A stretch of DNA of 64,000 nt from Flavobacterium crocinum. Lineage in GTDB: Bacteria; Bacteroidota; Bacteroidia; Flavobacteriales; Flavobacteriaceae. This document shows positions 1-64,000 of this stretch, one piece after another; within the stretch, counting starts at the first letter, position 1, and each line of letters starts with the position of its first letter. The notes under the pieces were generated by a model, which saw only the letters and a list, made by a program, of their open reading frames with translations, was not told where the DNA came from and did no database searches. The stretch lies in assembly GCF_003122385.1 (NCBI RefSeq), contig NZ_CP029255.1:1178001-1242000 (forward strand), given 5' to 3'. Position numbers and translations under genes: made by a program.

Positions 1-508
1 GAGAATTATGATGTTTTTCATTCTTCCGGCCTGGGGATTAAGTAATGCCGCCGCAACTTTGGTTGGACAAAATTTAGGAGCCAAACAAATTGAACGCGCA
101 GAGAAATCAGTTATGACAACCGCCAGATATAATGTAATTTTCATGGCTTCGATTATGGTGATCACACTGGTTTTCGGAAAATATATTATTTCCTTTTTTA
201 CGAATGATGAAGCTGTAAAAACCATTGCTGTTGAAGCCTTGCAAATCATGAGCGTTGGTTTTATTTTCTATGGAATTGGAATGGTTTTGATTAATACATT
301 TAATGGAGCAGGAGATACCTGGACGCCAACCGGAATTAATTTCTTTGGGTTTTGGTTATTTCAAATTCCTTTGGCTTTTGCATTAGCAAAGTATTTTAAT
401 ATGGGACCAACTGGAGTTTTTATAGCAATTCCTGTAGCTGAAACGGCCATTACTCTTGCCGGAATTGTTTTCTATAAAAGAGGAAAATGGAAGCGGGTTC
501 AGGTTTAA
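1..508 (+). CDS. MATE family efflux transporter, C-terminal part
   Basis: Only the end of the gene is in the window; the reading frame is open to the left edge, so the first visible ATG at 8 is internal. The 166 visible residues alternate hydrophobic membrane segments with short loops, including the motif NTFNGAGDTWTPT, which is typical of the second half of MATE (NorM-type) cation-coupled multidrug antiporters, and a short basic tail ending KRGKWKRVQV. It would act in the inner membrane, exporting cationic drugs or metabolites in exchange for Na+ or H+. The substrate cannot be told. The next gene lies 71 bases downstream on the same strand and is not obviously related in function. Confidence 0.85.
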   Translation, partial: RIMMFFILPAWGLSNAAATLVGQNLGAKQIERAEKSVMTTARYNVIFMASIMVITLVFGKYIISFFTNDEAVKTIAVEALQIMSVGFIFYGIGMVLINTFNGAGDTWTPTGINFFGFWLFQIPLAFALAKYFNMGPTGVFIAIPVAETAITLAGIVFYKRGKWKRVQV

Positions 509-579
509 AAGATACTCTTTGTACAATATTTCTTAAATTTTTACGTTGGAATTTACTTAAAACCAAAAACTAATTTATT

Positions 580-1188
580 ATGAAATTCAACAGAAATTTT
601 TTAGGAATTGCTAGTGCAGTATTTTTATTTGGCCTTTTTGCTTTTATACCATTAGAAGAAAAAAAGATAGTTGTTATTGACGCCGCTCACGGTGGAAATG
701 ATCTCGGTGCAGATTATGGGGGAGGTTTACAGGAAAAACTAATTGTAGAGAGAATTGCTAAACTCGTTCAAATTCAAAACAAAGACAACAATCTTGAAAT
801 TGTTTTGCTAAGAGATGGAGATCAGTCTATAGAATTAGCTGAAAGAGTTTCAATCATCAACAAATTAAAGCCTGCTTTAGTAATCTCATTACATGCAAAT
901 GCGTCTAAAAATATTACCAAAAATGGCGCCGAAGCTTATATTGCTGCCGATGGAAAGTTTTACAATCAATCCAAAGAAAGTGCTGAAACCCTATTACAGA
1001 AAGTAGCTGCAGAAAATTTGTCTAAAGGAAGCGTTTCTGGTGCTAATTTCTTTATTCTAAAAAAGTCTAATTGTCCGGCTGTTACTTTAGAAGTGGGATA
1101 TTTATCCAACGAAAAAGACAGAAAATATATTACCAGTGAAAAAGGACAAATTGAAATTGCAAAGAAAATTTTAGAATCATTAGAATAA
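580..1188 (+). CDS. N-acetylmuramoyl-L-alanine amidase (Amidase_3 family)
   Basis: 202 residues. The N-terminus has a hydrophobic segment (about residues 8-23) that looks like a signal peptide or anchor, followed directly by a zinc amidase domain. Visible family motifs are IDAAHGGNDLGA (zinc His), a Glu in the EKLIVERIAK helix, VISLHANAS (second zinc His) and TLEVGYLSN (catalytic Glu). Such enzymes cut the amide bond between N-acetylmuramic acid and L-Ala in peptidoglycan and act in the periplasm, usually in septum splitting or wall recycling. It is short and has no SH3, LysM or AMIN domain, so it is a minimal catalytic form. The start is the ATG just before the hydrophobic segment. Confidence 0.88.
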   Translation: MKFNRNFLGIASAVFLFGLFAFIPLEEKKIVVIDAAHGGNDLGADYGGGLQEKLIVERIAKLVQIQNKDNNLEIVLLRDGDQSIELAERVSIINKLKPALVISLHANASKNITKNGAEAYIAADGKFYNQSKESAETLLQKVAAENLSKGSVSGANFFILKKSNCPAVTLEVGYLSNEKDRKYITSEKGQIEIAKKILESLE

Positions 1189-1240
1189 AATTATCTAACG
1201 AGTTAAATCTTTTGCAAAAAGAATTTATGATATTTAAAAT

Positions 1241-1271
1241 TTGTACATTTGAACGTACAATTAAAAGTACT
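1241..1271 (+). promoter_or_regulatory. Promoter/operator of the yefM-yoeB pair
   Basis: The inverted repeat TTGTAC (1241-1246) and GTACAA (1255-1260) contains the hexamer TGTACA at 1242-1247 and a near copy, CGTACA, at 1254-1259; a further AGTAC follows at about 1266-1270. E. coli YefM-YoeB is known to bind repeats with a TGTACA core. The Bacteroidetes -7 type element TACATTTG (1244-1251) lies inside the repeat, so bound antitoxin would cover the promoter. No clear -33 element was seen. The antitoxin ATG follows at 1277. Confidence 0.6.
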
Positions 1272-1276
1272 AAAAA

Positions 1277-1534
1277 ATGAAAGCAATTACAATATCAACT
1301 TTAAGAAAAAACATTAAAAATTACTTTGATGAAGTCTCTGAATCTTCAGAAATAATTGTTGTTCCGAGAAATTCGGAAGAAGATGCGGTTGTAATAATTT
1401 CTATGAAAGAATACAATTCAATATTAGAAACACAGCATTTGTTGTCAACTAAAGCAAATAGAAAAAGACTTTCAGAATCTATGGAACAAATGGAAAAAGG
1501 AAAACTTGTAGACTTTAACCTAGATGAACTTTAG
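1277..1534 (+). CDS. yefM: Antitoxin of YefM/Phd family
   Basis: 85 residues beginning [20 protein letters not shown], the usual N-terminus of YefM (Phd/YefM superfamily), followed by [24 protein letters not shown], the second conserved block of the DNA-binding fold. The acidic C-terminus ([12 protein letters not shown]) is the expected flexible tail that wraps and inhibits the toxin. It should act both as antitoxin and, with the toxin, as autorepressor of the operon. The toxin gene begins five bases after the stop codon. Length matches the family (about 83 residues in E. coli). Confidence 0.93.
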
Positions 1535-1539
1535 ATTAC

Positions 1540-1815
1540 ATGGACATTTGTTTTACTAAAAATGGTTGGGAAGAATTTGAATATTGGTTAGAAAACGATA
1601 CAGATACCGCAATAAAAATAAAAGAATTAATAAAATCTATTCGTGAAAATCCTTTTAAAGGGATTGGAAAACCGGAGCCTTTAAGACATGATTTAAAAAG
1701 TTTTTGGTCTCGTCGAATTACAGGGGAGCATCGATTGGTTTATAAAGTTTCAGGAACGAAAAGTGTTGATCAGAAGTGCGTGATTTTACAATGTCGATTC
1801 CATTATGATGATTAA
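1540..1815 (+). CDS. yoeB: Ribosome-dependent mRNA interferase toxin YoeB (Txe/YoeB family)
   Basis: 91 residues, slightly longer than E. coli YoeB (84). The residues known to matter in YoeB are present: Glu46 in GIGKPEPL, Arg65 in RRITGEHRLVY, and a C-terminal His-Tyr pair in CRFHYDD (His88, Tyr89). The protein would cut mRNA in the ribosomal A site when released from YefM. The order, antitoxin first with a five-base gap, fits translational coupling. The gene is intact by these criteria. A strong bidirectional hairpin follows within five bases of the stop. Confidence 0.95.
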   Translation: MDICFTKNGWEEFEYWLENDTDTAIKIKELIKSIRENPFKGIGKPEPLRHDLKSFWSRRITGEHRLVYKVSGTKSVDQKCVILQCRFHYDD

Positions 1816-1819
1816 AAGG

Positions 1820-1850
1820 AAAGACCTTCAAATTTTGAAGGTCTTTCTTT
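1820..1850. terminator. Bidirectional rho-independent terminator
   Basis: An 11-bp perfect stem (AAAGACCTTCA at 1820-1830 with TGAAGGTCTTT at 1836-1846) with a 5-base loop, flanked by A-rich sequence on the left and T-rich sequence on the right. It lies between the convergent yoeB and tRNA-dihydrouridine synthase genes and can serve both. Confidence 0.85.
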
Positions 1851-1882
1851 TTACAGTTCTTTATCAAAGACTAAATTATATT

Positions 1883-2875
1883 TTAAACAAACTCATATCC
1901 ATTATAAACTTCTTCGATTTCTTTCATAATTGCAAATAAATCCTCAGGCCCATCTGTGGTAACTAATTTTTGTTTGAATTCTTTAAAGGAATGAATTCCT
2001 TTGAAATAATTGGTATAATGACGACGCATTTCTACAATTCCCAAACGTTCGCCTTTCCATTCCATCGACCATTTTAAATGGTTTCTCGCAGCTTCAACAC
2101 GATCAATAACAGTTGGAGCAGGTAAGTGTTCACCTGTTTTAAAGAAATGTTTGATTTCGTTAAAAATCCACGGATAACCAATCGCAGCACGACCGATCAT
2201 GATACCGTCAATTCCGTATTCATTTTTATATTTTAACGCTTTTTCCGGGCTGTCGATATCGCCGTTTCCGAAAATTGGCATCGTAATTCTTGGGTTGTTT
2301 TTTACGCGGGCAATATGCGACCAGTCAGAATGACCTTTGTACATTTGGGCACGGGTTCTGGCATGAATTGTTAAAGCCTGAACACCAATATCCTGAAGTC
2401 TTTCCGCAACTTCATCAATGTTAATTGAGTTTTCGTCCCATCCTAAACGGGTTTTTACTGTAACAGGTAAATCAGTTCCTTTGATAACCGCTTTGGTTAA
2501 ACGAACCATCAAATCGACATCTTTTAAAACGCCGGCACCAGCACCACGGCAAACTACTTTTTTTACCGGACAACCGAAATTGATATCCACTAAATCCGGT
2601 TTTACAGTAGAAACAATTTTAGACGACATTTCCATCGCTTCTTCATCACCACCAAAAATTTGAATGCCCACAGGACGTTCGTAATCAAAAATATCCAGCT
2701 TCATGCGGCTTTTTATAGCGTCACGAATTAATCCTTCCGACGAAATAAACTCAGAATACATCATGTCAGCTCCATGCGTTTTGCATAATCTGCGAAACGG
2801 CGGATCGCTTACATCTTCCATCGGAGCTAGTAATAAAGGAAATTCGGGTAATTCTATGTTGCCAATCTTGACCAT
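1883..2875 (-). CDS. dusB: tRNA-dihydrouridine synthase (DusB-like)
   Basis: 330 residues from the ATG at 2875; a TTG six codons further upstream is also in frame but less likely. The FMN TIM-barrel signature is clear: LAPMEDVSDPPFRRLC near the N-terminus, DINFGCPVKKV with the catalytic Cys, GAGAGVLKD, VKTRLGW, the HARTRAQMYKG block and GNGDIDSPEKA, ending with IGRAAIGYPWIF. The enzyme reduces uridine to 5,6-dihydrouridine in tRNA using NADPH and FMN. Length and motifs fit DusB of Bacteroidetes, but the exact Dus subfamily cannot be fixed by eye. It stands alone between the toxin-antitoxin pair and the pigment cluster. Confidence 0.92.
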   Translation of the reverse strand: MVKIGNIELPEFPLLLAPMEDVSDPPFRRLCKTHGADMMYSEFISSEGLIRDAIKSRMKLDIFDYERPVGIQIFGGDEEAMEMSSKIVSTVKPDLVDINFGCPVKKVVCRGAGAGVLKDVDLMVRLTKAVIKGTDLPVTVKTRLGWDENSINIDEVAERLQDIGVQALTIHARTRAQMYKGHSDWSHIARVKNNPRITMPIFGNGDIDSPEKALKYKNEYGIDGIMIGRAAIGYPWIFNEIKHFFKTGEHLPAPTVIDRVEAARNHLKWSMEWKGERLGIVEMRRHYTNYFKGIHSFKEFKQKLVTTDGPEDLFAIMKEIEEVYNGYEFV

Positions 2876-2939
2876 CTTCGTAATTTTTTGCAAAATTACA
2901 ACTTTTTAATCGAATTGGCACAATTCGAGTGGCAAAGGC

Positions 2940-3016
2940 TCAAAGTAACAAAGGGACAAAGGTTTTTTATAGTGCTGATTAACAGCCTTTGAACCTTTGT
3001 CCCTTTGTTACTTTGA
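2940..3016. repeat. Long intergenic inverted repeat (25-bp arms)
   Basis: Arm 2940-2964 is perfectly complementary to arm 2992-3016, with a 27-base loop. The arms are purine- or pyrimidine-rich (CAAAGTAACAAAGGGACAAAG type). It lies just past the end of the pigment cluster, nine bases from the last stop codon, and upstream of the dihydrouridine synthase. It may end transcription of the cluster, but no clean T-run follows the stem. Confidence 0.8.
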
Positions 3017-3024
3017 ACCTAATA

Positions 3025-4314
3025 TTAAGATCTATAATCAAAAAATCGAATTGGTTTTCTGCTCATAGGATTAAAAACCAACCGATTCAAAACTTCTTTT
3101 GAAGCAAATTCTATTTTTGGAGTTACTCTCAGTTTAGCTCTAAAATGATCTTTTATTTCTTGCAAAAATTCCGGAGTCTGATCTTTCACTGCAATTTTTA
3201 TGAGGATTTCATCTGTGCCTAAATCATTGGTAGAGATTTCTATCAAATGATTTTCGATATTATCAAAACTGCTCAAAACATCATTCATCGCTGGCGGATA
3301 CAAAGTTGTTCCTTTATATTTGATCATTTGTTTTTTACGACCAACTACAGGACCAACACGCAAAGTATTTCTGCCGCAAGCACAAGGTTCGTCATGAAAC
3401 TGAACCATATCTCCGGTTTTAAAACGCAATAACGGCATGGCTTCAATCCCTAAAGTAGTAAAAGTCAATTCGCCCGTTTCTCCGTTTTTTACAGGCTGAT
3501 TATTCTCGTCTAAAACTTCAACAATAATCAATTCAGGATGATGATGACCGCCTTTTCCGTGTTCACATTCTGTAAAAGCAGTACTCATTTCGGTAGAAGC
3601 ATAAGTCGAAAATAACTTAATATTCCATTTATCAGTGATTTTTTTCGATAGAATATTCATTGAGAAATCCTGTTCTCTCAAAGATTCTCCAATACAGATT
3701 GCCCCTTTTATGCTCGAATTATTATAATCGATTCCGTGAATTTCGGCATATTCAATTAATTTTAAAAGGAAAGAAGGAACCGTAATTAAATAAGACGGAT
3801 TGTATTTTAAAATCGAATCCCATTGCATTTCCGGAATTCCGGCTCCAACACGAATTACGCCGACTTTCAATTTTCGAAGGCCTAAAAAATAAGCCAAACC
3901 AGCCATAAATTTTCGGTCAATTGTTGTCATTAATTGTACCACATCTCCTTCCGCAATTCCCGCACAAGCAAAAGAAATAGCTTCGTTGTAAGCCAATCGG
4001 TCTAAGTCAGAATCGGTTAAACCAAAAGTTACGGGATCGCCTAAAGTTCCTGATGTTGAGGCATAATCTATGATTTGATTCTGCGGAACACACACAAAAT
4101 CATCATTATATTGCTGTAAATCTTCTTTGGTTGTAACAGGTAAATGCTGTAAATCTTCCAGCGTTTTAACTTTCGAAATATCAATATTTTGTCCCGCAAA
4201 AAGTCTTTTGTAAAAAGGAGAATTCTCGCTGATATATTCTAAAAGTTCAACTAGTTTTTTTTCTTGAAAAATTTTAATTTCTTCTAAAGAATCTTTTTCT
4301 ATTGCTGGAATCAT
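3025..4314 (-). CDS. Phenylacetate-CoA-ligase-like AMP-binding enzyme (aryl acid activation)
   Basis: 429 residues, the length of PaaK-type ligases. Visible signatures are the phosphate-binding loop YASTSGTLGDPVTFG, the block ATEMSTAFTECEHGKGGHHHPE, the GELTFTTLGIEAMPLLRFKTGD motif with the ATP-ribose Asp, and a CACGRN cluster before the C-terminal lid. PaaK relatives adenylate aryl acids and pass them to CoA or a carrier protein. In this cluster the natural substrate would be 4-coumarate made by the ammonia-lyase at 34647-36167; that is inference. It is the last gene of the long minus-strand run and overlaps the preceding gene by four bases (ATGA), so the two are translationally coupled. Confidence 0.88.
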   Translation of the reverse strand: MIPAIEKDSLEEIKIFQEKKLVELLEYISENSPFYKRLFAGQNIDISKVKTLEDLQHLPVTTKEDLQQYNDDFVCVPQNQIIDYASTSGTLGDPVTFGLTDSDLDRLAYNEAISFACAGIAEGDVVQLMTTIDRKFMAGLAYFLGLRKLKVGVIRVGAGIPEMQWDSILKYNPSYLITVPSFLLKLIEYAEIHGIDYNNSSIKGAICIGESLREQDFSMNILSKKITDKWNIKLFSTYASTEMSTAFTECEHGKGGHHHPELIIVEVLDENNQPVKNGETGELTFTTLGIEAMPLLRFKTGDMVQFHDEPCACGRNTLRVGPVVGRKKQMIKYKGTTLYPPAMNDVLSSFDNIENHLIEISTNDLGTDEILIKIAVKDQTPEFLQEIKDHFRAKLRVTPKIEFASKEVLNRLVFNPMSRKPIRFFDYRS

Positions 4315-5975
4315 TTTAATTTTCTTTTGACTTTTTTTAGATATTTTTCAATCTTTTCTTTATCCGGAACTGTTGTGATTTCAAGACTTAAAGCTTTTTC
4401 AAAATTAAGCTTCGCTTGTGCAAATTCCTTTTTTTGGTAAAAATACAATCCTGCTTTATAATACACAACCCAATAATCAGGGTTTAAGGATTGATAAAGC
4501 TTTAGAAATTCTGGAGAAATCGTTTCTTTCTTTACAAGAAGCGAATCTATTGTATGATCTTCAATTTTAAATTTTTTAAAATTCTGAAAAGCAGTGGTTT
4601 CTAAAAAAGGATCTTTGGCAATGTTCGAATTTTCTTTCTGAAAAGATTTTGTGTGAAGTTGATTTTCACCAAAAATTAAATTCAAATCATAACACACAAA
4701 CTCGCCCAATTGAAACGGATTTGCAGAAACCCAAACCAATTTTTCTTTTGGTTTAAAAATTATTCCGTGATGAGCGAGCAATTGATTTAATGCTTTTTCG
4801 TTTCCAAATCCTAATGAAATATTTTTTAAACCGTCTTTATTTCGTAGAATTTCCGAAGCAATCTTAGGATTTACTTTTGGATTTTCAGATAAAAGTTCCT
4901 GCATTCTTTCAAAGCGATATTCAGAATGACTGTTCGCAATTTGTTCCAGATTTCGTTTATCAGTTGCAAAAGCGTCGCCTTGAAAATGATTCGAACAAAT
5001 TAATTGGTCTGAATTTGGAACATTGTAAACATCCATTTTGTTGGGAGAAACTTCAATCAAAATGGCTTTATTATCATTGGCGCTTCCGACCATAATAGAT
5101 TCAGAAACAAATACTTTTCTCTTTTTTGCAATGGAAATGGCTTCATCTAAATTTTTGGCGTGTTGTAAAATTTCGCGTGTCAGAATTGAAATTGGAGTTT
5201 TTGCAACCAACGGAATTTTAGATTTTGAAGCATTTATCGTAACAGTCAAACCTTCGAGATTCATTCCTGAAACGGCGCCAATCATTCCCGGCCAGGTTAC
5301 CATCATAAACGGATGTCCTTCTTTTGGTTTTATAAAGGCCGCAATTTTATTTTCCGCGAAAGCGTCATTCACATAAAAATCAAAATTACGAGCCAGAATT
5401 AAATTTCCATCTTCTGATTTTTCGTTCCACGCCGCAAAAGAAGAACAGCCAACTAAAGCCAAATCTTGTAAAGCGTGTCCAATATCATGTGCGCCGTGCA
5501 GATACAAACCACGCTGGTATTTGGATGCAATGTTGTTAAATTCATCTGAAGAATATTCTGAAACGCCATAAATTTCTGTTTGATATTCATCGGGAACATT
5601 CAGGTATAATTTGCGATTGTACCAGTTTAGAAATCCTCTCAATAATTTTTGCTGGAATTTGGACGGAACAAAATCGGTTATTTTGGAAAAGAAAATATGC
5701 TGTTGTTTTTGTAAAAGAGAATCGGTTAATGCGCCAGTTGTCAATCCAATTTCAAGCGGATCGCCTTCTACATAAAGTTCCCAAAGTCCTTGTTTATTTT
5801 TTAAAAGTGAATTTTTCCCGGAAACAAAAATGCTGTCTGATATTTTGGTTACGACAGGTTTTGAATTATTAAAAGCAGTAAGATCCGGTTTATGATGTTT
5901 TGATTTTGATGTACCGCAGGAAGTCAGCAAACTGAAAAAACCGATAAGGAAGAAATAAATAATTCGGTTTTTCAT
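4311..5975 (-). CDS. C45-family acyltransferase/hydrolase-like lipoprotein with C-terminal TPR-like helices
   Basis: 554 residues. The N-terminus ends in LLTSCG, a lipoprotein box, so it is probably anchored to a membrane. The middle part has features of the Ntn-hydrolase peptidase C45/acyl-CoA:6-APA acyltransferase family: a Cys in LVGCSSFAAWNEKSEDG that should become the N-terminal nucleophile after self-cleavage, then LILARNFDFYV and the MTWPGMIGAVSGMNLEGLTVTINAS block. The last 60-70 residues (DYWVVYYKAGLYFYQKKEFAQAKLNFEKAL) look like TPR helices. Family members transfer or hydrolyse acyl groups, so a role in making or editing the flexirubin ester is plausible but unproven. Overlaps the ligase gene by four bases. 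Confidence 0.8.
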   Translation of the reverse strand: MKNRIIYFFLIGFFSLLTSCGTSKSKHHKPDLTAFNNSKPVVTKISDSIFVSGKNSLLKNKQGLWELYVEGDPLEIGLTTGALTDSLLQKQQHIFFSKITDFVPSKFQQKLLRGFLNWYNRKLYLNVPDEYQTEIYGVSEYSSDEFNNIASKYQRGLYLHGAHDIGHALQDLALVGCSSFAAWNEKSEDGNLILARNFDFYVNDAFAENKIAAFIKPKEGHPFMMVTWPGMIGAVSGMNLEGLTVTINASKSKIPLVAKTPISILTREILQHAKNLDEAISIAKKRKVFVSESIMVGSANDNKAILIEVSPNKMDVYNVPNSDQLICSNHFQGDAFATDKRNLEQIANSHSEYRFERMQELLSENPKVNPKIASEILRNKDGLKNISLGFGNEKALNQLLAHHGIIFKPKEKLVWVSANPFQLGEFVCYDLNLIFGENQLHTKSFQKENSNIAKDPFLETTAFQNFKKFKIEDHTIDSLLVKKETISPEFLKLYQSLNPDYWVVYYKAGLYFYQKKEFAQAKLNFEKALSLEITTVPDKEKIEKYLKKVKRKLK

Positions 5976-5982
5976 GATTTAA

Positions 5983-7500
5983 TTATTCAGAAGCTTTTTT
6001 AATTTTTTCCAGCAGATATTCTTTTCCTACAATTTCAGAGCAGGTTATGACGGCTCCAACCGTAACTCCCAAGACACCATGCATGTTAATACTTTGTCCT
6101 GTAAGATACAGATTTTCCAGTTTAGTTTTCGTCGGAATTAAAGTTTTCATCGGATTATTAGAATCTTTAACATATCCATACATATTTCCGCCGTCTCCGC
6201 CAATATAATCGCGGTAAGAAAGCGGAGTAGAAGTATGAATCGATTGGATACAATCTCTAATTCCAGGGAATTTTTTTTCAATTTGCTCCAAAAGCTTTTC
6301 GGCTTTTTCAGCTTTGAAATCCTCGTAACTTTTTCCACGTTCGTTTTCTTCAAAAGTGGTATTGAAAGTGTTTTCCCAAGCTTTTACATCATCATATTTC
6401 ATGTACGTCAAAAACGTCATTCCGTCTGCCCATTCTTCGTCTTTTTTGGACGGATTCATAGAAGCCATAAAAGTTTTCGGCCATGAATTATCATCATACT
6501 CATGAGCAGTCCAAACATCGTATGAACTTTTAAAATGATAATAATTATGATTGATGTATTTAAAAGTTCTAGGCTTAAAAACAATATAAAGACTAAAGGC
6601 AGAAAGAACACTTTCAAGACCTTGAATTCTATTGAAAAATGGCTTTCGGAAGTTTTCCTGACCGACCATTTTCAAAGTTGTTTTAGGCTCGATATTAGAA
6701 ATAAAAAGCTTTCCTGAAACCTCGGTTCCGTCTTTTATTTGTACCGACTTTACCTTTTGATTCTCAACTTCGATTTTAGTAACTTCTTTATGTTTAAAGA
6801 ATTCTCCTCCGTATTTTTTTAACTGTTTCAGAAGCTGTTTTGTAATCTGACTGCCTCCGTTAATACAACGCCACGAACTTTCGATATAAGAGTTTACAAC
6901 AAGTGCGTGAACATAAAAGGGCGATTTATCCGGAATTCCGGCATACAGAAAATTAGAACCCGCCAAAACTGCTTTCAGTTTTTCGTTTGAAGTAAAAGAA
7001 TCGATTGTCTCTTTCGCGTTAAGCGCTAAAATTTCATCATCATATTTTCCTTCCGATTCCAGATTATAAAGTGGAAAAGCTTTACATACCGACTTTATTT
7101 TTTGACAGTAATTTTCGAGATTTTCTTTTTCTTCGGGAAAATAAAAGGCTAATTGCTGAATGAAATTTTCAAACCCCTGCGCATGCGGATATTCAGTTTT
7201 ATCGTCTTCAAAAGAAATAATATCAAAACCATTTTCATCTAATTTCTTCAGATTCAAATGATCCATTATTCCGATGTATTTGAAATATTGATGGAGATTT
7301 TGACCTTCGTCTAAACCACCGATATAATGAATTCCGGTATCGAAAATGGTTTTATCGCGAACAAAAGTCTGAAGATTGCCTCCGTATTGATTGTTTTTTT
7401 CGAGTACACAAACACTGTAGCCTTCTTTTGCCAGAATAACAGCAGAAACCAATCCGCCTAAACCGCTACCAATGATGACTACATCGTACTCTTTTTTCAT
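5983..7500 (-). CDS. FAD-dependent oxidoreductase of the phytoene desaturase/CrtISO type
   Basis: 505 residues starting with a dinucleotide-binding motif (VVIIGSGLGGLVSAVILAKEGYSVCVLEKN) and ending with the C-terminal FAD motif LENLYLTGQSINMHGVLGVTVGA, as in carotenoid desaturases and isomerases. Such enzymes act on long polyenes at the membrane. Here the likely substrate is the aryl polyene chain, for isomerisation or oxidation, rather than a carotenoid, because no carotenoid genes are near; this is inference. The start codon overlaps the stop of the upstream MMPL gene by one base. Confidence 0.85.
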   Translation of the reverse strand: MKKEYDVVIIGSGLGGLVSAVILAKEGYSVCVLEKNNQYGGNLQTFVRDKTIFDTGIHYIGGLDEGQNLHQYFKYIGIMDHLNLKKLDENGFDIISFEDDKTEYPHAQGFENFIQQLAFYFPEEKENLENYCQKIKSVCKAFPLYNLESEGKYDDEILALNAKETIDSFTSNEKLKAVLAGSNFLYAGIPDKSPFYVHALVVNSYIESSWRCINGGSQITKQLLKQLKKYGGEFFKHKEVTKIEVENQKVKSVQIKDGTEVSGKLFISNIEPKTTLKMVGQENFRKPFFNRIQGLESVLSAFSLYIVFKPRTFKYINHNYYHFKSSYDVWTAHEYDDNSWPKTFMASMNPSKKDEEWADGMTFLTYMKYDDVKAWENTFNTTFEENERGKSYEDFKAEKAEKLLEQIEKKFPGIRDCIQSIHTSTPLSYRDYIGGDGGNMYGYVKDSNNPMKTLIPTKTKLENLYLTGQSINMHGVLGVTVGAVITCSEIVGKEYLLEKIKKASE

Positions 7501-10500
7501 TATTTTTTCTTTAAAATAACTAATGCATTTTCCTCAGAAACCATTTCAAAATTCTCAAACTGATAGTTTAAACCAGAACAATTCACTAAAATAATTAAAG
7601 AAGCAACAGGAGTTACTTTTTCAATTTCATCTTTATAACTTTCGTCAGAAATCAAAAGAACATCGTAATGATTTTCCAGCGATGATTCCAATTGATCTAA
7701 GTAAACTATTTTTCGCTTTGAAACAATGTAATTGGTTTTGGCCACCAATAATTTTTCTTCATCATTTATAAAAGAAACTATTTTACGCTGCGGTTCCTGC
7801 AAGGCTAATAAAACATCCAATTGTCCGTAATCATTTCCTAAATGCAGGATTTTTGCTTTTGGCTGAATGTGTTTATTTAAATTATAATAAACTTCAAGAT
7901 TCTGTTTTAAATCTTTTTTGACGCTGTTTCCAATTTCGATTTCTTTATAATCATAACTATTAATCAACATGGTTTTGAAATAGTCCGGACCTTCAAGCTG
8001 TTCACGGACTTTACGATATTCGGTTTTAAAGAATGCACTTATCAATTTTGTTCTTTCGGTATAATTTGTTCCAAAAGAATCATTATCGGGTGCAATTCTT
8101 TCTAAAATTGTAACCGTTAATTTTCCGTGATGAATGACAAAATCGCCTTTCGGAATTAGTTCTGAAGCTCCATGAATTACGACAGGAATAATATCCAGAT
8201 TGAATTCTTCTGCCAAGAAAAAAGCACCTTTATGGAATCTTTTCACCACATTATTTTCAGAACGTGTCCCTTCCGGAAATACCATTAAAGAATATCCTTG
8301 TTCTACTTTTTTTCGCAAATGTTCAACACCGCCCTCCAAACCTTCAGAAACGGGATAAAAACCGGCTTTTCTAACAACACCGCCAAAAATAGGAGAGTTG
8401 TAAACCCAGTCGCTTACCAGAAAAATAATTTTTGGACTTAACATTCCGATTGTCAGAATATCCAAAAATGAAGAATGATTGGCAATAATTACGGCTGGTT
8501 TCTCGAAAGTTTCATTGAAATTATTAATGACTCTTTTGCGAATAAACGGATTAGAGTACAATACTGATTTCATGAATTTTGAAATCACATATCGAAACGC
8601 TTTCATTTTTGCTTTTTTGCTGAAGGGCAAAATCGGCATAATGGTAAAACTGAAAATAGACATTACGATTCCGCCCAAACCATAATAAGCAAACGAAATT
8701 ACACCATGAACAAAAGTTCGCAATTGAAAAGGCGGATTTCCTTTTTTGGGACGATTCGAAAGAAATACTTTGAACAGAATCGGATAAAAAATGAAAGTGA
8801 TAATTAACGCTGCAAAGACTCCAATTAAGGAAACCAATGAAATAGAAGTAAGGGCGGGATGTTTGGCAAATATCATCGCACCAATTCCTAAGATTGTTGT
8901 AATTACTGCCAGAATAATTGAGGTTCTGTAAATCGCAATTTCGTTGACTCCGTTTGAATATTCTTTTTGTAAAGCACTGGTCATGAAAATACTGAAATCA
9001 ACTCCGTGACCGAAAATTAAGGTACAGACAATCATACTGAAAATATTCATCTGAATGCCAAAAATACCCATAATGCCAGCCGTTACAATTCCCGTTAGAG
9101 CAATTGGAATACAACTGATGATGACCAATTCGATTCTTCGGAAAAAGAAAAATAAAATCAGAATTACAGCAACAAATGAATAATTGACAAGCGAATTAAA
9201 ATCGGTTTTTAAAGTACTAAAAAACGTTTCGTTCATCTGCTGACGATCGATTGCCACTATATTTTCTTTTGCCGAAGCCGATTTTACAAAAGCGTCACGC
9301 TGTTCCGGCGCTACTTTTACTAATGTTGAAATCGTATAAAAACCATTTTTTTCTGTAATGAATTCTTGTAATTGTAAAGCTTTGATTTTTAAAAACTCGG
9401 AGGAAGAAACAGGTTTGAAATCAAAATTTAAATGATCAAAAAAGAGATTATAGGTTGTTGGCTTAAAGCCAAGTTTCGAACCCTCAGCAATCAATTCAGA
9501 TTTTACGAATTGTTTTTTTTGTGAAGTCCAGAATGAATTCCATTTATTTATTTTTTCGATTTGCGCTTGCTGCGAAAGTACAATACCGCCAACCGAACTA
9601 AAGTTCAGAATTTTGTTCTGCTGTTTTTCTTTTGCTAAATCTCCAAAAAGTTGGCTGTTGTGCTGTAAAGCTTCTTCCATAGTTTTTCCGTAAGAAGCGA
9701 CATAAATCGTTTTGGAAGTTAAACTGGTACTTTCTTCCAATTGTTTTTCGGCAGCTTTAATTTCTTTTGGAATAAAATTCAGCTGTGATAAATCATTATT
9801 AAAACCAACATCATTATAAGTAAAACAGCAGATAACGGTAATGATAACACAAAGTCCGATTAAGATTTTATTGTTATGAAAAGAAAAATGAGCCATTTTA
9901 TCGATCATATTCTTTTTATGTTCTGCCGGATTTTCGTGTGGTTTGTATAAATGTGGAACAATTAAAAGCGAGAAAATTCCAGTTGCCATTACAATCACAG
10001 CAGCAAAAATTCCCAAATCATTCAGCGCATCCGATTTTACAAAAAGAAGACATAAAAATGCAACGGCAGTTGTAGAACTGCTCATAATTACGGGCATCGT
10101 AATGTCTTTGTATAATGTTTTTACATCGCTGTTATGTTTGTAATGCGTAAGAATATGAATAGAATAATCAATCGTGATTCCCAATAAAATAGAACCAATT
10201 CCAAGAGAAATCGCTGAGATTTGTTCTCTAACGAAATATAAAAATGCCACAGCAAATAATCCTCCGAATACCGTTGGTAGAAAAATAATCAACGGAATTA
10301 AAACTTTTCGATAGAATAAAATTAAAATCAGCATTAAAGTAAACATCGCAATGGATGTCGTCAAAATAATATCACCTTTAATCTGATTGGCATTGGCAAC
10401 AGCAATTAAGGCAGAACCAAAATAACTGATGGAAGTTTTTCCTTTAAATTTCTGATTTAGATTTTCTTGAATTGATTGTAGTTTTTCTGCAAAAATGGTA

Positions 10501-11174
10501 TTCTTTTCGGTTTCGCTTGACGGAATATTCGATGTAATAAAAAGCAGTAATTTCTTTTTATCCTTTGTCATTACAAAACCATTTTCCAGTGTAAAATCGT
10601 CACCAATATTTAGCTGCTGTAATTTTTTTAAAGCAATAAAAGAAATTCCAAAAGGATCCTGCAGAATAAAATCTTTGGTAACAAACCCGGATGGAGAAAT
10701 AATCGATTTATAATTTCCTTGTACTGTCGCTGCAATGCTGTCTTTTTGCAGTTTTTGTTCAATGCTTTTATAATCTGCGTCATCCAGAAAAAGAGGCAGA
10801 TTGTTGTAAACAAAATCAATGGTTTCCTGAATATTTTCTTCGTCAACTTTTCCCTGAATTCCGGTTACGTAAGGTTTGCAGGATTTGGAAACACTGTCTG
10901 AAAAAGCGGTTGCCATTTCTTTTAAATCCTCAGCAGATCCTTTTTTTTCGAGTTTAAAAATGACAGTGGTTTTATCGGCAAAATTGAGTTGTTTCAGCAC
11001 TTTTGCCGTAACATCTGTTTTATCGTTTGTCGGGATAAGTTTGGTAATGTCTTCTTCAAATTTCAATCTTGAAGCGAAAAATCCAAAAACCAAAAGCATC
11101 AAAACAGCCAAAAAAACCGAGAGCGATTTTCTTCGGTTTACAAATAAATGAATGGCGTAAAAGTATTGATGCAT
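7500..11174 (-). CDS. MMPL/RND-type exporter fused to a PlsC acyltransferase and a C-terminal methyltransferase-like domain
   Basis: 1224 residues from the ATG at 11174; an in-frame GTG eight codons upstream lies in the flanking repeat and was not used. Residues about 1-790 form an MMPL transporter with two sets of membrane segments around large extracytoplasmic loops (SLGIGSILLGITIDYSIHIL and CTLIFGHGVDFSIFMTSAL repeats). Residues about 860-1060 are an acyl-glycerol-phosphate acyltransferase domain with NHSSFLDI (HX4D, His900) and FPEGTRS (966-972). The last 150 residues include ILHLGNDYGQLDVLLAL (about 1109-1125), resembling a degenerate SAM-binding motif. It probably moves lipid-like pigment or precursors and attaches an acyl chain. 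Three activities in one chain is unusual. Confidence 0.88.
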   Translation of the reverse strand: MHQYFYAIHLFVNRRKSLSVFLAVLMLLVFGFFASRLKFEEDITKLIPTNDKTDVTAKVLKQLNFADKTTVIFKLEKKGSAEDLKEMATAFSDSVSKSCKPYVTGIQGKVDEENIQETIDFVYNNLPLFLDDADYKSIEQKLQKDSIAATVQGNYKSIISPSGFVTKDFILQDPFGISFIALKKLQQLNIGDDFTLENGFVMTKDKKKLLLFITSNIPSSETEKNTIFAEKLQSIQENLNQKFKGKTSISYFGSALIAVANANQIKGDIILTTSIAMFTLMLILILFYRKVLIPLIIFLPTVFGGLFAVAFLYFVREQISAISLGIGSILLGITIDYSIHILTHYKHNSDVKTLYKDITMPVIMSSSTTAVAFLCLLFVKSDALNDLGIFAAVIVMATGIFSLLIVPHLYKPHENPAEHKKNMIDKMAHFSFHNNKILIGLCVIITVICCFTYNDVGFNNDLSQLNFIPKEIKAAEKQLEESTSLTSKTIYVASYGKTMEEALQHNSQLFGDLAKEKQQNKILNFSSVGGIVLSQQAQIEKINKWNSFWTSQKKQFVKSELIAEGSKLGFKPTTYNLFFDHLNFDFKPVSSSEFLKIKALQLQEFITEKNGFYTISTLVKVAPEQRDAFVKSASAKENIVAIDRQQMNETFFSTLKTDFNSLVNYSFVAVILILFFFFRRIELVIISCIPIALTGIVTAGIMGIFGIQMNIFSMIVCTLIFGHGVDFSIFMTSALQKEYSNGVNEIAIYRTSIILAVITTILGIGAMIFAKHPALTSISLVSLIGVFAALIITFIFYPILFKVFLSNRPKKGNPPFQLRTFVHGVISFAYYGLGGIVMSIFSFTIMPILPFSKKAKMKAFRYVISKFMKSVLYSNPFIRKRVINNFNETFEKPAVIIANHSSFLDILTIGMLSPKIIFLVSDWVYNSPIFGGVVRKAGFYPVSEGLEGGVEHLRKKVEQGYSLMVFPEGTRSENNVVKRFHKGAFFLAEEFNLDIIPVVIHGASELIPKGDFVIHHGKLTVTILERIAPDNDSFGTNYTERTKLISAFFKTEYRKVREQLEGPDYFKTMLINSYDYKEIEIGNSVKKDLKQNLEVYYNLNKHIQPKAKILHLGNDYGQLDVLLALQEPQRKIVSFINDEEKLLVAKTNYIVSKRKIVYLDQLESSLENHYDVLLISDESYKDEIEKVTPVASLIILVNCSGLNYQFENFEMVSEENALVILKKK

Positions 11175-11193
11175 GGTAATTTTATTTTTTTTT

Positions 11194-11329
11194 GCCACAG
11201 ATTAAAAGGATTAAAGAGATTCTAATCTATGTCAGTTTGCCACGAATTTCACAAATTTCCGCAAATTAATTCGTGCTAATTTGTGAAATTCGTGGCGAAA
11301 AAATCTATTTAATCCTTTTAATCTGTGGC
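11194..11329. repeat. Nested inverted repeat, GCCACAGATT/GCCACGAATT type
   Basis: Two palindromes sit one inside the other. Outer arms are 11194-11215 and 11308-11329 (22 bp, complementary); inner arms are 11239-11257 and 11278-11296 (19 bp). The same two modules recur at about 39568-39779, and the outer one at 43294-43540 and 55804-55853. It fills the space between the glycosyltransferase and exporter genes. No ORF or RNA gene is seen in it. Confidence 0.85.
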
Positions 11330-11339
11330 AAAACTTTAT

Positions 11340-12515
11340 TTAATTGTCGTTTTGTTTTTTAGAACTAAAAGCGGTCAAAAGTAAATAACTTATAAGACCA
11401 ACTGATAGTGCTGAAACGGTTGCTAAAATAAGACTTCCTACGATATATTGAGTAGCATTTTTTTGAATATCATCTAATGTTATTGAACTGTCTAAAACCA
11501 AAGGTGCATCAGCCGAAACAAAAAGGCTTCCGATTTTCAAAGAACCATAAATTATAAACGGAATAAAAGGGGGAAAGCTTACATTGGAAGTCAAAAATGC
11601 AATAACTTTATTGAGCCTGAACAAAGCAGCCAATGAAAAAAGCAATATGGTTTGAAATCCCCAAAACGGTGAAAGTCCAATAAAAATTCCCAAAGCAATC
11701 GCTGCCGATTTTTTAAAATTAGAATCGGAGCTTTCTAAAATATCTTCTAAAAAGAATTTTTTAAAACCTTTTTTTTTTGCCCGGCGAAAGAAATCGCGAG
11801 GTTTGATGTATAATAAAGCATTGGTTACCAAAACGGTATTTAAAATACTGATTCGGGTAAAATCCTGAAATGGACGAAAATGAGAAACTCTTTCAGCAGG
11901 ATCATATAAAACCTGAATCGGAATGTTTTTAACCACAATTCCTTTCCATGCAGCGCGCACAATCACTTCGATTTCAAACTCAAATTTATTGGTATAAAAA
12001 CGTTTTGGTAATAATCTTAAAGGATATAAACGAAATCCAGATTGTGTATCATCCAGCTTAATTCCGGTTTCGAATTTGAACCAAAAATTAGAAAATTTAT
12101 TTCCAAAACTACTTTTCTTCGGAACATTTTCCTGCGTCATATTTCGGCTTCCAATCAAAAGTGCGTTTGGTTCATTTTGAATTTCTTCCAAAAAAATTGG
12201 AATATCAGCTGCGAAATGCTGCCCGTCAGAATCGATCGTAATCGCATATTCAAAATCCAATTCCAGCGCTTTTCTAAATCCATTTCTTAGCGCACGGCCT
12301 TTTCCTAAATTTTTAGGATGATGAATTTGCGTCAGCTGTGAAAATTTTTTTAGGATTTCGCTCGTCGAATCGGTCGAACCGTCGTTGACAATTATAACAT
12401 TTGAGGTGAAATCTAAAATAGAATCCAGTACTTTTTTCAGTGTTTTTTGGTTATTATAAGTGGGTACAATAACGCAAAAGTTGGTCGAATTAAGTAATTC
12501 CTGCTGTGATTTCAT
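11340..12515 (-). CDS. Family 2 glycosyltransferase with C-terminal DUF2062 membrane domain
   Basis: 391 residues. The N-terminal half is a GT2 domain: CVIVPTYNNQKTLKKVLDSI, IIVNDGSTDST, HHPKNLGKGRALRNGF and the DSDGQH metal-binding motif. After about residue 240 comes a DUF2062-like membrane region (AIALGIFIGLSPFWGFQTILLFSLAALFRLNK) with two or three further membrane segments. GT2 enzymes with the LGKGxALRxG pattern are dolichol-phosphate-mannose-synthase-like and work at the membrane face. Its target here is unknown; glycosylation of the pigment is not established, and related genes are commonly present in aryl polyene clusters. Confidence 0.85.
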   Translation of the reverse strand: MKSQQELLNSTNFCVIVPTYNNQKTLKKVLDSILDFTSNVIIVNDGSTDSTSEILKKFSQLTQIHHPKNLGKGRALRNGFRKALELDFEYAITIDSDGQHFAADIPIFLEEIQNEPNALLIGSRNMTQENVPKKSSFGNKFSNFWFKFETGIKLDDTQSGFRLYPLRLLPKRFYTNKFEFEIEVIVRAAWKGIVVKNIPIQVLYDPAERVSHFRPFQDFTRISILNTVLVTNALLYIKPRDFFRRAKKKGFKKFFLEDILESSDSNFKKSAAIALGIFIGLSPFWGFQTILLFSLAALFRLNKVIAFLTSNVSFPPFIPFIIYGSLKIGSLFVSADAPLVLDSSITLDDIQKNATQYIVGSLILATVSALSVGLISYLLLTAFSSKKQNDN

Positions 12516-12531
12516 GAGGTGTTTTTTGAGC

Positions 12532-13017
12532 TTACTTCACGAATTGTTTTTCTTTGGCAGAAAAACTTTTAGACTGCATAACGAAATCTTTTAAATACTC
12601 TTTTAAAGTAGCATTTTGTTCTGCATAATGTGCCGTAATAAATTTTTTATCCTCTTTGATATTTTTCTTGTAACCGGTTATTCCGGGAACATTTTCCTGA
12701 ATACTAAGACGAATCATTCTGATTTCGATATTGTTTGGATCACTGTCAATAACCGATTCCAGGAGTTTTGCCCCTTCTTTGAAACGATCAATTTTATCGC
12801 CTAATTTTTTCTCAAATTTAGAATCCAGTAAAATAGAAGCTGCTTTGTAAGCCACTAAAATTTTATCATCGCTATTGGAAACACCCGATAGTTTTTCTAC
12901 AAAATTTTTAGCATTAGTTTCTGATTTTGTAACATCCGTATACATTTTACGAATAGAGGCTAAATCTGGCGTTCCTGCAAAATTTACCCATAAAAGTAAT
13001 GTCAGTAATAGTTTCAT
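12532..13017 (-). CDS. Small exported protein of the flexirubin cluster, function unknown
   Basis: 161 residues with a short signal-peptide-like N-terminus (MKLLLTLLLWVNFAGT). The mature part is charged and largely helical (DKILVAYKAASILLDSKFEKKLGDKIDRFKEGAKLLESVIDSDPNNIEIRMIRLSIQENVPG), resembling TPR-like helical pairs, but I recognise no named family. It lies two bases from the dehydratase gene upstream and 16 bases from the glycosyltransferase downstream, so it is part of the same transcript. A periplasmic accessory role in pigment assembly or transport is only inference. Confidence 0.7.
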   Translation of the reverse strand: MKLLLTLLLWVNFAGTPDLASIRKMYTDVTKSETNAKNFVEKLSGVSNSDDKILVAYKAASILLDSKFEKKLGDKIDRFKEGAKLLESVIDSDPNNIEIRMIRLSIQENVPGITGYKKNIKEDKKFITAHYAEQNATLKEYLKDFVMQSKSFSAKEKQFVK

Positions 13018-13019
13018 AA

Positions 13020-13391
13020 TTATATTTTTTTGTACACATTGCTCAATTTCAGAGCAGTAGTGTCGTTAAAGTAAGTCGTGTTTTTCACTTTTACCAAACC
13101 GTCTTCAGTAGTTGTAATGTCAAGTTCTAAACGTAATTCCGGAGTTACCTCAGGATTAATAAGCGCCATGAATTTTACATTTGCCAAAGACTGAATCATC
13201 AACGAACTATTAGTAATCGATTCTGTAAGTTCTTTGATAATCTGAATCATGCAAACACCAGGCATAATAGGATTTCCAGGGAAATGCCCTTTAAAAACCT
13301 CATGTTTTTCATTGACTAAAATTGTAATATTATATTTTGAATCGGAGATTTTTTCTTCCGACAGAACTTTGTAAAAATCTTTTAAAATCAT
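13020..13391 (-). CDS. 3-hydroxyacyl-ACP dehydratase, FabZ-like hotdog protein
   Basis: 123 residues with the canonical FabZ/FabA catalytic motif GHFPGNPIMPGVCMIQI (His36), which the two other hotdog dehydratase-like proteins in this cluster lack. FabZ enzymes remove water from 3-hydroxyacyl-ACP to give the trans-2-enoyl product; during polyene synthesis this step, without later enoyl reduction, creates each conjugated double bond. It is shorter than housekeeping FabZ (about 145) because it lacks the leading LLPHRxPFLLVD segment. It follows the three outer-membrane barrel genes (five bases from the nearest) and precedes the small exported protein. Confidence 0.85.
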   Translation of the reverse strand: MILKDFYKVLSEEKISDSKYNITILVNEKHEVFKGHFPGNPIMPGVCMIQIIKELTESITNSSLMIQSLANVKFMALINPEVTPELRLELDITTTEDGLVKVKNTTYFNDTTALKLSNVYKKI

Positions 13392-13396
13392 CTTTT

Positions 13397-14035
13397 TTAT
13401 TTTCCAAATGTATAGGCAGCGCCTATTTGATAAACCATATTCGTATTTATATTAGCGCTTCCTGTTACGTCGTCATACGCATCTCTTGTGCCTTTTTTAA
13501 TTCTCGCCTCCAATGCAATTCCTTTTGGAAGACTAAATCCAACTCCTCCAATAATTCCAAAGTCAATATCTTCTCCTTTTGAAATTGGTGCAAAAAAGGC
13601 ATTCGATTTATCATATTTAAATTTGTCGCCAACCATAAAATCTATAAATGGACCAGCTAAGAAATAAATGTTTTCACTAACATTAAATTTGTTCATTGTT
13701 ATAAATGACAAATATTGAACTGAAATATCAAGATTTCTATTTTCTGTAACCATTTCTGATTGACCATCAGGCAAAGTATTAAAATAGAAACCTTCTACAG
13801 AACCTTTTCCTCCTTGTCTTGAATATGTTATTTCAGGTTGTAAAGTATAAACTTTACCTAATTTTAAAGCTCCAAAACCACCAATATAAAAATCTGTTTT
13901 ACTGTCTAAATCACTATCAGTTATTTTAGAAATATTAACTCCGGCTTGAATTCCTGGTTTAAAAGTTACTTGAGCTTGTGTTTTTACAAATGAAAAAAAA
14001 GTTAATGTGATGATAGCAAAAATTGATTTATTCAT
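13397..14035 (-). CDS. Outer-membrane beta-barrel protein (porin family), paralogue 3
   Basis: 212 residues: signal peptide (MNKSIFAIITLTFFSFVKTQA), then alternating amphipathic strands typical of the small Bacteroidetes barrel family (PorT/OMP_b-brl-like). Landmarks shared with its two neighbours are FKPGIQAGVNISKITD, TDFYIGGFGALKLGKVYTLQPEI, the TYSRQGG turn, FLAGPFIDFMVGDKF, LPKGIALEARIKKGTRD and a C-terminal strand ending YTFGK. It should sit in the outer membrane. Five bases separate it from the next paralogue. Function is unknown; it may be a recent insertion in the pigment cluster, since such genes are not part of the pathway chemistry. Confidence 0.85.
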   Translation of the reverse strand: MNKSIFAIITLTFFSFVKTQAQVTFKPGIQAGVNISKITDSDLDSKTDFYIGGFGALKLGKVYTLQPEITYSRQGGKGSVEGFYFNTLPDGQSEMVTENRNLDISVQYLSFITMNKFNVSENIYFLAGPFIDFMVGDKFKYDKSNAFFAPISKGEDIDFGIIGGVGFSLPKGIALEARIKKGTRDAYDDVTGSANINTNMVYQIGAAYTFGK

Positions 14036-14039
14036 AATT

Positions 14040-14651
14040 TTATTTTGTTTTGAAAGTGTAACTAATCCCTAACTGCAAATTGATATTTGTGTTATAATCT
14101 CCAAACAAATAATAATTATTGGAGTCGTTTTGATAATAATCGCTACTCAAAACGTCAAGCAAGCCTTTTTTAAATCGGGCTTCAAATGTCAAACCTGATG
14201 GCAAAGCATACGCAACACCTAAAACCAAACCAAGATCATTTTGCGCTTTTCTAACAGCAAGATTATCATTTAACAAAATATCCAATGTTGGTCCAGCCTG
14301 AAACTGAATTCCCTGTGGCAAAGTAAACTTATTCATTAAAGAAAGCGACAAATAATTTATATCCAGATCCAGATGTTCTACTTTATTGGTTTGACTGCTT
14401 TCATCATAATAATTTCGCGCCACATTATTAGAACCTTGTCTGCTGTAATTAATTTCTGGCTGTAAAGAGTAAATTTTAGTAATCTTGATATCCGTAAAAC
14501 CTCCGACATAAAAATCTGTTTTATAATCGGCATGCATTTCAGAAATAGTCGAAAAACTAAATCCTCCTCTTAAACCTGGTTGGACACTTATTTGGGCATG
14601 TATGCTTAATACTGTAAAAAAAACAATAATAAAAAGAACGTTTTTATTCAT
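14040..14651 (-). CDS. Outer-membrane beta-barrel protein (porin family), paralogue 2
   Basis: 203 residues with a signal peptide (MNKNVLFIIVFFTVLSIHAQ) and the same order of strand motifs as its neighbours: VQPGLRGGFSFSTISE, TDFYVGGFTDIKITKIYSLQPEI, NYSRQGS, FQAGPTLDILLND, LPSGLTFEARFKKGLLD and a final LQLGISYTFKTK. It was clearly made by tandem duplication with the genes on both sides. Gaps of four and five bases between the three genes show they are co-transcribed. No catalytic residues are visible; a structural or small-molecule-binding outer-membrane role is likely. Confidence 0.85.
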   Translation of the reverse strand: MNKNVLFIIVFFTVLSIHAQISVQPGLRGGFSFSTISEMHADYKTDFYVGGFTDIKITKIYSLQPEINYSRQGSNNVARNYYDESSQTNKVEHLDLDINYLSLSLMNKFTLPQGIQFQAGPTLDILLNDNLAVRKAQNDLGLVLGVAYALPSGLTFEARFKKGLLDVLSSDYYQNDSNNYYLFGDYNTNINLQLGISYTFKTK

Positions 14652-14656
14652 GGTTT

Positions 14657-15250
14657 TTACTTCGTTTTAAATTTATAGCTGATTCCAATTTGGAATACCT
14701 GATTTAAAATCGCATCATTAGTATAATATCCGTCGTTATCATAATAATCATAACCATAAATGTCTACCAATCCTTGTTTGATTCTCGCTTCGAAAGTTAA
14801 CCCGTTTGGCAATGTATAGCCAACTCCTCCAACTATTGCAAAGTCAAAATCTTCCGGATTCGTATTGATGTAATTGTCACTAACTTTAAGATCCAATGAA
14901 GGGCCTCCTAAAATGTGAAAACCACCACCATTAAAATTAAACTTTGCTACCGCTCCAAGCGTTATATAATTTAGCTCGTACTTTTCAGAATAATAACGGC
15001 CGTTTTCAAAATATCTTCCTTCATCTCCTTGTCTGGAATAATTTATCTCTGGTTGAAGAGAGAAAAATTTATTAAATCTAATATCCACCAATCCACCAAT
15101 ATAAAAATCAGTTTTAGAGCTATTATCATCTATATTGGTTAAAGTGGAGATATTTAATCCGCCTCTTAACCCCGGACTAACTCTTACTTGTGCTTCTGAA
15201 GATTGAATTCCGAAGAACAAAACAAATGCAATTACTACAAAATTTCTCAT
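14657..15250 (-). CDS. Outer-membrane beta-barrel protein (porin family), paralogue 1
   Basis: 197 residues with a signal peptide (MRNFVVIAFVLFFGIQSSEAQ). It shares VSPGLRGGLNISTLTN, TDFYIGGLVDIRFNKFFSLQPEI, NYSRQGD, ILGGPSLDLKVSD, LPNGLTFEARIKQGLVD and the end FQIGISYKFKTK with the two genes downstream. It is first of the three in transcription order, 37 bases after a lipoprotein gene. Acidic and Tyr-rich loops (YGYDYYDNDGYYTND) differ most between the copies, as expected of surface loops. Function unknown. Confidence 0.85.
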   Translation of the reverse strand: MRNFVVIAFVLFFGIQSSEAQVRVSPGLRGGLNISTLTNIDDNSSKTDFYIGGLVDIRFNKFFSLQPEINYSRQGDEGRYFENGRYYSEKYELNYITLGAVAKFNFNGGGFHILGGPSLDLKVSDNYINTNPEDFDFAIVGGVGYTLPNGLTFEARIKQGLVDIYGYDYYDNDGYYTNDAILNQVFQIGISYKFKTK

Positions 15251-15287
15251 TTCGAATTGATTTAAAGTTTATGATTAGTTTAATTTT

Positions 15288-15923
15288 CTATTCTGATTTA
15301 AAGTAATTCAGCTCAATTTTCAACTTAATATTCTGATGAATTATCTGAATCTTTTCAGCAAAAATATTGTTTTCTGAACTGAAAAACAGTGTAAATTTTT
15401 CTTTTGTTTTAGAAGCATGAACGATCTTTTCTAGTTTTTGATCTTTTTTAGAGACAAAAATATAGTTGTCGCGTTTGTCGTCTTTCGATTTATAAATTTC
15501 AGCTGACTCATTTTCAAACTGTTCCTGAATCGCATATTCCTTTTTTAAAAGCAGACGAAAATCTTCTTTTAAAGTGTTGATTAATATTTTTCGGTCTAAT
15601 TCTGAAACGATGGAATTGACTTTAAAATCGGTTTCAGAAATTTCAAAATCCATTAATTTATTTCCGAATTCTGTAGTGAAAACAACACGATGTGTAGTAT
15701 CGTTTATTTTCTTGGCAATGAAAATTCCGGATAACTCATTCCCGTAAACGCTGATATTAGTTTTATAAACATAATCGGTTTTTGAATCGGAGAAATAAGG
15801 AACCGTATAAGACGTTTGGTCTAATTTTTTAGGCGTATAGTTTTTTGTAACCGAACCGCAAGAGACGAATACAAGAGCTAAAACGAAATTAATTAGTAAA
15901 AACTGAATCGTCGATTTTTGCAT
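15288..15923 (-). CDS. Lipoprotein of the flexirubin cluster, function unknown
   Basis: 211 residues starting with a lipoprotein signal (hydrophobic stretch then FVSCGSV). The mature part is rich in beta-type segments (YVYKTNISVYGNELSGIFIAKKINDTTHRVVFTTEFGNKLMDFEIS). I do not recognise a family with confidence. It overlaps the end of the LolA-like gene by 35 bases; because the signal peptide needs the whole N-terminus, the overlap is probably real. Aryl polyene clusters commonly pair a LolA-like carrier with a lipoprotein, so it may be that carrier's outer-membrane partner; this is inference. Confidence 0.75.
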   Translation of the reverse strand: MQKSTIQFLLINFVLALVFVSCGSVTKNYTPKKLDQTSYTVPYFSDSKTDYVYKTNISVYGNELSGIFIAKKINDTTHRVVFTTEFGNKLMDFEISETDFKVNSIVSELDRKILINTLKEDFRLLLKKEYAIQEQFENESAEIYKSKDDKRDNYIFVSKKDQKLEKIVHASKTKEKFTLFFSSENNIFAEKIQIIHQNIKLKIELNYFKSE

Positions 15924-16515
15924 TGATTACTTTATTTTTAAGTACAATTCGGGTATAATCTTCAGATGATTCTAATAATTTTACCTGAACTACAGTTGCT
16001 TCTTCTTTATCAAAAGTCAGTTCAATTTGTTTGATGTATTTTTTAAGCGTCGCATCTTTCGGAATAAACTTTGCCAGATTCTGACCTTTTACTTTGAAAT
16101 ATGAAATCGTAAATTCTTTATCGTCAAACATATTTCCGCTTACACTTCCTACAATTAATTTATTGATTCGGGCAAAGATTTTACTGTTGCCAATATCGAC
16201 GGCGCTTTTCTTTCCTTCGTCGTTAATCAGAATTTTTCCGTTTTTAAAAGTAATGCTGTAATTGTATGGTTTTTTATACTGCCATTGTAAAAGTGCCGGT
16301 TCTTTAAAAACCATTTTTCCAGATGTTTCAATATCTTTCGAAAGAAAATCCAAATGTTTGTACTGAACAAAATCGGTACTTAAAGTTTTGATTTTTTTCG
16401 CCACCACATTTACATCTTCTTTAAATTGAGCAATTTCTGCAGTAGTCATTTTTTGCTCCTGAGCAAACAAACTGCCTGAGATAAAAAGAATTAGTAGAGC
16501 TATTTTAGTTTTCAT
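15889..16515 (-). CDS. LolA-like outer-membrane lipoprotein carrier protein
   Basis: 208 residues from the ATG at 16515, which directly precedes a good signal peptide (MKTKIALLILFISGSLFAQ); an upstream TTG lies in repeat-like sequence. The mature protein has the LolA pattern: TLSTDFVQYKHLDFLSKDIETSGKMVFKEPALLQWQYKKPYNYSITFKNGKILINDEGKK, a concave beta sheet that carries acyl chains across the periplasm. It is a cluster-specific LolA relative, likely to carry the hydrophobic pigment or a pigment-linked lipid to the outer membrane rather than general lipoproteins. It overlaps the lipoprotein gene downstream by 35 bases. Confidence 0.85.
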   Translation of the reverse strand: MKTKIALLILFISGSLFAQEQKMTTAEIAQFKEDVNVVAKKIKTLSTDFVQYKHLDFLSKDIETSGKMVFKEPALLQWQYKKPYNYSITFKNGKILINDEGKKSAVDIGNSKIFARINKLIVGSVSGNMFDDKEFTISYFKVKGQNLAKFIPKDATLKKYIKQIELTFDKEEATVVQVKLLESSEDYTRIVLKNKVINAKIDDSVFTN

Positions 16516-16635
16516 AATTTTTAAAATTGTGCTTTGTTTTTTCGCCACGAATTGCACCAATTTTCGCGAATTTTTAATTTAATAAAATCCGTTTTTATCC
16601 GCGTCTTCGCGAAAGCGAATCTGTTTCATCCGCGT
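16516..16635. repeat. Intergenic repeat-like spacer
   Basis: The space between the deacetylase and LolA-like genes contains a half copy of the GCCACGAATTGCAC module (about 16540-16575) and a short palindromic CGCGTCTTCGCGAAAGCG segment (about 16600-16620). These match the repeat families at 11194-11329 and 39568-39779. No gene is seen. Confidence 0.6.
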
Positions 16636-17412
16636 TCAATCTCCATAAGCTTTAAGATTCAAAAGTTCTTCGATTGATACGACCTGATAATTATTTTGTT
16701 GTAAAAATTGCAAAAACTGTTCCAAGACCAAAACAGAGTGTTCGCCTGTATCATGCAAAAGTACAATTCCGCCGGGAGAAACTCGTTTTGTAATTCGGTT
16801 TAAAATCAATTCCTGATTTTTTGTTCCTCCATCAAGCGAACGAATATTCCAGCCAATTGTTTTGTGTCCGGTAATTTTTAGCGCTCTTCTAATGGATGGC
16901 GTTGTAACTCCGTAAGGCGGACGAAAAAAGTTGATTTTTCTGGAAGTGAATTTTTCCAGCAGTTTATCTGTCTTACGAAGTTCTTTAGTTATTTTGTCTT
17001 CGTGATAAAAATCAAAAAACTTAGAATGACTGTAAGAATGATTTCCAACTAAATGACCTCCCTCGATTACTTTTTGAAGAATTTCGGGATATGTCTCGAT
17101 ATTTTTTCCAATGCAGAAAAAAGTGGCGCTGGCATTATATTTTTTCAAAAGTTCTAAAACTTCTAAAGTATAAGGGCTTGGACCATCATCAAAAGTAAGC
17201 GCAATTTTTTTCTCTGTTTCTAATGGATTATTACAATAGGCTTTTACATGATAATTAGAAGAAATTCTCGAAGAACCAACAGCATTTATTCCAATCCACA
17301 GCAAAACTACAGCCCAATAATACCAGATATTCATTGGCATAATAAAGTTCGCTAGAAACATTAAAAGCAATAAAAGGATAAAAAATATCGAGATGTTTTT
17401 ATGCGTTATCAT
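16636..17412 (-). CDS. Polysaccharide deacetylase family protein (NodB homology domain)
   Basis: 258 residues: two N-terminal membrane segments (about 8-45), then a NodB domain with all five motifs: LTFDDGPSPYT, HLVGNHSYSH (metal His pair), FFRPPYGVTT, a Trp-containing GWNIRSLDG and GGIVLLHDTG. These metal-dependent enzymes remove N-acetyl groups from sugars or other acyl groups at the cell envelope. In the flexirubin cluster its substrate is unclear. The start overlaps the stop of the upstream beta-ketoacyl-synthase-like gene by four bases (ATGA). Confidence 0.9.
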   Translation of the reverse strand: MITHKNISIFFILLLLLMFLANFIMPMNIWYYWAVVLLWIGINAVGSSRISSNYHVKAYCNNPLETEKKIALTFDDGPSPYTLEVLELLKKYNASATFFCIGKNIETYPEILQKVIEGGHLVGNHSYSHSKFFDFYHEDKITKELRKTDKLLEKFTSRKINFFRPPYGVTTPSIRRALKITGHKTIGWNIRSLDGGTKNQELILNRITKRVSPGGIVLLHDTGEHSVLVLEQFLQFLQQNNYQVVSIEELLNLKAYGD

Positions 17413-18473
17413 TTGGATAGTAACGTAAAACTATGATTTTTGCCGCTTAATTGATTGTACAATAAAATGGTGTTGTAAGCTGGTTTTGTAACCGAATTTA
17501 CTTTTACGATTTCCGGAACTTCCTGTGTTTTTAAAATTTTAGAAGCCATCCAAAAAGCAAAAGCCGAAGCCGTATCGTATTCACCGCTCAAATGTTTGTA
17601 ATATAAAACAGGAGTTTGGGCGAAAGCATTTTCGGCCAGATTTCTGTAATAATTTTCAAAATCTACATTTCCGTCAAAACCTAAAACTAAAGCGTCAATA
17701 TCTGAAATCTCTAAATGATTCGATTTCAAAAACGATTTTATTTCAGTTTCAACTTCATTAACTTCCAGCGTATTGACAATGGCAACATCTAAAAGTTCAG
17801 CATAAGTATTGTCTTTTTTTTCGTTTTCTAAAACAAAAAAACTGGCGCCTTCACCATAAACAGCACCACTTGTTTTAGAAGTCAGAACATCATAAGGCGC
17901 AGTATTATCAGCTTTGATGCGTCCGTTTAATTTAAAAAGAGCGGTTGTATAATCTCCGTTTTCGTCAACACCTCCTACTAAAATGGAATTTGCTTCATCT
18001 TCTTCAATCTGCATTTTAGCATCAATCAAAGCCGATTCAAAAGAAACGGCACCGTTTACATATGTAAAATTATAACCCTTACATTGCTGTAAAAGTGCAA
18101 TCTGAGCACCAACGGTATTATGAGTTGACTGAATAAAAGAAGTAGGAGTTAAAAATTCTTCTTTATTATCTAAAATACTTTTCAGGAATTTTTCAGAATC
18201 TTCGATGCAACCTAAACCTGTTCCGGTAATGATGGCATCAACATTTTCTACATTGGCATCTTTCATGGCTAAGGTCGAAGCTACGATTCCGTTTTTTACT
18301 CCTTTTGCCATTCTTCGGCTTGCTGCAGGCGAAATATATTCTTTGTATGCTGGCGTTACGATTGCCAGCACATTTTCATCGTGATTTACATTGGCTTCTT
18401 CCAAAAAAACGGTATCAAATGTTTTTTGAGTCGAAATACAGCCTACTCCATTTATATATGTTTTTTTTGTCAT
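17409..18473 (-). CDS. Beta-ketoacyl-synthase homologue without catalytic residues (chain-length-factor-like)
   Basis: 354 residues with the thiolase-fold layout of KAS I/II (IITGTGLGCIEDSE, ASFFVLENEK, SKTSGAVYGEGASF). The three catalytic positions all appear replaced: the nucleophile block reads TYVNGAVSFESAL where a Cys should stand (Ala at that position), the first His block reads LVLGFDGN instead of NAHGTST, and the second reads KHLSGEYD instead of TGH. This is expected of a chain-length factor, the inactive partner of a KS heterodimer. It is flanked by an active KAS gene, which ends one base inside its start (TAATG), so the two are likely translated as a pair. Confidence 0.85.
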   Translation of the reverse strand: MTKKTYINGVGCISTQKTFDTVFLEEANVNHDENVLAIVTPAYKEYISPAASRRMAKGVKNGIVASTLAMKDANVENVDAIITGTGLGCIEDSEKFLKSILDNKEEFLTPTSFIQSTHNTVGAQIALLQQCKGYNFTYVNGAVSFESALIDAKMQIEEDEANSILVGGVDENGDYTTALFKLNGRIKADNTAPYDVLTSKTSGAVYGEGASFFVLENEKKDNTYAELLDVAIVNTLEVNEVETEIKSFLKSNHLEISDIDALVLGFDGNVDFENYYRNLAENAFAQTPVLYYKHLSGEYDTASAFAFWMASKILKTQEVPEIVKVNSVTKPAYNTILLYNQLSGKNHSFTLLSK

Positions 18474-19672
18474 TAGCTTTTTGAAAATATAAGGGTTGAA
18501 CAGTTTCCTCCAAATCCGAAAGAATTAGATAAAACGTGTTCAATATTTTTATTTATTAATGAAGTCTGCGGTGTCAAATCAAATTCTTCCATTTGCGTTT
18601 CAAAATTCAAATTCGGATAAACCACATTATTCTGAATAGACAATACGCTATAAACAGCTTCGATTGCCGCTGCAGCCGCCAATGTATGTCCGGTAAATGG
18701 TTTTGTAGAACTAAAATCAGGCACTTTTTTGTCTTCGTAAATTCTGCGTAAAGCTCTTCCTTCAGATAAATCGTTGTTTGGCGTTGCAGTTCCATGAACG
18801 TTGATATAGTCAATTTGAGAAGGTTGTAAACCTGAAACTTCAAAAGCTTTTTTCATTGCCAGATAAGCGCCGTCTCCGTTTTCAGAAGAAGCAGTTTGGT
18901 GATAAGCATCGTTTGCATTTCCATAACCTGAAACTCTTGCCAGCACTTTTTTATTTTGCTTTTCAACAATTTCATCCGATTCTAAAACTAAAAATGCTGC
19001 CGCTTCACCAAGGTTTAATCCTTTTCTGTTATTATCAAAAGGTTTGTTGTAATCATCAGATAAAATCATCAAAGTTTTAAATCCGTTAATGGTAAATTTG
19101 GATAAAGCATCGGCTCCGCCTACAATAACACGATCCAGTTTTCCGGTTTTGATTAATCTCGCGCCCAGCATAATCGAATTGGCTGCAGAAGAACAAGCGG
19201 TACTTATGGTCGAAACCATTCCTTTTAAACCTAATTCTTCCGCAATTTTTTCAGCAACATCGCCGCCGTCATGACAAGTAATGTATTTTACCAATTCCGG
19301 TTTTTCGAAATAATCGTAATAATGTTTCTCAGTCATGTCCATTCCACCCACGCTTGTAGCCGAAATAAGTCCTGTTCTAAATTCGTTAATAGAAGTTATG
19401 CCGGCATTTTCAACAGCTTGTTTTGCTGCCAAAGTACCGATCATAGCGGTTCTCGAAAAATTATTATCATCGTTTAATTCCAGTTCACCGATAAGATCTT
19501 CATTGGTTTTTTTGATTTCACCAACTTTGATTACATCTGCGTGAACAGTCGAAATATTTTGAATACGAGAAATGCCGATTTTGTTTTCGATTAAAGAAAT
19601 ATAGTTTTCCTCAACCGAATTACCAATCGCAGAAATAATTCCCATTCCCGTTATTGCAACACCTTTTGCCAT
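18473..19672 (-). CDS. Beta-ketoacyl-ACP synthase (KAS II type), active partner
   Basis: 399 residues with a complete triad: Cys160 in STISTACSSAANSI, His in NVHGTATPNND, His in KPFTGHTLAAAA, and the GFGG loop near the end (NSFGFGGNCSTLIF). It should condense malonyl-ACP with a growing acyl-ACP in polyene elongation. The next gene downstream is the triad-lacking homologue, so a KS-CLF heterodimer is likely, as in known aryl polyene systems. It starts a new block after a 184-base gap with repeat-like sequence. Confidence 0.92.
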   Translation of the reverse strand: MAKGVAITGMGIISAIGNSVEENYISLIENKIGISRIQNISTVHADVIKVGEIKKTNEDLIGELELNDDNNFSRTAMIGTLAAKQAVENAGITSINEFRTGLISATSVGGMDMTEKHYYDYFEKPELVKYITCHDGGDVAEKIAEELGLKGMVSTISTACSSAANSIMLGARLIKTGKLDRVIVGGADALSKFTINGFKTLMILSDDYNKPFDNNRKGLNLGEAAAFLVLESDEIVEKQNKKVLARVSGYGNANDAYHQTASSENGDGAYLAMKKAFEVSGLQPSQIDYINVHGTATPNNDLSEGRALRRIYEDKKVPDFSSTKPFTGHTLAAAAAIEAVYSVLSIQNNVVYPNLNFETQMEEFDLTPQTSLINKNIEHVLSNSFGFGGNCSTLIFSKS

Positions 19673-19856
19673 TTTAGATTTTAGAGTTTTGATTTTAGAT
19701 TGTAAATTAACTTTGCGTCTTCGCTCCTGATAGCTATCGGGATTGTGAGCATATTTCTCGCAATTAAGAAAAAAGCTTTATAATTTAATCTCGCAAAGTC
19801 GCTGAGTCGCTGAGTCGCTAAGCTTTTTTAGCAATCTTTGACAAAATTTCTGTCGA
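19673..19856. repeat. Intergenic spacer with repeat motifs
   Basis: Contains the GATTTTAGA-type runs seen again at 58491-58550 (about 19674-19710), a palindrome TCCTGATAGCTATCGGGA (19725-19742) close to the one at 61688-61705, and a short direct repeat of CGCTGAGT (about 19800-19818). No gene or clear promoter element was recognised here. Confidence 0.6.
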
Positions 19857-20114
19857 TTATTTCGTTCTATTGGCGCTGATATACGCTGCCATAGTTTCGA
19901 TTGACTGGAAAATAGTTTTTCCTTCTTTCGGATCTACTAATTTAATTCCGTAATCTTTATCTAAAATCACGATCAATTCAAGTGCATCAATTGAGTCTAA
20001 ACCTAAACCATCTCCAAACAAAGGATCGTTATCAGCAATATCTTCTATTGCAATATCTTCAAGGTTTAGAGTCGTGATAATTTTGTTTTTCAATTCTTCT
20101 TTTAATGCTTCCAT
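19857..20114 (-). CDS. Acyl carrier protein (first of two in the cluster)
   Basis: 85 residues, acidic, with the phosphopantetheine attachment motif GLGLDSIDALEL (Ser41). It would carry the growing chain or the aryl starter unit in polyene synthesis. It sits two bases downstream of the short KS-like gene. The second ACP of the cluster (30935-31189) has a different sequence around the Ser, so the two probably serve different steps, for example polyene versus resorcinol acyl chain; which is which cannot be told. Confidence 0.93.
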   Translation of the reverse strand: MEALKEELKNKIITTLNLEDIAIEDIADNDPLFGDGLGLDSIDALELIVILDKDYGIKLVDPKEGKTIFQSIETMAAYISANRTK

Positions 20115-20116
20115 GC

Positions 20117-20734
20117 TTATTTATTGTATAATGTATTGATAGTTTCGTTTGTAAATTTTGTGTTTTCTTCCTTGCTGATGGTGCAAAGAAAAGCTTTATA
20201 ATCTTCTTTAAAAAACTCTATCCAGCCGCACAAAACTTTATCTGCCTTATTCGTATTTAAAAGAATATCCGAATAATTCGACATAAATTCTGTGTTAAAG
20301 GTGTCAAATATAAAGAAAGAATTTTCACTTTTCAGCTGATGGCGTATACTTATTTCACCCAGACAAATATTTGGTAGCGTATAAACAAAAACCGCCGGAC
20401 TTGGAAAATAGTTTTCTTTGTCTGAAATCGATTCCTGATATTTTACGTCCGTATCTAAACTGGATGATTTATTGGCCAAAACCAAAGCGATATTATTTTC
20501 TTCTTCTGTAGAAGTTATGGGACTCAAAAGCAATTCTGATCCTAAAAAAGCCAGTTTGCTCAAAGCATCCATTTTGAAAAACTTTGGATACTGCATTTCA
20601 AAATTACGATAGGCTTGTTTAGAAAAATCGGCAAAATCGGTTGGTTCTATTTTGAAAACAGAAGTTCCGTTCAAAACAATTTCGTTGTTTTGGATTGTGA
20701 TGTAGGATTGTATGTAGGTTTTGTTTTGAGTCAT
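20117..20734 (-). CDS. Short ketosynthase-N-terminal-like protein (Ketoacyl-synt_2 type)
   Basis: 205 residues. The sequence KFFKMDALSKLAFLGSELLLSP, NNIALVLANKSSSLDTDVKYQES and FPSPAVFVYTLPNICLGEISIRHQL resembles the Ketoacyl-synt_2 family found in aryl polyene clusters, which covers only the N-terminal part of a ketosynthase. At the place of the nucleophile the text reads FPSPAVFVYTLPN with no Cys in the normal context, and there is no C-terminal half. It is therefore not a working KS on its own and may be a structural or chain-length partner. It is between an ACP gene and a small exported-protein gene. Confidence 0.7.
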   Translation of the reverse strand: MTQNKTYIQSYITIQNNEIVLNGTSVFKIEPTDFADFSKQAYRNFEMQYPKFFKMDALSKLAFLGSELLLSPITSTEEENNIALVLANKSSSLDTDVKYQESISDKENYFPSPAVFVYTLPNICLGEISIRHQLKSENSFFIFDTFNTEFMSNYSDILLNTNKADKVLCGWIEFFKEDYKAFLCTISKEENTKFTNETINTLYNK

Positions 20735-20750
20735 TTTGCCAAATCAGTCA

Positions 20751-21389
20751 CTAATTTATTCGTTTAATAATTCCAGTTATACGTGTTCGATCTAATAAAT
20801 TACTTTTATAAACATAGCTTCCATCTTCAAGAATTTCGATGATTTCGACATAGATTTTTTCACCAATTAAGTATTCTAAATTTTTATCACTTACTTCAAA
20901 ATAAGTGAGCACATAATTATTATCGTTTATCCAATCGATTTTGTATTTTGAAAAGCCATTCTGATTTTTTTCTACTTGAAATTTTTCGTCTCTTTCTATA
21001 ATTATATCAGAATAGGCACCATCATTATATTTAAATATGCCATTTTTGAATTCTTTACATTTTGAAATTTTGGATTCTTCAAGTTTTTTATTTTCAAATC
21101 TTGCATTGATAAATCTAAATATAAAGTCATAACAATTGTTTCTTAATTTACTATCAGGATAATATTCGATTCCTTTTCTATAAGCAACAACTTGAGCAAT
21201 ATTTTCTTGGTTTTTGTAAGTTGTTTTTTCTGGAATTATTATAACAGAACTTGTTTTACCAAGATTATCAACACAAAAATTTACTGTCAATAATTCTATA
21301 GAATTAACATCATTAACGAAAAATTCATCTTGTATTTGTGCACTAATATTTAAATAAAAAAACAAAAAGAGAAAATTAATTATTTTCAT
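20751..21389 (-). CDS. Exported protein of unknown function
   Basis: 212 residues from the ATG at 21389 (a TTG two codons upstream is less likely). A signal peptide (MKIINFLFLFFYLNISAQ) is followed by a domain with paired Cys (LTVNFCVDNLGKTSS, CKEFKNGIFKYNDGAYSDIIIERDE). The CKxFKxGxF pattern is familiar from uncharacterised Bacteroidetes exported proteins. I do not recognise a function, and the gene does not fit the pathway chemistry, so it may be a passenger gene. It lies directly after the KAS gene upstream. Confidence 0.7.
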   Translation of the reverse strand: MKIINFLFLFFYLNISAQIQDEFFVNDVNSIELLTVNFCVDNLGKTSSVIIIPEKTTYKNQENIAQVVAYRKGIEYYPDSKLRNNCYDFIFRFINARFENKKLEESKISKCKEFKNGIFKYNDGAYSDIIIERDEKFQVEKNQNGFSKYKIDWINDNNYVLTYFEVSDKNLEYLIGEKIYVEIIEILEDGSYVYKSNLLDRTRITGIIKRIN

Positions 21390-21395
21390 TTTCAA

Positions 21396-22544
21396 TTATG
21401 AATTAAATTTCACTTTCTCAAAAACCACAGCCGTATTACAACCTCCAAATCCAGAAGCTGTTTTCAAAAAATATTCAATATTTGCGTCTTGATTTTTCTC
21501 AATCACATTGATAGCTTCACTAACCCCAATCTCATCAAAACCTTTCGATTCAAAAAGTGTATTTTGATTGGCAGATTCTATCGCAATTACAGTTTCCAAT
21601 AATCCTGAAGCACCTAAGGTATGACCGTAAAATCCTTTTAAACTATTTACAGGAACATTCTGTAATCCTAAACGATTTAAAGCAATGGCTTCCATTTCGT
21701 CATTATATGGCGTTGCGGTTCCGTGCGCTGAAATATAATCTAATTTATTGGCTTCAATCTGCGCTTCTTTTAAAGCATTCTGAATACTTCTGAACAAACC
21801 TTCGCCTGTTCTCGACGGTCCAGAAATATGATTGGCATCGTTTATAGAACTGTCGCCAATTACTTTTATTTTAGCGTTTTTGGCTTCCGCCGAAACTAAA
21901 ACAGCAGCGGTTGCTTCGCCTAAACTTACTCCGGTTCTGTTTTTAGAATACGGTTTACAAGGCAGTTCACTCATCGCTTGAAAAGCATTAAAACCTGATA
22001 AAACAAATTCTGAAACTTCGTCTCCAGCGACTACAAAAACATTGTCGTACAATTTAGACTGAATCATTCTTTTGGCAACAGAAACGGCTAAAATTCCGGA
22101 AACACAAGCATTTGAAACCACAATGGGCTGTGTTTGAAATCCAAAGAAATCGGCAACGTTTTTAGCTAAAACATCTAAATGCGCATTGTTGAAACTTTCT
22201 TCAGAGTCATCTGCTAAAGCCGAAACATTTCCTTTTGTGGTAGAAAGTATAAAAGCGGTTTTGGAATTTAATTCAATTCCAGAATTTTTGATAATTGGCT
22301 CTAAAGCCAAAATCATCATTTTCTCTAAACGAGAATATTTGGTTGCACTGTTTATTTTAGCAAAAGCACTGTTTATTTTTTCATTAGAAATAATCGAAGC
22401 ATAAAATGAATTCGGCATTAAAGAAATATCACTATGAAGCTGAATGCCAGAATCGCCTCGAAGAATTGCTTCGACGTTTGATTCAACATCAAAACCTAAA
22501 GGTGTGATGCAATTGGTTTCTGTAATGTATATTTCTCTTAACAT
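21396..22544 (-). CDS. Beta-ketoacyl-ACP synthase (KAS I/II type), second active enzyme
   Basis: 382 residues with Cys147 in VVSNACVSGILAVS, His in SAHGTATPYND and His in FYGHTLGASG, and the terminal TASGFGGCNTAVVF loop. It should be an active condensing enzyme. The nucleophile context (SNACVSG) differs from the other KAS enzymes here (STACSSA, SAACASG), suggesting a different chain or starter preference. Upstream is a 30-bp-arm inverted repeat and then the thioesterase gene. Confidence 0.92.
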   Translation of the reverse strand: MLREIYITETNCITPLGFDVESNVEAILRGDSGIQLHSDISLMPNSFYASIISNEKINSAFAKINSATKYSRLEKMMILALEPIIKNSGIELNSKTAFILSTTKGNVSALADDSEESFNNAHLDVLAKNVADFFGFQTQPIVVSNACVSGILAVSVAKRMIQSKLYDNVFVVAGDEVSEFVLSGFNAFQAMSELPCKPYSKNRTGVSLGEATAAVLVSAEAKNAKIKVIGDSSINDANHISGPSRTGEGLFRSIQNALKEAQIEANKLDYISAHGTATPYNDEMEAIALNRLGLQNVPVNSLKGFYGHTLGASGLLETVIAIESANQNTLFESKGFDEIGVSEAINVIEKNQDANIEYFLKTASGFGGCNTAVVFEKVKFNS

Positions 22545-22563
22545 TTTATGATTCTCAATTTCT

Positions 22564-22705
22564 CCTGCAAGGTTTCCAAAACCTTGTAGGTATGTTTTTA
22601 TTTAAAAGCGTTATCTTCAAAAATGGTTTCACGCAGATTTAGTTTCACGCAGATTTGTGTCAATCTTAATTATTTATACCTACAAGGTTTTGGAAACCTT
22701 GCAGG
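22564..22705. repeat. Inverted repeat with 30-bp perfect arms
   Basis: Arm 22564-22593 is the exact reverse complement of arm 22676-22705; each arm also contains the smaller palindrome AAGGTTTCCAAAACCTT. Between them a 16-base unit TTTCACGCAGATTTAG-type is repeated twice (about 22627-22658). The element fills the gap between the KAS and thioesterase genes and would form a very stable hairpin in the cluster transcript. Confidence 0.85.
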
Positions 22706-22713
22706 AAAGAAAA

Positions 22714-23163
22714 CTATTTCAACAACCCAACTTTCTTTTTCCATTCCTCATAAAAAGGAGGATTCGTCAGCATTAAATTTCCTGCTGCATCTAAAAAAAC
22801 CTGAGTTGTTTCGCCTGTGCAGGCTACTTCTCCTTTATCGTCAATAATTTTAAAACGATAAATCATTTTGGCTGCTGGCGTATCTACAACCGTTGTTTCA
22901 ATTGTTACCACATCGCCGTAACGCAATGACAATTTATGTTCGCAGGTTGATTTTACAATTGGTGTTGTATAACCTGTTGCTGCAATATCTAAATAAGTAA
23001 GACCATGTTCGCGTCCAAAAGCTTCACGACCATCTTCGAAATAGGTAATATAATTGCCATGCCAAACGATTCCAAGCGGATCAGTTTCGTTAAAACGAAT
23101 TCTGATTTCGTGGGAAACGGTCAGGTTTGTGGCTTCTTTAAACTGCTCTTTTCTTTTGATCAT
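22714..23163 (-). CDS. Acyl-CoA/ACP thioesterase, 4HBT hotdog family
   Basis: 149 residues with the 4-hydroxybenzoyl-CoA thioesterase signature RFNETDPLGIVWHGNYITYFEDGREAF (active-site Asp in TDPLG) near residue 25. It may release a chain or clear misprimed carrier proteins during polyene assembly. It overlaps the end of the ABC permease gene by 26 bases, so the genes are coupled. Length is normal for the family. Confidence 0.9.
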   Translation of the reverse strand: MIKRKEQFKEATNLTVSHEIRIRFNETDPLGIVWHGNYITYFEDGREAFGREHGLTYLDIAATGYTTPIVKSTCEHKLSLRYGDVVTIETTVVDTPAAKMIYRFKIIDDKGEVACTGETTQVFLDAAGNLMLTNPPFYEEWKKKVGLLK

Positions 23164-24421
23164 AAAATAATGCGATGGCTGATGTGAGAATGAAAAACAA
23201 AAAGGATAAACTTATTTCCGGTATAATTTCCAGTAATGAAACGTTACGTAACAAAACGTCGTAAAAAGCTTCTAATCCCCAGTTCATTGGAGACGATTTG
23301 GCAATGATTTGCATGATATTCGGCATGGCAAAAACAGGAACCCAAATACCGCCGATTGCAGCTAAAATAATTACGCTAGTTGCACCAAAAGGAGCCGATT
23401 GTTCCTGTGTACTTGCAACTGTTCCCAATAAAATTCCAAATCCGATTGCAGCAAAACCTGAAAATAAGGCAACAACACTCATTAAAAATAAATGTCCTTC
23501 GATATTTAAAGAAGGCAATCCTATGGACGGAAATAAGAATACGGCAACGGCAACCATCATATAAAACTGAATCATACAAATGACAGAATAGGTAATCGTT
23601 TTACCGATAATTACCACTACATTAGAGACCGGATTGGTTCTTAACCGCACAAAAGTTCCCTGTGATTTTTCTTTTACGATATTAATAGATAACGGAATCA
23701 CGATAAAAAATATCGCAAAAAGTGTCCAGGCGGGAACGTTATGCTGTACCGAATTTGGACGAACTTCTTTATTATTTATTGTGGGAATTATTTCTTTGAA
23801 AGTAATGAAACTTTTCTGTTCAAAATCTGCGTTTCCTTCACCTAATTGATTCTGAAAAGTAGTGTAAATCGATTTGGTTTCAATTTGCGAAATCATTTTG
23901 TCGATAGAACTCATGACTGCATTTTTGAAACTCATCTGGACCGCAGGATCAAAATAAAGTTTTACTTCTTTTTCTTTTATTATTTTTTGAGGCTCAGCGG
24001 TTGAAGTGCTATCTGTCATGCCTAAACTGCTGACAATTTTTTCAACGTTTTGGTCAACTTTAGCCTGTAAATCTGTACTTAAGTTTTTCGGAATTACAAT
24101 AGCCATCTGATATTTCCCTTTATGAACATTTTCACGGGCAATATCTTCTGTAACCGCCTTGTTGTCGATTTGCGTTACAACACTGAATAAATTACTTTTT
24201 TCCAGATTCTCAAAAACGGTTTTTGAAACAGAACCTTTATCATTGTCAACCAATAAAATCGGAATTTTAGAATCGCTTACGGTTTTAAAAGTACTGTCCT
24301 GAATTAAAGTCACGGTAATTACCAAAACCAAAGGCATTACAAACAGAATAATCAAACCGCCTAAATCACGTTTAAGCAGTAAAAATTCTTTCACAACCGA
24401 CATCCAAATTTTATATAGCAT
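23138..24421 (-). CDS. ABC transporter permease (ABC-2 type) of the flexirubin cluster
   Basis: 427 residues: one N-terminal membrane segment (LIILFVMPLVLVITVTLIQ), a large extracytoplasmic domain of about 200 residues, then five or six membrane segments. The EKSQGTFVRLRTNPVSNVVVIIGKTITY stretch is the usual ABC-2 coupling region. It should pair with the ATPase gene upstream, which it overlaps by 11 bases, and export a hydrophobic compound or lipid-linked pigment. Substrate not shown by sequence. Confidence 0.9.
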   Translation of the reverse strand: MLYKIWMSVVKEFLLLKRDLGGLIILFVMPLVLVITVTLIQDSTFKTVSDSKIPILLVDNDKGSVSKTVFENLEKSNLFSVVTQIDNKAVTEDIARENVHKGKYQMAIVIPKNLSTDLQAKVDQNVEKIVSSLGMTDSTSTAEPQKIIKEKEVKLYFDPAVQMSFKNAVMSSIDKMISQIETKSIYTTFQNQLGEGNADFEQKSFITFKEIIPTINNKEVRPNSVQHNVPAWTLFAIFFIVIPLSINIVKEKSQGTFVRLRTNPVSNVVVIIGKTITYSVICMIQFYMMVAVAVFLFPSIGLPSLNIEGHLFLMSVVALFSGFAAIGFGILLGTVASTQEQSAPFGATSVIILAAIGGIWVPVFAMPNIMQIIAKSSPMNWGLEAFYDVLLRNVSLLEIIPEISLSFLFFILTSAIALFYDQKKRAV

Positions 24422-25163
24422 CTCTCAAAGCTTTACCAGTTAATGAAATAAAAACATCTTCGAGATTTCGGGCATCTTCAACAGAAGCAATTAAACTGGA
24501 AGGCGTTCCTTTAGTAAAAATTTGTCCTTGATCGATGATGGCAATATTGCTGCAGAAATCTTCGGCTTCAGCCAAATGATGAGAAGTATAAATAATGCTT
24601 GTCCCGTTTTGGTTCAATACTTTTAAATAATCGATAATTGCATTTTTTGACTGAACGTCAACGCCAACGGTTGGTTCGTCTAAGAATAAAACTTTTGGAT
24701 TGTGGAGAATTCCTGCAATAAGGTTGACACGGCGTTTCATTCCGCCTGAAAAAGTCTGAACTTGTTTATCGGCAAATTTTAAAAGTCCTAAAAGATCCAA
24801 AGTTTCAATTACTTTGTCTTTTAGATCAGAACCTTTTAATCCGTACATGCTTCCAAAATAAAGCAAATTTTCTCTGGCCGTAAGAGTAGGATATAAGGCA
24901 TATTCCTGAGGAACAACGCCAATAATTTTTTTAATTTTTGAAGAATGATGCTGATAGTCTAAACCATCAATCGTGAAATGTCCCGAGGTTGGTTTTATTA
25001 ATCCGCAGAGCATGGAGATTAAGGTTGTTTTTCCGGCTCCGTTTGGACCAAGTAACCCGAAAATCTGTCCTTCAGTTATATCCAGCGAAACGTTGTTCAA
25101 AGAATACATTTCTGCATTTTTGTACTTTTTCGACAGGGATTCTATTTTAATTATGGACTGCAA
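24411..25163 (-). CDS. ABC transporter ATP-binding protein of the flexirubin cluster
   Basis: 250 residues with Walker A GPNGAGKTT, Q-loop VVPQEYALYPTLTARENL, signature FSGGMKRRVNL, Walker B VLFLDEPTVGVD and the switch His in YTSHHLAEAE, the pattern of DrrA/CcmA-like exporters. The start codon appears to be TTG at 25163: no in-frame ATG occurs before the Walker A region except one at residue 19, which would cut off the first strand. Works with the permease encoded downstream. Confidence 0.92.
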   Translation of the reverse strand: MQSIIKIESLSKKYKNAEMYSLNNVSLDITEGQIFGLLGPNGAGKTTLISMLCGLIKPTSGHFTIDGLDYQHHSSKIKKIIGVVPQEYALYPTLTARENLLYFGSMYGLKGSDLKDKVIETLDLLGLLKFADKQVQTFSGGMKRRVNLIAGILHNPKVLFLDEPTVGVDVQSKNAIIDYLKVLNQNGTSIIYTSHHLAEAEDFCSNIAIIDQGQIFTKGTPSSLIASVEDARNLEDVFISLTGKALRDAI

Positions 25164-25172
25164 AATATAGTT

Positions 25173-26171
25173 TTAGCTGATCGCTTTTTTTAATTTTTTG
25201 AAAAAGATTTCTTCTCTGTTGGCAATGTCCAAAAGTTCATCGGCAATAGTGTTGTAAGCGTTTTCTTTGGCACTTCTGTTTTTATAAATTCGCGAAGCTT
25301 CAACAGCAAAATCTCGCCATGAATCGCCAATTTTTGTCATTTCTTTCGAAAGTTCTTTCAATTCTTCATTATTCAAAATAACGGAAGCTTCCTGTAAAAA
25401 GGCGGCATAAATAAAACGGAAACCACCGCCTCCGGTTCCAATTTCTTCCTGCATACGAACCATTTGCGCCAGATAATGATTGGCTTTTTTTGTTCCGTGT
25501 TTTATCGGCCATTTTCTAATTTGTTTTGAAACAAATTTAATTCCTCGAACACCCACAATTGGCATTGGCGCCAGCATGTCTCTGCAGGTATTTTTTATTC
25601 CTTTAATAATCGCACTTTTTAAATCGACATTAGCAGGAACTTGAATTGGATAATACATTTGGCCGCGCGGTGCAAAAGCTCCTTTGGCAAAACGAACTTT
25701 ATCCAGTTCTTCGTGCGTTAAAGTCGTAACGGTTTCCATTACAGGATCACTCACTAAATAATCTGTATCGGTTTTGCCGTAAACGACTAAATTATGTGCG
25801 TTGAAATGGAAACGATATTCATCCGGAAAATAACTTAAGTTGTAAACTCCAACTTGTAATCCGGTTGGAATATTATTTTTTAAATTTTCATCTAAAGCTT
25901 TGTTTGCGTTTGAAACAGAAGAAAATTTTTGTCTTTTTATTTTTAAATTTAAACGTGTGGCTACTTTATTAAAAATCTGTCCAGGCAAAGTTCTGTAACT
26001 AATCGCTGGTGCATAATTCACTTTGATAAAAGGCAGATATACAAAAAATAATCCTGAGCCAATACCAAAAACCATCGGTTCGCTGATGTTTAGTCCGCTG
26101 TTTTTTAGCAGATTTGACGCTACTCCATTCTCGCAATGAGCAGACTGATGATGTGTGAAAGTTAATTCCAT
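25173..26171 (-). CDS. BtrH N-terminal domain protein (putative acyl transfer)
   Basis: 332 residues starting HHQSAHCENGVASNLLKNSGL, the BtrH_N pattern with a conserved Cys in a HCE context, then GIGSGLFFVYLPF. BtrH in butirosin synthesis transfers an acyl group from a carrier protein to its acceptor, and the C-terminal half looks like the DUF4872 partner domain. In this cluster an acyltransferase acting on ACP-bound aryl polyene, for example in ester formation with the dialkylresorcinol, is an attractive idea but is inference. One base separates it from the small gene upstream. Confidence 0.85.
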   Translation of the reverse strand: MELTFTHHQSAHCENGVASNLLKNSGLNISEPMVFGIGSGLFFVYLPFIKVNYAPAISYRTLPGQIFNKVATRLNLKIKRQKFSSVSNANKALDENLKNNIPTGLQVGVYNLSYFPDEYRFHFNAHNLVVYGKTDTDYLVSDPVMETVTTLTHEELDKVRFAKGAFAPRGQMYYPIQVPANVDLKSAIIKGIKNTCRDMLAPMPIVGVRGIKFVSKQIRKWPIKHGTKKANHYLAQMVRMQEEIGTGGGGFRFIYAAFLQEASVILNNEELKELSKEMTKIGDSWRDFAVEASRIYKNRSAKENAYNTIADELLDIANREEIFFKKLKKAIS

Positions 26172-26576
26172 TTATTGGGTAATGCTGTTTTTTAATTCTT
26201 CAATTGATACTTCAAAAGTATCAGCATATTTCTGCAAAATTTTATTGCTTAATGTTGCAAAAACGCTGGGTTTAAAATGTCTTTTTACGCGCCATTTCCA
26301 GAATCCGACATAGCTGGATAAAATAGTAAGATCCATTTTATTGACTTCCATAAAATACACAATCGGACTTACTTCGCCATTTAAAACCTGTTGTTTTGCA
26401 TCGGCAATGCGTTCGTTTATTTCATCGATTGAATTCGAAAGTGCGATTGTTTTTGGTTCCCAGCCTGTGCTTAAGGTTGTGGTATAATCGCCGTTTTCAT
26501 CAGTCGCATATAAAAGCTCTTTTACGTTATTTTTCGTTAAGTTACTTGCGTCTTGTGGTACTTTATCTTTTTCCAT
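26172..26576 (-). CDS. Small cytoplasmic protein of the flexirubin cluster, function unknown
   Basis: 134 residues, no signal peptide or membrane segment. Predicted mainly helical, with an amphipathic stretch IDEINERIADAKQQVLNGEVSPIVYFMEVNKMDLTILSSYVGFWKWRVKRHFKPSVF. I recognise no domain. It is packed directly against the BtrH-like gene (one base apart), so a partner or regulator of that acyl transfer step is possible. Confidence 0.75.
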   Translation of the reverse strand: MEKDKVPQDASNLTKNNVKELLYATDENGDYTTTLSTGWEPKTIALSNSIDEINERIADAKQQVLNGEVSPIVYFMEVNKMDLTILSSYVGFWKWRVKRHFKPSVFATLSNKILQKYADTFEVSIEELKNSITQ

Positions 26577-26585
26577 TTTGCTAAT

Positions 26586-26906
26586 TTAATTCATTAGAAA
26601 CATATAGATTGCAACTATACATAAACTAATTATTAAAAATCCAAGATTTGCGAAAGCTAAGTTTCGTTGTTTCTTTACAAATAAATAAATCATTTCTATT
26701 AATAATCCCAAATAAAACATTTGAGTTATCAAAAATATAAGGACAAAAAATCCCAAGCCGCCGTCAACATGTCTGTGTCCGGTTTCGTCGCAATATTTAT
26801 GAGGGTCGTAAGTGAAATGCCAAAATAAGAAAACCAACCCAAACAAAAGAACCAGAATTCCGATTCGGATTACGAGATGTAGAATAATTTTTCTTGTATT
26901 ATTCAA
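26586..26906 (-). CDS. Small three-span membrane protein, function unknown
   Basis: 106 residues with three hydrophobic segments (about 10-28, 50-72 and 82-104). A His/Tyr-rich loop follows the first segment (FWHFTYDPHKYCDETGHRHVDGG). The start appears to be TTG at 26906, overlapping the end of the upstream dehydratase gene by eight bases; no ATG is available near the N-terminus. No family recognised. Confidence 0.65.
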   Translation of the reverse strand: MNNTRKIILHLVIRIGILVLLFGLVFLFWHFTYDPHKYCDETGHRHVDGGLGFFVLIFLITQMFYLGLLIEMIYLFVKKQRNLAFANLGFLIISLCIVAIYMFLMN

Positions 26907-27366
26907 CCGTAACTGTTTTTTGAATGAACAAATTAATTTCGCATTCTAGGAGTATCTGGTCTTCGACTGAACTTTGACAGCTCATCGTGCATAAAGTGTA
27001 ATCGTCGCCAGCGAATTTTGAAACTAAATTTGCTTTGGTAATTATAGTATCGCCGACTTTTGGCAGCGAATGAATTTTTACATTTTTTAAGGCACTTATA
27101 AATCCAATTACATTTACGTTCTCATTTTCTGTTCCGTTTTCGTCAAAAAAATATTTTTTTCCAACAATAGACGAACAGGTCTGCGCCGTATTTTCAATTA
27201 AACCCGCTTCGATAAAAACATTATTTTGTACAAAAATATTGTCTTCTTTTATCAAAAAGATGGTTTCTACGAAGTTGGCATCAATATCCAAAATCAAATC
27301 CACCATAAGCATTGGCGCTCGGTGTGGTAAATAATTTTGTATGTCAACTCCGGTTTTCAAAATCAT
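26899..27366 (-). CDS. ApeP-like hotdog dehydratase (3-hydroxyacyl-ACP)
   Basis: 155 residues with the N-terminal motif YLPHRAPMLMVDLIL shared by FabZ and the aryl polyene dehydratase ApeP, then VQNNVFIEAGLIENTAQTCS where FabZ has GHFPxxPxxPG...EAMAQ. The catalytic-helix Glu is kept (Glu in GLIE) but the FabZ His in the HFP motif is absent, as in the neighbouring gene. If active it probably uses the His of the PHRAPM motif. It would dehydrate polyene intermediates. Two bases separate it from the next hotdog gene. Confidence 0.8.
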   Translation of the reverse strand: MILKTGVDIQNYLPHRAPMLMVDLILDIDANFVETIFLIKEDNIFVQNNVFIEAGLIENTAQTCSSIVGKKYFFDENGTENENVNVIGFISALKNVKIHSLPKVGDTIITKANLVSKFAGDDYTLCTMSCQSSVEDQILLECEINLFIQKTVTVE

Positions 27367-27368
27367 AA

Positions 27369-27800
27369 TTATTTGGCTAAAACGGTTTTCATTTGTCCGT
27401 TTGCAATTTCTTCGTTATTTAATTTCGTCACAATATTTACTAAAGTAATTCCAGCAAACTCTTGTAAAATAGTTACTTCAGATTGAATGTTGTCGTTTAA
27501 TTGAGGCAGTTTTTTTATTTCAATTTCTTTAATAGAACCGATATAACCTGTTGGAGCAATTTCGTTTCTTAAAAAATATTGATAACCTGTATGCAATGCC
27601 ACAGACTGTGCCATGTGTTCAATTAAACCTGCTTCCAGAAAAATATTGTTTTCTACGAAAATATTTTCACTTTGAATTTTTAAACCAGAAACCAAAGAAG
27701 TTTCGGTATAAGAATGCATAGCGTCGACCATCACAAAAGGAAACTTTTGAGGCAGTAAATTTTCGACCATTTCTTTTTCTAAAAGCGCCATTGTCTCCAT
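27369..27800 (-). CDS. ApeP/FabZ-like hotdog dehydratase, second of a tandem pair
   Basis: 143 residues from the ATG at 27800, whose first base is the last base of the darB stop (TAATG); a second ATG three codons on is possible. A longer frame reaching 27968 would be inside darB and is rejected. Motifs: LLPQKFPFVMVDAMHS (FabZ-like N-terminus but with Gln in place of the His) and VENNIFLEAGLIEHMAQSVALHTGYQYF. Like its neighbour it lacks the HFP His, and here the alternative PHR His is lost too, so it may be an inactive partner of the product of 26899-27366. Confidence 0.78.
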   Translation of the reverse strand: METMALLEKEMVENLLPQKFPFVMVDAMHSYTETSLVSGLKIQSENIFVENNIFLEAGLIEHMAQSVALHTGYQYFLRNEIAPTGYIGSIKEIEIKKLPQLNDNIQSEVTILQEFAGITLVNIVTKLNNEEIANGQMKTVLAK

Positions 27801-28933
27801 TAGCAAACCGTTAAATACGCATATGCGAAAGAAAATCTCCCGCTTTCCGGAACTGATAAAAGGATATGATCTCCTTTTTTCAGATTCCCTGAATTCATTA
27901 ATTCTTCTAAAGCAAGATAAATAGAGGCAGAACCAACATTTCCAACTCGGGAAAGATTCATAAACCATTTATCATCACTCATTCCGATTCCTTTCTCCGT
28001 TAATCCTTTTTTTAATCCTTCCACAAAAAAATTAGAAGAAACGTGAGGAATGAAATAAGTAATATCTTCTGATTTGATGTTGTTTTTATCCATTGCGTCT
28101 TTCATGCTTTCCGCACCTTTTGACAGGATAAATTCATCTAATAACTTTACGTCTTGTTTAATAGAGAAAACAGATTCGTTCAACCATTGTTCCGGCGCAT
28201 AATCGCTCCAGCCTTTGATTTCTCCATTTTCTAATTTATCTCCTCCTGCATACATGCAAGTCTCTAATTCGTAAGCATACGAAAAAGCTTCCATCCATTC
28301 GATTTTTAGGGAGATTGGTCCACGTGGTTTGTTTTCTAATAAGAAAGCACCGGCACCGTCTGAAAGCATCCATCTTAAGAAATCTTTTTTGAAAGCAATA
28401 ATAGGCTGTTCTTCAAGATTTTTTAAGTTCTCTGCTTCGTGATTGTATTTTTGAGCATTCAGCCAAGTCGAAACTTTTTCAGATCCTGTGCAGATTGCAT
28501 TGTTTGAATTTCCGGAACGCACTGAAAGAAAACCAAATTTTAGAGAGTTCATTCCGGCACAGCAAACTCCCGTTGAAGAGTTTAATTCTACCGATTTATT
28601 TTTTAATAAACCATGTACCATCGCGGCATGCGAAGGCAGAAAAATATCCGGAGTTGAGGTTCCGCACGAAAGTACTTCTAAATCCTGTGGTGTGAAATTT
28701 TCGTCAAATAATGGAAGAATAGCATTTCTAGTTAATTCGGCATTACTGTGTGTACTTTTTCCTGTTTTGTCAACAGCGTAATATCGGCTTGTAATTTTAT
28801 TATTGCGCAAAATAATACGTCTTGCTTTTGATGCAGTATCGTTGATAAGACCTAAATAGGCTTCCATTTCATCGTTAGAAACAGCTTCGTTGGGCAAATA
28901 TTTTGCAGCTTTTGTAATATATACTTCAAACAT
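27800..28933 (-). CDS. darB: Dialkylresorcinol-forming ketosynthase DarB (KAS III-like)
   Basis: 377 residues with KAS III layout: the nucleophile Cys125 in STGVCCAGMNSLKFG, His in YFIPHVSSNFF and Asn in NLSRVGNVGSASIYLALEEL. DarB is known to condense a beta-ketoacyl thioester with an alpha,beta-unsaturated or second ketoacyl thioester, closing the ring to a 1,3-cyclohexanedione that is then aromatised to a 2,5-dialkylresorcinol, the alcohol half of flexirubin. It directly follows darA, 17 bases away, and is coupled to the hotdog gene downstream by TAATG. The darA-darB pair is the diagnostic feature of a flexirubin cluster. Confidence 0.9.
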   Translation of the reverse strand: MFEVYITKAAKYLPNEAVSNDEMEAYLGLINDTASKARRIILRNNKITSRYYAVDKTGKSTHSNAELTRNAILPLFDENFTPQDLEVLSCGTSTPDIFLPSHAAMVHGLLKNKSVELNSSTGVCCAGMNSLKFGFLSVRSGNSNNAICTGSEKVSTWLNAQKYNHEAENLKNLEEQPIIAFKKDFLRWMLSDGAGAFLLENKPRGPISLKIEWMEAFSYAYELETCMYAGGDKLENGEIKGWSDYAPEQWLNESVFSIKQDVKLLDEFILSKGAESMKDAMDKNNIKSEDITYFIPHVSSNFFVEGLKKGLTEKGIGMSDDKWFMNLSRVGNVGSASIYLALEELMNSGNLKKGDHILLSVPESGRFSFAYAYLTVC

Positions 28934-28950
28934 AATTTAAATTTCGTCTT

Positions 28951-29853
28951 CTAAACTCCCTGATAATATTGAGTTTGCTTTTTTATAGATTTTAACTTAA
29001 GCGGATAGGTAATAAGGTGCAATATATACACTATTGGTGAAATTAACCATATCGCAAGGAATAAATAAATATTAAATACTTTAAGCAACTGTTTTCGCTT
29101 TTTTTGATTTTTATAAATGATGTTTGACCACTTATTGAAAATTTTATTTGCCGTTTTATCGACAGTCACTAAATAGGAACTTATTTTTACAGCACCTGCG
29201 TTTACTAACTTCGGTTGCAAGTCATTTAAATTATTCTTGTTGAAAGAATCCAGCATAATTTCTCCAAACTGACTTGATTCTTCTATATCTTTATCTGAAA
29301 CTCCCGGAAGCGGAAAAATACCTAAATATTTTTTCTTAACTCCAGAAAACATCCATTCTACAATTGTGATGACGCTGATTAAGTTTCCAACGCGGTCTAC
29401 CAAAGCTACATTTCCAACCAATTTAGCGTTTGCTTCTTTCAGCAGGGTTTTAATTTTTTCCTGAGCCATAATCCACATGTTTCTTGAACCGCTGATGGTA
29501 ATAACAGGAGTATTATTTAATAGTTTTTTGGCATCGTCACTTTTCAAAAAGGAATTGATAGGAATAGAAGGAGATAAATACCAAACCTGATAATGAAAAA
29601 GGATCAAATCAAATTTTGTGTTTAAAATTTCTTCCGGAACTGGTTTTAATGCTGTCGGAATCTGTAAAAAAGATTCCGGGAATGCATCAAAAAAAGATTC
29701 CTTATTCCAGGGAAAAGGAAACGGCTTTTCTAATTGTATTTCGTGAAAAGTTACCTTTATATTCTCATCTTTTAAAAACGGTTTTGCAATTTGCTTTGCA
29801 ATAGTTTCCAGCTGCCCTGATTGAGAATAATAAATAACGAGAACATTTTTCAT
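28951..29853 (-). CDS. darA: Dialkylresorcinol condensing/aromatising enzyme DarA
   Basis: 300 residues. The N-terminus MKNVLVIYYSQSGQLETIAKQ is a flavodoxin-type phosphate-binding loop (residues 8-14), and LFHYQVWYLSPSIPINSFLKSD and VITISGSRNMWIMAQEKIK fit the other FMN contacts of the flavodoxin fold. Two hydrophobic segments lie near the C-terminus (about 255-285), suggesting membrane attachment. DarA works with DarB to make the dialkylresorcinol; it is thought to be the aromatase. A -7-type promoter element lies 27 bases upstream of its start. Confidence 0.87.
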   Translation of the reverse strand: MKNVLVIYYSQSGQLETIAKQIAKPFLKDENIKVTFHEIQLEKPFPFPWNKESFFDAFPESFLQIPTALKPVPEEILNTKFDLILFHYQVWYLSPSIPINSFLKSDDAKKLLNNTPVITISGSRNMWIMAQEKIKTLLKEANAKLVGNVALVDRVGNLISVITIVEWMFSGVKKKYLGIFPLPGVSDKDIEESSQFGEIMLDSFNKNNLNDLQPKLVNAGAVKISSYLVTVDKTANKIFNKWSNIIYKNQKKRKQLLKVFNIYLFLAIWLISPIVYILHLITYPLKLKSIKKQTQYYQGV

Positions 29854-29879
29854 TATGGTTTACTTGCTTTGGTTGCGGA

Positions 29880-29887
29880 CAAAAGTA
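29880..29887 (-). promoter_or_regulatory. Candidate promoter element before darA
   Basis: On the minus strand this reads TACTTTTG, matching the Bacteroidetes -7 consensus TAnnTTTG, about 27 bases from the darA ATG. No clear -33 TTG was seen at the usual distance. The 200-base gap 29854-30053 holds no other recognised feature. Confidence 0.4.
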
Positions 29888-30053
29888 AGTAAATTTATTT
29901 AAACGAATTTTCTTGTTTAATTGATCTAAATTTTCGCTCAGCTTTAGAAATTGCATTCTTTTAAATTTTTGAAGATGCAATTAAAAAATGATTTAAGAAA
30001 AGTGCTTTTTTGACAATATAATTAACGAAAACTTCAGAATTCACAGAAAAAAA

Positions 30054-30935
30054 TTATGCTTTTAAATCGTTCCAAAAATCAAAATAGTTAAACCATTGTA
30101 AAGGATATTGTCGCAGAATACTTTCTACACTGTTTACATATTCTTTCAGAAGACCTTTTTCGTCACGGTGTTTTACTGTCGCTTCTCTAGCGAATAAATG
30201 ATAATGAAGATTTGGCTCTTTCATTACATATACAAAAACAACAGGAACTTTTAATCTTGAAGCAATTAAAAATGGTCCGGCAGGAAAATTAGCTTCTTTG
30301 CCCAAAAGATTTTCAGAAAGAGATTTAGTGCCTTCAAAATAACGATCTCCTGTAAAACAAACCAATTCGTTATTGGCTAAAGCCGCGTTGATCTCAAAAA
30401 TATGAGACAAATCTTCTTTGATAATGATGAATTTTACGGTCGGTTTTTGCGTAACACTCTCTAAGTAATTCTTAATGGCAGAATGTTCTAAATCTGTTGT
30501 AACTAGATTGATTTGAAAATTGAGGTCAATGTCTCCCAAAAAGTGCTCGGCAATTTCAAAATTACCAACATGGGCACTAATTAAAACACCGCCTTTTTTT
30601 TCAGCAAGCAGTTTTTTGAGGGTTTCAATTCCGTCAAACTCATAAGTGAATTTGTTTCGCATTCCTGCTGAGATAGAAACTTTATCAATAATGGTTTGTC
30701 CAAAAGTGTAGTAACTTTTGAAAACCATTTTTTTAGATTTGAACCAGGAATACTGCAGCCTCTCTTTAAAATAATAAAAGATAGCACGATTGCTTTTCTT
30801 TAAAAATAAAAAGTAATAAGAAGCAACGAAATAAAGTAAGGCGTAAGCAGCTTTAACACCCGCTTTTTTAATCAAAAAAACGAATATTCTATAACCTAAA
30901 ACAGTTCCTTTTGATTTGCCATCCCATTGACTCAT
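30054..30935 (-). CDS. LpxL/HtrB-family lysophospholipid or lipid A acyltransferase
   Basis: 293 residues with one N-terminal membrane segment (about 22-42) and the HX4D/E-type motif SAHVGNFEIAE, followed by VCFTGDRYFEGTKS and FPAGPFLIASRLKVPVVFVYVMKEP, as in LpxL/HtrB acyltransferases. Members move an acyl chain from ACP to a lipid acceptor at the inner membrane. In this cluster it is a candidate for esterifying the aryl polyene acid to the resorcinol; the BtrH-like, PlsC and C45-type proteins are alternatives. It overlaps the ACP gene upstream by one base (TAATG), which fits an ACP-dependent reaction. Confidence 0.87.
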   Translation of the reverse strand: MSQWDGKSKGTVLGYRIFVFLIKKAGVKAAYALLYFVASYYFLFLKKSNRAIFYYFKERLQYSWFKSKKMVFKSYYTFGQTIIDKVSISAGMRNKFTYEFDGIETLKKLLAEKKGGVLISAHVGNFEIAEHFLGDIDLNFQINLVTTDLEHSAIKNYLESVTQKPTVKFIIIKEDLSHIFEINAALANNELVCFTGDRYFEGTKSLSENLLGKEANFPAGPFLIASRLKVPVVFVYVMKEPNLHYHLFAREATVKHRDEKGLLKEYVNSVESILRQYPLQWFNYFDFWNDLKA

Positions 30936-31189
30936 TAAGCTGATTTGGCTTTTATTTTAGTTTCAATAAGGTCATAAAAACTTTGGAAATCAGAAATTCC
31001 AACAAAATCTGCTTCAACTAGTTTTACGCCAAAGTTAGATTCAATTGAAACTACTAAATCAACATAATCTAAACTATCTAATCCAAGCGTATCTTTTAAA
31101 TTAGCATTTGGTTCAATGTCGTCATTATCAACTTCAAATTCATCAACTAAAAAACCATTAATTTTTGCTATAATCTCTTCTTTATTCAT
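30935..31189 (-). CDS. Acyl carrier protein (second of two in the cluster)
   Basis: 84 residues, acidic, with phosphopantetheine motif LGLDSLDYVDLVVSIE (Ser39). It overlaps the acyltransferase gene by one base and the upstream KAS gene by eight bases, so KAS, ACP and acyltransferase are a tight translational unit. Confidence 0.94.
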   Translation of the reverse strand: MNKEEIIAKINGFLVDEFEVDNDDIEPNANLKDTLGLDSLDYVDLVVSIESNFGVKLVEADFVGISDFQSFYDLIETKIKAKSA

Positions 31190-32417
31190 CGTTCAATTTA
31201 AACTTTTTAACCACCAACGCCGAGTTGGTTCCTCCAAACCCGAAAGAATTGGACAAAAATATGTCAAATTTTTTGTTTAACGTAACTTTAACTAAATTTA
31301 ATTTTGAAGCATCTTCGTCTGGATTTTCTAAATTGATGTTTGGTGCAATGAAATCGTTCTGCATCATTAAGATAGAATAAATAATTTCACTTGCTCCAGC
31401 CATCCAGCATTCGTGGCCTGTCATTGATTTGGTAGAACTTACAGGCGGATTTTTTTCGCCAAAGACTTCAAAAATCGCTTTGGCTTCGTTTGCATCACCA
31501 ACCGGAGTTGAAGTTGCATGTGCATTTATATATTCAATGTCTGAAGCTTGTAATTGCGCATCATCAAGAGCTCTTTTCATAGCTGTTGCAGGTCCTTCAA
31601 CGTTTGGAGTAGAAATATGCCCACCATTTGATGAAAATCCGTAACCGCCGATTTCGGCAATAATGTTGGCGCCACGTGCGATGGCTGATTCATAACTTTC
31701 CAAAATTAAAGTAGCCCCGCCACCACTCGGAATTAATCCGTCTCGACCAGAATCGAAAGGTCTTGATGCTTTTTCAGGATCGCTTTCTCTGTTGGAAAAA
31801 ACACCTAATCCGTCAAAACTGCTCATGGCATATTTGTTAATTTCCTGAGCACCGCCCGTAATTACGATGTCCTGAAAACCGCTTTTAATTAAAAAATAAG
31901 CTAAACCAATAGAATGTGAACCGCTCGCACAAGCTGCACTTACAGTTAAATTGATTCCTCTAAGTTTAAAAATAGTAGAAAGATTCATGGTAACTGTAGA
32001 ATTCATCGACTTGAAAATCGCACCAGAACCAATAAGAGCGGTGTCTTTTTTCTCGCGGACAATATCTGTAGCGTCAATGATTGCTTTAGAAACACTATCA
32101 TTTCCGTACATAATACCTACTTCACGTTCGTCAAAAAAGGCATCGTCAATATTAGCATTTTTTAATGCTTCAATAGTAGCCATATAAGCATACTCGGTTT
32201 CTTCACCGATGCTCATACGCTGTCTGCGTGTCAATAGATTTTTTAAATCAGCTTTCGGAACCATTCCTGTAAGGGCCGATTGAAAACCAAATTCTTTTCG
32301 CTCAGAATCAAACTGAATACCAGATTTTCCTTGGTACAAAGAATCCTTTACTTCGTCTAAAGAAGTTCCGATACAAGAATAAATTCCCATTCCAGTAATT
32401 ACAACTCGTCTATTCAT
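31182..32417 (-). CDS. Beta-ketoacyl-ACP synthase (KAS I/II type), third active enzyme
   Basis: 411 residues, the standard KAS II length, with Cys163 in TVSAACASGSHSI, His in NAHATSTPVGD, His in SMTGHECWMAGASE and NSFGFGGTNSALVV near the end. It keeps the full triad and is the most FabF/FabB-like of the set. It should elongate the ACP-bound chain. Upstream lies a 190-base space with a palindromic repeat; a TACTTTTG element on the minus strand at 32425-32432 is very close to the ATG and uncertain as a promoter. Confidence 0.92.
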   Translation of the reverse strand: MNRRVVITGMGIYSCIGTSLDEVKDSLYQGKSGIQFDSERKEFGFQSALTGMVPKADLKNLLTRRQRMSIGEETEYAYMATIEALKNANIDDAFFDEREVGIMYGNDSVSKAIIDATDIVREKKDTALIGSGAIFKSMNSTVTMNLSTIFKLRGINLTVSAACASGSHSIGLAYFLIKSGFQDIVITGGAQEINKYAMSSFDGLGVFSNRESDPEKASRPFDSGRDGLIPSGGGATLILESYESAIARGANIIAEIGGYGFSSNGGHISTPNVEGPATAMKRALDDAQLQASDIEYINAHATSTPVGDANEAKAIFEVFGEKNPPVSSTKSMTGHECWMAGASEIIYSILMMQNDFIAPNINLENPDEDASKLNLVKVTLNKKFDIFLSNSFGFGGTNSALVVKKFKLNDE

Positions 32418-32462
32418 CGTCTTTCAAAAGTAATTTTTTATCCTTAAAGTGTTTTTTTAAAC

Positions 32463-32595
32463 ACATAGAAACATAGTTTTTGTAAACTTAAAAAAGGCGT
32501 TTCACTTATTTTAAATAAACATAGCTTTCTATGTGAAAGAAATGTATTTCTCTTACGTATTCTTTATTGATACATAAAAATCTATGTTTCTATGT
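32463..32595. repeat. Inverted repeat of the ACATAGAAACATAG family
   Basis: Arms 32463-32476 and 32582-32595 are complementary over 14 bp, with an inner CATAGCTTTCTATG-type palindrome (about 32519-32534). Related elements are at 43344-43476 and 44367-44465. It fills the space between the fabG and KAS genes and holds no ORF of note. Confidence 0.75.
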
Positions 32596-32607
32596 TTTTA
32601 AAAAATT

Positions 32608-33339
32608 TTAAGAATATATTCCGCCGTTAATATTGATAATTTCTCCTGTAATATAACTTGCTTTTTTAGAAATCAAAAAGCTTACCAAATCTGCAACTTC
32701 TTCGGCTTCGCCAAAACGATTTACCGGAATCAGTTTCAGTAGTTCTTTTTCGTCCAGTTCACTTGTCATATCTGTTTTAATAAAACCAGGAGCAACAGCA
32801 TTCACTGTAATATTTCGTTTTGCCACTTCTTGTGCCAATGCTTTTGTAGCAGCAACAATAGCGCCTTTTGCAGCCGAATAATTGGTTTGTCCAGCAGTTC
32901 CTTTTAATCCGGAAACAGAAACAATATTTACAATTCGGCCGTATTTGTTACGAAGCATTTTTTGAATAAAAAATTGCGTTACATTAAAAAAACCGTTTAC
33001 ACTTGTATTCATCACGTTGTTCCAATCCTGTGGTGTCATCCACATAAAAAGACCATCTTTTGTAATTCCGGCATTATTTACAATCGCTTCTACCAATTTT
33101 TCAGGATTGGCTTCCTGCCATTGCGTAAGAACGTTTTGTACTTGATCAAAATCGGCAACATCAAAACCTAGAATTTCTCCTGTTGCACCTAATTTTTGAA
33201 TTTCTTGTAATGTTTCTTCGGCAGCTGTTTTATTCGAATGATAATTAATCAGAATATGATAATCGGATTCTACGGCTAATTTTTTACAAATAGCACTTCC
33301 GATTCCTCTCGAACCGCCTGTTACTAATACACACTTCAT
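32608..33339 (-). CDS. fabG: 3-oxoacyl-ACP reductase (FabG-like SDR)
   Basis: 243 residues. SDR motifs are complete: TGGSRGIGSAICKKL (NADP site), NNAGITKDGLFMWM, SVSGLKGTAGQTNYSAAKGA (Ser, Tyr, Lys) and the end GEIININGGIYS. It should reduce the 3-keto group in each elongation cycle of the polyene; followed by dehydration and no enoyl reduction this gives conjugated double bonds. Nine bases separate it from the WG-repeat gene upstream. It is a cluster copy rather than the housekeeping FabG. Confidence 0.92.
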   Translation of the reverse strand: MKCVLVTGGSRGIGSAICKKLAVESDYHILINYHSNKTAAEETLQEIQKLGATGEILGFDVADFDQVQNVLTQWQEANPEKLVEAIVNNAGITKDGLFMWMTPQDWNNVMNTSVNGFFNVTQFFIQKMLRNKYGRIVNIVSVSGLKGTAGQTNYSAAKGAIVAATKALAQEVAKRNITVNAVAPGFIKTDMTSELDEKELLKLIPVNRFGEAEEVADLVSFLISKKASYITGEIININGGIYS

Positions 33340-33348
33340 AAGTGAAAT

Positions 33349-34575
33349 TTATTTCTTTTTCTTAGCTGCCGGTTTCGGTGTCGATTTCGCAGCTGGTTTG
33401 CTTGTTTTTGTTTCTTGTTTTGGTGCTTCTGTCGGAGCTGCGACAGGTTGTGGTTTTTCAGATTTCGAAAACAATTCAGCGTTTTCAAACCATTGGTTGG
33501 CTAAAACTGTCCCATCCGGTTTAAGAAATCCCCATTTCCCTTCGTTTTTTACTCTTGCTACGCCACTGATAAATCCTTTATCTTGTTGTGTAAACATCGC
33601 AATAATTGCATTTGTAGTAATACCGTATTGTGTTGGAATGACCAATTTTCCAGATTCGTTAATGAATCCCCAGTTGCTTTCTTTTACCGGAGCTAAACCG
33701 TTTGTACTGAAAACTTCTGCATCGCTGTAAGTTGGTTCAATAACAAATTTTCCTTCCGGATTGATAAACCCCCATTTTTTTCCAACTAAAACGGGCGCCA
33801 GATTTTTTGAGAACGCTTTTCCTTTATCATAAATAGGAAGAATTGCCCAATTTCCTTTTAAATCAATATAACCAATTTTTCCGTTCTTTTTGGCATAAGT
33901 TAAATCCTGAGTTTCGAAATCCCAGATTTTTTCAGCTCCATCAACCGGAATAAATTTCCCGCCGCTTACTAATCCAAAAGTTTTGTCTTTTCTGGCCCAG
34001 GTAGTTCCTTTAAAATAATTTCCAATTTCGGCATAAGCAGGTTCAACCAGTTCTTTTCCTTCCGTATTGATAATTCCCCAGTTTTTATTTAATTCTACTC
34101 TCGCATATCCATTTTCAAAAGGCTTGATCTGATCGTATTTTGGTTCCAGAACAACAGTCATTTTGTTGTTAATTAAACCGACTTTATTGTTTTGTCTGAT
34201 AAAAGCAACTCCATCATTAAAATCAAAAACTTTTTCAGTAGCAGGAGCTTTTTGAATTTCACCTTTTGTATTGATATAAACCCACTCTTTATCTTTTTGT
34301 ACAACTGCAATTCCGTTGTTAAAATCTTTCGCATCTTTAAAGTCGGCTGGAATAACCCAAGTTCCTTTCGTATCGATAAATCCCCATTTTCCGCCATTTT
34401 CTACAGCAGCCAAACCTTCAGAAAAACTTCTGGCCGATTTGTATTGTGGTTCGATTTTAAAAGATCCGTCTTTAGAAAGATATCCAATTTTGGAGTTCTT
34501 TTTAACTAATGCCAATTCCTGACTATTAACAAATTGAATACTTACCAGCAGTAAAAAAATAAGTGTCTTTTTCAT
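33349..34575 (-). CDS. WG-repeat exported protein with Lys/Pro/Ala-rich tail
   Basis: 408 residues: signal peptide (MKKTLIFLLLVSIQFVNS), then about nine or ten WG-type repeats of 30-45 residues each (KWGFIDTKGTWVIP, NWGIINTEGKELVEP, KWGFINPEGKFVIEP, NWGFINESGKLVIP, KWGFLKPDG), then a low-complexity tail rich in Lys, Pro and Ala ending in four Lys. WG repeats form beta-propeller-like or solenoid folds of unknown role. It has no known part in pigment synthesis, but the nine-base gap to fabG suggests shared transcription. Confidence 0.88.
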   Translation of the reverse strand: MKKTLIFLLLVSIQFVNSQELALVKKNSKIGYLSKDGSFKIEPQYKSARSFSEGLAAVENGGKWGFIDTKGTWVIPADFKDAKDFNNGIAVVQKDKEWVYINTKGEIQKAPATEKVFDFNDGVAFIRQNNKVGLINNKMTVVLEPKYDQIKPFENGYARVELNKNWGIINTEGKELVEPAYAEIGNYFKGTTWARKDKTFGLVSGGKFIPVDGAEKIWDFETQDLTYAKKNGKIGYIDLKGNWAILPIYDKGKAFSKNLAPVLVGKKWGFINPEGKFVIEPTYSDAEVFSTNGLAPVKESNWGFINESGKLVIPTQYGITTNAIIAMFTQQDKGFISGVARVKNEGKWGFLKPDGTVLANQWFENAELFSKSEKPQPVAAPTEAPKQETKTSKPAAKSTPKPAAKKKK

Positions 34576-34646
34576 GATTTTAAAAATTCAATGTTTAACG
34601 ATTAAAAAACTAAAACTTTTTTGGGGCCTATCTTGTATGTCAATTT

Positions 34647-36167
34647 CTAACTGTTGATCAAATAATCTTTTACCTTTTGGACAAAAGGATACATTACCTG
34701 ATCTTCTTTAAATGTTGGAATTATATTTCGGATATCTTCGTACCATTTTTTAGTAACCGATGAAATTTTACCTTTTTGGTCTAAATAATCAATTGCCTGA
34801 GCGATTGTGATTAATTCGATTGCTAAAACTTCAAAAGAGTTTTCGATTACTTTAGCAGTCATCACGGCAGCATTTGTTCCCATACTCACAATGTCCTGAT
34901 TGTCATTGTTGTTTGGAATACTGTGCACATACATTGGGTTAGATAATGTCTGACTTTCTGCAGTTGTTGATGTAGCAACGAACTGAACGCCCTGCATTCC
35001 AAAGTTAAATCCTAAAGTTCCTAAGTTTACAAATGGAGGAAGCAATTCGTTAATTTTTGAATTCAATAAATAATTCAATTGACGCTCTGCCAGCATCGTT
35101 AATTTAGTGATAACGATTTTCAGTTTATCCATTTCAAGCGAAATATAATCTCCGTGGAAATTTCCTCCGTGGTAAACGTGCTGATTTTTTACGTCGATAA
35201 TTGGGTTATCGTTTGCAGAGTTAAATTCGTCTTCCAAAATAGAAGCTACATTATTTATAGTTTCTAAAACAGGCCCCAAAATTTGAGGAACGCATCTTAA
35301 TGAATAATATTCCTGAACTTTTTCTTTGAAGATTTCTTCTGTGTTTTCTCCAGAATATAAATGGTCTTCTCTTTTACGGATTAAAGTACTGTCAGAAAGA
35401 TTTGTTCTCATTCTTTCCGCCACTTCCTGTTGTCCTTTATGGCGTTTCGTTTGATTTAATTCCTGAGAAAAATGATCGTCATATGCCTGTACCAATTCGT
35501 TGATTGCACAAGAAGCTTTTAATGACCAGTCTAATAATTTTTGAGCATAATGAACATTTACAACACCAATTCCTGTCATTACAGAAGTTCCGTTGATCAA
35601 TGCCAGACCTTCTCTAATTTCTACCTGAATTGGTTTTAATCCTTCGATTTCAAAAACTTCAGCCGTTGCGCGTCTTTCTCCTTTATAAAAAACTTCACCT
35701 TCACCAATTAAGACTAAAGCTAAATGTGATAACTGAACTAAATCTCCACTTGCTCCAACACCGCCGTGTTCAAAAATTAAAGGCGTAATATCTCTATTGA
35801 TTAATTCTGCCATTAAATGAATAACAGAAGGATGAACTCCTGAATTTCCTAAAGAAAGTGTATTTAATCTTGCTAAAATAGCTGCTTTTGCACATTCTGG
35901 ATTTAAAGGTTTTCCTGTTCCGGAAGAGTGGCTTCTAATTAAATTATACTGTAACTGAATTTGATCAGACTCTTTAATTCTATATTGAGCCATTGGACCA
36001 AAGCCAGTATTTACTCCGTAGATTACTTTGTTTCCTGAGAATTCTTTCAGGAAATTAAAACTTTCGTTTACTCGATTTAAGACCACATCGCTTATGGCAA
36101 CTTTGTTTTTTCCAAAGATTATGGCTTCAAATTCTGCTAAACTTAAATATTCATTTATTGTATTCAT
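34647..36167 (-). CDS. Tyrosine ammonia-lyase (aromatic amino acid lyase, MIO family)
   Basis: 506 residues from the ATG at 36167; one codon upstream there is a TTG. The MIO prosthetic group forms from Ala139-Ser140-Gly141 in GGVGASGDLVQLSHLAL, and VIYGVNTGFGP carries the catalytic Tyr. From memory the protein is nearly identical to the characterised tyrosine-specific F. johnsoniae enzyme, starting MNTINEYLS. The selectivity pair is Ser79-His80 (IRSHSSGTG), which by the usual rule would point to histidine, so that rule seems not to hold in this group. It turns tyrosine into 4-coumarate, the starter of the aryl polyene. It is divergent from the flavin monooxygenase gene. Confidence 0.92.
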   Translation of the reverse strand: MNTINEYLSLAEFEAIIFGKNKVAISDVVLNRVNESFNFLKEFSGNKVIYGVNTGFGPMAQYRIKESDQIQLQYNLIRSHSSGTGKPLNPECAKAAILARLNTLSLGNSGVHPSVIHLMAELINRDITPLIFEHGGVGASGDLVQLSHLALVLIGEGEVFYKGERRATAEVFEIEGLKPIQVEIREGLALINGTSVMTGIGVVNVHYAQKLLDWSLKASCAINELVQAYDDHFSQELNQTKRHKGQQEVAERMRTNLSDSTLIRKREDHLYSGENTEEIFKEKVQEYYSLRCVPQILGPVLETINNVASILEDEFNSANDNPIIDVKNQHVYHGGNFHGDYISLEMDKLKIVITKLTMLAERQLNYLLNSKINELLPPFVNLGTLGFNFGMQGVQFVATSTTAESQTLSNPMYVHSIPNNNDNQDIVSMGTNAAVMTAKVIENSFEVLAIELITIAQAIDYLDQKGKISSVTKKWYEDIRNIIPTFKEDQVMYPFVQKVKDYLINS

Positions 36168-36203
36168 CAAATCGATTTTGGTTGCGCTAATTTAATTTTA
36201 TTT

Positions 36204-36242
36204 ATCAAAATAATTGTAGTTATTTTGATGATGGCAAATGTA
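36204..36242. promoter_or_regulatory. Divergent promoter region with perfect inverted repeat
   Basis: ATCAAAATAA (36204-36213) and TTATTTTGAT (36220-36229) form a perfect 10-bp inverted repeat with a 6-base spacer, between the divergent ammonia-lyase and monooxygenase genes. On the minus strand a -7-type element TACATTTG lies at 36235-36242, which would place the lyase transcript start near 36228, inside the repeat. A regulator bound here could control both arms of the cluster. The binding protein is unknown. Confidence 0.55.
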
Positions 36243-36268
36243 GGTTAATTAATGATAATAATTCTAAT

Positions 36269-37519
36269 ATGACAAAGGAGTTTGTTGATGTTTTAGTGAT
36301 TGGTGCAGGACCATCCGGATGTGTTTCGGCATCATATCTTTTTAAAAACAATGTTAAGGTTAAAGTAGTAGAAAAACAAAAGTTCCCGAGACTTGTTGTT
36401 GGCGAAAGCCTTATTCCGCGTGTTATGGATCATTTTGCTGAAGCAGAATTGTTTGATGCGCTTGATGCCATGAACTTCGAGAAAAAATTAGGCGCTCGTT
36501 TTATTAGAGGAGAAGAAATCTGCAATTTTGATTTCAGTGTAAAATTTGGAGAAGGCTGGGATTGGACCTGGCAGGTTCCTCGTGCTGATTTCGATAATAC
36601 AATGGCACAGGAAATTGTACGTAAAGGAATCGATTTGGAATTTGAAACAGAAGTTTTAGAGGTTTCTTTTGAAGGAAAAAACTCAAAAACTATTGTAAAA
36701 GACAAAGACGGAAATCTGAAAGAAATTCACGCTAAATTTATCATCGATTCAAGCGGATACGGACGTGTTTTACCAAGACTTTTAGATTTGGATACGCCTT
36801 CAAAATTAGATCCGCATTCTTCTATTTTTACGCATGTAAAAGATATAAACAGAGAAGAAGGTGTAGAGGGAACTCAAATTTCTTTTGATATTCTGGAAAC
36901 AGAAGTCTGGCTTTGGGTAATTCCGTTTTCTAACGGAAATACCAGTTTAGGAGTTGTTGGGCCAACTGATTTTATCAATTCGCTTTCTGAAAATAAAGAT
37001 AATGCGGAGGCTTTACGAAATGCTATTCAGAAATCAGATTATTATATTAAAAGATTTGCCGGAACAGAATTTTTATTTGAGCCGGTTAAATTAGAAAACT
37101 ACTCAAGAGCCGTAAAAAGAATGTATGGCGATGGTTTTGCGTTAACAGGAAACAGTTCAGAATTCTTAGATCCGGTTTTCTCATCAGGAGTAGCTTTTGC
37201 AACGGAATCCGGAATGCTGGCGGCAAAATTATACTTAAAAGAATCACAAGGAATTCCTGTTGATTGGGAAGTGGAATTTACACAATACATGAAACGCGGC
37301 ATTGCTGTTTTCACCACTTATGTACAAGAATGGTACACAGGAAATTTACAGACTTTGTTTTTCCATCAGCCGGAAAACCCAGAAGTAAAAGAAAAAATAT
37401 GTGCTGTTTTAGCAGGTTATGTCTGGAACGAAGAAAATTCGTTTGTCAAGAAACACGATCACGTAATTGCGAATATGGCGTATTTACTGAATATGCAAAA
37501 AGAACAAAGCCCTGAATGA
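36269..37519 (+). CDS. Flavin-dependent monooxygenase/halogenase-family protein
   Basis: 416 residues, the only plus-strand gene of the cluster. The N-terminal FAD motif is VLVIGAGPSGCVSASYL, followed by VVGESLIPR, KKLGARF, and WLWVIP (Trp214, Trp216, Pro219), the WxWxIP motif of tryptophan-halogenase-type enzymes. Family members chlorinate or hydroxylate aromatic rings; flexirubins can carry ring hydroxyl, methyl or chlorine groups, so it likely modifies the aryl end, and which reaction cannot be decided by eye. A Lys at about position 73 could correspond to the halogenase catalytic Lys, but the alignment is uncertain. Its end overlaps a terminator hairpin. Confidence 0.85.
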   Translation: MTKEFVDVLVIGAGPSGCVSASYLFKNNVKVKVVEKQKFPRLVVGESLIPRVMDHFAEAELFDALDAMNFEKKLGARFIRGEEICNFDFSVKFGEGWDWTWQVPRADFDNTMAQEIVRKGIDLEFETEVLEVSFEGKNSKTIVKDKDGNLKEIHAKFIIDSSGYGRVLPRLLDLDTPSKLDPHSSIFTHVKDINREEGVEGTQISFDILETEVWLWVIPFSNGNTSLGVVGPTDFINSLSENKDNAEALRNAIQKSDYYIKRFAGTEFLFEPVKLENYSRAVKRMYGDGFALTGNSSEFLDPVFSSGVAFATESGMLAAKLYLKESQGIPVDWEVEFTQYMKRGIAVFTTYVQEWYTGNLQTLFFHQPENPEVKEKICAVLAGYVWNEENSFVKKHDHVIANMAYLLNMQKEQSPE

Positions 37520-37530
37520 TTCAGGGCTTT
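37506..37530. terminator. Terminator at the end of the monooxygenase gene
   Basis: A perfect 10-bp stem (AAAGCCCTGA at 37506-37515 with TCAGGGCTTT at 37521-37530) and 5-base loop. The gene's last codons and stop lie within it. The short T-run on the plus strand suits termination of that transcript, and it may also serve the convergent gene ending at 37569. Confidence 0.75.
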
Positions 37531-37568
37531 ACCAACGAAATATTCCTACGGAATATAAAATGATGTTC

Positions 37569-38171
37569 TTATTTAGTTTTTTTAGCAATCAGTTTAGACA
37601 TTGTTTTTGCCGTTTTAGCAAATCCTTCTCCAATTCTGGTTTCGTTGCTAAAGTTGCTTCCCCATTGGTCTCCCGGAGCTTCGTCACTGGTAATTTCCAA
37701 CAACACATTTGATTTATTTGCTGTTTCAACAAATTTTAAATTGGTTGTTACTTTTGCAGGCTGTTTCATAATTCCTGCGTCCCAACCCGGATAAATCCAT
37801 ACTGCTTTTACAATTAAAGTATAAGGAGTATTTAAACCTTCCTGAAAGTTTAAATCTTTTTTCTCTTTCGTTAAAACGATATTAGCAATTTCTAAAAATT
37901 TAGGAGTCCAGATTTGGTCTTTGGCATTTATCCATTTTTTTTCCCAGATGTTCCCGTTTCCTTTTGCTTTTTCATCAAGATCAGCTTTGTGTTCTTTTAC
38001 ATATTGTGCTTCAGACTTTTTTTCTTTCATCATAGTAAAATCACTATAATCAAATACAGTATTGATTTCCTTCTGGTCTTTTAAAAAGTCAAATTTTCCC
38101 TGAACAACATTCATGTCCTGAGCGAACATTGCTCCCGAAATAAAGAAGCATGCGATAATTAATTTTTTCAT
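37569..38171 (-). CDS. Exported protein of unknown function
   Basis: 200 residues with a signal peptide (MKKLIIACFFISGAMFAQ). The mature protein is Lys-rich and carries no motif I recognise; phrases such as DFSYSDFTMMKEKK-type segments, WIYPGWDAG and DEAPGDQWGSNFSNETRIGEGFAKTAKTMSKLIAKKTK look like a beta-sheet domain with a basic C-terminus. It stands alone on the minus strand between the pigment cluster and the sugar module, with a hairpin on each side. No link to either is shown. Confidence 0.72.
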   Translation of the reverse strand: MKKLIIACFFISGAMFAQDMNVVQGKFDFLKDQKEINTVFDYSDFTMMKEKKSEAQYVKEHKADLDEKAKGNGNIWEKKWINAKDQIWTPKFLEIANIVLTKEKKDLNFQEGLNTPYTLIVKAVWIYPGWDAGIMKQPAKVTTNLKFVETANKSNVLLEITSDEAPGDQWGSNFSNETRIGEGFAKTAKTMSKLIAKKTK

Positions 38172-38275
38172 TTATTGGTTAATTAAGGTTGATTTTTACA
38201 CGACTAAAATAGTCAAAAGGACGAATATATAATTTATTTCATGTTAAAATAATATTGTTATTTTATTTTAAAAAC

Positions 38276-38310
38276 AAAAAGAGGATTCCAATTTAGAATC
38301 CTCTTTTTTA
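38276..38310. terminator. Terminator after the deoxysugar operon
   Basis: Stem AAAAAGAGGATTC (about 38276-38288) with GAATCCTCTTTTT (about 38296-38308), loop about seven bases, A-run on the left and T-run on the right. It lies 25 bases beyond the stop of the mutarotase gene and would end the minus-strand transcript. Confidence 0.8.
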
Positions 38311-38333
38311 TGATTTGCGATAAGATTAGAATA

Positions 38334-38669
38334 TTACAATCCAAAAATCTTATCCATTAAAATCCATTTTTGTCCCGGTTTTGCCCAAGGTAAAGCTTGT
38401 TGGAATTTCCACATTAAAGTTTCCCATTCCTGAACTTTCTCGTTTGCAGCGTCAGCCTGATCTTTCATTTCGAAAGTAAAATCGGCATCTGCTTCGATAA
38501 TCATGAACAATCGGTTTCCTGTGCAGTAAATATCCAGAACTTCAATTCCGGAATCCTGAATGCTTTTTTTAATTTCCGGCCATACATTTTCATGCAGTTC
38601 TTTGTATTCTGCAATTAAATCTGCATCGTCTTTTAAGTCTAAAGCCAGATAGAATTTTTGAGTTGCCAT
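38334..38669 (-). CDS. L-rhamnose/L-fucose mutarotase (COG3254 family)
   Basis: 111 residues of the RhaM type: FYLALDLKDDADLIAEYKELHENVWPEI with His26 in the substrate-binding position, IEVLDIYCTGNRLFMIIEADADF, and the end WAKPGQKWILMDKIF. Such proteins interconvert the anomers of 6-deoxyhexoses. In this context, next to an FAH-fold hydrolase and SDRs, the sugar is likely L-fucose, as in the known oxidative L-fucose pathway, but L-rhamnose cannot be excluded. It is the last gene of the operon, ten bases after the hydrolase gene. Confidence 0.87.
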   Translation of the reverse strand: MATQKFYLALDLKDDADLIAEYKELHENVWPEIKKSIQDSGIEVLDIYCTGNRLFMIIEADADFTFEMKDQADAANEKVQEWETLMWKFQQALPWAKPGQKWILMDKIFGL

Positions 38670-38679
38670 AATCTGAAAT

Positions 38680-39534
38680 TTATCCTTGGTAAGCTACAGC
38701 AGTTTGTTTGCTAGTACCTAAACCTTCAATTCCTAATTCGATTACGTCACCTGCTTTAATGTAAATTGGATCTGGTTTAATTCCTAATCCAACTCCTGGA
38801 GGTGTTCCTGTACTGATAACGTCGCCAGGAAGCAATGTCATAAACTGACTTAAATAATGCACTAAGAATGGAATTTTAAAAATCAAGTTCGAAGTATTAC
38901 TGTTTTGGAAAGTTTTTCCGTTTACAGTAAGCCACATTTTTAAATTATTTACATCACCAACTTCGTCTGGAGTTGCCATAATTGGCCCAAGAGGAGCGAA
39001 GGTGTCAGAACCTTTTCCTTTTGCCCATTGTCCACCACGCTCGATTTGGAATGCTCTTTCGCTATAATCATTCAAAAGGCAATATCCTGCAATGTAGTTT
39101 GGTGCATCTTCTTCAGAAACGTAGCTTGCTTTTTTACCTACAACAAAAGCTAGTTCAACTTCCCAGTCTGTTTTTTCGCTGTTTTTTGGGATAATCAAAT
39201 TATCATTTGGCCCGCATAAAGAAGTCGTAGATTTAAAGAAAATAATTGGTTCTTCCGGAATTGCAGCGCCGGTTTCTTCGCAGTGATCTACATAATTTAA
39301 TCCGATGCAGATAATTTTTGAAGGGCGTGCCACTGGTGAACCTAAACGAACTGAATCGCTTACTTCTGGCAATGCTGGATTATTTTTTAAAGCTTCTTCT
39401 AATTTTGCTAAACCGTCATTTTCAAAAAAAGCTTCGTTGTAATCTGTAACGATAGACGAAACATCATATCTTTTTTCATTTAGTAAAACTCCTGGTTTTT
39501 CCTTTCCTTCTTCTCCGAATCTAATAAGTTTCAT
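38680..39534 (-). CDS. FAH-family hydrolase, likely 2,4-diketo-3-deoxy-L-fuconate hydrolase
   Basis: 284 residues. The fumarylacetoacetase fold is clear from KIICIGLNYVDHCEETG, FFKSTTSLCGPNDNLIIP, DWEVELAFVVGK (metal Glu125 and Glu127), LLNDYSERAFQ (Asp156) and the terminal GDVISTGTPPGVGLG. FAH enzymes cleave C-C bonds in diketo acids. In the oxidative 6-deoxysugar pathway the corresponding step splits the diketo acid to pyruvate and lactate. The function is assigned from gene context; other FAH substrates are possible. Confidence 0.85.
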   Translation of the reverse strand: MKLIRFGEEGKEKPGVLLNEKRYDVSSIVTDYNEAFFENDGLAKLEEALKNNPALPEVSDSVRLGSPVARPSKIICIGLNYVDHCEETGAAIPEEPIIFFKSTTSLCGPNDNLIIPKNSEKTDWEVELAFVVGKKASYVSEEDAPNYIAGYCLLNDYSERAFQIERGGQWAKGKGSDTFAPLGPIMATPDEVGDVNNLKMWLTVNGKTFQNSNTSNLIFKIPFLVHYLSQFMTLLPGDVISTGTPPGVGLGIKPDPIYIKAGDVIELGIEGLGTSKQTAVAYQG

Positions 39535-39567
39535 ATTTTAATTTTTTAGTAATGTGTATTGTTTTTT

Positions 39568-39779
39568 GCCACAGATTTAAAGGATTAAAATGATTTTTAA
39601 AACTGTGCTTAATTTTTTTTGCCACGAATTGCACAAATTTTCTCGAATTAAAATTTGTGGAAATTCGTGAATTGCTTCGCCTATTCGCTATCGCTCGGGT
39701 CGTGGCTTATTTTTTTGCACGTAGATTTAGCAGATCGAGCAGATTTTTTTAAATCATTTTAATCCTTTAAATCTGTGGC
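39568..39779. repeat. Large inverted repeat with 29-bp perfect arms
   Basis: Arm 39568-39596 (beginning GCCACAGATTTAAAGG) is the exact reverse complement of 39751-39779. Inside is a second GCCACGAATTGCAC module (about 39620-39650) with a partial return, and a CGCTATCGCTCGGGTCGTGGC segment (about 39685-39706). Same family as 11194-11329. It fills most of the space 39535-39791; no gene is seen. Confidence 0.85.
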
Positions 39780-39791
39780 TAAAGAAAAATT

Positions 39792-40556
39792 TTAGTTATT
39801 TAATTTAATAAAACCACCATCAATTGGGTAGTCAGAACCGGTGATGAAAGATGATTCGTCGCTGCATAAGAATAAAGCTAAAGTGGCAATTTCTTCTGGT
39901 TTTCCCATACGGCCGATTGGCTGTGATTGTGATAGTTTTTCGAAAATTTCTTCTTCTTTTCCAGGATAATTTTTAGCAATAAATCCGTCTACAAAAGGCG
40001 TGTGAACTCTCGCAGGAGATATAGAATTACATCTGATTTTATCATTCAAATAATCTTTAGCAACCGATAAAGTCATTGCCATAACCGCTCCTTTTGCTGT
40101 AGAATAAGCAAAACGATCGGGAATTCCAACCCAGCAAGCGATTGAAGCCAAGTTCAAAATGACACCTCCACCAGAATTTCTTAGCGCCGGAATCGAAGCG
40201 TGAAGGCAGTTGTAAACTCCTTTTACGTTTACATTCATGATTCGGTCAAAATCAGATTCTGAAGTAGTGTCTACTTTTCCAACGTGAGCAATTCCAGCAT
40301 TGTTTACCAGAATATTAATATTTCCGATTTTTTGGAAAGTTGAATTTACTTGTTCATGGTTCGAAACGTCGCAGGCATGAGCAAAAACATTTCCTCCAGC
40401 TGATTTGATTTCTTCAACGGTTTCTTTTGCACTTTCTTCTGTTAATTCTAAAACGTGAACTTCTGCACCTTGTTTTGCAAATAAAACCGAAATCGCTCTT
40501 CCAATTCCGCTTCCACCTCCAGTGATAATTGCTTTTTTATTTTGTAATGAAAACAT
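39792..40556 (-). CDS. SDR dehydrogenase, likely 2-keto-3-deoxy-L-fuconate dehydrogenase
   Basis: 254 residues with TGGGSGIGRAISVLF (coenzyme loop), NNAGIAHVGKVDTT, LASIACWVGIPDRFAYSTAKGAV (Ser, Tyr, Lys all present) and ITGSDYPIDGGFIKL. The fold is a classical NAD(P)-dependent short-chain dehydrogenase. Placed between the FAH hydrolase and the dehydratase genes, it most likely oxidises the 2-keto-3-deoxy acid to the 2,4-diketo acid. The assignment depends on context. Confidence 0.85.
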   Translation of the reverse strand: MFSLQNKKAIITGGGSGIGRAISVLFAKQGAEVHVLELTEESAKETVEEIKSAGGNVFAHACDVSNHEQVNSTFQKIGNINILVNNAGIAHVGKVDTTSESDFDRIMNVNVKGVYNCLHASIPALRNSGGGVILNLASIACWVGIPDRFAYSTAKGAVMAMTLSVAKDYLNDKIRCNSISPARVHTPFVDGFIAKNYPGKEEEIFEKLSQSQPIGRMGKPEEIATLALFLCSDESSFITGSDYPIDGGFIKLNN

Positions 40557-40595
40557 TTGATATAATTTTTTTAAAGTTATTTTTAATTGAGTCTT

Positions 40596-42251
40596 TTACA
40601 AAGATACGCCGCGTTTCCACGGAATAAAATCGTCTTGGTTTAATTGTACTGCTTTTGGAATAATTTCGCCGCTTGCCGCTTTGATACAGTATTCCAAAAT
40701 TTCTTCGCCCATTTCTTCAATAGACTTTTCTCCGCTGATAATTGGGCCGCAGTCAATATCGATAATATCTTTCATTCGGGTTGCCAAAACAGAGTTTGTT
40801 GCTACTTTAATTACTGGACAAACCGGGTTTCCTGTCGGAGTTCCCAATCCAGTTGTAAACAAAATTAAAGTTGCTCCAGAAGCCGCTTTTCCAGTTGTTG
40901 CTTCAACATCATTTCCAGGAGTACAAACTAAACTTAAACCTGGTTTTGTAACCAATTCAGTATAATCCAAAACATCAACAACAGGAGATGTTCCGCCTTT
41001 TTTGGCCGCTCCAGCACTTTTGATGGCGTCTGTAATTAATCCGTCTTTGATGTTTCCCGGAGAAGGATTCATATGGAAACCAGAACCTACTTTATGCGCC
41101 AGTTCATCATAAGATTCCATTAAATCGATGAATTTTCGAGCTTTATCTTCTGTGATACATCTGTCGATTAAATTCTGCTCGGCACCGCATAATTCAGGGA
41201 ATTCAGCCAAAAGAATTTTTCCGCCTAAAGCTACGACTAAATCAGAAGTGTAACCCACAGCAGGATTTGCAGAAACACCACTGAAACCATCACTTCCGCC
41301 ACATTTTACTCCAATACATAAATCACTTAAAGGCGCATCAGTTCTTTCATATTTATTGATTTCGATTAAACCTTCAAACGTTTTTTTGATGGCATTGGTA
41401 ATCAGAACTTCTTCGCTTTCTGTTTGTTGCTGTTCAAAAATAAACAATGGCTTATCAAATTCCGGGTTTTGTCTTTTTACATCATTTACAAAATCCTGAA
41501 CTTGTAAATGCTGGCATCCTAAACTCAAAAGCGTGATTCCTCCAACATTTGGATGATTCGCATAAGAAGCCAGTAAAGCGCTCAAAGTAGAAGCGTCCTG
41601 ACGCGTTCCACCGCAACCGCCTTGATGATTTAAGAATTTAATTCCATCCACATTTTCAAAAACACGTTTGTTTTTTGGAGTCGGATTTAATTCAATATTG
41701 ATGTCGTTAATGTCATTTCCGTTCAAATAACCTTCCAGTAATTCATGTGTAAATTGGTTGTATTTGTCCGTTACAGCATAACCCAATTGTTTGTGCAATG
41801 CTTCTTTGATAACGTCCAGATTTCTGTTTTCACAAAAAACAGTTGGAACAAAAAGCCAGTAATTTGCCGTTCCAACGCGTCCGTCTTTTCTTTTGTAACC
41901 TTTAAAAGTTCTGTTTTCAAACTTAGAAACATCAGGCGCATTCCATTCGTATGAAGCATTTCGGTAAGCGTACGGATCTGCAGCATGTTTTAGGTTTTCG
42001 GTCGTCATTAAACTTCCTTTTGCCAAATCGTTTTGCACTTTTCCAACCAAAACGCCGTACATATTTACTTCTTCTCCCTGCTTCATATCCTGCATGTAGA
42101 ATTTATGTTTGGCTTTGATAAGGTCTTGTAAAACGTAAGTTTCATTTTCAAAATGAATGGTTTCGCCTTTTTGAAGATCGGTTAAGGCAACCAATACATT
42201 ATCGTCCGGATGTAGTTTTACCACCAGTTTTTTTGTTGTATTCTCTAACAT
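40596..42251 (-). CDS. UxaA-family sugar-acid dehydratase (altronate dehydratase-like)
   Basis: 551 residues: an N-terminal SAF-like domain (about 1-90, DDNVLVALTDLQKGETI), then a long UxaA/GarD C-terminal domain with GYKRKDGRVGTANYW, NHQGGCGGTR, TLLSLGCQHLQV, GVKCGGSDGFSGVSANPAVG and FTTGLGTPTGNPVCPVIKV. Conserved Cys residues may bind iron. Family members dehydrate altronate, galactarate or related acids to 2-keto-3-deoxy acids. In this operon it probably dehydrates L-fuconate or L-rhamnonate, a step done by an enolase-superfamily enzyme in other bacteria; this is inference. Confidence 0.87.
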   Translation of the reverse strand: MLENTTKKLVVKLHPDDNVLVALTDLQKGETIHFENETYVLQDLIKAKHKFYMQDMKQGEEVNMYGVLVGKVQNDLAKGSLMTTENLKHAADPYAYRNASYEWNAPDVSKFENRTFKGYKRKDGRVGTANYWLFVPTVFCENRNLDVIKEALHKQLGYAVTDKYNQFTHELLEGYLNGNDINDINIELNPTPKNKRVFENVDGIKFLNHQGGCGGTRQDASTLSALLASYANHPNVGGITLLSLGCQHLQVQDFVNDVKRQNPEFDKPLFIFEQQQTESEEVLITNAIKKTFEGLIEINKYERTDAPLSDLCIGVKCGGSDGFSGVSANPAVGYTSDLVVALGGKILLAEFPELCGAEQNLIDRCITEDKARKFIDLMESYDELAHKVGSGFHMNPSPGNIKDGLITDAIKSAGAAKKGGTSPVVDVLDYTELVTKPGLSLVCTPGNDVEATTGKAASGATLILFTTGLGTPTGNPVCPVIKVATNSVLATRMKDIIDIDCGPIISGEKSIEEMGEEILEYCIKAASGEIIPKAVQLNQDDFIPWKRGVSL

Positions 42252-42411
42252 TGTGTTGTTTGTTTTTTTCTTTTTTTTGATGTCACTGCTTTCGTTTTAT
42301 AACAATTTAATCCTTTGATTTTGTATAGAATTCGGGCAGTTAACGAAAAATAAAATTAGCCTTTTTACACATTCTTTATTAGTCTGATATTATCCGTATC
42401 TAATCTTTAAT

Positions 42412-42419
42412 TATCTTTG
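42412..42419 (+). promoter_or_regulatory. Candidate -7 promoter element of the AraC gene
   Basis: TATCTTTG fits TAnnTTTG but lies only four bases before the ATG at 42424, so the transcript would start about at the ATG: either leaderless or a chance match. No good -33 element was seen. Confidence 0.3.
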
Positions 42420-42423
42420 CAGT

Positions 42424-43314
42424 ATGAAATTGGAACAAACTAAAATAACGTCTTATCTCAACACCAAAGTTTCGGTGCTAAATCGTATTGAACCATTTTT
42501 TCAGGCGCCGTTTCATTCGCATCCGGAACTGGAATTGGTTTATGTGAAAGAGAGTTACGGCAAGCGAATCATCGGAAATTCGGTAATGCCGTTTGAGCCT
42601 GGCGATATGGTTTTTTTAGGTTCGGATATTCCGCACGTTTGGCTGAATGATGAAAAATATTATCAGGGAATTGAGGATTTGAGAGCCAATTCGATTGTTG
42701 TATATTTTCATAAAGATATTTTCGGACCGACTTTTTACGAGTTAAAAGAAACCCAAAAAATCAACGAACTTTTTCTTCAGGCAGGAAAAGGAATTTCGAT
42801 TATCGGAAAAACCAATAAACAGATTGCGAAAAAACTGGAGAAATTAGTTTCTAAAAAAGACTTTGAAGTTATCGTGGGACTTTTTGAAATTTTGTCTATT
42901 CTTTCTGAAAGTCAGGACACGATTTATATTAATGATGAAATTTATTCTTTGATGCAGAAGGATTCAAAAGTGGATCGGCTTTCCGAAGTTTTTCAATATG
43001 TCAATAAAAATTATAAAAAGAATATTTCCTTAGAAGAAATTGCCGCAGTTGCCAATATGACGAGAACATCTTTTTGTAGAATGTTCAAGTTAAAAACAAA
43101 GAAAAATTTTGTGGATTATCTACACGAAATCCGAATTTCGAATGCCTGTAAATTGTTGTTGGAAACGGATAAAAGCATGTCTGAGATTGCGTATGAATGC
43201 GGTTATAAAACGGCTTCGAACTTTAATAAGCTCTTTAAAAAAGTTAAAGGAATTACGCCTTCTGATTTTAAAAATAATGCGAAGGTTAGTTTTGCCACAG
43301 ATTATAAAGATTAA
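42424..43314 (+). CDS. AraC-family transcriptional regulator
   Basis: 296 residues: an N-terminal cupin sensor domain (FHSHPELELVYVKESYGKRIIGNSVMPFEPGDMVFLGSDIPHVW) and a C-terminal double helix-turn-helix (ISLEEIAAVANMTRTSFCRMFKLKTKKNFVDYLHEIRISNACKLLLETDKSMSEIAYECGYKTASNFNKLFKKVKGITPSDFK). It is divergent from the dehydratase operon and likely regulates the deoxysugar module. The last six codons and stop lie in an arm of a GCCACAGATT-type repeat (43294-43324), so its C-terminal residues ATDYKD were supplied by the repeat. Confidence 0.92.
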   Translation: MKLEQTKITSYLNTKVSVLNRIEPFFQAPFHSHPELELVYVKESYGKRIIGNSVMPFEPGDMVFLGSDIPHVWLNDEKYYQGIEDLRANSIVVYFHKDIFGPTFYELKETQKINELFLQAGKGISIIGKTNKQIAKKLEKLVSKKDFEVIVGLFEILSILSESQDTIYINDEIYSLMQKDSKVDRLSEVFQYVNKNYKKNISLEEIAAVANMTRTSFCRMFKLKTKKNFVDYLHEIRISNACKLLLETDKSMSEIAYECGYKTASNFNKLFKKVKGITPSDFKNNAKVSFATDYKD

Positions 43315-43540
43315 AAGGATTTTTACTCTTTGGCATAAATTTTAAACACATAGAATCATAGTTTTTCTTTGTCTAAAAAGGCATTTCATTTATCTAAATT
43401 CACATAGTTCTATGTGTTCAAATCTAGATTTTTTTTACTCTTTTTATGGATTAAAAATCTATGTTTCTATGTGTTTATTTTTTTCACGCAGATTTAGCTG
43501 ATTTCTCTAAAAAATCCTTTTAATACTTTAAATCTGTGGC
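43294..43540. repeat. Composite repeat: GCCACAGATT arms enclosing an ACACATAGAA element
   Basis: Outer arms 43294-43324 and 43510-43540 are complementary with few mismatches. Inside, 43344-43361 and 43459-43476 (AAACACATAGAATCATAG type) form a second inverted pair, with an inner CACATAGTTCTATGTG palindrome (about 43401-43416). The space 43315-43549 has no gene. Confidence 0.8.
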
Positions 43541-43549
43541 TAAAAAAAA

Positions 43550-44329
43550 TTAAATAGAACGATCTAAATGTGTATAACCACCATCCACATAAATAATCTG
43601 TCCAGTGGTATGGCTTGATTTTTCAGACAATAAGAAAACTACCATATTTGCGATTTCTTCTGCTGTTGTCATTCTGTTTTCTAGCGGAATATTTTTGGTA
43701 ATTGCAGCGAGTTTTTCTTCTTTGTTTTCAAAAGTATTGATCCACGTTTCGTAAAGAGGCGTGTAACATTCTGCCACAATTACGGCGTTTACACGAATGC
43801 TGTATTTCAATAATTCAACCGCCCATTCTCTCGTTAAAGCATTTCTTCCACCGTTTGAAGCGGCGTAAGCTGAGGTTCCGCCTTGTCCGGTTTCGGCAGT
43901 TTTAGAACCGATGTTTACAATGGCTCCTTTAGATTCTTTCAAATACGGAAGAGCGTGCTGTGCCATTAAATAATAGTGCACTAAATTTTTGTGAAGCGAA
44001 GCAGCGAAATCTTCATAATTTCCGTTTTCTAGTCCAACACCGTCATTAACGCCGGCATTGTTTACCAATCCGTCAATTCTTCCGAATTTTGCGATTACGG
44101 CTTCAACGGCTTTTTTGCAGTCTTCCGGTTTTGTCAAATCGGCGGCAACTTGGTGCGCTTCTTTTCCAATGGCTTTTAATTCTTCTACGGCTTTGATGTT
44201 GTCATTTTCGTTACGTCCAACGATAAACGGAATAGCATTTTCTTCGGCTAAAACCTTAACGATTCCTAAACCGATTCCTTTTGCGCCTCCTGTAACGATA
44301 ATGATTTTTTGGGTTAATGATAACTGCAT
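43550..44329 (-). CDS. SDR dehydrogenase, L-fucose dehydrogenase-like, with YxxxN in place of YxxxK
   Basis: 259 residues with coenzyme loop VTGGAKGIGLGI, NNAGVNDGVGLENG, and VNIGSKTAETGQGGTSAYAASNGGRNALTREWAVELL. The catalytic Tyr155 is present, but the position of the conserved Lys is Asn159. From memory a subgroup of Bacteroidetes SDRs around fucose genes has the same YAASNGGRNALTREWAVELL block, so this is probably a family trait rather than a mutation. It would oxidise L-fucose to the lactone as first step of the pathway; assignment by context. Flanked on both sides by near-identical repeats. Confidence 0.82.
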   Translation of the reverse strand: MQLSLTQKIIIVTGGAKGIGLGIVKVLAEENAIPFIVGRNENDNIKAVEELKAIGKEAHQVAADLTKPEDCKKAVEAVIAKFGRIDGLVNNAGVNDGVGLENGNYEDFAASLHKNLVHYYLMAQHALPYLKESKGAIVNIGSKTAETGQGGTSAYAASNGGRNALTREWAVELLKYSIRVNAVIVAECYTPLYETWINTFENKEEKLAAITKNIPLENRMTTAEEIANMVVFLLSEKSSHTTGQIIYVDGGYTHLDRSI

Positions 44330-44366
44330 GATTTATTGATTATAATTTATTGCTAATATATTTTTT

Positions 44367-44465
44367 AAACACATAGAATCATAGTTTTTCTTTGTCTAAA
44401 AAAGGCATTTCATTTATTTTAAATTCACATAGTCTATGTGTTCAAATCTATGTCTCTATGTGTTT
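44367..44465. repeat. ACACATAGAA-type repeat, second copy flanking the SDR gene
   Basis: Inverted arms 44367-44384 and 44448-44465 with inner CACATAGTCTATGTG palindrome. The first 85 or so bases are nearly identical, and in the same orientation, to those from 43344. No ORF. Confidence 0.85.
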
Positions 44466-44492
44466 AATATTTTAATAGGTAGTTTATAAAAA

Positions 44493-44534
44493 TTTACAGC
44501 TGTTGTTCATGACAAACAACAGCTGTAAAAATAG
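44493..44534 (-). terminator. Terminator of the symporter gene
   Basis: Perfect 15-bp stem (TTTACAGCTGTTGTT at 44493-44507 with AACAACAGCTGTAAA at 44515-44529) and 7-base loop. On the minus strand it is followed by a TTTTT-containing stretch and lies 28 bases beyond the symporter stop codon. Confidence 0.88.
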
Positions 44535-44556
44535 AGAGAATAGAACTGATAATTTA

Positions 44557-46242
44557 TTACCAGAACTTAACATAAAGAGCCACAATAATCAGTAATGTAA
44601 TTACGATTAAAACCGTAGTCTGTGGCTGCACTTTAAACATTCCAGGTTCAGTCTCGAATGCTTTAGGGTTTACTTTTGGACCAGCAAAACTGATCAGGAT
44701 CATTGCAATCATTGTAAATAAGAATGATAATCCCATACAGATATGGAACGGAATTTCGAAAGCTCCTTTTCCATTATTGTAAGCTGTGTATAAAAGTGTA
44801 TCGTTTCCAAATATAGCCGGAGCGTATTCGTTGAATAAAACAGATAATAAGAATCCTAAGATTACCCCAACGATTGCAGCTGTTCCAGTCGTTCTTTTCC
44901 AGAACATACCTAAGAAGAACATAGCAAAAACTCCAGGGCTAATGAATCCGGTGTATTTTTGGATGTATGTGAATCCACCAACACCACCGATTCCTAAAAT
45001 GTCATTCCAAGTAAATAAAACAGCTAATAGCATTGCAGCAAAAACCGCAAGTCTACCGATATTTACCTGTTGTTTTTCTCCAGCATCTTTTTGGATGTAT
45101 TTTTTATGAATATCTAATGTATAGATTGTAGAAATACTGTTTACTTTTCCAGCCAAAGAAGCTACGATTGCAGCCGTTAAAGCAGCAACAGAAAGTCCTT
45201 TTAATCCTGTTGGAAGGAATGTTAATATTGCTGAATAAGCTCCGTCTTTTCCTCCAACTAATTGAGGTAATTCTCCTTTCATGTATAAAACATAAGCAGC
45301 AATACCAGGCAACATTACGATAAGTGGCATTAATAATTTTAACATACCAGCAAATAAAATTCCTGTACGAGCCGTTTGTAAATCTGCTCCAAGTGCTCTT
45401 TGCGTGATGTATTGGTTACATCCCCAGTAGTTCAAGTTGATGATCCAGATACCGGCAGCGTAAGATAACAATCCAGGGAAAGTTAAATACTTATCGATTT
45501 CAAGTTGTGTAGAAGTTGCAGTTGGTTTTGGAATAATCATTTTAAAGTGCTCAGGAGCTTCCTGCATTAAAACTTTGAAACCGGCAATTGCGTTTTGACC
45601 AACACCAAAAGCTTCTGCCACTGTTGTTAAGGCAATGTAAGAAGTTACCAAACCTCCAATAATTAATACAGCAACCTGAATAACGTCTGTATAAGCCACT
45701 ACTTTCATTCCTCCAAGAGAAATAAATAAAGCAAATACAGCCAATCCAATCATAATAGCATGAAGATATTCTCCTCCTGCAAGACCGTTAATCGCAACTG
45801 CTCCTAAATATAAAATAGAAGTTAGGTTTACAAAAACATACAAAAACAACCAGAAAACTGCCATAATCAACGCAGTAGATTCGTTGTAACGTGTTTTTAA
45901 GAATTGTGGCATTGTGTAAATCTTGTTTTTAAGATATACTGGGATAAACCACACAGCCACAATAATAAGGGCAATGGCAGCAAGCCATTCGTAAGCAGCA
46001 ACAGCGATTCCTAAAAAGAAACCTTCACCGCTCATTCCGATGAATTGTTCTGCAGAGATGTTAGAAGCAATAAGAGAAGCTCCAATTGCCCACCATGTTA
46101 AATTTCCTTCAGCCAAAAAGTAAGCTTTAGCATCTTGTTCGTCTTGTTTACGTTTGCGGTAAACCGTATAACCGTAGACAGAGACTACGATAAAATAAAT
46201 AATAAAAACCGCATAATCTGCGAAAGCGAGGTTTTGGTTCAT
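44557..46242 (-). CDS. Sodium/sugar symporter, SLC5 (SSS) family
   Basis: 561 residues with about 14 membrane segments, the SGLT length. Motifs include RKRKQDEQDAKAYFLAEGNLTWWAIGASLIASNISAEQFIGMSGEGF near the N-terminus (the sodium-site helix) and GLKGLSVAALTAAIVASLAGKVNSISTIYTLDIHKKYIQ. It imports a sugar with Na+ across the inner membrane. Neighbours include deoxysugar and galactose genes, and a sequence resembling the AraR-type operator lies upstream (46414-46436), so galactose, arabinose or fucose are all candidates. The conserved operator-like site favours L-arabinose or D-galactose, which are structurally alike. Confidence 0.9.
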   Translation of the reverse strand: MNQNLAFADYAVFIIYFIVVSVYGYTVYRKRKQDEQDAKAYFLAEGNLTWWAIGASLIASNISAEQFIGMSGEGFFLGIAVAAYEWLAAIALIIVAVWFIPVYLKNKIYTMPQFLKTRYNESTALIMAVFWLFLYVFVNLTSILYLGAVAINGLAGGEYLHAIMIGLAVFALFISLGGMKVVAYTDVIQVAVLIIGGLVTSYIALTTVAEAFGVGQNAIAGFKVLMQEAPEHFKMIIPKPTATSTQLEIDKYLTFPGLLSYAAGIWIINLNYWGCNQYITQRALGADLQTARTGILFAGMLKLLMPLIVMLPGIAAYVLYMKGELPQLVGGKDGAYSAILTFLPTGLKGLSVAALTAAIVASLAGKVNSISTIYTLDIHKKYIQKDAGEKQQVNIGRLAVFAAMLLAVLFTWNDILGIGGVGGFTYIQKYTGFISPGVFAMFFLGMFWKRTTGTAAIVGVILGFLLSVLFNEYAPAIFGNDTLLYTAYNNGKGAFEIPFHICMGLSFLFTMIAMILISFAGPKVNPKAFETEPGMFKVQPQTTVLIVITLLIIVALYVKFW

Positions 46243-46378
46243 TGTTAGTAGTATTTTAAATAATTATTATAGGGTAAAGTTTGTTTATTTGGTTTTACAA
46301 TCAGTTTTATTTTATCTCGTTAAAAATGCAAGATGTGTTTTATTTCTGTTATTTTTTTGCGAAAATAAAAGCAGAAGC

Positions 46379-46436
46379 CAAATGTAAAATAAAAATTTAG
46401 AAATCAACCATCAGCAAATGTGTTTTTTACATTTAT
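46379..46436 (-). promoter_or_regulatory. Candidate promoter and AraR-like site of the symporter
   Basis: On the minus strand TACATTTG (46386-46379) fits the -7 consensus and TTG at 46407-46405 lies 18 bases before it. Just upstream, TGTGTTTTTTACATTTAT (46419-46436) matches the TGT-N7-ACACTTAT motif of the arabinose genes with one change. The rest of the 249-base gap 46243-46491 shows nothing else. Confidence 0.5.
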
Positions 46437-46491
46437 AAGAGGTGTATTGTGTTAAATTTCTGCATTCCTGACTTTAATAAAACGATATTTC

Positions 46492-47550
46492 TTACACTTT
46501 TACAAGGTTCTTATAATGTTCCTCCGATTGTTGTCTTAAAATTTCGGCACTTTTTTCAGGTGTAATATCACGCTGTGATTCTCCTAACATTTCGTATCCC
46601 ACCATGAATTTTTTTACGGTTGCCGATCTTAACAAAGGCGGGTAAAAATGCATATGAAAATGCCATTCCGGATGAAGTAATCCGTCGGTTGGTGCCTGAT
46701 GAATCCCTGATGAATAAGGGAAAGAAGTATTAAATAAATTGTCGTATTTAGTCGTTAACTGTTTTAGTATTTTAGCAAAAGCAGTGCTTTCTTCGGCAGT
46801 AAAATCGGTAATTTTACTTATTGCCCTTTTGCTCACAATCATCGTTTCGTAAGGCCAGATTGCCCAGAATGGAACCAATGCAACAAAATGATCATTTTCG
46901 ATTACAATACGGCTTTCTGCTTTTAATTCTGCCTGAACATAATCTTCCAAAAGAGTTCTTTTGTTTTTATCGTAGTACGATTTTAAACTGTTATGCGTTT
47001 TTTCGACCTGAGTAGGAAGAGAAGACTGAGCCCAGATTTGTCCGTGTGGATGCGGATTGCTGCAACCCATTACACTTCCTTTATTTTCAAAAATCTGAAC
47101 GTGATTGATATATTTGATGTTACCTAAATCGGTGTATTCTCTTTGCCAGGTTTTGATAATCGTTTCAATTCCTTCAACATCCATTTCCGGTAAAGTCAAA
47201 TCGTGTCTTGGTGAAAAGCACACCACGCGTGAAATTCCCTGCTCCGGTTTTGCTTTAAAGAAAGTATGTTTGATATCTTCTTCAAAAATAATTTCATCCT
47301 GTTTCATAGCAGCAAAATCATTTTCAAAAACAAAGCTGCTTTCGTATGCCGGATTATGCATTCCGTTTGCACGAACATTTCCAGGACATAAATAACAAGT
47401 TGGGTCGTATTTTGGAAGTTCTTCTGTCGAAATTGTTTCGTTTTGTCCCTGCCAAGGGCGTTTTGCACGATGAGGTGAAACCAGCACCCATTCGTTGATT
47501 AATGGGTTGAAGCGTCTGTGCGGATCTTCATTAATGTCAAAATTTTTCAT
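46492..47550 (-). CDS. galT: Galactose-1-phosphate uridylyltransferase
   Basis: 352 residues with zinc Cys pair (CYLCPGN, Cys52 and Cys55) and the catalytic HPH motif in SNPHPHGQIWAQ (His167-Pro-His169). It exchanges UMP between UDP-glucose and galactose-1-phosphate in the Leloir pathway. Seventeen bases separate it from galK, and the three gal genes run in the order galM, galK, galT. Confidence 0.97.
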   Translation of the reverse strand: MKNFDINEDPHRRFNPLINEWVLVSPHRAKRPWQGQNETISTEELPKYDPTCYLCPGNVRANGMHNPAYESSFVFENDFAAMKQDEIIFEEDIKHTFFKAKPEQGISRVVCFSPRHDLTLPEMDVEGIETIIKTWQREYTDLGNIKYINHVQIFENKGSVMGCSNPHPHGQIWAQSSLPTQVEKTHNSLKSYYDKNKRTLLEDYVQAELKAESRIVIENDHFVALVPFWAIWPYETMIVSKRAISKITDFTAEESTAFAKILKQLTTKYDNLFNTSFPYSSGIHQAPTDGLLHPEWHFHMHFYPPLLRSATVKKFMVGYEMLGESQRDITPEKSAEILRQQSEEHYKNLVKV

Positions 47551-47567
47551 TGTAGTTGTGTTGGGTA

Positions 47568-48728
47568 TTAAAGTAGTGTTGTTCCGTTTGAGATTTTTAC
47601 ATCATAGAATTTTAATTCAATTCCAAATGTATCTAAATAAAGTTTCGAAAATTTACTTTTAACTTCATTTTCGTGACCTTTTTTAACTAAATTAATGGTA
47701 CATCCTCCGAAACCGCCTCCCATAAGTCGGGAACCAATAATAGCATCGTCTTCTTTTGCAGTATCGACAAGGAAATCTAATTCTTCGCAGCTTACTTCAT
47801 ATTCTTGCGATAAACCGTAGTGTGTTTCAAAAAGCAATTCTCCTAAAAGTTCAATATTTCCCTGATCTAAAGCTTCGCAGGCTTTGATAACACGGTTGAT
47901 TTCTTTTACAACAAAATGAACTCTGCTGAATACTTTTTCGGTCATTTTATCTTTCAAACTCAAAACTTGTTCTTCGGTAGCATCTCTAAAACTTTTTACT
48001 TCCGGAAAATGGTTTTTTATGATTGCTAAACCTTCTTCACACTCAATTCTTCTAGTGTTGTATTCTGATGTGAACAATGAATGTTTTACGTTAGAATCCA
48101 ATAAAATCAAAGAATAGTCTTTAAAGTCGGCATTGTGATATTCAAAATCTAAAGTGTTGCAGTCTAATTTGATTACTTTGTTTTCTAAACCGTGAACGCT
48201 CGAAAACTGATCCATAATACCGCAGTTGATCCCAACCCAGTGTTCTGCTTTTTGTCCTAATAAAGAAATATCTACTTTCTCAATTTTTAAATCAAAAAGA
48301 GATTTGATCCCGAAAATCATTCCGCATTCTAAAGCCGCAGAAGACGATAATCCGGAACCAACCGGAATATTACTGCTGAAAACACAGTTGAAACCTTCAA
48401 AAGTGAATCCGTTATCCTGCAGTTGTTTGATTACGCCTCGAATATAATTCGTCCAAACCACATCACTCAGTTTTACTTCCTGAGTTAAGTCGATTTCAAA
48501 CTCTTCATTTAAGTCGATAGCTATTATTTTAGAGGTATTGGTATTGTTTTTTTCAAAAGCAAAACAAATTACTTTATCAATTGCAGCTGGTAAAACATAA
48601 CCGTCATTGTAGTCAATATGTTCTCCGATAATATTGATTCTTCCCGGAGAAAGTACCGTTTTCTGTGGAGAAGATCCAAAAGATTTCTCAAAAAAAGCAA
48701 CGGTATTTTGTATTAAAATATCATTCAT
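47568..48728 (-). CDS. galK: Galactokinase
   Basis: 386 residues of the GHMP kinase fold: galactokinase signature GRINIIGEHIDYNDGYVLPAAI (about 29-50), ATP-binding loop NIPVGSGLSSSAALE (about 120-134), and GSRLMGGGFGGCTI near the end. It phosphorylates D-galactose at C1. The gap to galM is 31 bases. Confidence 0.97.
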   Translation of the reverse strand: MNDILIQNTVAFFEKSFGSSPQKTVLSPGRINIIGEHIDYNDGYVLPAAIDKVICFAFEKNNTNTSKIIAIDLNEEFEIDLTQEVKLSDVVWTNYIRGVIKQLQDNGFTFEGFNCVFSSNIPVGSGLSSSAALECGMIFGIKSLFDLKIEKVDISLLGQKAEHWVGINCGIMDQFSSVHGLENKVIKLDCNTLDFEYHNADFKDYSLILLDSNVKHSLFTSEYNTRRIECEEGLAIIKNHFPEVKSFRDATEEQVLSLKDKMTEKVFSRVHFVVKEINRVIKACEALDQGNIELLGELLFETHYGLSQEYEVSCEELDFLVDTAKEDDAIIGSRLMGGGFGGCTINLVKKGHENEVKSKFSKLYLDTFGIELKFYDVKISNGTTLL

Positions 48729-48759
48729 TATAGTTGTTGTAATTGTATTGGGTAAATAG

Positions 48760-49812
48760 TTAGTTTAAGGTTTCAAATTGGTACACTGTTTTTTGAGCAT
48801 ATTGTTCTCCTTTTTTCAAAACAGCATTTGGAAAATGTGTCTGATTTGGTGCATCCGGAAAATTTTGTGTTTCAAAGCAAATACCGCTTTGTGCGTTGTA
48901 ATCGACGTTTTCTTTTCCTTTTAGTTTTCCGAAACAATTTCCGCCTACATATATATGTACACTTGGCTGATCGGTATAAACATTCATTCTCAGTTTATTT
49001 TTTAAACTGATTAATTGTGCTACGATTTCGGTTTTAGAATTGACTACAAAAGAATTGTCAATTGGAAACGGACAGTTTTTAGTAGTTCTGAAATCAAAAT
49101 CATGATCGGTTAAATCAGTAAAATCTCCTGTTGGAATATTATCTGAATTCGTTTCCAGCATTTTAGCCGATTTGATAAACATCTGCTGTTCCAGAACATT
49201 TCCATCATGTCCGTCAAGATTAAAATAACTGTGATGCGTTAAATTAATAATCGTATCTTCTGTTGACGTTGCTTTATAATCTAATTTTAATTCGTTTTCT
49301 TCTGTTAAAGTATAAGTCAGATAAACCGTCATTTCGCCAGGAAAATTTTCATCTAAATGTTCACTTAGAAGGCCAAAAGTAATAGACGGATTTTCACCGG
49401 TTTTGGCATCAGTCACACTCCACGTTTTTCTTCCAAATCCCATTGGTCCGCCGTGAAGCGTATTTCCATTATTATTTCCGTCAAGCTGAAATTTTTTATC
49501 ATTCAGACTAAAAGTGGCATTATGAATACGACCGGCATAACGGCCAACCGTTGTTCCAAAATAAGGAGCACTTGGTAAATTATACGATTCTAAATACGAT
49601 TCCAGATTATCAAACCCTAATACAACGTCGGTTAATTTTCCATCAACTGGAATCTGGATTGAAGTTACAGTTGCACCATAATTGATGATTTGAACTTTCA
49701 TTCCGTTTTTATTCACTAAATCAAATGAATAAATTTCATCTTTATTAGGCATTAAACCGAACAATTTGCAATTATGAGCGTCTTTTAAATGTGATATGTG
49801 TTTTATTTCCAT
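48760..49812 (-). CDS. galM: Aldose 1-epimerase (galactose mutarotase)
   Basis: 350 residues from the ATG at 49812 (MEIKHISH); the frame extends further upstream but that part overlaps the divergent promoter and reads as a non-conserved extension. Motifs include FGTTVGRYAGRIHNATF, GNTLHGGPMGFGRKTW, INLTHHSYFNLDGHDG and GICFETQNFPDAPN, with the catalytic His and Glu expected in these blocks. It is cytoplasmic, unlike the lipoprotein paralogue at 60275-61459. Confidence 0.93.
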   Translation of the reverse strand: MEIKHISHLKDAHNCKLFGLMPNKDEIYSFDLVNKNGMKVQIINYGATVTSIQIPVDGKLTDVVLGFDNLESYLESYNLPSAPYFGTTVGRYAGRIHNATFSLNDKKFQLDGNNNGNTLHGGPMGFGRKTWSVTDAKTGENPSITFGLLSEHLDENFPGEMTVYLTYTLTEENELKLDYKATSTEDTIINLTHHSYFNLDGHDGNVLEQQMFIKSAKMLETNSDNIPTGDFTDLTDHDFDFRTTKNCPFPIDNSFVVNSKTEIVAQLISLKNKLRMNVYTDQPSVHIYVGGNCFGKLKGKENVDYNAQSGICFETQNFPDAPNQTHFPNAVLKKGEQYAQKTVYQFETLN

Positions 49813-49855
49813 ATAATTTTTACCAATAATGAAATCCAAAAATAGAAACATTCTG

Positions 49856-49880
49856 TATATTTGCATACCAGTACCTACCA
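49856..49880 (+). promoter_or_regulatory. Promoter and possible operator of the GntR/gal divergent region
   Basis: TATATTTGC (49856-49864) is a perfect -7 match for the plus-strand regulator, giving a leader of about 33 bases. Directly after it is the direct repeat TACCAGTACCTACCAG (about 49866-49881), placed where a repressor could block both transcripts. The repeat has not been linked to a protein. Confidence 0.5.
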
Positions 49881-49902
49881 GTTTTTAATATTAATAGTCA
49901 AA

Positions 49903-50913
49903 ATGACTTTATTTATGAACATCATTTCAATCCAAAATAATATTGGTCTTCCAAAATATAAGCAGATAATTCTTTCAATAGAAAAAGCTATTGAAGAGGG
50001 AATTTTAGTTAAAGGAGATCGTCTTCCGTCGGTAAATAAAGTCTGTTTGGCGTTCTCTTTGTCTCGCGATACAGTCCTTTTGGCGTACGACGAATTGAAG
50101 AAAAGAGGAATTATTTATGCCATTCCGGGAAAAGGATATTACGTTAAAAGCATTGAAATCACTATAACTCAGAAGATTTTCCTGCTTTTTGATGAGTTGA
50201 ATATTTTTAAAGAAGATATTTATAATTCGTTTCTGAAAAATATTGGAAAAAATGTTCAGGTTGATATTTTCTTTCATCATTTCAATGTTCAGGTTTTTAA
50301 AAAACTGATCAATGACAGCAATGGAAATTACACCAAATATATTTTGATGCCGACGAACTTAAACGATATAGTCGATTCGATAAAAACCCTACCAGTGAAT
50401 GATGTGATAATTTTGGATCAGACGAATTCGGACTTGAAAATATTTCCGGCAATTTATCAAAATCATCAAAAAGATATTTATGAAGGTTTAATGAAAGGCA
50501 AATCGAGATTATCAAAATATAAAAAACTGATTTTGATTTTTCCGGGTTTTAGAGAACCACCAGGAATGAAAATTGGTTTCGAATCTTTCTGTCAGGATTA
50601 TGGTTTTGATTACGAAATTGTTTCTGATTTCAGCAATCAAACTATCGCTTTGGGAGATTTGTATATCATTCCTCACGATCGAGATTTACTTCTGGTTATT
50701 GAAAATGCGATGGGAAGAAAATTAAAATTGGGAGAAGATTTTGGAATTATCTCATATAATGAAACACCGTTAAAGAAAATTGCTGCAAACGGAATTACCA
50801 CAATTTCAACCAATTTTGAAATGATGGGAAAAATTTTGGCCGATATCGTTCTAAAAGGAATAAAAGAGCAAATAGAAAATAAATCGGCTCTTATATTGAG
50901 GAACTCTTTATAA
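49903..50913 (+). CDS. GntR-type transcriptional regulator with LacI-like sensor domain
   Basis: 336 residues from the ATG at 49903; ATG at 49915 is equally possible, and a TTG at 49861 was rejected because it lies in the promoter. The N-terminal winged helix reads GLPKYKQIILSIEKAIEEGILVKGDRLPSVNKVCLAFSLSRDTVLLAYDELKKRGIIYAIPGKGYYV. The C-terminal 250 residues resemble a periplasmic-binding/LacI sensor (IILDQTNSDLKIFPAIYQNHQKDIYEGL, DFGIISYNETPLKKIAANGITTISTNFEMMG). It is divergent from galM-galK-galT and probably senses a sugar to control that operon. Confidence 0.88.
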   Translation: MTLFMNIISIQNNIGLPKYKQIILSIEKAIEEGILVKGDRLPSVNKVCLAFSLSRDTVLLAYDELKKRGIIYAIPGKGYYVKSIEITITQKIFLLFDELNIFKEDIYNSFLKNIGKNVQVDIFFHHFNVQVFKKLINDSNGNYTKYILMPTNLNDIVDSIKTLPVNDVIILDQTNSDLKIFPAIYQNHQKDIYEGLMKGKSRLSKYKKLILIFPGFREPPGMKIGFESFCQDYGFDYEIVSDFSNQTIALGDLYIIPHDRDLLLVIENAMGRKLKLGEDFGIISYNETPLKKIAANGITTISTNFEMMGKILADIVLKGIKEQIENKSALILRNSL

Positions 50914-50915
50914 AT

Positions 50916-50982
50916 TTCTCCCGCAGATTTAGCAGTTTTTTTTGATAATTGATCAGCTAAATCTCCTAAATCTGCGAGAGAA
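50916..50982. repeat. Hairpin between convergent regulator genes
   Basis: Arms 50916-50932 (TTCTCCCGCAGATTTAG) and 50966-50982 (CTAAATCTGCGAGAGAA) pair with one mismatch. It fills the space between the GntR and Nudix regulator genes. It may act as terminator for both, and belongs to the CGCAGATTTAGC repeat type. Confidence 0.7.
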
Positions 50983-50994
50983 AAAATAAAGTTC

Positions 50995-51684
50995 TTATAA
51001 ATTAAGTGCAAAGTTATTTTGCAGTTTTTCTTCGTATTTCTCTTTATTAAAAGTATATAAATAAGAACCTTTTCGGGAAGACTGCATGTCTTTTTCGTCT
51101 AGTTTATTTAAAATATCAAGCGAATTGATTTTACTGATGAAATTTCGCTTGTCCAATTCTTTGCTCAAAATAGCTTCATACAATTCTAAAAGCTGACGCA
51201 TCGTGAATTTTTCAGGAAGCAATTCAAAGCCGATTGGTTTTACAGACGTTTTATAGCGAAGTCTCTTAATAGCATTTTGAACCATTTCGTTGTGGTCAAA
51301 AATCAAGTTTGGCGCATCGTTAATCGGGAACCATTCTGCATGGTAATTCTGAATCAGTTCGGCATTATGGTTTTCGATATTAATTAAAGCAAAATAAGAA
51401 ACCGAAACGGTTCTTTCTACAGGATCACGGTCGATTTCGCTATAGGCATACAATTGCTCCATATAAATATCGTTCAGACCTGTGTAGGTATTTAAGATTC
51501 TGGTAGCCGCGGCATCTAAAACTTCGTCGCGTTTTAAGAAACCTCCAATCAGGGACCATTTACCTTTTTCGGGCTCAAAATCTCTTTGGATCAAAAGGAT
51601 TTTCAAACCTTCATTATCAAATCCAAAAATGATGCAGTCTACTGCCAGTAACACTTTATCGGCAGAACTATAGCTGTTTAACAT
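50995..51684 (-). CDS. araR: Nudix-fold transcriptional regulator, AraR type
   Basis: 229 residues: N-terminal Nudix fold and a C-terminal winged-helix part (FTMRQLLELYEAILSKELDKRNFISKINSL). The Nudix box (about 48-70, GFLKRDEVLDAAATRILNTYTGL) has lost the catalytic pair: the REUxEE region reads RILNTY, so hydrolysis is not expected. Bacteroides AraR, a Nudix-type repressor of arabinose genes, has this build. Adjacent arabinose genes and the shared motif at 51739, 52125 and 56044 support the assignment. Known AraR responds to L-arabinose. Confidence 0.85.
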   Translation of the reverse strand: MLNSYSSADKVLLAVDCIIFGFDNEGLKILLIQRDFEPEKGKWSLIGGFLKRDEVLDAAATRILNTYTGLNDIYMEQLYAYSEIDRDPVERTVSVSYFALINIENHNAELIQNYHAEWFPINDAPNLIFDHNEMVQNAIKRLRYKTSVKPIGFELLPEKFTMRQLLELYEAILSKELDKRNFISKINSLDILNKLDEKDMQSSRKGSYLYTFNKEKYEEKLQNNFALNL

Positions 51685-51738
51685 ATATAATTAATTTGGA
51701 TTGTAAATATATGAACTTCTTAAAACGTTTCATAATTT

Positions 51739-51761
51739 ATTAATGTTGTTTTTACACTTAT
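51739..51761. promoter_or_regulatory. Candidate AraR operator before araR
   Basis: TGT-N7-ACACTTAT at 51744-51761, with a left half ATTAATGT that makes it an imperfect palindrome. It is 55-77 bases before the araR ATG (minus strand), so autoregulation is likely. Confidence 0.6.
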
Positions 51762-52124
51762 GTTAAAAATGTTGCAAAAAGAAGTTTTGTTATTGATTTT
51801 AAGTAATGAAAAAAGAACATTTTTTTCAGAATTCTTCCTCATTTTCTATCAAAATTACGAGCCAAAGGTAGAAACATTTTTAAAAGAGAATAAATTTGAG
51901 GATCATTATTTCATGCTCAGAATTCAAATAAATTTTAGCTGTTGTTACAAAACCTAGAGAAATCAAGGTTTTTGTAAGTTTTTCAAGTTTCTTAACTTTT
52001 TGTAAATCTTGTAACAGCCCTTTGTTTATGCCCGTTTTTTGAATTTCAGTTGATAAATCTGCTTTTTGCAACCAGTTGTTTTGGGAATTTAATTTTTTTA
52101 CCTGACTTTTTTTTATTTAAATTT

Positions 52125-52147
52125 ACAAATGTCAAACAGACACTTAT
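52125..52147. promoter_or_regulatory. Candidate AraR operator before the GH51 gene
   Basis: TGTCAAACAGACACTTAT at 52130-52147, matching the TGT-N7-ACACTTAT motif exactly, left half ACAAATGT. It is 78 bases before the ATG of the arabinofuranosidase gene. Confidence 0.6.
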
Positions 52148-52224
52148 TAATCTAAACAAACCAAAATCCTGAAGAAATATGAAACCACCATATTTATTTT
52201 AGGTTCCAAAAAACCACAAAATCT

Positions 52225-53769
52225 ATGAAAAAACCATTTTTACTGCTGTTTGCAGCCTTGTGTCTGCAATCAGTAAGTGCCCAAAAAGAATCCGTAACCA
52301 TTACGATAAAAAATGACGCTTCGGCACCGACTATTAATAAAAATATCTATGGTCATTTTGCTGAACATTTAGGGCATTGTATTTACGGAGGATTTTTTGT
52401 TGGAGACACTTCAAAAATTCCAAATACAAATGGAGTTCGAAATGACATTATCCAGGCATTAAAAGATTTAAAAATTCCGAATTTAAGATGGCCGGGCGGT
52501 TGCTTCGCGGATACTTATCACTGGAAAGATGGAATTGGACCAAAAGAACAGCGTCCGACAATTGTAAACCAATGGTGGGGAGGTGTTACAGAAGACAATA
52601 GTTTTGGAACGCATGATTTTTTAAATATGTGTGAACTATTAGGAGCTGAACCGTATTTATCAGGAAATGTAGGAAGCGGAACAGTTCAGGAACTAGCAGA
52701 CTGGGTTCAGTATACCAATTTTGGAGGTAAAAGTCCAATGAGTGATTTGCGTAGAAAAAATGGAAGAACAGAGCCTTGGAAAGTAAAATATTGGGGAATT
52801 GGAAATGAAGCATGGGGTTGCGGAGGAAATATGACTGCCGACTATTATGCTAATGAATATCGCAAATTTGCCACTTTCATGTCAGATTGGAGCAATTCGG
52901 GAGGTATTACAAGAATTGCTTCCGGCTCTAATAGTTCAGATTATAACTGGACAGAAGTTTTAATGAAAAATATTCCACGAAATATGCTCGGCGGATTAGG
53001 TGTTCATCATTATGCTGTAATCAATTGGGACAAAAAAGGTTCTGATGTTGATTTCAGCGAAAAGCAATATTTCGAAACCATGCAGTCTGCTTTAAAAATG
53101 GAAGAATTGGTTACCAAACACGCGGCTATTATGGATAAATACGATCCGGAGAAAAAAGTGGCGATGATTGTAGACGAATGGGGAGGATGGTACGAAGTGC
53201 AGAAAGGGACAAATCCGGGTTTCCTATATCAGCAGAATACTATGAGAGATGCTGTTTTAGCCGGAGCAACATTAAATATATTCAATAATCACGCAGATCG
53301 TGTTCGTATGGCCAATTTGGCGCAGTGTGTGAATGTGCTTCAGGCGGTAATCCTGACTGATAAAGCCAAAATGATTACTACACCAACCTATCATGTCATG
53401 AAAATGTACAGCGTGCATCAGGATGCTAAATTACTTCCGATAGATTTTAAATCACCATCATATACTTTCGACGGACAAACAATTCCGGCGGTTTCGGCTT
53501 CTGTATCAAAAGATCAAAGCGGTTCGGTTCATATTTCTTTGGTGAATGTTGATGCGGTAAATAAGAATAAAATCGAAATTGATGTAAAAGACTTAGGCGT
53601 AAAAAACTTTACGGGAAATATCATTACAGCTTCAAAACTGCAAGACTATAATTCTTTCGAAAACCCAAACAAAATTATTCCTGTTGCTTTTAAAGGTTTT
53701 GAAAACAAAAAAGGAAAATTGGAAATCACATTGCCGCCTTTCTCTGTTTTGGTTTTGGAAGGAAAATAA
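52225..53769 (+). CDS. Alpha-L-arabinofuranosidase, GH51 family, exported
   Basis: 514 residues with a signal peptide (MKKPFLLLFAALCLQSVSAQ). GH51 motifs: NIYGHFAEHLGHCIYGGFFVG, LRWPGGCFADTYHW, YWGIGNEAWGCGG (acid/base Glu195) and AMIVDEWGGWYEV (nucleophile Glu318). The C-terminal 120 residues form the usual beta domain. It removes alpha-L-arabinofuranosyl side chains from arabinans or arabinoxylans outside the cytoplasm. The next gene, nine bases on, is a GH127 enzyme, so the two form an operon for arabinan or arabinogalactan decoration. Confidence 0.94.
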   Translation: MKKPFLLLFAALCLQSVSAQKESVTITIKNDASAPTINKNIYGHFAEHLGHCIYGGFFVGDTSKIPNTNGVRNDIIQALKDLKIPNLRWPGGCFADTYHWKDGIGPKEQRPTIVNQWWGGVTEDNSFGTHDFLNMCELLGAEPYLSGNVGSGTVQELADWVQYTNFGGKSPMSDLRRKNGRTEPWKVKYWGIGNEAWGCGGNMTADYYANEYRKFATFMSDWSNSGGITRIASGSNSSDYNWTEVLMKNIPRNMLGGLGVHHYAVINWDKKGSDVDFSEKQYFETMQSALKMEELVTKHAAIMDKYDPEKKVAMIVDEWGGWYEVQKGTNPGFLYQQNTMRDAVLAGATLNIFNNHADRVRMANLAQCVNVLQAVILTDKAKMITTPTYHVMKMYSVHQDAKLLPIDFKSPSYTFDGQTIPAVSASVSKDQSGSVHISLVNVDAVNKNKIEIDVKDLGVKNFTGNIITASKLQDYNSFENPNKIIPVAFKGFENKKGKLEITLPPFSVLVLEGK

Positions 53770-53778
53770 TGTAGCATC

Positions 53779-55764
53779 ATGAAAAAATACCATTATTCTT
53801 TATTAAGTATTTGTCTGGCGCTTTTGATATTGGTTTCCTGTAAAGAAACCAAAAATCAGGCTGTGCAAAGTGATAAAACTTCTGTTTTAAAAGCAGGATA
53901 TCAAATAGAACCAGTAAATATTCAAAATGTAAAGTTGACCGATTCGTTTTGGCTTCCTATTATAAAAAGAGTGCAGGAAATCACGATTGAATATGCCATC
54001 AAAAAATGTGATGAAGAAGGTCGCTTTGAGAACTTTTTAATTGCAGGAAAACAAAAAACAGGAAAAGTGAGAGGCGATATGCCTTTTGATGATACCGATG
54101 TTTATAAGATTATCGAAGGTGCTTCGAATACTTTAATCAGTGCACCAAATCCTAAACTGGAAAGAGTTCTGGATTCGATGATTGCCATTGTAAAAATTGG
54201 TCAGGAACCAGATGGGTATATTACAACCTGGAGAACCATAAATCCGGCGAAACCGCCTGCAAGCTGGGTTCCTGTAATTGAAGGGAAACGTTGGGAATCA
54301 TTGCAAATTAGCCATGAATTGTACAATCCCGGACATTTAATTGAAGCGGCAATTGTGCATTATGAAGCAACAGGAAAAACTAATTTTCTTGAAATCGCCA
54401 TAAAAGCCGCTGATATGCTCGTTCGTACTTTTGGAGATAATCCGGGACAGGTAAAAGGCGTTCCGGGGCATCAGATTGTGGAAACAGGATTATTGAAATT
54501 GTACCAGATTACAGGAAAAGAAGATTATCTGAAACTGGCAAAATATTATCTTGACAATCGCGGAAATCCAAACAATCACAAATTGTATGGAGAATATGCT
54601 CAGGATCACATGCCGGTAGTGGAGCAAAAAGAAGTTGTCGGACATGCCGTAAGAGCAGTTTATATGTATGCAGGAATGACGGATATTGCGGCTTTGACAA
54701 AAGATAAAGCGTATGAAAACGCTGTAAATACTTTGTGGGACAACATGGTAAACAAGAAAATGTATATTACTGGCGGCATTGGATCGAGACATGACGGTGA
54801 AGCTTTTGGAGAAAATTATGAACTGCCAAACTTAACGGCTTATAACGAAACTTGTGCGGCAATTGGCGATGTATATTGGAATCACAGATTGCATAATTTG
54901 TACGGAGCGTCCATGTATTTTGATGTTATCGAAAGAACGATGTACAACGGATTAATTTCGGGAATTTCGCTTGACGGAAAACAATTTTTCTATCCAAATG
55001 CTTTAGAAGCAGACGGTGTTTACAAGTCAAATCGCGGTTCTTGTACAAGACAAAGCTGGTTTGACTGTTCTTGCTGTCCAACCAATCTGATTCGTTTTAT
55101 TCCCTCAATTCCGGGATTGATTTATTCCAAAACAAATGATGTTTTGTATGTCAATTTATATGCATCAAACAATGCTTCTTTCCAATTAGGAAAAACAGAT
55201 TTACAGATTTCACAACAGACTTCTTATCCTTGGAACGGTAAAATTGCTATTTCGGTAAACCCTAAAAAAGAAAGTCAGTTTACAATTAAACTACGCGTTC
55301 CGGGCTGGGCAAGAAATGAAGTTTTGCCAGGAGATTTATACAGTTATAAAAAGGCTTCTGTTCAAAAGGCGACTGTTAGTTTAAATGGAGAAACTTTAGC
55401 AATTCAGCCGGAAAATGGTTATTTCAGCATTACGAGAAAATGGAAAAAAGGAGATAAAATCAATTTAGATCTTCCGATGGAAGTTCAGGAAGTGCAGACC
55501 AGTTCTAAAGTAGCAACAAATAAAAACAAAGTTTCTCTGGAATATGGTCCAATCGTTTATGCTGTTGAAGAAGTTGATAACAAAAACAAGTTCGATAAGA
55601 TTAATATAAGCGCTTCGGATACTTTCAAAGTAAAAAAAGAAGCTGATTTATTGCAGGGAGTGAATGTGATTGAAAATTCAAAATTCAAAGCAATTCCATA
55701 TTATTCCTGGTCAAACCGAGGAGTTGGAAAAATGAAAGTTTGGTTAGATTATAAGAATCAGTAA
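53779..55764 (+). CDS. Beta-L-arabinofuranosidase, GH127 family, lipoprotein
   Basis: 661 residues starting with a lipoprotein box (LILVSCKETK, Cys21). GH127 active-site residues align in order: Glu357 and Cys359 in YNETCAAIG, and Cys432-Cys433 in WFDCSCCPTN; in the known enzyme HypBA1 the last pair contains the Cys nucleophile and zinc ligands. It cleaves beta-L-arabinofuranosyl bonds, as in hydroxyproline-linked or side-chain arabinans. Predicted to sit on the periplasmic or surface face as a lipoprotein. Confidence 0.92.
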   Translation: MKKYHYSLLSICLALLILVSCKETKNQAVQSDKTSVLKAGYQIEPVNIQNVKLTDSFWLPIIKRVQEITIEYAIKKCDEEGRFENFLIAGKQKTGKVRGDMPFDDTDVYKIIEGASNTLISAPNPKLERVLDSMIAIVKIGQEPDGYITTWRTINPAKPPASWVPVIEGKRWESLQISHELYNPGHLIEAAIVHYEATGKTNFLEIAIKAADMLVRTFGDNPGQVKGVPGHQIVETGLLKLYQITGKEDYLKLAKYYLDNRGNPNNHKLYGEYAQDHMPVVEQKEVVGHAVRAVYMYAGMTDIAALTKDKAYENAVNTLWDNMVNKKMYITGGIGSRHDGEAFGENYELPNLTAYNETCAAIGDVYWNHRLHNLYGASMYFDVIERTMYNGLISGISLDGKQFFYPNALEADGVYKSNRGSCTRQSWFDCSCCPTNLIRFIPSIPGLIYSKTNDVLYVNLYASNNASFQLGKTDLQISQQTSYPWNGKIAISVNPKKESQFTIKLRVPGWARNEVLPGDLYSYKKASVQKATVSLNGETLAIQPENGYFSITRKWKKGDKINLDLPMEVQEVQTSSKVATNKNKVSLEYGPIVYAVEEVDNKNKFDKINISASDTFKVKKEADLLQGVNVIENSKFKAIPYYSWSNRGVGKMKVWLDYKNQ

Positions 55765-56112
55765 AAGTTCCAAAGGAACAGATTTCAAATAAGCCAGAGA
55801 TTTCACAGATTAAAAGGATTAAAAAAAATCCATTTGAATCTTTTTAATCTGTGGCAAAAAATTAAAAATCAACTTTAATAAAATAAAATTCGGTAAGATT
55901 TTAAAGTGCGTTTTGATAACGATTTAAAGATTAAGTTGAAGTAATTTCAGTATAATAAATGTATTGTTAACATTTGTTTTTTGAATGAAAGCTAAAATGC
56001 TGTTTTAATGCATTTATAGCAAAAATGAATTATGAAATTTAAGTTAAGTGTTTTTTGTACACTTATAAAATAATTATCTCTATATTTGTCAATATTTTAA
56101 AAAAGAAATAGA
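55765..56112. other. 348-base intergenic region before araB
   Basis: Holds a GCCACAGATT-family hairpin (arms 55804-55820 and 55837-55853, one mismatch), probably the end of the glycosidase transcript, and the araB promoter with candidate AraR site. No gene is seen. Confidence 0.7.
56044..56088 (+). promoter_or_regulatory. araB promoter with candidate AraR operator
   Basis: The best operator copy: TTAAGTGT (56044-56051), a 7-base spacer, then ACACTTAT (56059-56066), a 7-of-8 palindrome. A -33-like TTTG (56054-56057) is inside it and TATATTTG (56081-56088), a perfect -7, follows after 23 bases. Bound AraR would cover the -33 region, as expected for repression. Confidence 0.7.
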
Positions 56113-57804
56113 ATGAAAAATTATGTAATAGGATTGGACTACGGAACAGATTCTGTTCGCGCGGTGCTGATAGACGCTGAAAATGGACAGGAGTTGGCAT
56201 CCAATGTTTCTCATTACAAAAGATGGAAAAACAAGCAATATTGTGACGCCTCTATAAATCAGTTTCGCCAGCATCCTTTGGATCATATCGAAGGTTTGGA
56301 AATTACAATTCAAAATGTAGTTAAAGAAAGTAAAGTTGATCCTTCATTAGTAAAAGGAATTTGTATTGATACTACCGGATCTTCTCCGGTTCCAGTTACA
56401 AAAGACGGAACGCCATTAGCATTGACAAAAGGTTTTGAAGAAAACCCAAATGCGATGATGGTTTTATGGAAAGACCATACTTCAATAAATGAAGCAAACG
56501 AAATCAATGAACTGGCAGTAAGCTGGGGCGGAGAAGACGTAACAAAATACGTTGGGGGAATTTATTCTTCGGAATGGTTTTGGGCAAAAATCCTTCACAT
56601 TGCAAGAGAAGACGAAGCGGTTCGAAATGCAGCACACACCTGGATGGAGCACTGCGATTTAATGACGTATTTGTTAATTGAAGATAAAGATTTAAAAACG
56701 TTCAAAAGAAGCCGTTGTGCAGCAGGACATAAAGCCATGTGGCACACAGACTGGAACGGATTACCGCCAGTTGAGTTCTTAGAAAAATTACATCCCTATT
56801 TAGCACAGCTTCGTGGAAATTTATACGATGAAACGTATACATCAGATTTAGTTGCCGGAAAACTAAGCAAAGAATGGGCAGACCGTTTAGGACTTTCGAC
56901 TGAAACAGTTGTAGCTGTTGGAACTTTCGATGCGCATTCTGGAGCGGTTGGAGCTAAAATCGAAGAGAATGCTTTAGTTCGTGTTATGGGAACTTCAACT
57001 TGTGATATTCTGGTTGGTTCTTATGATGAAGTGGGAACAAAAACCGTTCGTGGAATTTGCGGACAAGTTGATGGTTCTGTAATTCCAGGCTTTATTGGTC
57101 TTGAAGCAGGACAATCTGCTTTTGGCGATTTATTGGCTTGGTACAAAGAACTTTTAATGTGGCCGACAGAGCATTTATTACAAACTTCTTCTGTTTTAAA
57201 TGATGCTCAAAAAGAACAGTTAAGAGAAGAATTCAGCGATAAATTAATCGTGGAATTAACGAAAGAAGCGGAGAAAATCCCTGTTTCAGAAAGTCTTCCA
57301 ATTGCTTTAGACTGGATCAACGGACGTAGAACTCCAGACGCAAACCAAGAATTAAAAAGTGCGATTTCAAATCTTTCTTTAGGAACAAAAGCGCCACATA
57401 TTTTCAAAGCTTTAGTAAATGCAATCTGTTTTGGAGCTAAGAAAATTGTAGACCGTTTTGAAGAAGAAGGCGTAAAAATTGACAGCGTTATCGGTATCGG
57501 TGGTGTTGCTCGTAAATCTCCTTTCATTATGCAGACTTTGGCTAACGTTTTAAACAAGCCAATTAAAATTGCAGCTTCAGACCAGACTCCTGCTTTAGGA
57601 GCGGCAATTTACGCAGCCGTTGCAGCCGGAATTTATCCAAACGTAATCGAAGCAAGCCAAAAAATCGGAAGTGATTTTGATGGAGAATATTTCCCTCAGA
57701 CAGACAAAGTTGAAGCCTATCATAAACTGCTTTTAGGGTACGAAAAATTAAGTGCTTTTGCAGATCCAAACTTAAAAATATCGCAACATGAGCTCTCTTT
57801 ATAA
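56113..57804 (+). CDS. araB: Ribulokinase
   Basis: 563 residues, the AraB length, of the FGGY sugar kinase fold: GLDYGTDSVRAVLIDAENG at the N-terminus, GICIDTTGSSPVPV, FDAHSGAVGAKI, RVMGTSTCDILVG and the C-terminal GIGGVARKSPFIMQTLANVLNKPI ATP loop. It phosphorylates L-ribulose. It overlaps araD by 17 bases, so translation of the two is coupled. Confidence 0.96.
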   Translation: MKNYVIGLDYGTDSVRAVLIDAENGQELASNVSHYKRWKNKQYCDASINQFRQHPLDHIEGLEITIQNVVKESKVDPSLVKGICIDTTGSSPVPVTKDGTPLALTKGFEENPNAMMVLWKDHTSINEANEINELAVSWGGEDVTKYVGGIYSSEWFWAKILHIAREDEAVRNAAHTWMEHCDLMTYLLIEDKDLKTFKRSRCAAGHKAMWHTDWNGLPPVEFLEKLHPYLAQLRGNLYDETYTSDLVAGKLSKEWADRLGLSTETVVAVGTFDAHSGAVGAKIEENALVRVMGTSTCDILVGSYDEVGTKTVRGICGQVDGSVIPGFIGLEAGQSAFGDLLAWYKELLMWPTEHLLQTSSVLNDAQKEQLREEFSDKLIVELTKEAEKIPVSESLPIALDWINGRRTPDANQELKSAISNLSLGTKAPHIFKALVNAICFGAKKIVDRFEEEGVKIDSVIGIGGVARKSPFIMQTLANVLNKPIKIAASDQTPALGAAIYAAVAAGIYPNVIEASQKIGSDFDGEYFPQTDKVEAYHKLLLGYEKLSAFADPNLKISQHELSL

Positions 57805-58489
57805 AGATTTAAAACAAGAATGTTACGAAGCCAATATGCAGTTAAATGCATTGAATTTGGTGGTATACACTTTTGGAAATGTAAGTGCTGTGGACCGCAA
57901 AAATGGTGTTTTTGCCATTAAACCAAGTGGTGTTCCTTACGAAGATTTAAAACCGGAAGATATCGTAATTGTCGATTTTGATAATAACGTGATCGAAGGA
58001 ACAATGCGTCCGTCGTCTGACACCAAAACGCATGCTTATTTATACAAACATTGGCCAAATATTGGAGGTGTTGCACATACGCACGCAACCTATTCTGTGG
58101 CTTGGGCGCAATCTCAATTGGATATTCCAATTTTTGGAACTACACATGCCGATCATTTAACGGCTGATATTCCGTGCGCACCGCCAATGGCAGATTCTCT
58201 TATCGAAGGAAACTACGAACACAATACCGGAATTCAGATTTTGGATTGTTTCAAAGAAAAAAATCTTTCTTATGAAGAAGTGGAAATGATTTTGATTGGA
58301 AATCACGGGCCATTTGCATGGGGGAAAAATGCTGCAAAAGCAGTTTACAATAGTAAAGTTTTAGAAGTTGTAGCAGAAATGGCGTACCTGACTTTACAAA
58401 TCAACCCAAATGCACCAAGATTAAAAGATTCATTAATAAAAAAACATTACAACCGTAAACACGGAAAAGATTCGTATTACGGACAATAA
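57788..58489 (+). CDS. araD: L-ribulose-5-phosphate 4-epimerase
   Basis: 233 residues with the class II aldolase-like zinc motif: VAHTHATYSVAWAQ (two His), FGTTHADHLTADIPC and the third His in LIGNHGPFAWGKNA. It converts L-ribulose-5-phosphate to D-xylulose-5-phosphate, feeding the pentose phosphate pathway. Starts inside the araB end. Confidence 0.96.
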   Translation: MSSLYKDLKQECYEANMQLNALNLVVYTFGNVSAVDRKNGVFAIKPSGVPYEDLKPEDIVIVDFDNNVIEGTMRPSSDTKTHAYLYKHWPNIGGVAHTHATYSVAWAQSQLDIPIFGTTHADHLTADIPCAPPMADSLIEGNYEHNTGIQILDCFKEKNLSYEEVEMILIGNHGPFAWGKNAAKAVYNSKVLEVVAEMAYLTLQINPNAPRLKDSLIKKHYNRKHGKDSYYGQ

Positions 58490-58498
58490 TGATTTTAG

Positions 58499-58548
58499 AT
58501 TTTAGAGTGTAGATTTTAGAGTGTAGATTTTAGAGTGTAGATTTTAGA
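58499..58548. repeat. Tandem 14-bp repeat between araD and araA
   Basis: ATTTTAGAGTGTAG is repeated exactly at 58499-58512, 58513-58526 and 58527-58540, with a partial fourth copy after. It lies nine bases after araD, and a related GATTTTAGA run is at 19674-19710. The function is unknown; copy number may vary by slippage. Confidence 0.85.
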
Positions 58549-58660
58549 TTTAGGATTGAAATCTGAAATATCACAAAACCAAAATAATAAAAATAACAAT
58601 TTGAGTTTTCAGATTCCAACCACATGAAACCTGAAACTTGAAATAAAATAAACAAAAACA

Positions 58661-60169
58661 ATGGTAGATATATCTCAAAAAGAAATTTGGTTTGTCGTAG
58701 GAAGCCAAGAATTATATGGTGAAGAAACGCTTAGAAAAGTAGCAGAACATTCGCAGATTATTGCAAAAGGATTAGACGCTTCGTCTTCGATTCCGGTAAA
58801 AGTGGTTTATAAAGATATCGTAAAATCGCCTTCGCAGATTTTAGATGTATGTTTGGCAGCAAACTCAGAGAAAAACTGTATCGGTATTATTGCCTGGATG
58901 CATACTTTCTCTCCGGCAAAAATGTGGATTGGCGGATTAAATATCCTAAAAAAACCATTATGCCATTTACATACACAATATAATGCTGAAATTCCGTGGG
59001 GATCTATCGACATGGATTTCATGAACTTAAACCAATCGGCTCACGGAGATCGTGAATTTGGTTTCATTATGTCCAGATTGCGTAAAAAACGTAAAGTTGT
59101 AGTGGGACACTGGGAAGACGAAAGAGTTCAGAAAAAATTAGGAATCTGGTCAAGAGTTGTACTTGGATGGGATGAACTTCAAAACTTAAAAGTAGCTCGT
59201 ATTGGAGACAATATGCGTGAAGTTGCCGTTACAGAAGGTGATAAAGTTGAAGCACAAATTCGTTTCGGAATGTCTGTAAACGGATATGATTCATCAGACG
59301 TTACAAAACATATTGAAAAAGTAACTGACAAAGAATTAGCTGATTTATTAGCAGTTTACGAGCAATCATACAACTTAACAGATTCTTTAAAAGAAGGCGG
59401 AGCACAAAGAAGTTCTTTGGTTGAAGCAGCAAAAATCGAATTAGGATTAAGAGCTTTCCTTGAAGAAGGAGGATTTGGCGCTTTTACAGATACATTTGAA
59501 AATCTTGGTGTTTGGAAACAATTACCAGGAATCGCAACACAAAGATTAATGGCCGACGGTTATGGTTTTGGTGGAGAAGGAGACTGGAAAACAGCTGCAA
59601 TGGTTAGAGCATTAAAAGTGATGAATATTGGTTTGGAAGGAGGAACTTCTTTCATGGAAGATTATACTTATCATTTCACACCACAAAAATCTTATGTTTT
59701 AGGATCTCACATGTTGGAAATCTGTCCATCTATTGCTGACGGAAAACCTTCTTGCGAAGTGCATCCATTAGGAATTGGAGGAAAAGAAGATCCTGCTCGT
59801 TTAGTATTCAATTCGCCTGCTGGAGATGCAATCAATGTTTCTTTGGTTGATATGGGAACTCGTTTCCGTTTGATTGTAAACGAAGTTACAGCGGTGAAAC
59901 CTATGGCAGAATTGCCAAAATTACCGGTTGCACGTGTTCTTTGGGATTGTAAACCAAACCTTGAAGTTGCAGCAACAGCATGGATTTTAGCGGGTGGAGC
60001 GCATCACACAGTTTACAGCCAATCTATTACAACAGAATTTATGGAAGATTTCGCAGATATCGCGGGAATCGAATTGTTGGTAATTGATGAAAAAACAACT
60101 GTAAGAGAGTTTAAAGATAAAATCAACGCAAACGAAGCCTATTTCCATTTGTTTCAGCACGGACTTTAA
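58661..60169 (+). CDS. araA: L-arabinose isomerase
   Basis: 502 residues, the AraA length. Motifs: [68 protein letters not shown] and [26 protein letters not shown], the last containing conserved Glu and His near the metal site. It converts L-arabinose to L-ribulose. It follows araD after 171 bases with a tandem repeat, and is on the same strand as araB-araD. Confidence 0.97.
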
Positions 60170-60274
60170 ATAAAGATGCTAAGATTCTGAGGCGCTAAGG
60201 TTCTAAGTTTTTTGTACTTTTAACTTTTAACATCTAACATTTTACTTTTTTTACAAACCAAAAAATTATCATTT

Positions 60275-61459
60275 ATGAATGTATTAAAACGCTCTCTTTT
60301 CATACTAAGCATGTTAGGTATTGCTATAGTTTCAGTTCAATGTAAAGGCGATAAAAAAGCAGATACAGAAAAAGTTGCTGCTGAAGGAAAAGATTTAGTT
60401 ACCATTGACAAATCAGAATACGGAACTACTGCTAAAGGCGAAAAAGTAGAGAGTTATAAACTGAAAAACCAAAATGGGATGGAAGTTGACATCATCACTT
60501 TTGGTGGAAGAATTACAGATTTGAAAGTGCCTAATAAAGCTGGTGTTTCAGAAAATGTGGTGATCGGCTTTAATTCTTTGGCACAATATGAAAAAGAAAA
60601 TCCTTTCTTCGGCGCTTTGATCGGAAGATACGGAAACCGAATTGCTAAAGGTAAATTTACTTTAGATGGAAAAGAGTATCAATTGGCAATCAACAATGCG
60701 CCAAATGCTTTACATGGCGGGCCGCAAGGATATTTTAATGTGGTTTGGAAAGCCGATGAGGTTAAATCAGGTGAAAACGCTTCTTTAAAATTATCTTATG
60801 TAAGTAAAGATATGGAAGAAGGATATCCAGGGACTTTGAAAGTTTTTGTGACTTATACATTGACAAATGATAATCAGTTAGAGGTTTTGTATGAAGCGAC
60901 AACAGACAAAAAAACAGTTGTGAATTTAACACAGCATTCGTATTTCAATTTATCGGGAGATTTTACCAAAACGATCTTAGATCACGAATTGACTTTAAAT
61001 GCTGATAAATTAGTTCCGGTTGATGCAGATTTAATTCCGACAGGAAAATTAGAAGATGTTGCTGGTACACCTTTTGATTTCAGAACGCCAAAATTAATTG
61101 GAAAAGACATTAATGTTAAAAATGATCAGTTAGAAAGAGGAAAAGGTTACGATCACTGCTGGGTTTTAAATAATCCTGAAAAAGGAAAAACAATTATTGC
61201 AAAAGTATACCACGCAGCAAGCGGAAGAGTTATGGAAATGACAACAGACGAACCTGGAATTCAATTCTATTCTGGAAATTTCCTTGACGGAACTTTGCCA
61301 ATGCCAAACGGAGGAACTTTTGCACACAGAACAGGATTATGTCTGGAAACAGAACATTATCCGGATTCTCCAAACCAGAAAAACTTCCCAACTACGGTTT
61401 TAAACCCTGGAGAAAATTATAAAACTAAAACTACTTTTAAGTTTTCAGTTCAGAAATAA
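60275..61459 (+). CDS. Aldose 1-epimerase, lipoprotein form
   Basis: 394 residues: lipoprotein-type N-terminus (ILSMLGIAIVSVQCKGDKK), then GalM domain with FFGALIGRYGNRIAKGKF, PNALHGGPQGYFNVVW, VNLTQHSYFNLSG and GLCLETEHYPDSPNQ. It should interconvert sugar anomers in the periplasm, probably presenting the right form of arabinose or galactose to uptake or to araA. About 40-50 residues longer than the cytoplasmic galM product because of the signal and a charged linker. Confidence 0.93.
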   Translation: MNVLKRSLFILSMLGIAIVSVQCKGDKKADTEKVAAEGKDLVTIDKSEYGTTAKGEKVESYKLKNQNGMEVDIITFGGRITDLKVPNKAGVSENVVIGFNSLAQYEKENPFFGALIGRYGNRIAKGKFTLDGKEYQLAINNAPNALHGGPQGYFNVVWKADEVKSGENASLKLSYVSKDMEEGYPGTLKVFVTYTLTNDNQLEVLYEATTDKKTVVNLTQHSYFNLSGDFTKTILDHELTLNADKLVPVDADLIPTGKLEDVAGTPFDFRTPKLIGKDINVKNDQLERGKGYDHCWVLNNPEKGKTIIAKVYHAASGRVMEMTTDEPGIQFYSGNFLDGTLPMPNGGTFAHRTGLCLETEHYPDSPNQKNFPTTVLNPGENYKTKTTFKFSVQK

Positions 61460-61493
61460 TTTTTTAGAATTTGTTAATTAATTTTAATTCCGA

Positions 61494-61528
61494 AAAACCT
61501 CGAAAGTATCGCTTTCGAGGTTTTTTTA
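61494..61528 (+). terminator. Terminator of the arabinose operon
   Basis: Stem AAACCTCGAAAG with CTTTCGAGGTTT (about 61495-61506 and 61511-61522), loop about four or five bases, followed by a T-run to 61527. It lies 35 bases after the epimerase stop. Confidence 0.9.
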
Positions 61529-61559
61529 TTTGTAAAATATCTGATGGACAGGTGGTTTT

Positions 61560-61705
61560 GTCATTTCGACGAAGGAGAAATCTCCACGAGAAACTCTACA
61601 AAGATTGGCTTCTGATTGCGGAGTTACTTGCGAAGATTTCTCCTTCGTCGAAATGACAAGATTGAGTATAAAGCTTTGCTTTTCTGCTCCCGATGACTAT
61701 CGGGA
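61560..61705. repeat. Inverted repeat (24-bp arms) and small palindrome
   Basis: Arms 61560-61583 and 61634-61657 are perfectly complementary (GTCATTTCGACGAAGGAGAAA type). A separate palindrome TCCCGAT-GACT-ATCGGGA is at 61688-61705. Together with the terminator they fill the 309-base gap 61460-61768. No gene: a 61-codon frame here is repeat sequence. Confidence 0.8.
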
Positions 61706-61768
61706 TTGCGAGATTAATTCATTAGCAGTCTATAAAATCTTAACTTAGCGTCAGTAAAAGCAAACAAA

Positions 61769-62233
61769 ATGAAACATTTATTCAAAGCAGAACTAAATTG
61801 GACTTCAAATAAAAATCAAGAGGTAACAGTTGGGAAAGTTTATAATAAAACCCATCAAATAAAAATAGAAGGAAAACCAGTTTTAGACATTTCAGCTGCA
61901 AAAGCTTTCAAAGGCGATCCAGAATTGTACAACCCAGAAGATTTATTGTTGAGCAGTTTGGTTTCCTGCCACATGATGTCTTATTTATATGTCTGTTCTC
62001 AAAATGGAATAGAAGTTCTGGAATATTCAGATAATGCAGAAGCAACTTTAAAAGTAAATCCAGACGGAAGTGGGCGTTTTGTTGAGGTAAAATTGTTTCC
62101 GAAAGTAAAAATCGCAAATTCGGATAAGATTAAACTGGCTTTAGAATTGCATCAAAAAGCAAATCAATTGTGTTTTATTGCTAATTCGTGTAATTTTCCT
62201 GTATTGCATTATGCAGTTTGTGAAGCAGTATAA
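61769..62233 (+). CDS. OsmC/Ohr family protein
   Basis: 154 residues with the OsmC fold pattern: LSSLVSCHMMSYLYVC containing the peroxidatic-type Cys67, and NQLCFIANSCNFPV near the end holding a second Cys in the resolving position. OsmC-like proteins reduce organic hydroperoxides with thiol help. The N-terminal KAELNWTSNKNQEVTVGKVYNKTHQI strand region is typical. It is a monocistronic gene before a terminator and tRNA. Confidence 0.9.
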   Translation: MKHLFKAELNWTSNKNQEVTVGKVYNKTHQIKIEGKPVLDISAAKAFKGDPELYNPEDLLLSSLVSCHMMSYLYVCSQNGIEVLEYSDNAEATLKVNPDGSGRFVEVKLFPKVKIANSDKIKLALELHQKANQLCFIANSCNFPVLHYAVCEAV

Positions 62234-62237
62234 ATGA

Positions 62238-62268
62238 AAAAACCTCTTCCGTAAAGAAGAGGTTTTTC
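62238..62268. terminator. Bidirectional terminator between osmC-like gene and tRNA-Leu
   Basis: Stem AAAACCTCTTC with GAAGAGGTTTT-type complement (about 62238-62249 and 62255-62266), short loop, A-run before and T-run after. Serves the OsmC-like gene on the plus strand and the tRNA on the minus strand. Confidence 0.82.
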
Positions 62269-62269
62269 G

Positions 62270-62349
62270 TACCCGGAGCCGGAGTCGAACCGGCACGGTT
62301 TCCCACAGGTGTTTGAGACCAGCGCGTCTACCAATTCCGCCATCCGGGC
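62270..62349 (-). tRNA. tRNA-Leu(CAA)
   Basis: 80 bases on the minus strand without encoded CCA. Acceptor arms GCCCGGA and TCCGGGT pair (with a G-U end), the D-arm contains GGTAGACGC, the anticodon loop reads CTCAAAC (anticodon CAA, codon UUG), a variable arm ACCTGTGGGAAACCG follows, and the T-arm reads GCCGGTTCGACTCCGGC. The anticodon stem CTGGT/ACCTG has one U-U mismatch. Long variable arm and sequence fit leucine. Confidence 0.93.
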
Positions 62350-62481
62350 GTAGCAGACGAAAAAATAATGATAAATCAATTATTTTAACGCAATAGAATG
62401 AAGTCATAAATGATGTCATTCCTTTAACACGGTGCAAATGTAAAAAATAAAATTAAACATTCTAATAAAAATACTTAATTT

Positions 62482-62517
62482 TTTGCTTTCAGTGTCCAAT
62501 AAATTTTATAAATTTGC
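62482..62517 (+). promoter_or_regulatory. Promoter of prs
   Basis: TTTG at 62482-62485 and TAAATTTGC at 62509-62517 (-7 consensus TAnnTTTG) with a 23-base spacer. It predicts a leader of about 110 bases before the ATG at 62637. No riboswitch-like fold was recognised in that leader. The region 62350-62481 between the tRNA and this promoter shows nothing else. Confidence 0.6.
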
Positions 62518-62636
62518 ACCTCGTTAAAACGAAGCACACACAACTAACTACATCCGAGACATTTATGCAGATCAACTTTGTCTGAAATGACAAAGAGGAA
62601 TTATTTAAAAGTAACGGAATAAAACAACAAATTACA

Positions 62637-63578
62637 ATGTCGCACCTAGAACCAGAAGCTAAAATTTTTGCTTGTTCACAAAGTGTTTATCTTGCAGAAA
62701 AAATTGCAAAAGACTACGGGATTCCGTTAGGAAAAGTAACGATGTCAACGTATAGTGATGGAGAATTTCAGCCATCTTACGAAGAATCAATCAGAGGTTT
62801 ACGCGTTTTTATCGTGTGTTCAACTTTTCCAACTGCAGATAATCTGATGGAATTGTTGTTAATGATTGATGCAGCAAAACGTGCATCAGCAAGACATATT
62901 ACAGCTGTTATGCCTTATTTTGGTTGGGCAAGACAGGACAGAAAAGACAAACCAAGAGTGCCAATTGGAGCTAAGTTAGTAGCAAATCTATTAACAGCTG
63001 CAGGAGCAACAAGAATCATGACTATGGATTTGCATGCAGATCAAATTCAGGGATTCTTCGAAAAACCGGTAGATCATTTATTTGCATCTACAATCTTTTT
63101 GCCTTATGTGCAAAGTTTAAATTTAGAAAATTTAACCATTGCATCTCCGGATATGGGAGGATCAAAAAGAGCTTATGCTTACTCTAAGTTTCTGGAATCA
63201 GATGTAGTAATCTGTTACAAACAAAGAAAAGCAGCCAACATTATCGATACTATGGAGCTGATTGGTGATGTAAAAGGTCGTAATGTAATCTTAGTAGACG
63301 ACATGATCGATACAGGAGGGACTTTAGCAAAAGCGGCAGACCTTATGATCGAGAAAGGAGCGCTAAGCGTGAGAGCAATTTGTACACACCCAATATTATC
63401 TGGCGGGGCGTATGAAAAAATTGAGAACTCAAAATTAACAGAGTTAATTGTTACAGATTCTATTCCGTTAAAGAAAGAATCTAAAAAAATAAAAGTGGTA
63501 AGCTGTGCGCCTTTATTTGCAGAAGTAATGCAGATGGTTCACCACAACAATTCCATTAGTGGAAAATTCATAATCTAA
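62637..63578 (+). CDS. prs: Ribose-phosphate pyrophosphokinase
   Basis: 313 residues, the usual length. Motifs: FACSQSVYLAEKIAKDYG, FSDGEFQPSYEESIRG, YFGWARQDRKDKPRVPIGAK (ATP/flexible loop), DLHADQIQGFF, and the PRPP loop GRNVILVDDMIDTGGTLAKAA. It makes PRPP from ribose-5-phosphate and ATP for nucleotide, His and Trp synthesis. It is followed by rplY, an order common in Flavobacteria. Confidence 0.97.
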   Translation: MSHLEPEAKIFACSQSVYLAEKIAKDYGIPLGKVTMSTYSDGEFQPSYEESIRGLRVFIVCSTFPTADNLMELLLMIDAAKRASARHITAVMPYFGWARQDRKDKPRVPIGAKLVANLLTAAGATRIMTMDLHADQIQGFFEKPVDHLFASTIFLPYVQSLNLENLTIASPDMGGSKRAYAYSKFLESDVVICYKQRKAANIIDTMELIGDVKGRNVILVDDMIDTGGTLAKAADLMIEKGALSVRAICTHPILSGGAYEKIENSKLTELIVTDSIPLKKESKKIKVVSCAPLFAEVMQMVHHNNSISGKFII

Positions 63579-63676
63579 AAAACAGAAAAACTGTTTTTTA
63601 TTAAAAGTCTTTAAGGTTCAGGCTTTAGGCTTAAAACAAAATAGAATATTTATTTAATAACTATATTTTTTTTACA

Positions 63677-64000
63677 ATGAAATCGATTACAATTAAAGGA
63701 TCAGAAAGAGAAAGCGTGGGCAAAGTGTCAACTAAAGCCTTACGTAATGCTGGAGCGGTTCCTTGCGTGTTATACGGAGGAAATCAAGCAGTACACTTCT
63801 CAGCAGACGCTGCAGCGTTCAAAAACTTGGTTTACACTCCAAACGCACACACAGTTGTGATTGAGCTTGGAAAAGGAAAATCATTCAATGCAATTTTGCA
63901 AGATATCCAGGTTCACCCTGTAACTGACAAAATTTTACACATTGACTTCTTCCAATTATTTGATGACAAAGAAATCACAATGGAAGTTCCTGTGAAAATC
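63677..64000 (+). CDS. rplY: 50S ribosomal protein L25/general stress protein Ctc, N-terminal part
   Basis: The frame starts at ATG 63677 and runs off the right edge, 108 codons visible. The start [20 protein letters not shown], then [14 protein letters not shown] and the [19 protein letters not shown] block are characteristic of bacterial L25/Ctc, with a C-terminal domain expected outside the window. It binds 5S rRNA. It is 98 bases after prs on the same strand. Confidence 0.94.

Follow-up and report, generated by a model that had tools for sequence, protein, structure and literature searches.

Flexirubins, which are yellow-orange pigments, serve as standard chemotaxonomic markers for the Bacteroidetes. 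How their aryl polyene becomes joined to the resorcinol is the question raised by a gene cluster at positions 3025–37519 of the window, i.e., the whole stretch of 64,000 nucleotides from Flavobacterium crocinum analyzed here. In the parts of the literature examined, the joining enzyme appears only as a suggestion, namely the ligase-like FlxW that Schoner et al. proposed for the ester; BtrH is not mentioned in their main text. Our comparison points to the BtrH-like protein DarH as the ester-forming enzyme, in a cluster that is a composite of three separable blocks: a polyene synthase, a DAR block and an envelope block. To this reading, in which the envelope block would handle aryl polyenes regardless of the resorcinol, we assign a probability of roughly 0.7.

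NCBIfam and Pfam profile matches confirm that, as the initial annotation had proposed, the locus is a complete cluster of the flexirubin type; the genome is Flavobacterium-like. FlxA, FlxY, DarB, DarG, DarH, LolB2 and a C45 protein score above their NCBIfam cut-offs. Pfam profiles add four ketosynthase-type proteins besides DarB, two acyl carrier proteins, a FabG-like ketoreductase, FabA-like and 4HBT proteins, and also MMPL, ABC-2, LolA, GT2-DUF2062, polysaccharide deacetylase and LpxL-type proteins. All four acyltransferase-type candidates named in that annotation (C45, PlsC, BtrH-like, LpxL-like) were found, and together with DarA, DarB, DarG and DarH they recur in 19 of the 29 DarB neighborhoods retrieved (12 of family f1 and 7 of family f2). 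These 19 other full clusters, in place of the F. johnsoniae sequence, served for the gene-by-gene comparison. Of the cluster ORFs, those between 3025 and 36170 are encoded on the minus strand; only 36269–37519 is on the plus strand. Promoter scans of the cluster (Sigma-70-type, TAnnTTTG) gave matches at chance level.

The genes for a tyrosine-derived aryl polyene synthase are all present. FlxA tyrosine ammonia-lyase (TAL; 34647–36170; NF053541, 900 bits, cut-off 700) carries its ASG motif, and the FlxY-type AMP-dependent ligase (3025–4314; NF053551, 750 bits, cut-off 520) is predicted to activate 4-coumarate. Chain assembly is represented by an ApeO-like ketosynthase (18473–19672; PF00109/PF02801; ApeO match 3.6e-82), a second ketosynthase (21396–22544; PF00109/PF02801), a third, ApeR-like one (31182–32417; PF00109; 3.1e-104) and a chain-length-factor-type protein (17409–18473; PF00109). 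The motif scan located the ketosynthase Cys in three of these four proteins, the chain-length factor being the one in which it was not found, and DSI/DSL in the acyl carrier proteins, which are ApeE-like (19857–20114; PF00550; 3.6e-25) and ApeF-like (30935–31189; PF00550; 1.4e-20). Further members are an ApeQ-like FabG-type ketoreductase (32608–33339; PF00106; 3e-80), a FabA/ApeI-like dehydratase (13020–13391; PF07977; E. coli ApeI match 3.4e-12), an ApeK-like 4HBT thioesterase (22714–23163; PF13279; 1.1e-29) and a conserved 205-aa protein (20117–20734).

The DAR block comprises DarA, DarB, DarG, DarH and an ABC exporter. DarB (27800–28933; NF053539, 674 bits) exceeds its curated cut-off of 550. 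DarA, the aromatase (28951–29853), is named by its position beside DarB; in the NCBIfam search it reached no curated cut-off and gave only a weak flavodoxin match. A conserved 161-aa protein (12532–13017) stands beside DarA in many distant clusters. DarG is a small protein (26172–26576; NF053545, 209 bits, cut-off 170) whose C-terminal half possibly adopts a Cro/SinR-like helix-turn-helix in the model, with no fold match at E ≤ 0.001 (best E 0.02). Two FabZ-like hotdog proteins match FabZ models below cut-off (26899–27366 and 27369–27968); in the latter the matches run from residue 66, and its real start is probably near 27800. The exporter consists of an ABC-2 permease (23138–24421; PF12698) and an ATPase (24411–25163; PF00005).

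DarH itself (25173–26171; BtrH_N plus DUF4872; NF053550, 522 bits, cut-off 300) carries its acyltransferase name in NCBIfam already; what is new here is the comparative test. In a protein search, those among the best 120 of 8000 matches that bore a name were from Flavobacterium. The structure model (pLDDT 90.4) matches CtaG, AziU2-U3 and CcbD over the whole length, C-terminal helical domain included, which together with the Pfam architecture places DarH in the BtrH/CtaG/CcbD family. Identity to CtaG, AziU2-U3, CcbD and BtrH is only about 11–16%, and PDB sequence searches with DarH and with its profile recovered neither CtaG nor CcbD. The putative catalytic residues C13, H126 and D142 are conserved in 49 of 49 DarH sequences and correspond, by spacing only, to C11/H128/D144 of CtaG, whose reaction is a proposal from the literature. 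When three DarH proteins were aligned with three distant BtrH_N proteins, Cys and His were invariant and the Asp column varied. To our knowledge, characterized relatives of this type form amides, whereas a phenol ester is predicted for DarH.

The envelope block comprises the C45 lipoprotein, an MMPL-PlsC fusion, a GT2 protein, an LpxL-type protein, LolA and LolB, a deacetylase and an FAD-dependent oxidoreductase. The C45-family protein (4311–5975; NF040521, 228 bits, cut-off 85; PF03417) has an N-terminal export signal with the lipobox LTSC. With a curated match above cut-off and a presumed nucleophile, C177, invariant in 26 of 26 sequences, it belongs to the C45 autoproteolytic acyltransferases/hydrolases and is predicted to cleave itself. 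The MMPL exporter is fused to the PlsC domain (7500–11174; PF03176, PF01553), with a start that is probably the ATG at 11174 rather than the GTG at 11198. The remaining members are the GT2 glycosyltransferase with DUF2062 (11340–12515), the LpxL-type acyltransferase (30054–30935; PF03279), LolB2 (15288–15923; NF053540, 268 bits, cut-off 60), the periplasmic carrier LolA2 (15889–16560; PF03548), the polysaccharide deacetylase (16636–17412; PF01522) and the phytoene-desaturase-like FAD-dependent oxidoreductase (5983–7500; PF01593), for which carotenoid desaturase/isomerase models stayed below cut-off. Motifs are intact in both PlsC (HSSFLD) and LpxL (HVGNFE).

Three outer-membrane beta-barrel paralogs (13397–14035, 14040–14651 and 14657–15250, together 13397–15250; PF13568/PF13505) vary in copy number among related clusters, and a WG-repeat protein (33349–34575; PF14903) is lineage-specific, occurring in 12 of 12 f1 and 0 of 7 f2 full clusters. 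Divergent from the TAL gene is a flavin-dependent-halogenase-like gene (36269–37519; PF04820), whose product has a WTWQVP motif shared with 21 of 21 relatives scoring >200 bits; head-group chlorination is possible. The halogenase-like character of this gene, the joining of PlsC and MMPL in one protein and the export signal of C45 are additions to the earlier gene list.

Among comparable systems, the F. johnsoniae flexirubin cluster (BGC0000838), reported at 37 kb and thus similar in size, keeps dar and polyene genes together as in the window; its LolB2 and LolA2 are Fjoh_1084 and Fjoh_1085, likewise adjacent, and its DarB is Fjoh_1102. Schoner et al. list polyene and dar genes for Chitinophaga pinensis too, there in two loci (flx and dar), and demonstrated its TAL and 4-coumarate-CoA ligase biochemically; gene order would allow either FlxW or FlxX to correspond to the window's C45 gene. 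In the Azoarcus arcuflavin arc/dar clusters, the surroundings of darAB resemble the window in having genes for an ABC exporter, a conserved hypothetical gene and a BtrH-like gene, which is lettered darE in Azoarcus and DarH by NCBIfam, but the polyene starter is 3-HBA/4-HBA and no C45 protein is annotated among the 35 genes of the published table.

The E. coli CFT073 ape cluster shares ketosynthase, chain-length factor, ketoreductase, dehydratase, carrier proteins, thioesterase, LolA, MMPL, ApeD (PlsC) and ApeJ with the window, although the domains are partitioned differently: GT2 (ApeJ residues 7–235, E 4.8e-49) and LpxL (residues 247–550, E 4.1e-38) are fused in ApeJ and encoded by two genes in the window, whereas MMPL and PlsC are separate in E. 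coli. With the fusion family model matching ApeM (2.5e-44) and ApeD (1.9e-19), and LolA2 matching ApeL (2.6e-14), the window carries relatives of the ApeJ, ApeD, ApeM and ApeL components of an ape-type aryl polyene lipid module. Models for DarA, DarG, DarH, the ABC genes and C45 had no match in the ape cluster, and the DarB model hit just the ketosynthase ApeR, weakly. ApeN was not hit by the LolB2 model, nor ApeH by the AMP-ligase model, and ApeG, ApeB and ApeA matched none of the window family models.

Across genomes, DarH follows DarB: it occurs in 31 of 395 Bacteroidota genomes, namely all 30 with DarB over cut-off and one with DarB just below. C45 accompanies it in 44 of 60 DarH-positive genomes. 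The 16 that lack C45 are TAL-positive, and they are also without the MMPL-PlsC fusion and LpxL. Conversely, two genomes (G118, G238) keep C45 and the envelope block alongside polyene genes, with DarH missing. The idea of a single product that requires every gene is hence not supported, and we reject it: the envelope block is lacking in some DarH-positive genomes and present without DarH elsewhere. Fourteen of the 16 block-lacking genomes came from a DarH-selected set, and the state is largely that of one clade, so that few independent events underlie it (three changes on the tree, e.g., one loss and two regains). The cultured species Mucilaginibacter polytrichastri, M. gilvus and M. agri are without C45, MMPL-PlsC and LpxL. 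The literature searched (PMC6767994, in part) contained no report on the flexirubin phenotype of block-lacking genomes, including Mucilaginibacter.

The initial annotation had left open which acyltransferase makes the ester; comparison, rather than experiment, now singles out DarH as the candidate, because of its co-occurrence with DarB, its absence from the ape cluster, its CtaG/AziU3/CcbD fold and its invariant Cys-His-Asp. One might instead have C45 form the ester outside the cytoplasm, from a lipid-linked polyene donor onto exported resorcinol, with DarH only assisting export. The annotated activities of C45 proteins, the invariant C177, the frequency of the gene in DarH-positive genomes and the two exporters per cluster, fitting separate export of the halves, would suit this. 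We nevertheless reject C45 as the ester enzyme and consider that scheme quite improbable, given its export signal, its absence from the 16 genomes and its occurrence without DarH; at the E limits used, C45 was never seen without MMPL in 424 genomes and tracks the envelope block. The PlsC domain and the LpxL-type enzyme, both motif-intact and both in 19 of 19 full clusters, were likewise rejected and are very improbable ester enzymes, as their relatives lie in the DAR-less E. coli cluster and both are missing from the same 16 genomes.

DarG lies near DarH in 78 of 80 loci and the ABC permease and ATPase in 74 and 75 (DarA: 73), so that a role in making the ester and a role in export cannot be told apart by co-occurrence on its own. 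DarH might be a C39-like peptidase or chain-release factor for the ABC exporter, with a ketosynthase-type or hotdog enzyme, for example, making the ester. The whole-length fold match with its helical domain argues against this, as does the 4HBT protein being seen in only 2 of 80 DarH loci within 10-kb flanks, and we regard it as unlikely.

Most likely, DarH joins the two halves by transferring the polyene from its carrier to the resorcinol as an ester. TAL and FlxY would start the polyene, the ketosynthase, chain-length factor, ketoreductase, dehydratase and carrier proteins would build it as a carrier-bound chain, and DarB and DarA would make the dialkylresorcinol. DarH, as a cytoplasmic cysteine acyltransferase, would load the polyenoyl group from the carrier protein onto C13 and pass it to a resorcinol phenol oxygen, and the linked ABC-2 exporter would move the resulting flexirubin ester out. 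Shown directly are which genes are present, how they co-occur, which fold DarH is predicted to adopt and which of its residues are conserved; we infer the reaction, the donor and the role in export. The C45 lipoprotein, PlsC and LpxL would belong to a block acting on aryl polyenes with or without resorcinol.

That the envelope block serves a separate polyene-lipid branch is probable. A single product would leave the role of DarH in ester formation untouched and competes with the separate branch only; in that case the block would anchor or transport flexirubin itself and be replaced by other machinery where missing. LolA2 and LolB2 have been reported from flexirubin loci (PMC11885536, in part), and the blocks lie together in the 19 full clusters; the resemblance to ape genes and the DarH-lacking genomes with block and polyene genes speak against it, and we give it slightly less than even odds. 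More tentatively, and with the odds rather against it, one polyene may have two competing ends: DarH would lead to flexirubin and be the first enzyme of the CtaG/CcbD family to acylate a phenol oxygen, and the ApeJ/ApeD-like block would yield an aryl-polyene glycolipid that has been overlooked and that is acted on by the exported C45 enzyme.

The comparison thus yields a single-gene prediction, darH with C13, and offers a reason for the presence of the other three acyltransferases. An ester-forming enzyme of this type, if confirmed, would extend the family from amides to phenol esters. A further prediction is that these bacteria make another polyene lipid besides flexirubin; if true, classical flexirubin bacteria would carry two outer-membrane polyene pigments, of which one has been described so far.

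Comparison of each gene in 3025-37519 (34.5 kb) with Pfam, and of 20 proteins from the cluster and its neighbours with NCBIfam, confirmed the flexirubin cluster recognized there in the initial annotation. The FlxA tyrosine ammonia-lyase (TAL), the FlxY ligase, DarB, DarG, DarH and LolB2 scored above curated NCBIfam cut-offs, the C45 protein satisfied its family model, and the aryl-polyene synthase set of KS, CLF, KR, DH and ACP was complete. DarA exceeded the cut-off of no curated NCBIfam model and is named from its position. The cluster type is already known (BGC0000838/0000839), according to the accessible portions of PMC8570120 and PMC9248904; in those of PMC8570120, F. geliluteum has an 88% similar cluster and a positive flexirubin test, and F. 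flabelliforme has no predicted flexirubin genes and a negative test. The source genome consists of a single 5.88-Mb contig, and the best DarH relatives among the matches listed in a protein search are from Flavobacterium, at 95% identity. The flanks at 39792-57804 resemble sugar catabolism (altronate dehydratase, sugar symporter, galactose genes, arabinofuranosidases, FGGY kinase), and a tRNA-Leu lies at 62269-62349.

We compared 29 of 35 high-scoring DarB or DarB-like places. DarA, DarB, DarG and DarH occurred together with all four acyltransferase candidates for the ester bond (C45, the PlsC domain, DarH and LpxL) in 19 of these 29 neighbourhoods; six had other arrangements of the dialkylresorcinol (DAR) genes and four a DarB-like ketosynthase alone. 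DarA was present in 24/24 fetched loci with DarB over the cut-off and also in genome G017, where DarG and DarH sit on a different contig; among the 29 loci, no LolA2/LolB2 was seen for genome G324. The beta-barrel trio, small ORFs and the WG protein varied between loci. The trio (13397-15250) is a tandem set of outer-membrane beta-barrel paralogues, other clusters having one, two or zero copies, and the WG-repeat protein (33349-34575) was found in 12/12 full clusters of family f1 versus 0/7 of f2. The small ORFs at 20751-21395 (1/29 loci) and 26586-26906 (5/29) are either recent insertions or spurious. At loci L058-L062 (G182 C12, G280, G254), DarB-like domains lie in open frames of 617-675 aa with no DarA or DarH nearby. 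On plasmids NZ_CP072340, NZ_CP103211 and NC_015165 of Prevotella, Bacteroides and Phocaeicola hosts, a DarB-like ketosynthase (44-46% identity to the DarB of the window) occurs by itself, directly after a TetR-type or HTH regulator; mobilisation genes are on the same plasmids, and none of these three genera was among the listed DarH matches in the plasmid collection. Ketosynthase and regulator could possibly form a small-molecule signal/receptor pair on mobile plasmids.

Among 395 Bacteroidota genomes, 30 had DarB over the cut-off and 31 DarH, namely the same 30 plus G017, whose DarB scored 519 bits and adjoins DarA. Neither exceeded the cut-off in any of 14 named control genomes. C45 (31/395, E <= 1e-30) was confined to genomes matching the MMPL-PlsC query (33/395, E <= 1e-40). 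Two DarH-positive genomes (G099, G391) had neither C45 nor MMPL, and two DarH-negative ones (G118, G238) had both; the MMPL match of G118 stops short of the PlsC part, and G238 has a DarB-like ketosynthase scoring 499 bits, near which no DarA was seen. MMPL was present and C45 absent in G347 and G394. DarH-like matches below the cut-off were found in G158 and, as second matches, in G210, G265 and G269.

A scan with the DarH alignment gave at least 549 confirmed loci; near DarH in the best 80, several of them interrupted by contig ends, lay DarG (78/80), DarB (75/80), the ABC ATPase (75/80) and DarA (73/80). In 29 genomes from these loci, each searched in full, C45 and MMPL-PlsC were both present in an identical 15 and both absent from 14 (11 Mucilaginibacter, one Chitinophagaceae isolate, one Flavitalea, one Arachidicoccus MAG); being chosen by DarH, these 29 are uninformative on how often DarH is missing, for which the 395-genome set serves. 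LpxL, tested in 21 DarH-selected genomes and eight of the 395, was found in 0/16 C45-lacking versus 13/13 C45-positive genomes. TAL, tested in 64 genomes and 14 controls, exceeded the cut-off in 60/60 DarH-positive genomes, in G118 and G238 and in one control, and not in G347 or G394. On a quick DarB+DarH tree (55 rows), the envelope block required three changes, and the block-lacking state formed essentially one clade, with two members carrying the block, and thus reflects few independent events. Two Mucilaginibacter (L094/L098; G398, G400) have C45, MMPL-PlsC and LpxL, all three absent from close relatives; in G398 they are not on the TAL contig.

C45 N-termini were hydrophobic and ended in a lipobox-type SCG/ACG in 21/26 sequences (16 by pattern, five by eye); the remaining five have a membrane anchor, read by eye. 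C45 is hence probably extracytoplasmic, where an encounter with an ACP thioester is unlikely. DarH has no apparent N-terminal signal, and its C13, H126 and D142 were invariant in two alignments (26/26 and 49/49 sequences). DarG (26172-26576), adjoining DarH in 78 of the best 80 loci, possibly has a Cro/SinR-like HTH fold, raising the question of a regulator or scaffold. In the MMPL-PlsC gene (7500-11198), 13/33 relatives carry one or two stops within the aligned frame, which makes the GTG at 11198 an unlikely start; most of these relatives have nearly full-length open frames. The last ~150 residues of the protein, with no Pfam match, look like a degenerate methyltransferase. The halogenase-like gene (36269-37519), divergent from TAL, keeps WTWQVP in 21/21 relatives, is also present in DarH-lacking G118, and is a candidate for chlorinating the flexirubin ring.

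We searched the 18 Ape proteins of the E. coli CFT073 aryl polyene cluster with profiles of the protein families in the window. ApeJ combines in one chain the window's GT2 (residues 7-235) and LpxL (residues 247-550), and the MMPL-PlsC fusion has counterparts of its two parts in ApeM and ApeD. At E up to 1, DarH, DarG, DarA, the ABC genes and C45 matched none of the 18, and no window family matched ApeA, ApeB, ApeG, ApeH or ApeN. Since ApeD and ApeJ were proposed to link the E. coli polyene to an anchor in the membrane (PMC8253772, accessible portion), and the Ape set has no DarA or DarH match, PlsC and LpxL would have a role not requiring resorcinol.

DarH is already named a BtrH-related acyltransferase in NCBIfam; no test of this function was found in the literature searched, subscription papers being mostly outside it, and the 'darH' of PMC3949708, the one paper found with both 'flexirubin' and 'darH', is, in its accessible portion, a different gene. 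The same portion proposes a polyene-DAR ester for the Azoarcus pigment, whose dar cluster includes a BtrH-like gene. Heterologous expression of C. pinensis darA and darB yielded DAR (PMC3992019, accessible portion). We infer that DarH most likely performs the joining step: the polyene would be assembled on the carrier protein, the resorcinol made by DarA and DarB, and DarH would couple the two from thioester via Cys to phenol ester. The ABC exporter would then carry the product, and the envelope block would process polyene destined for the outer membrane, with no dependence on the resorcinol.
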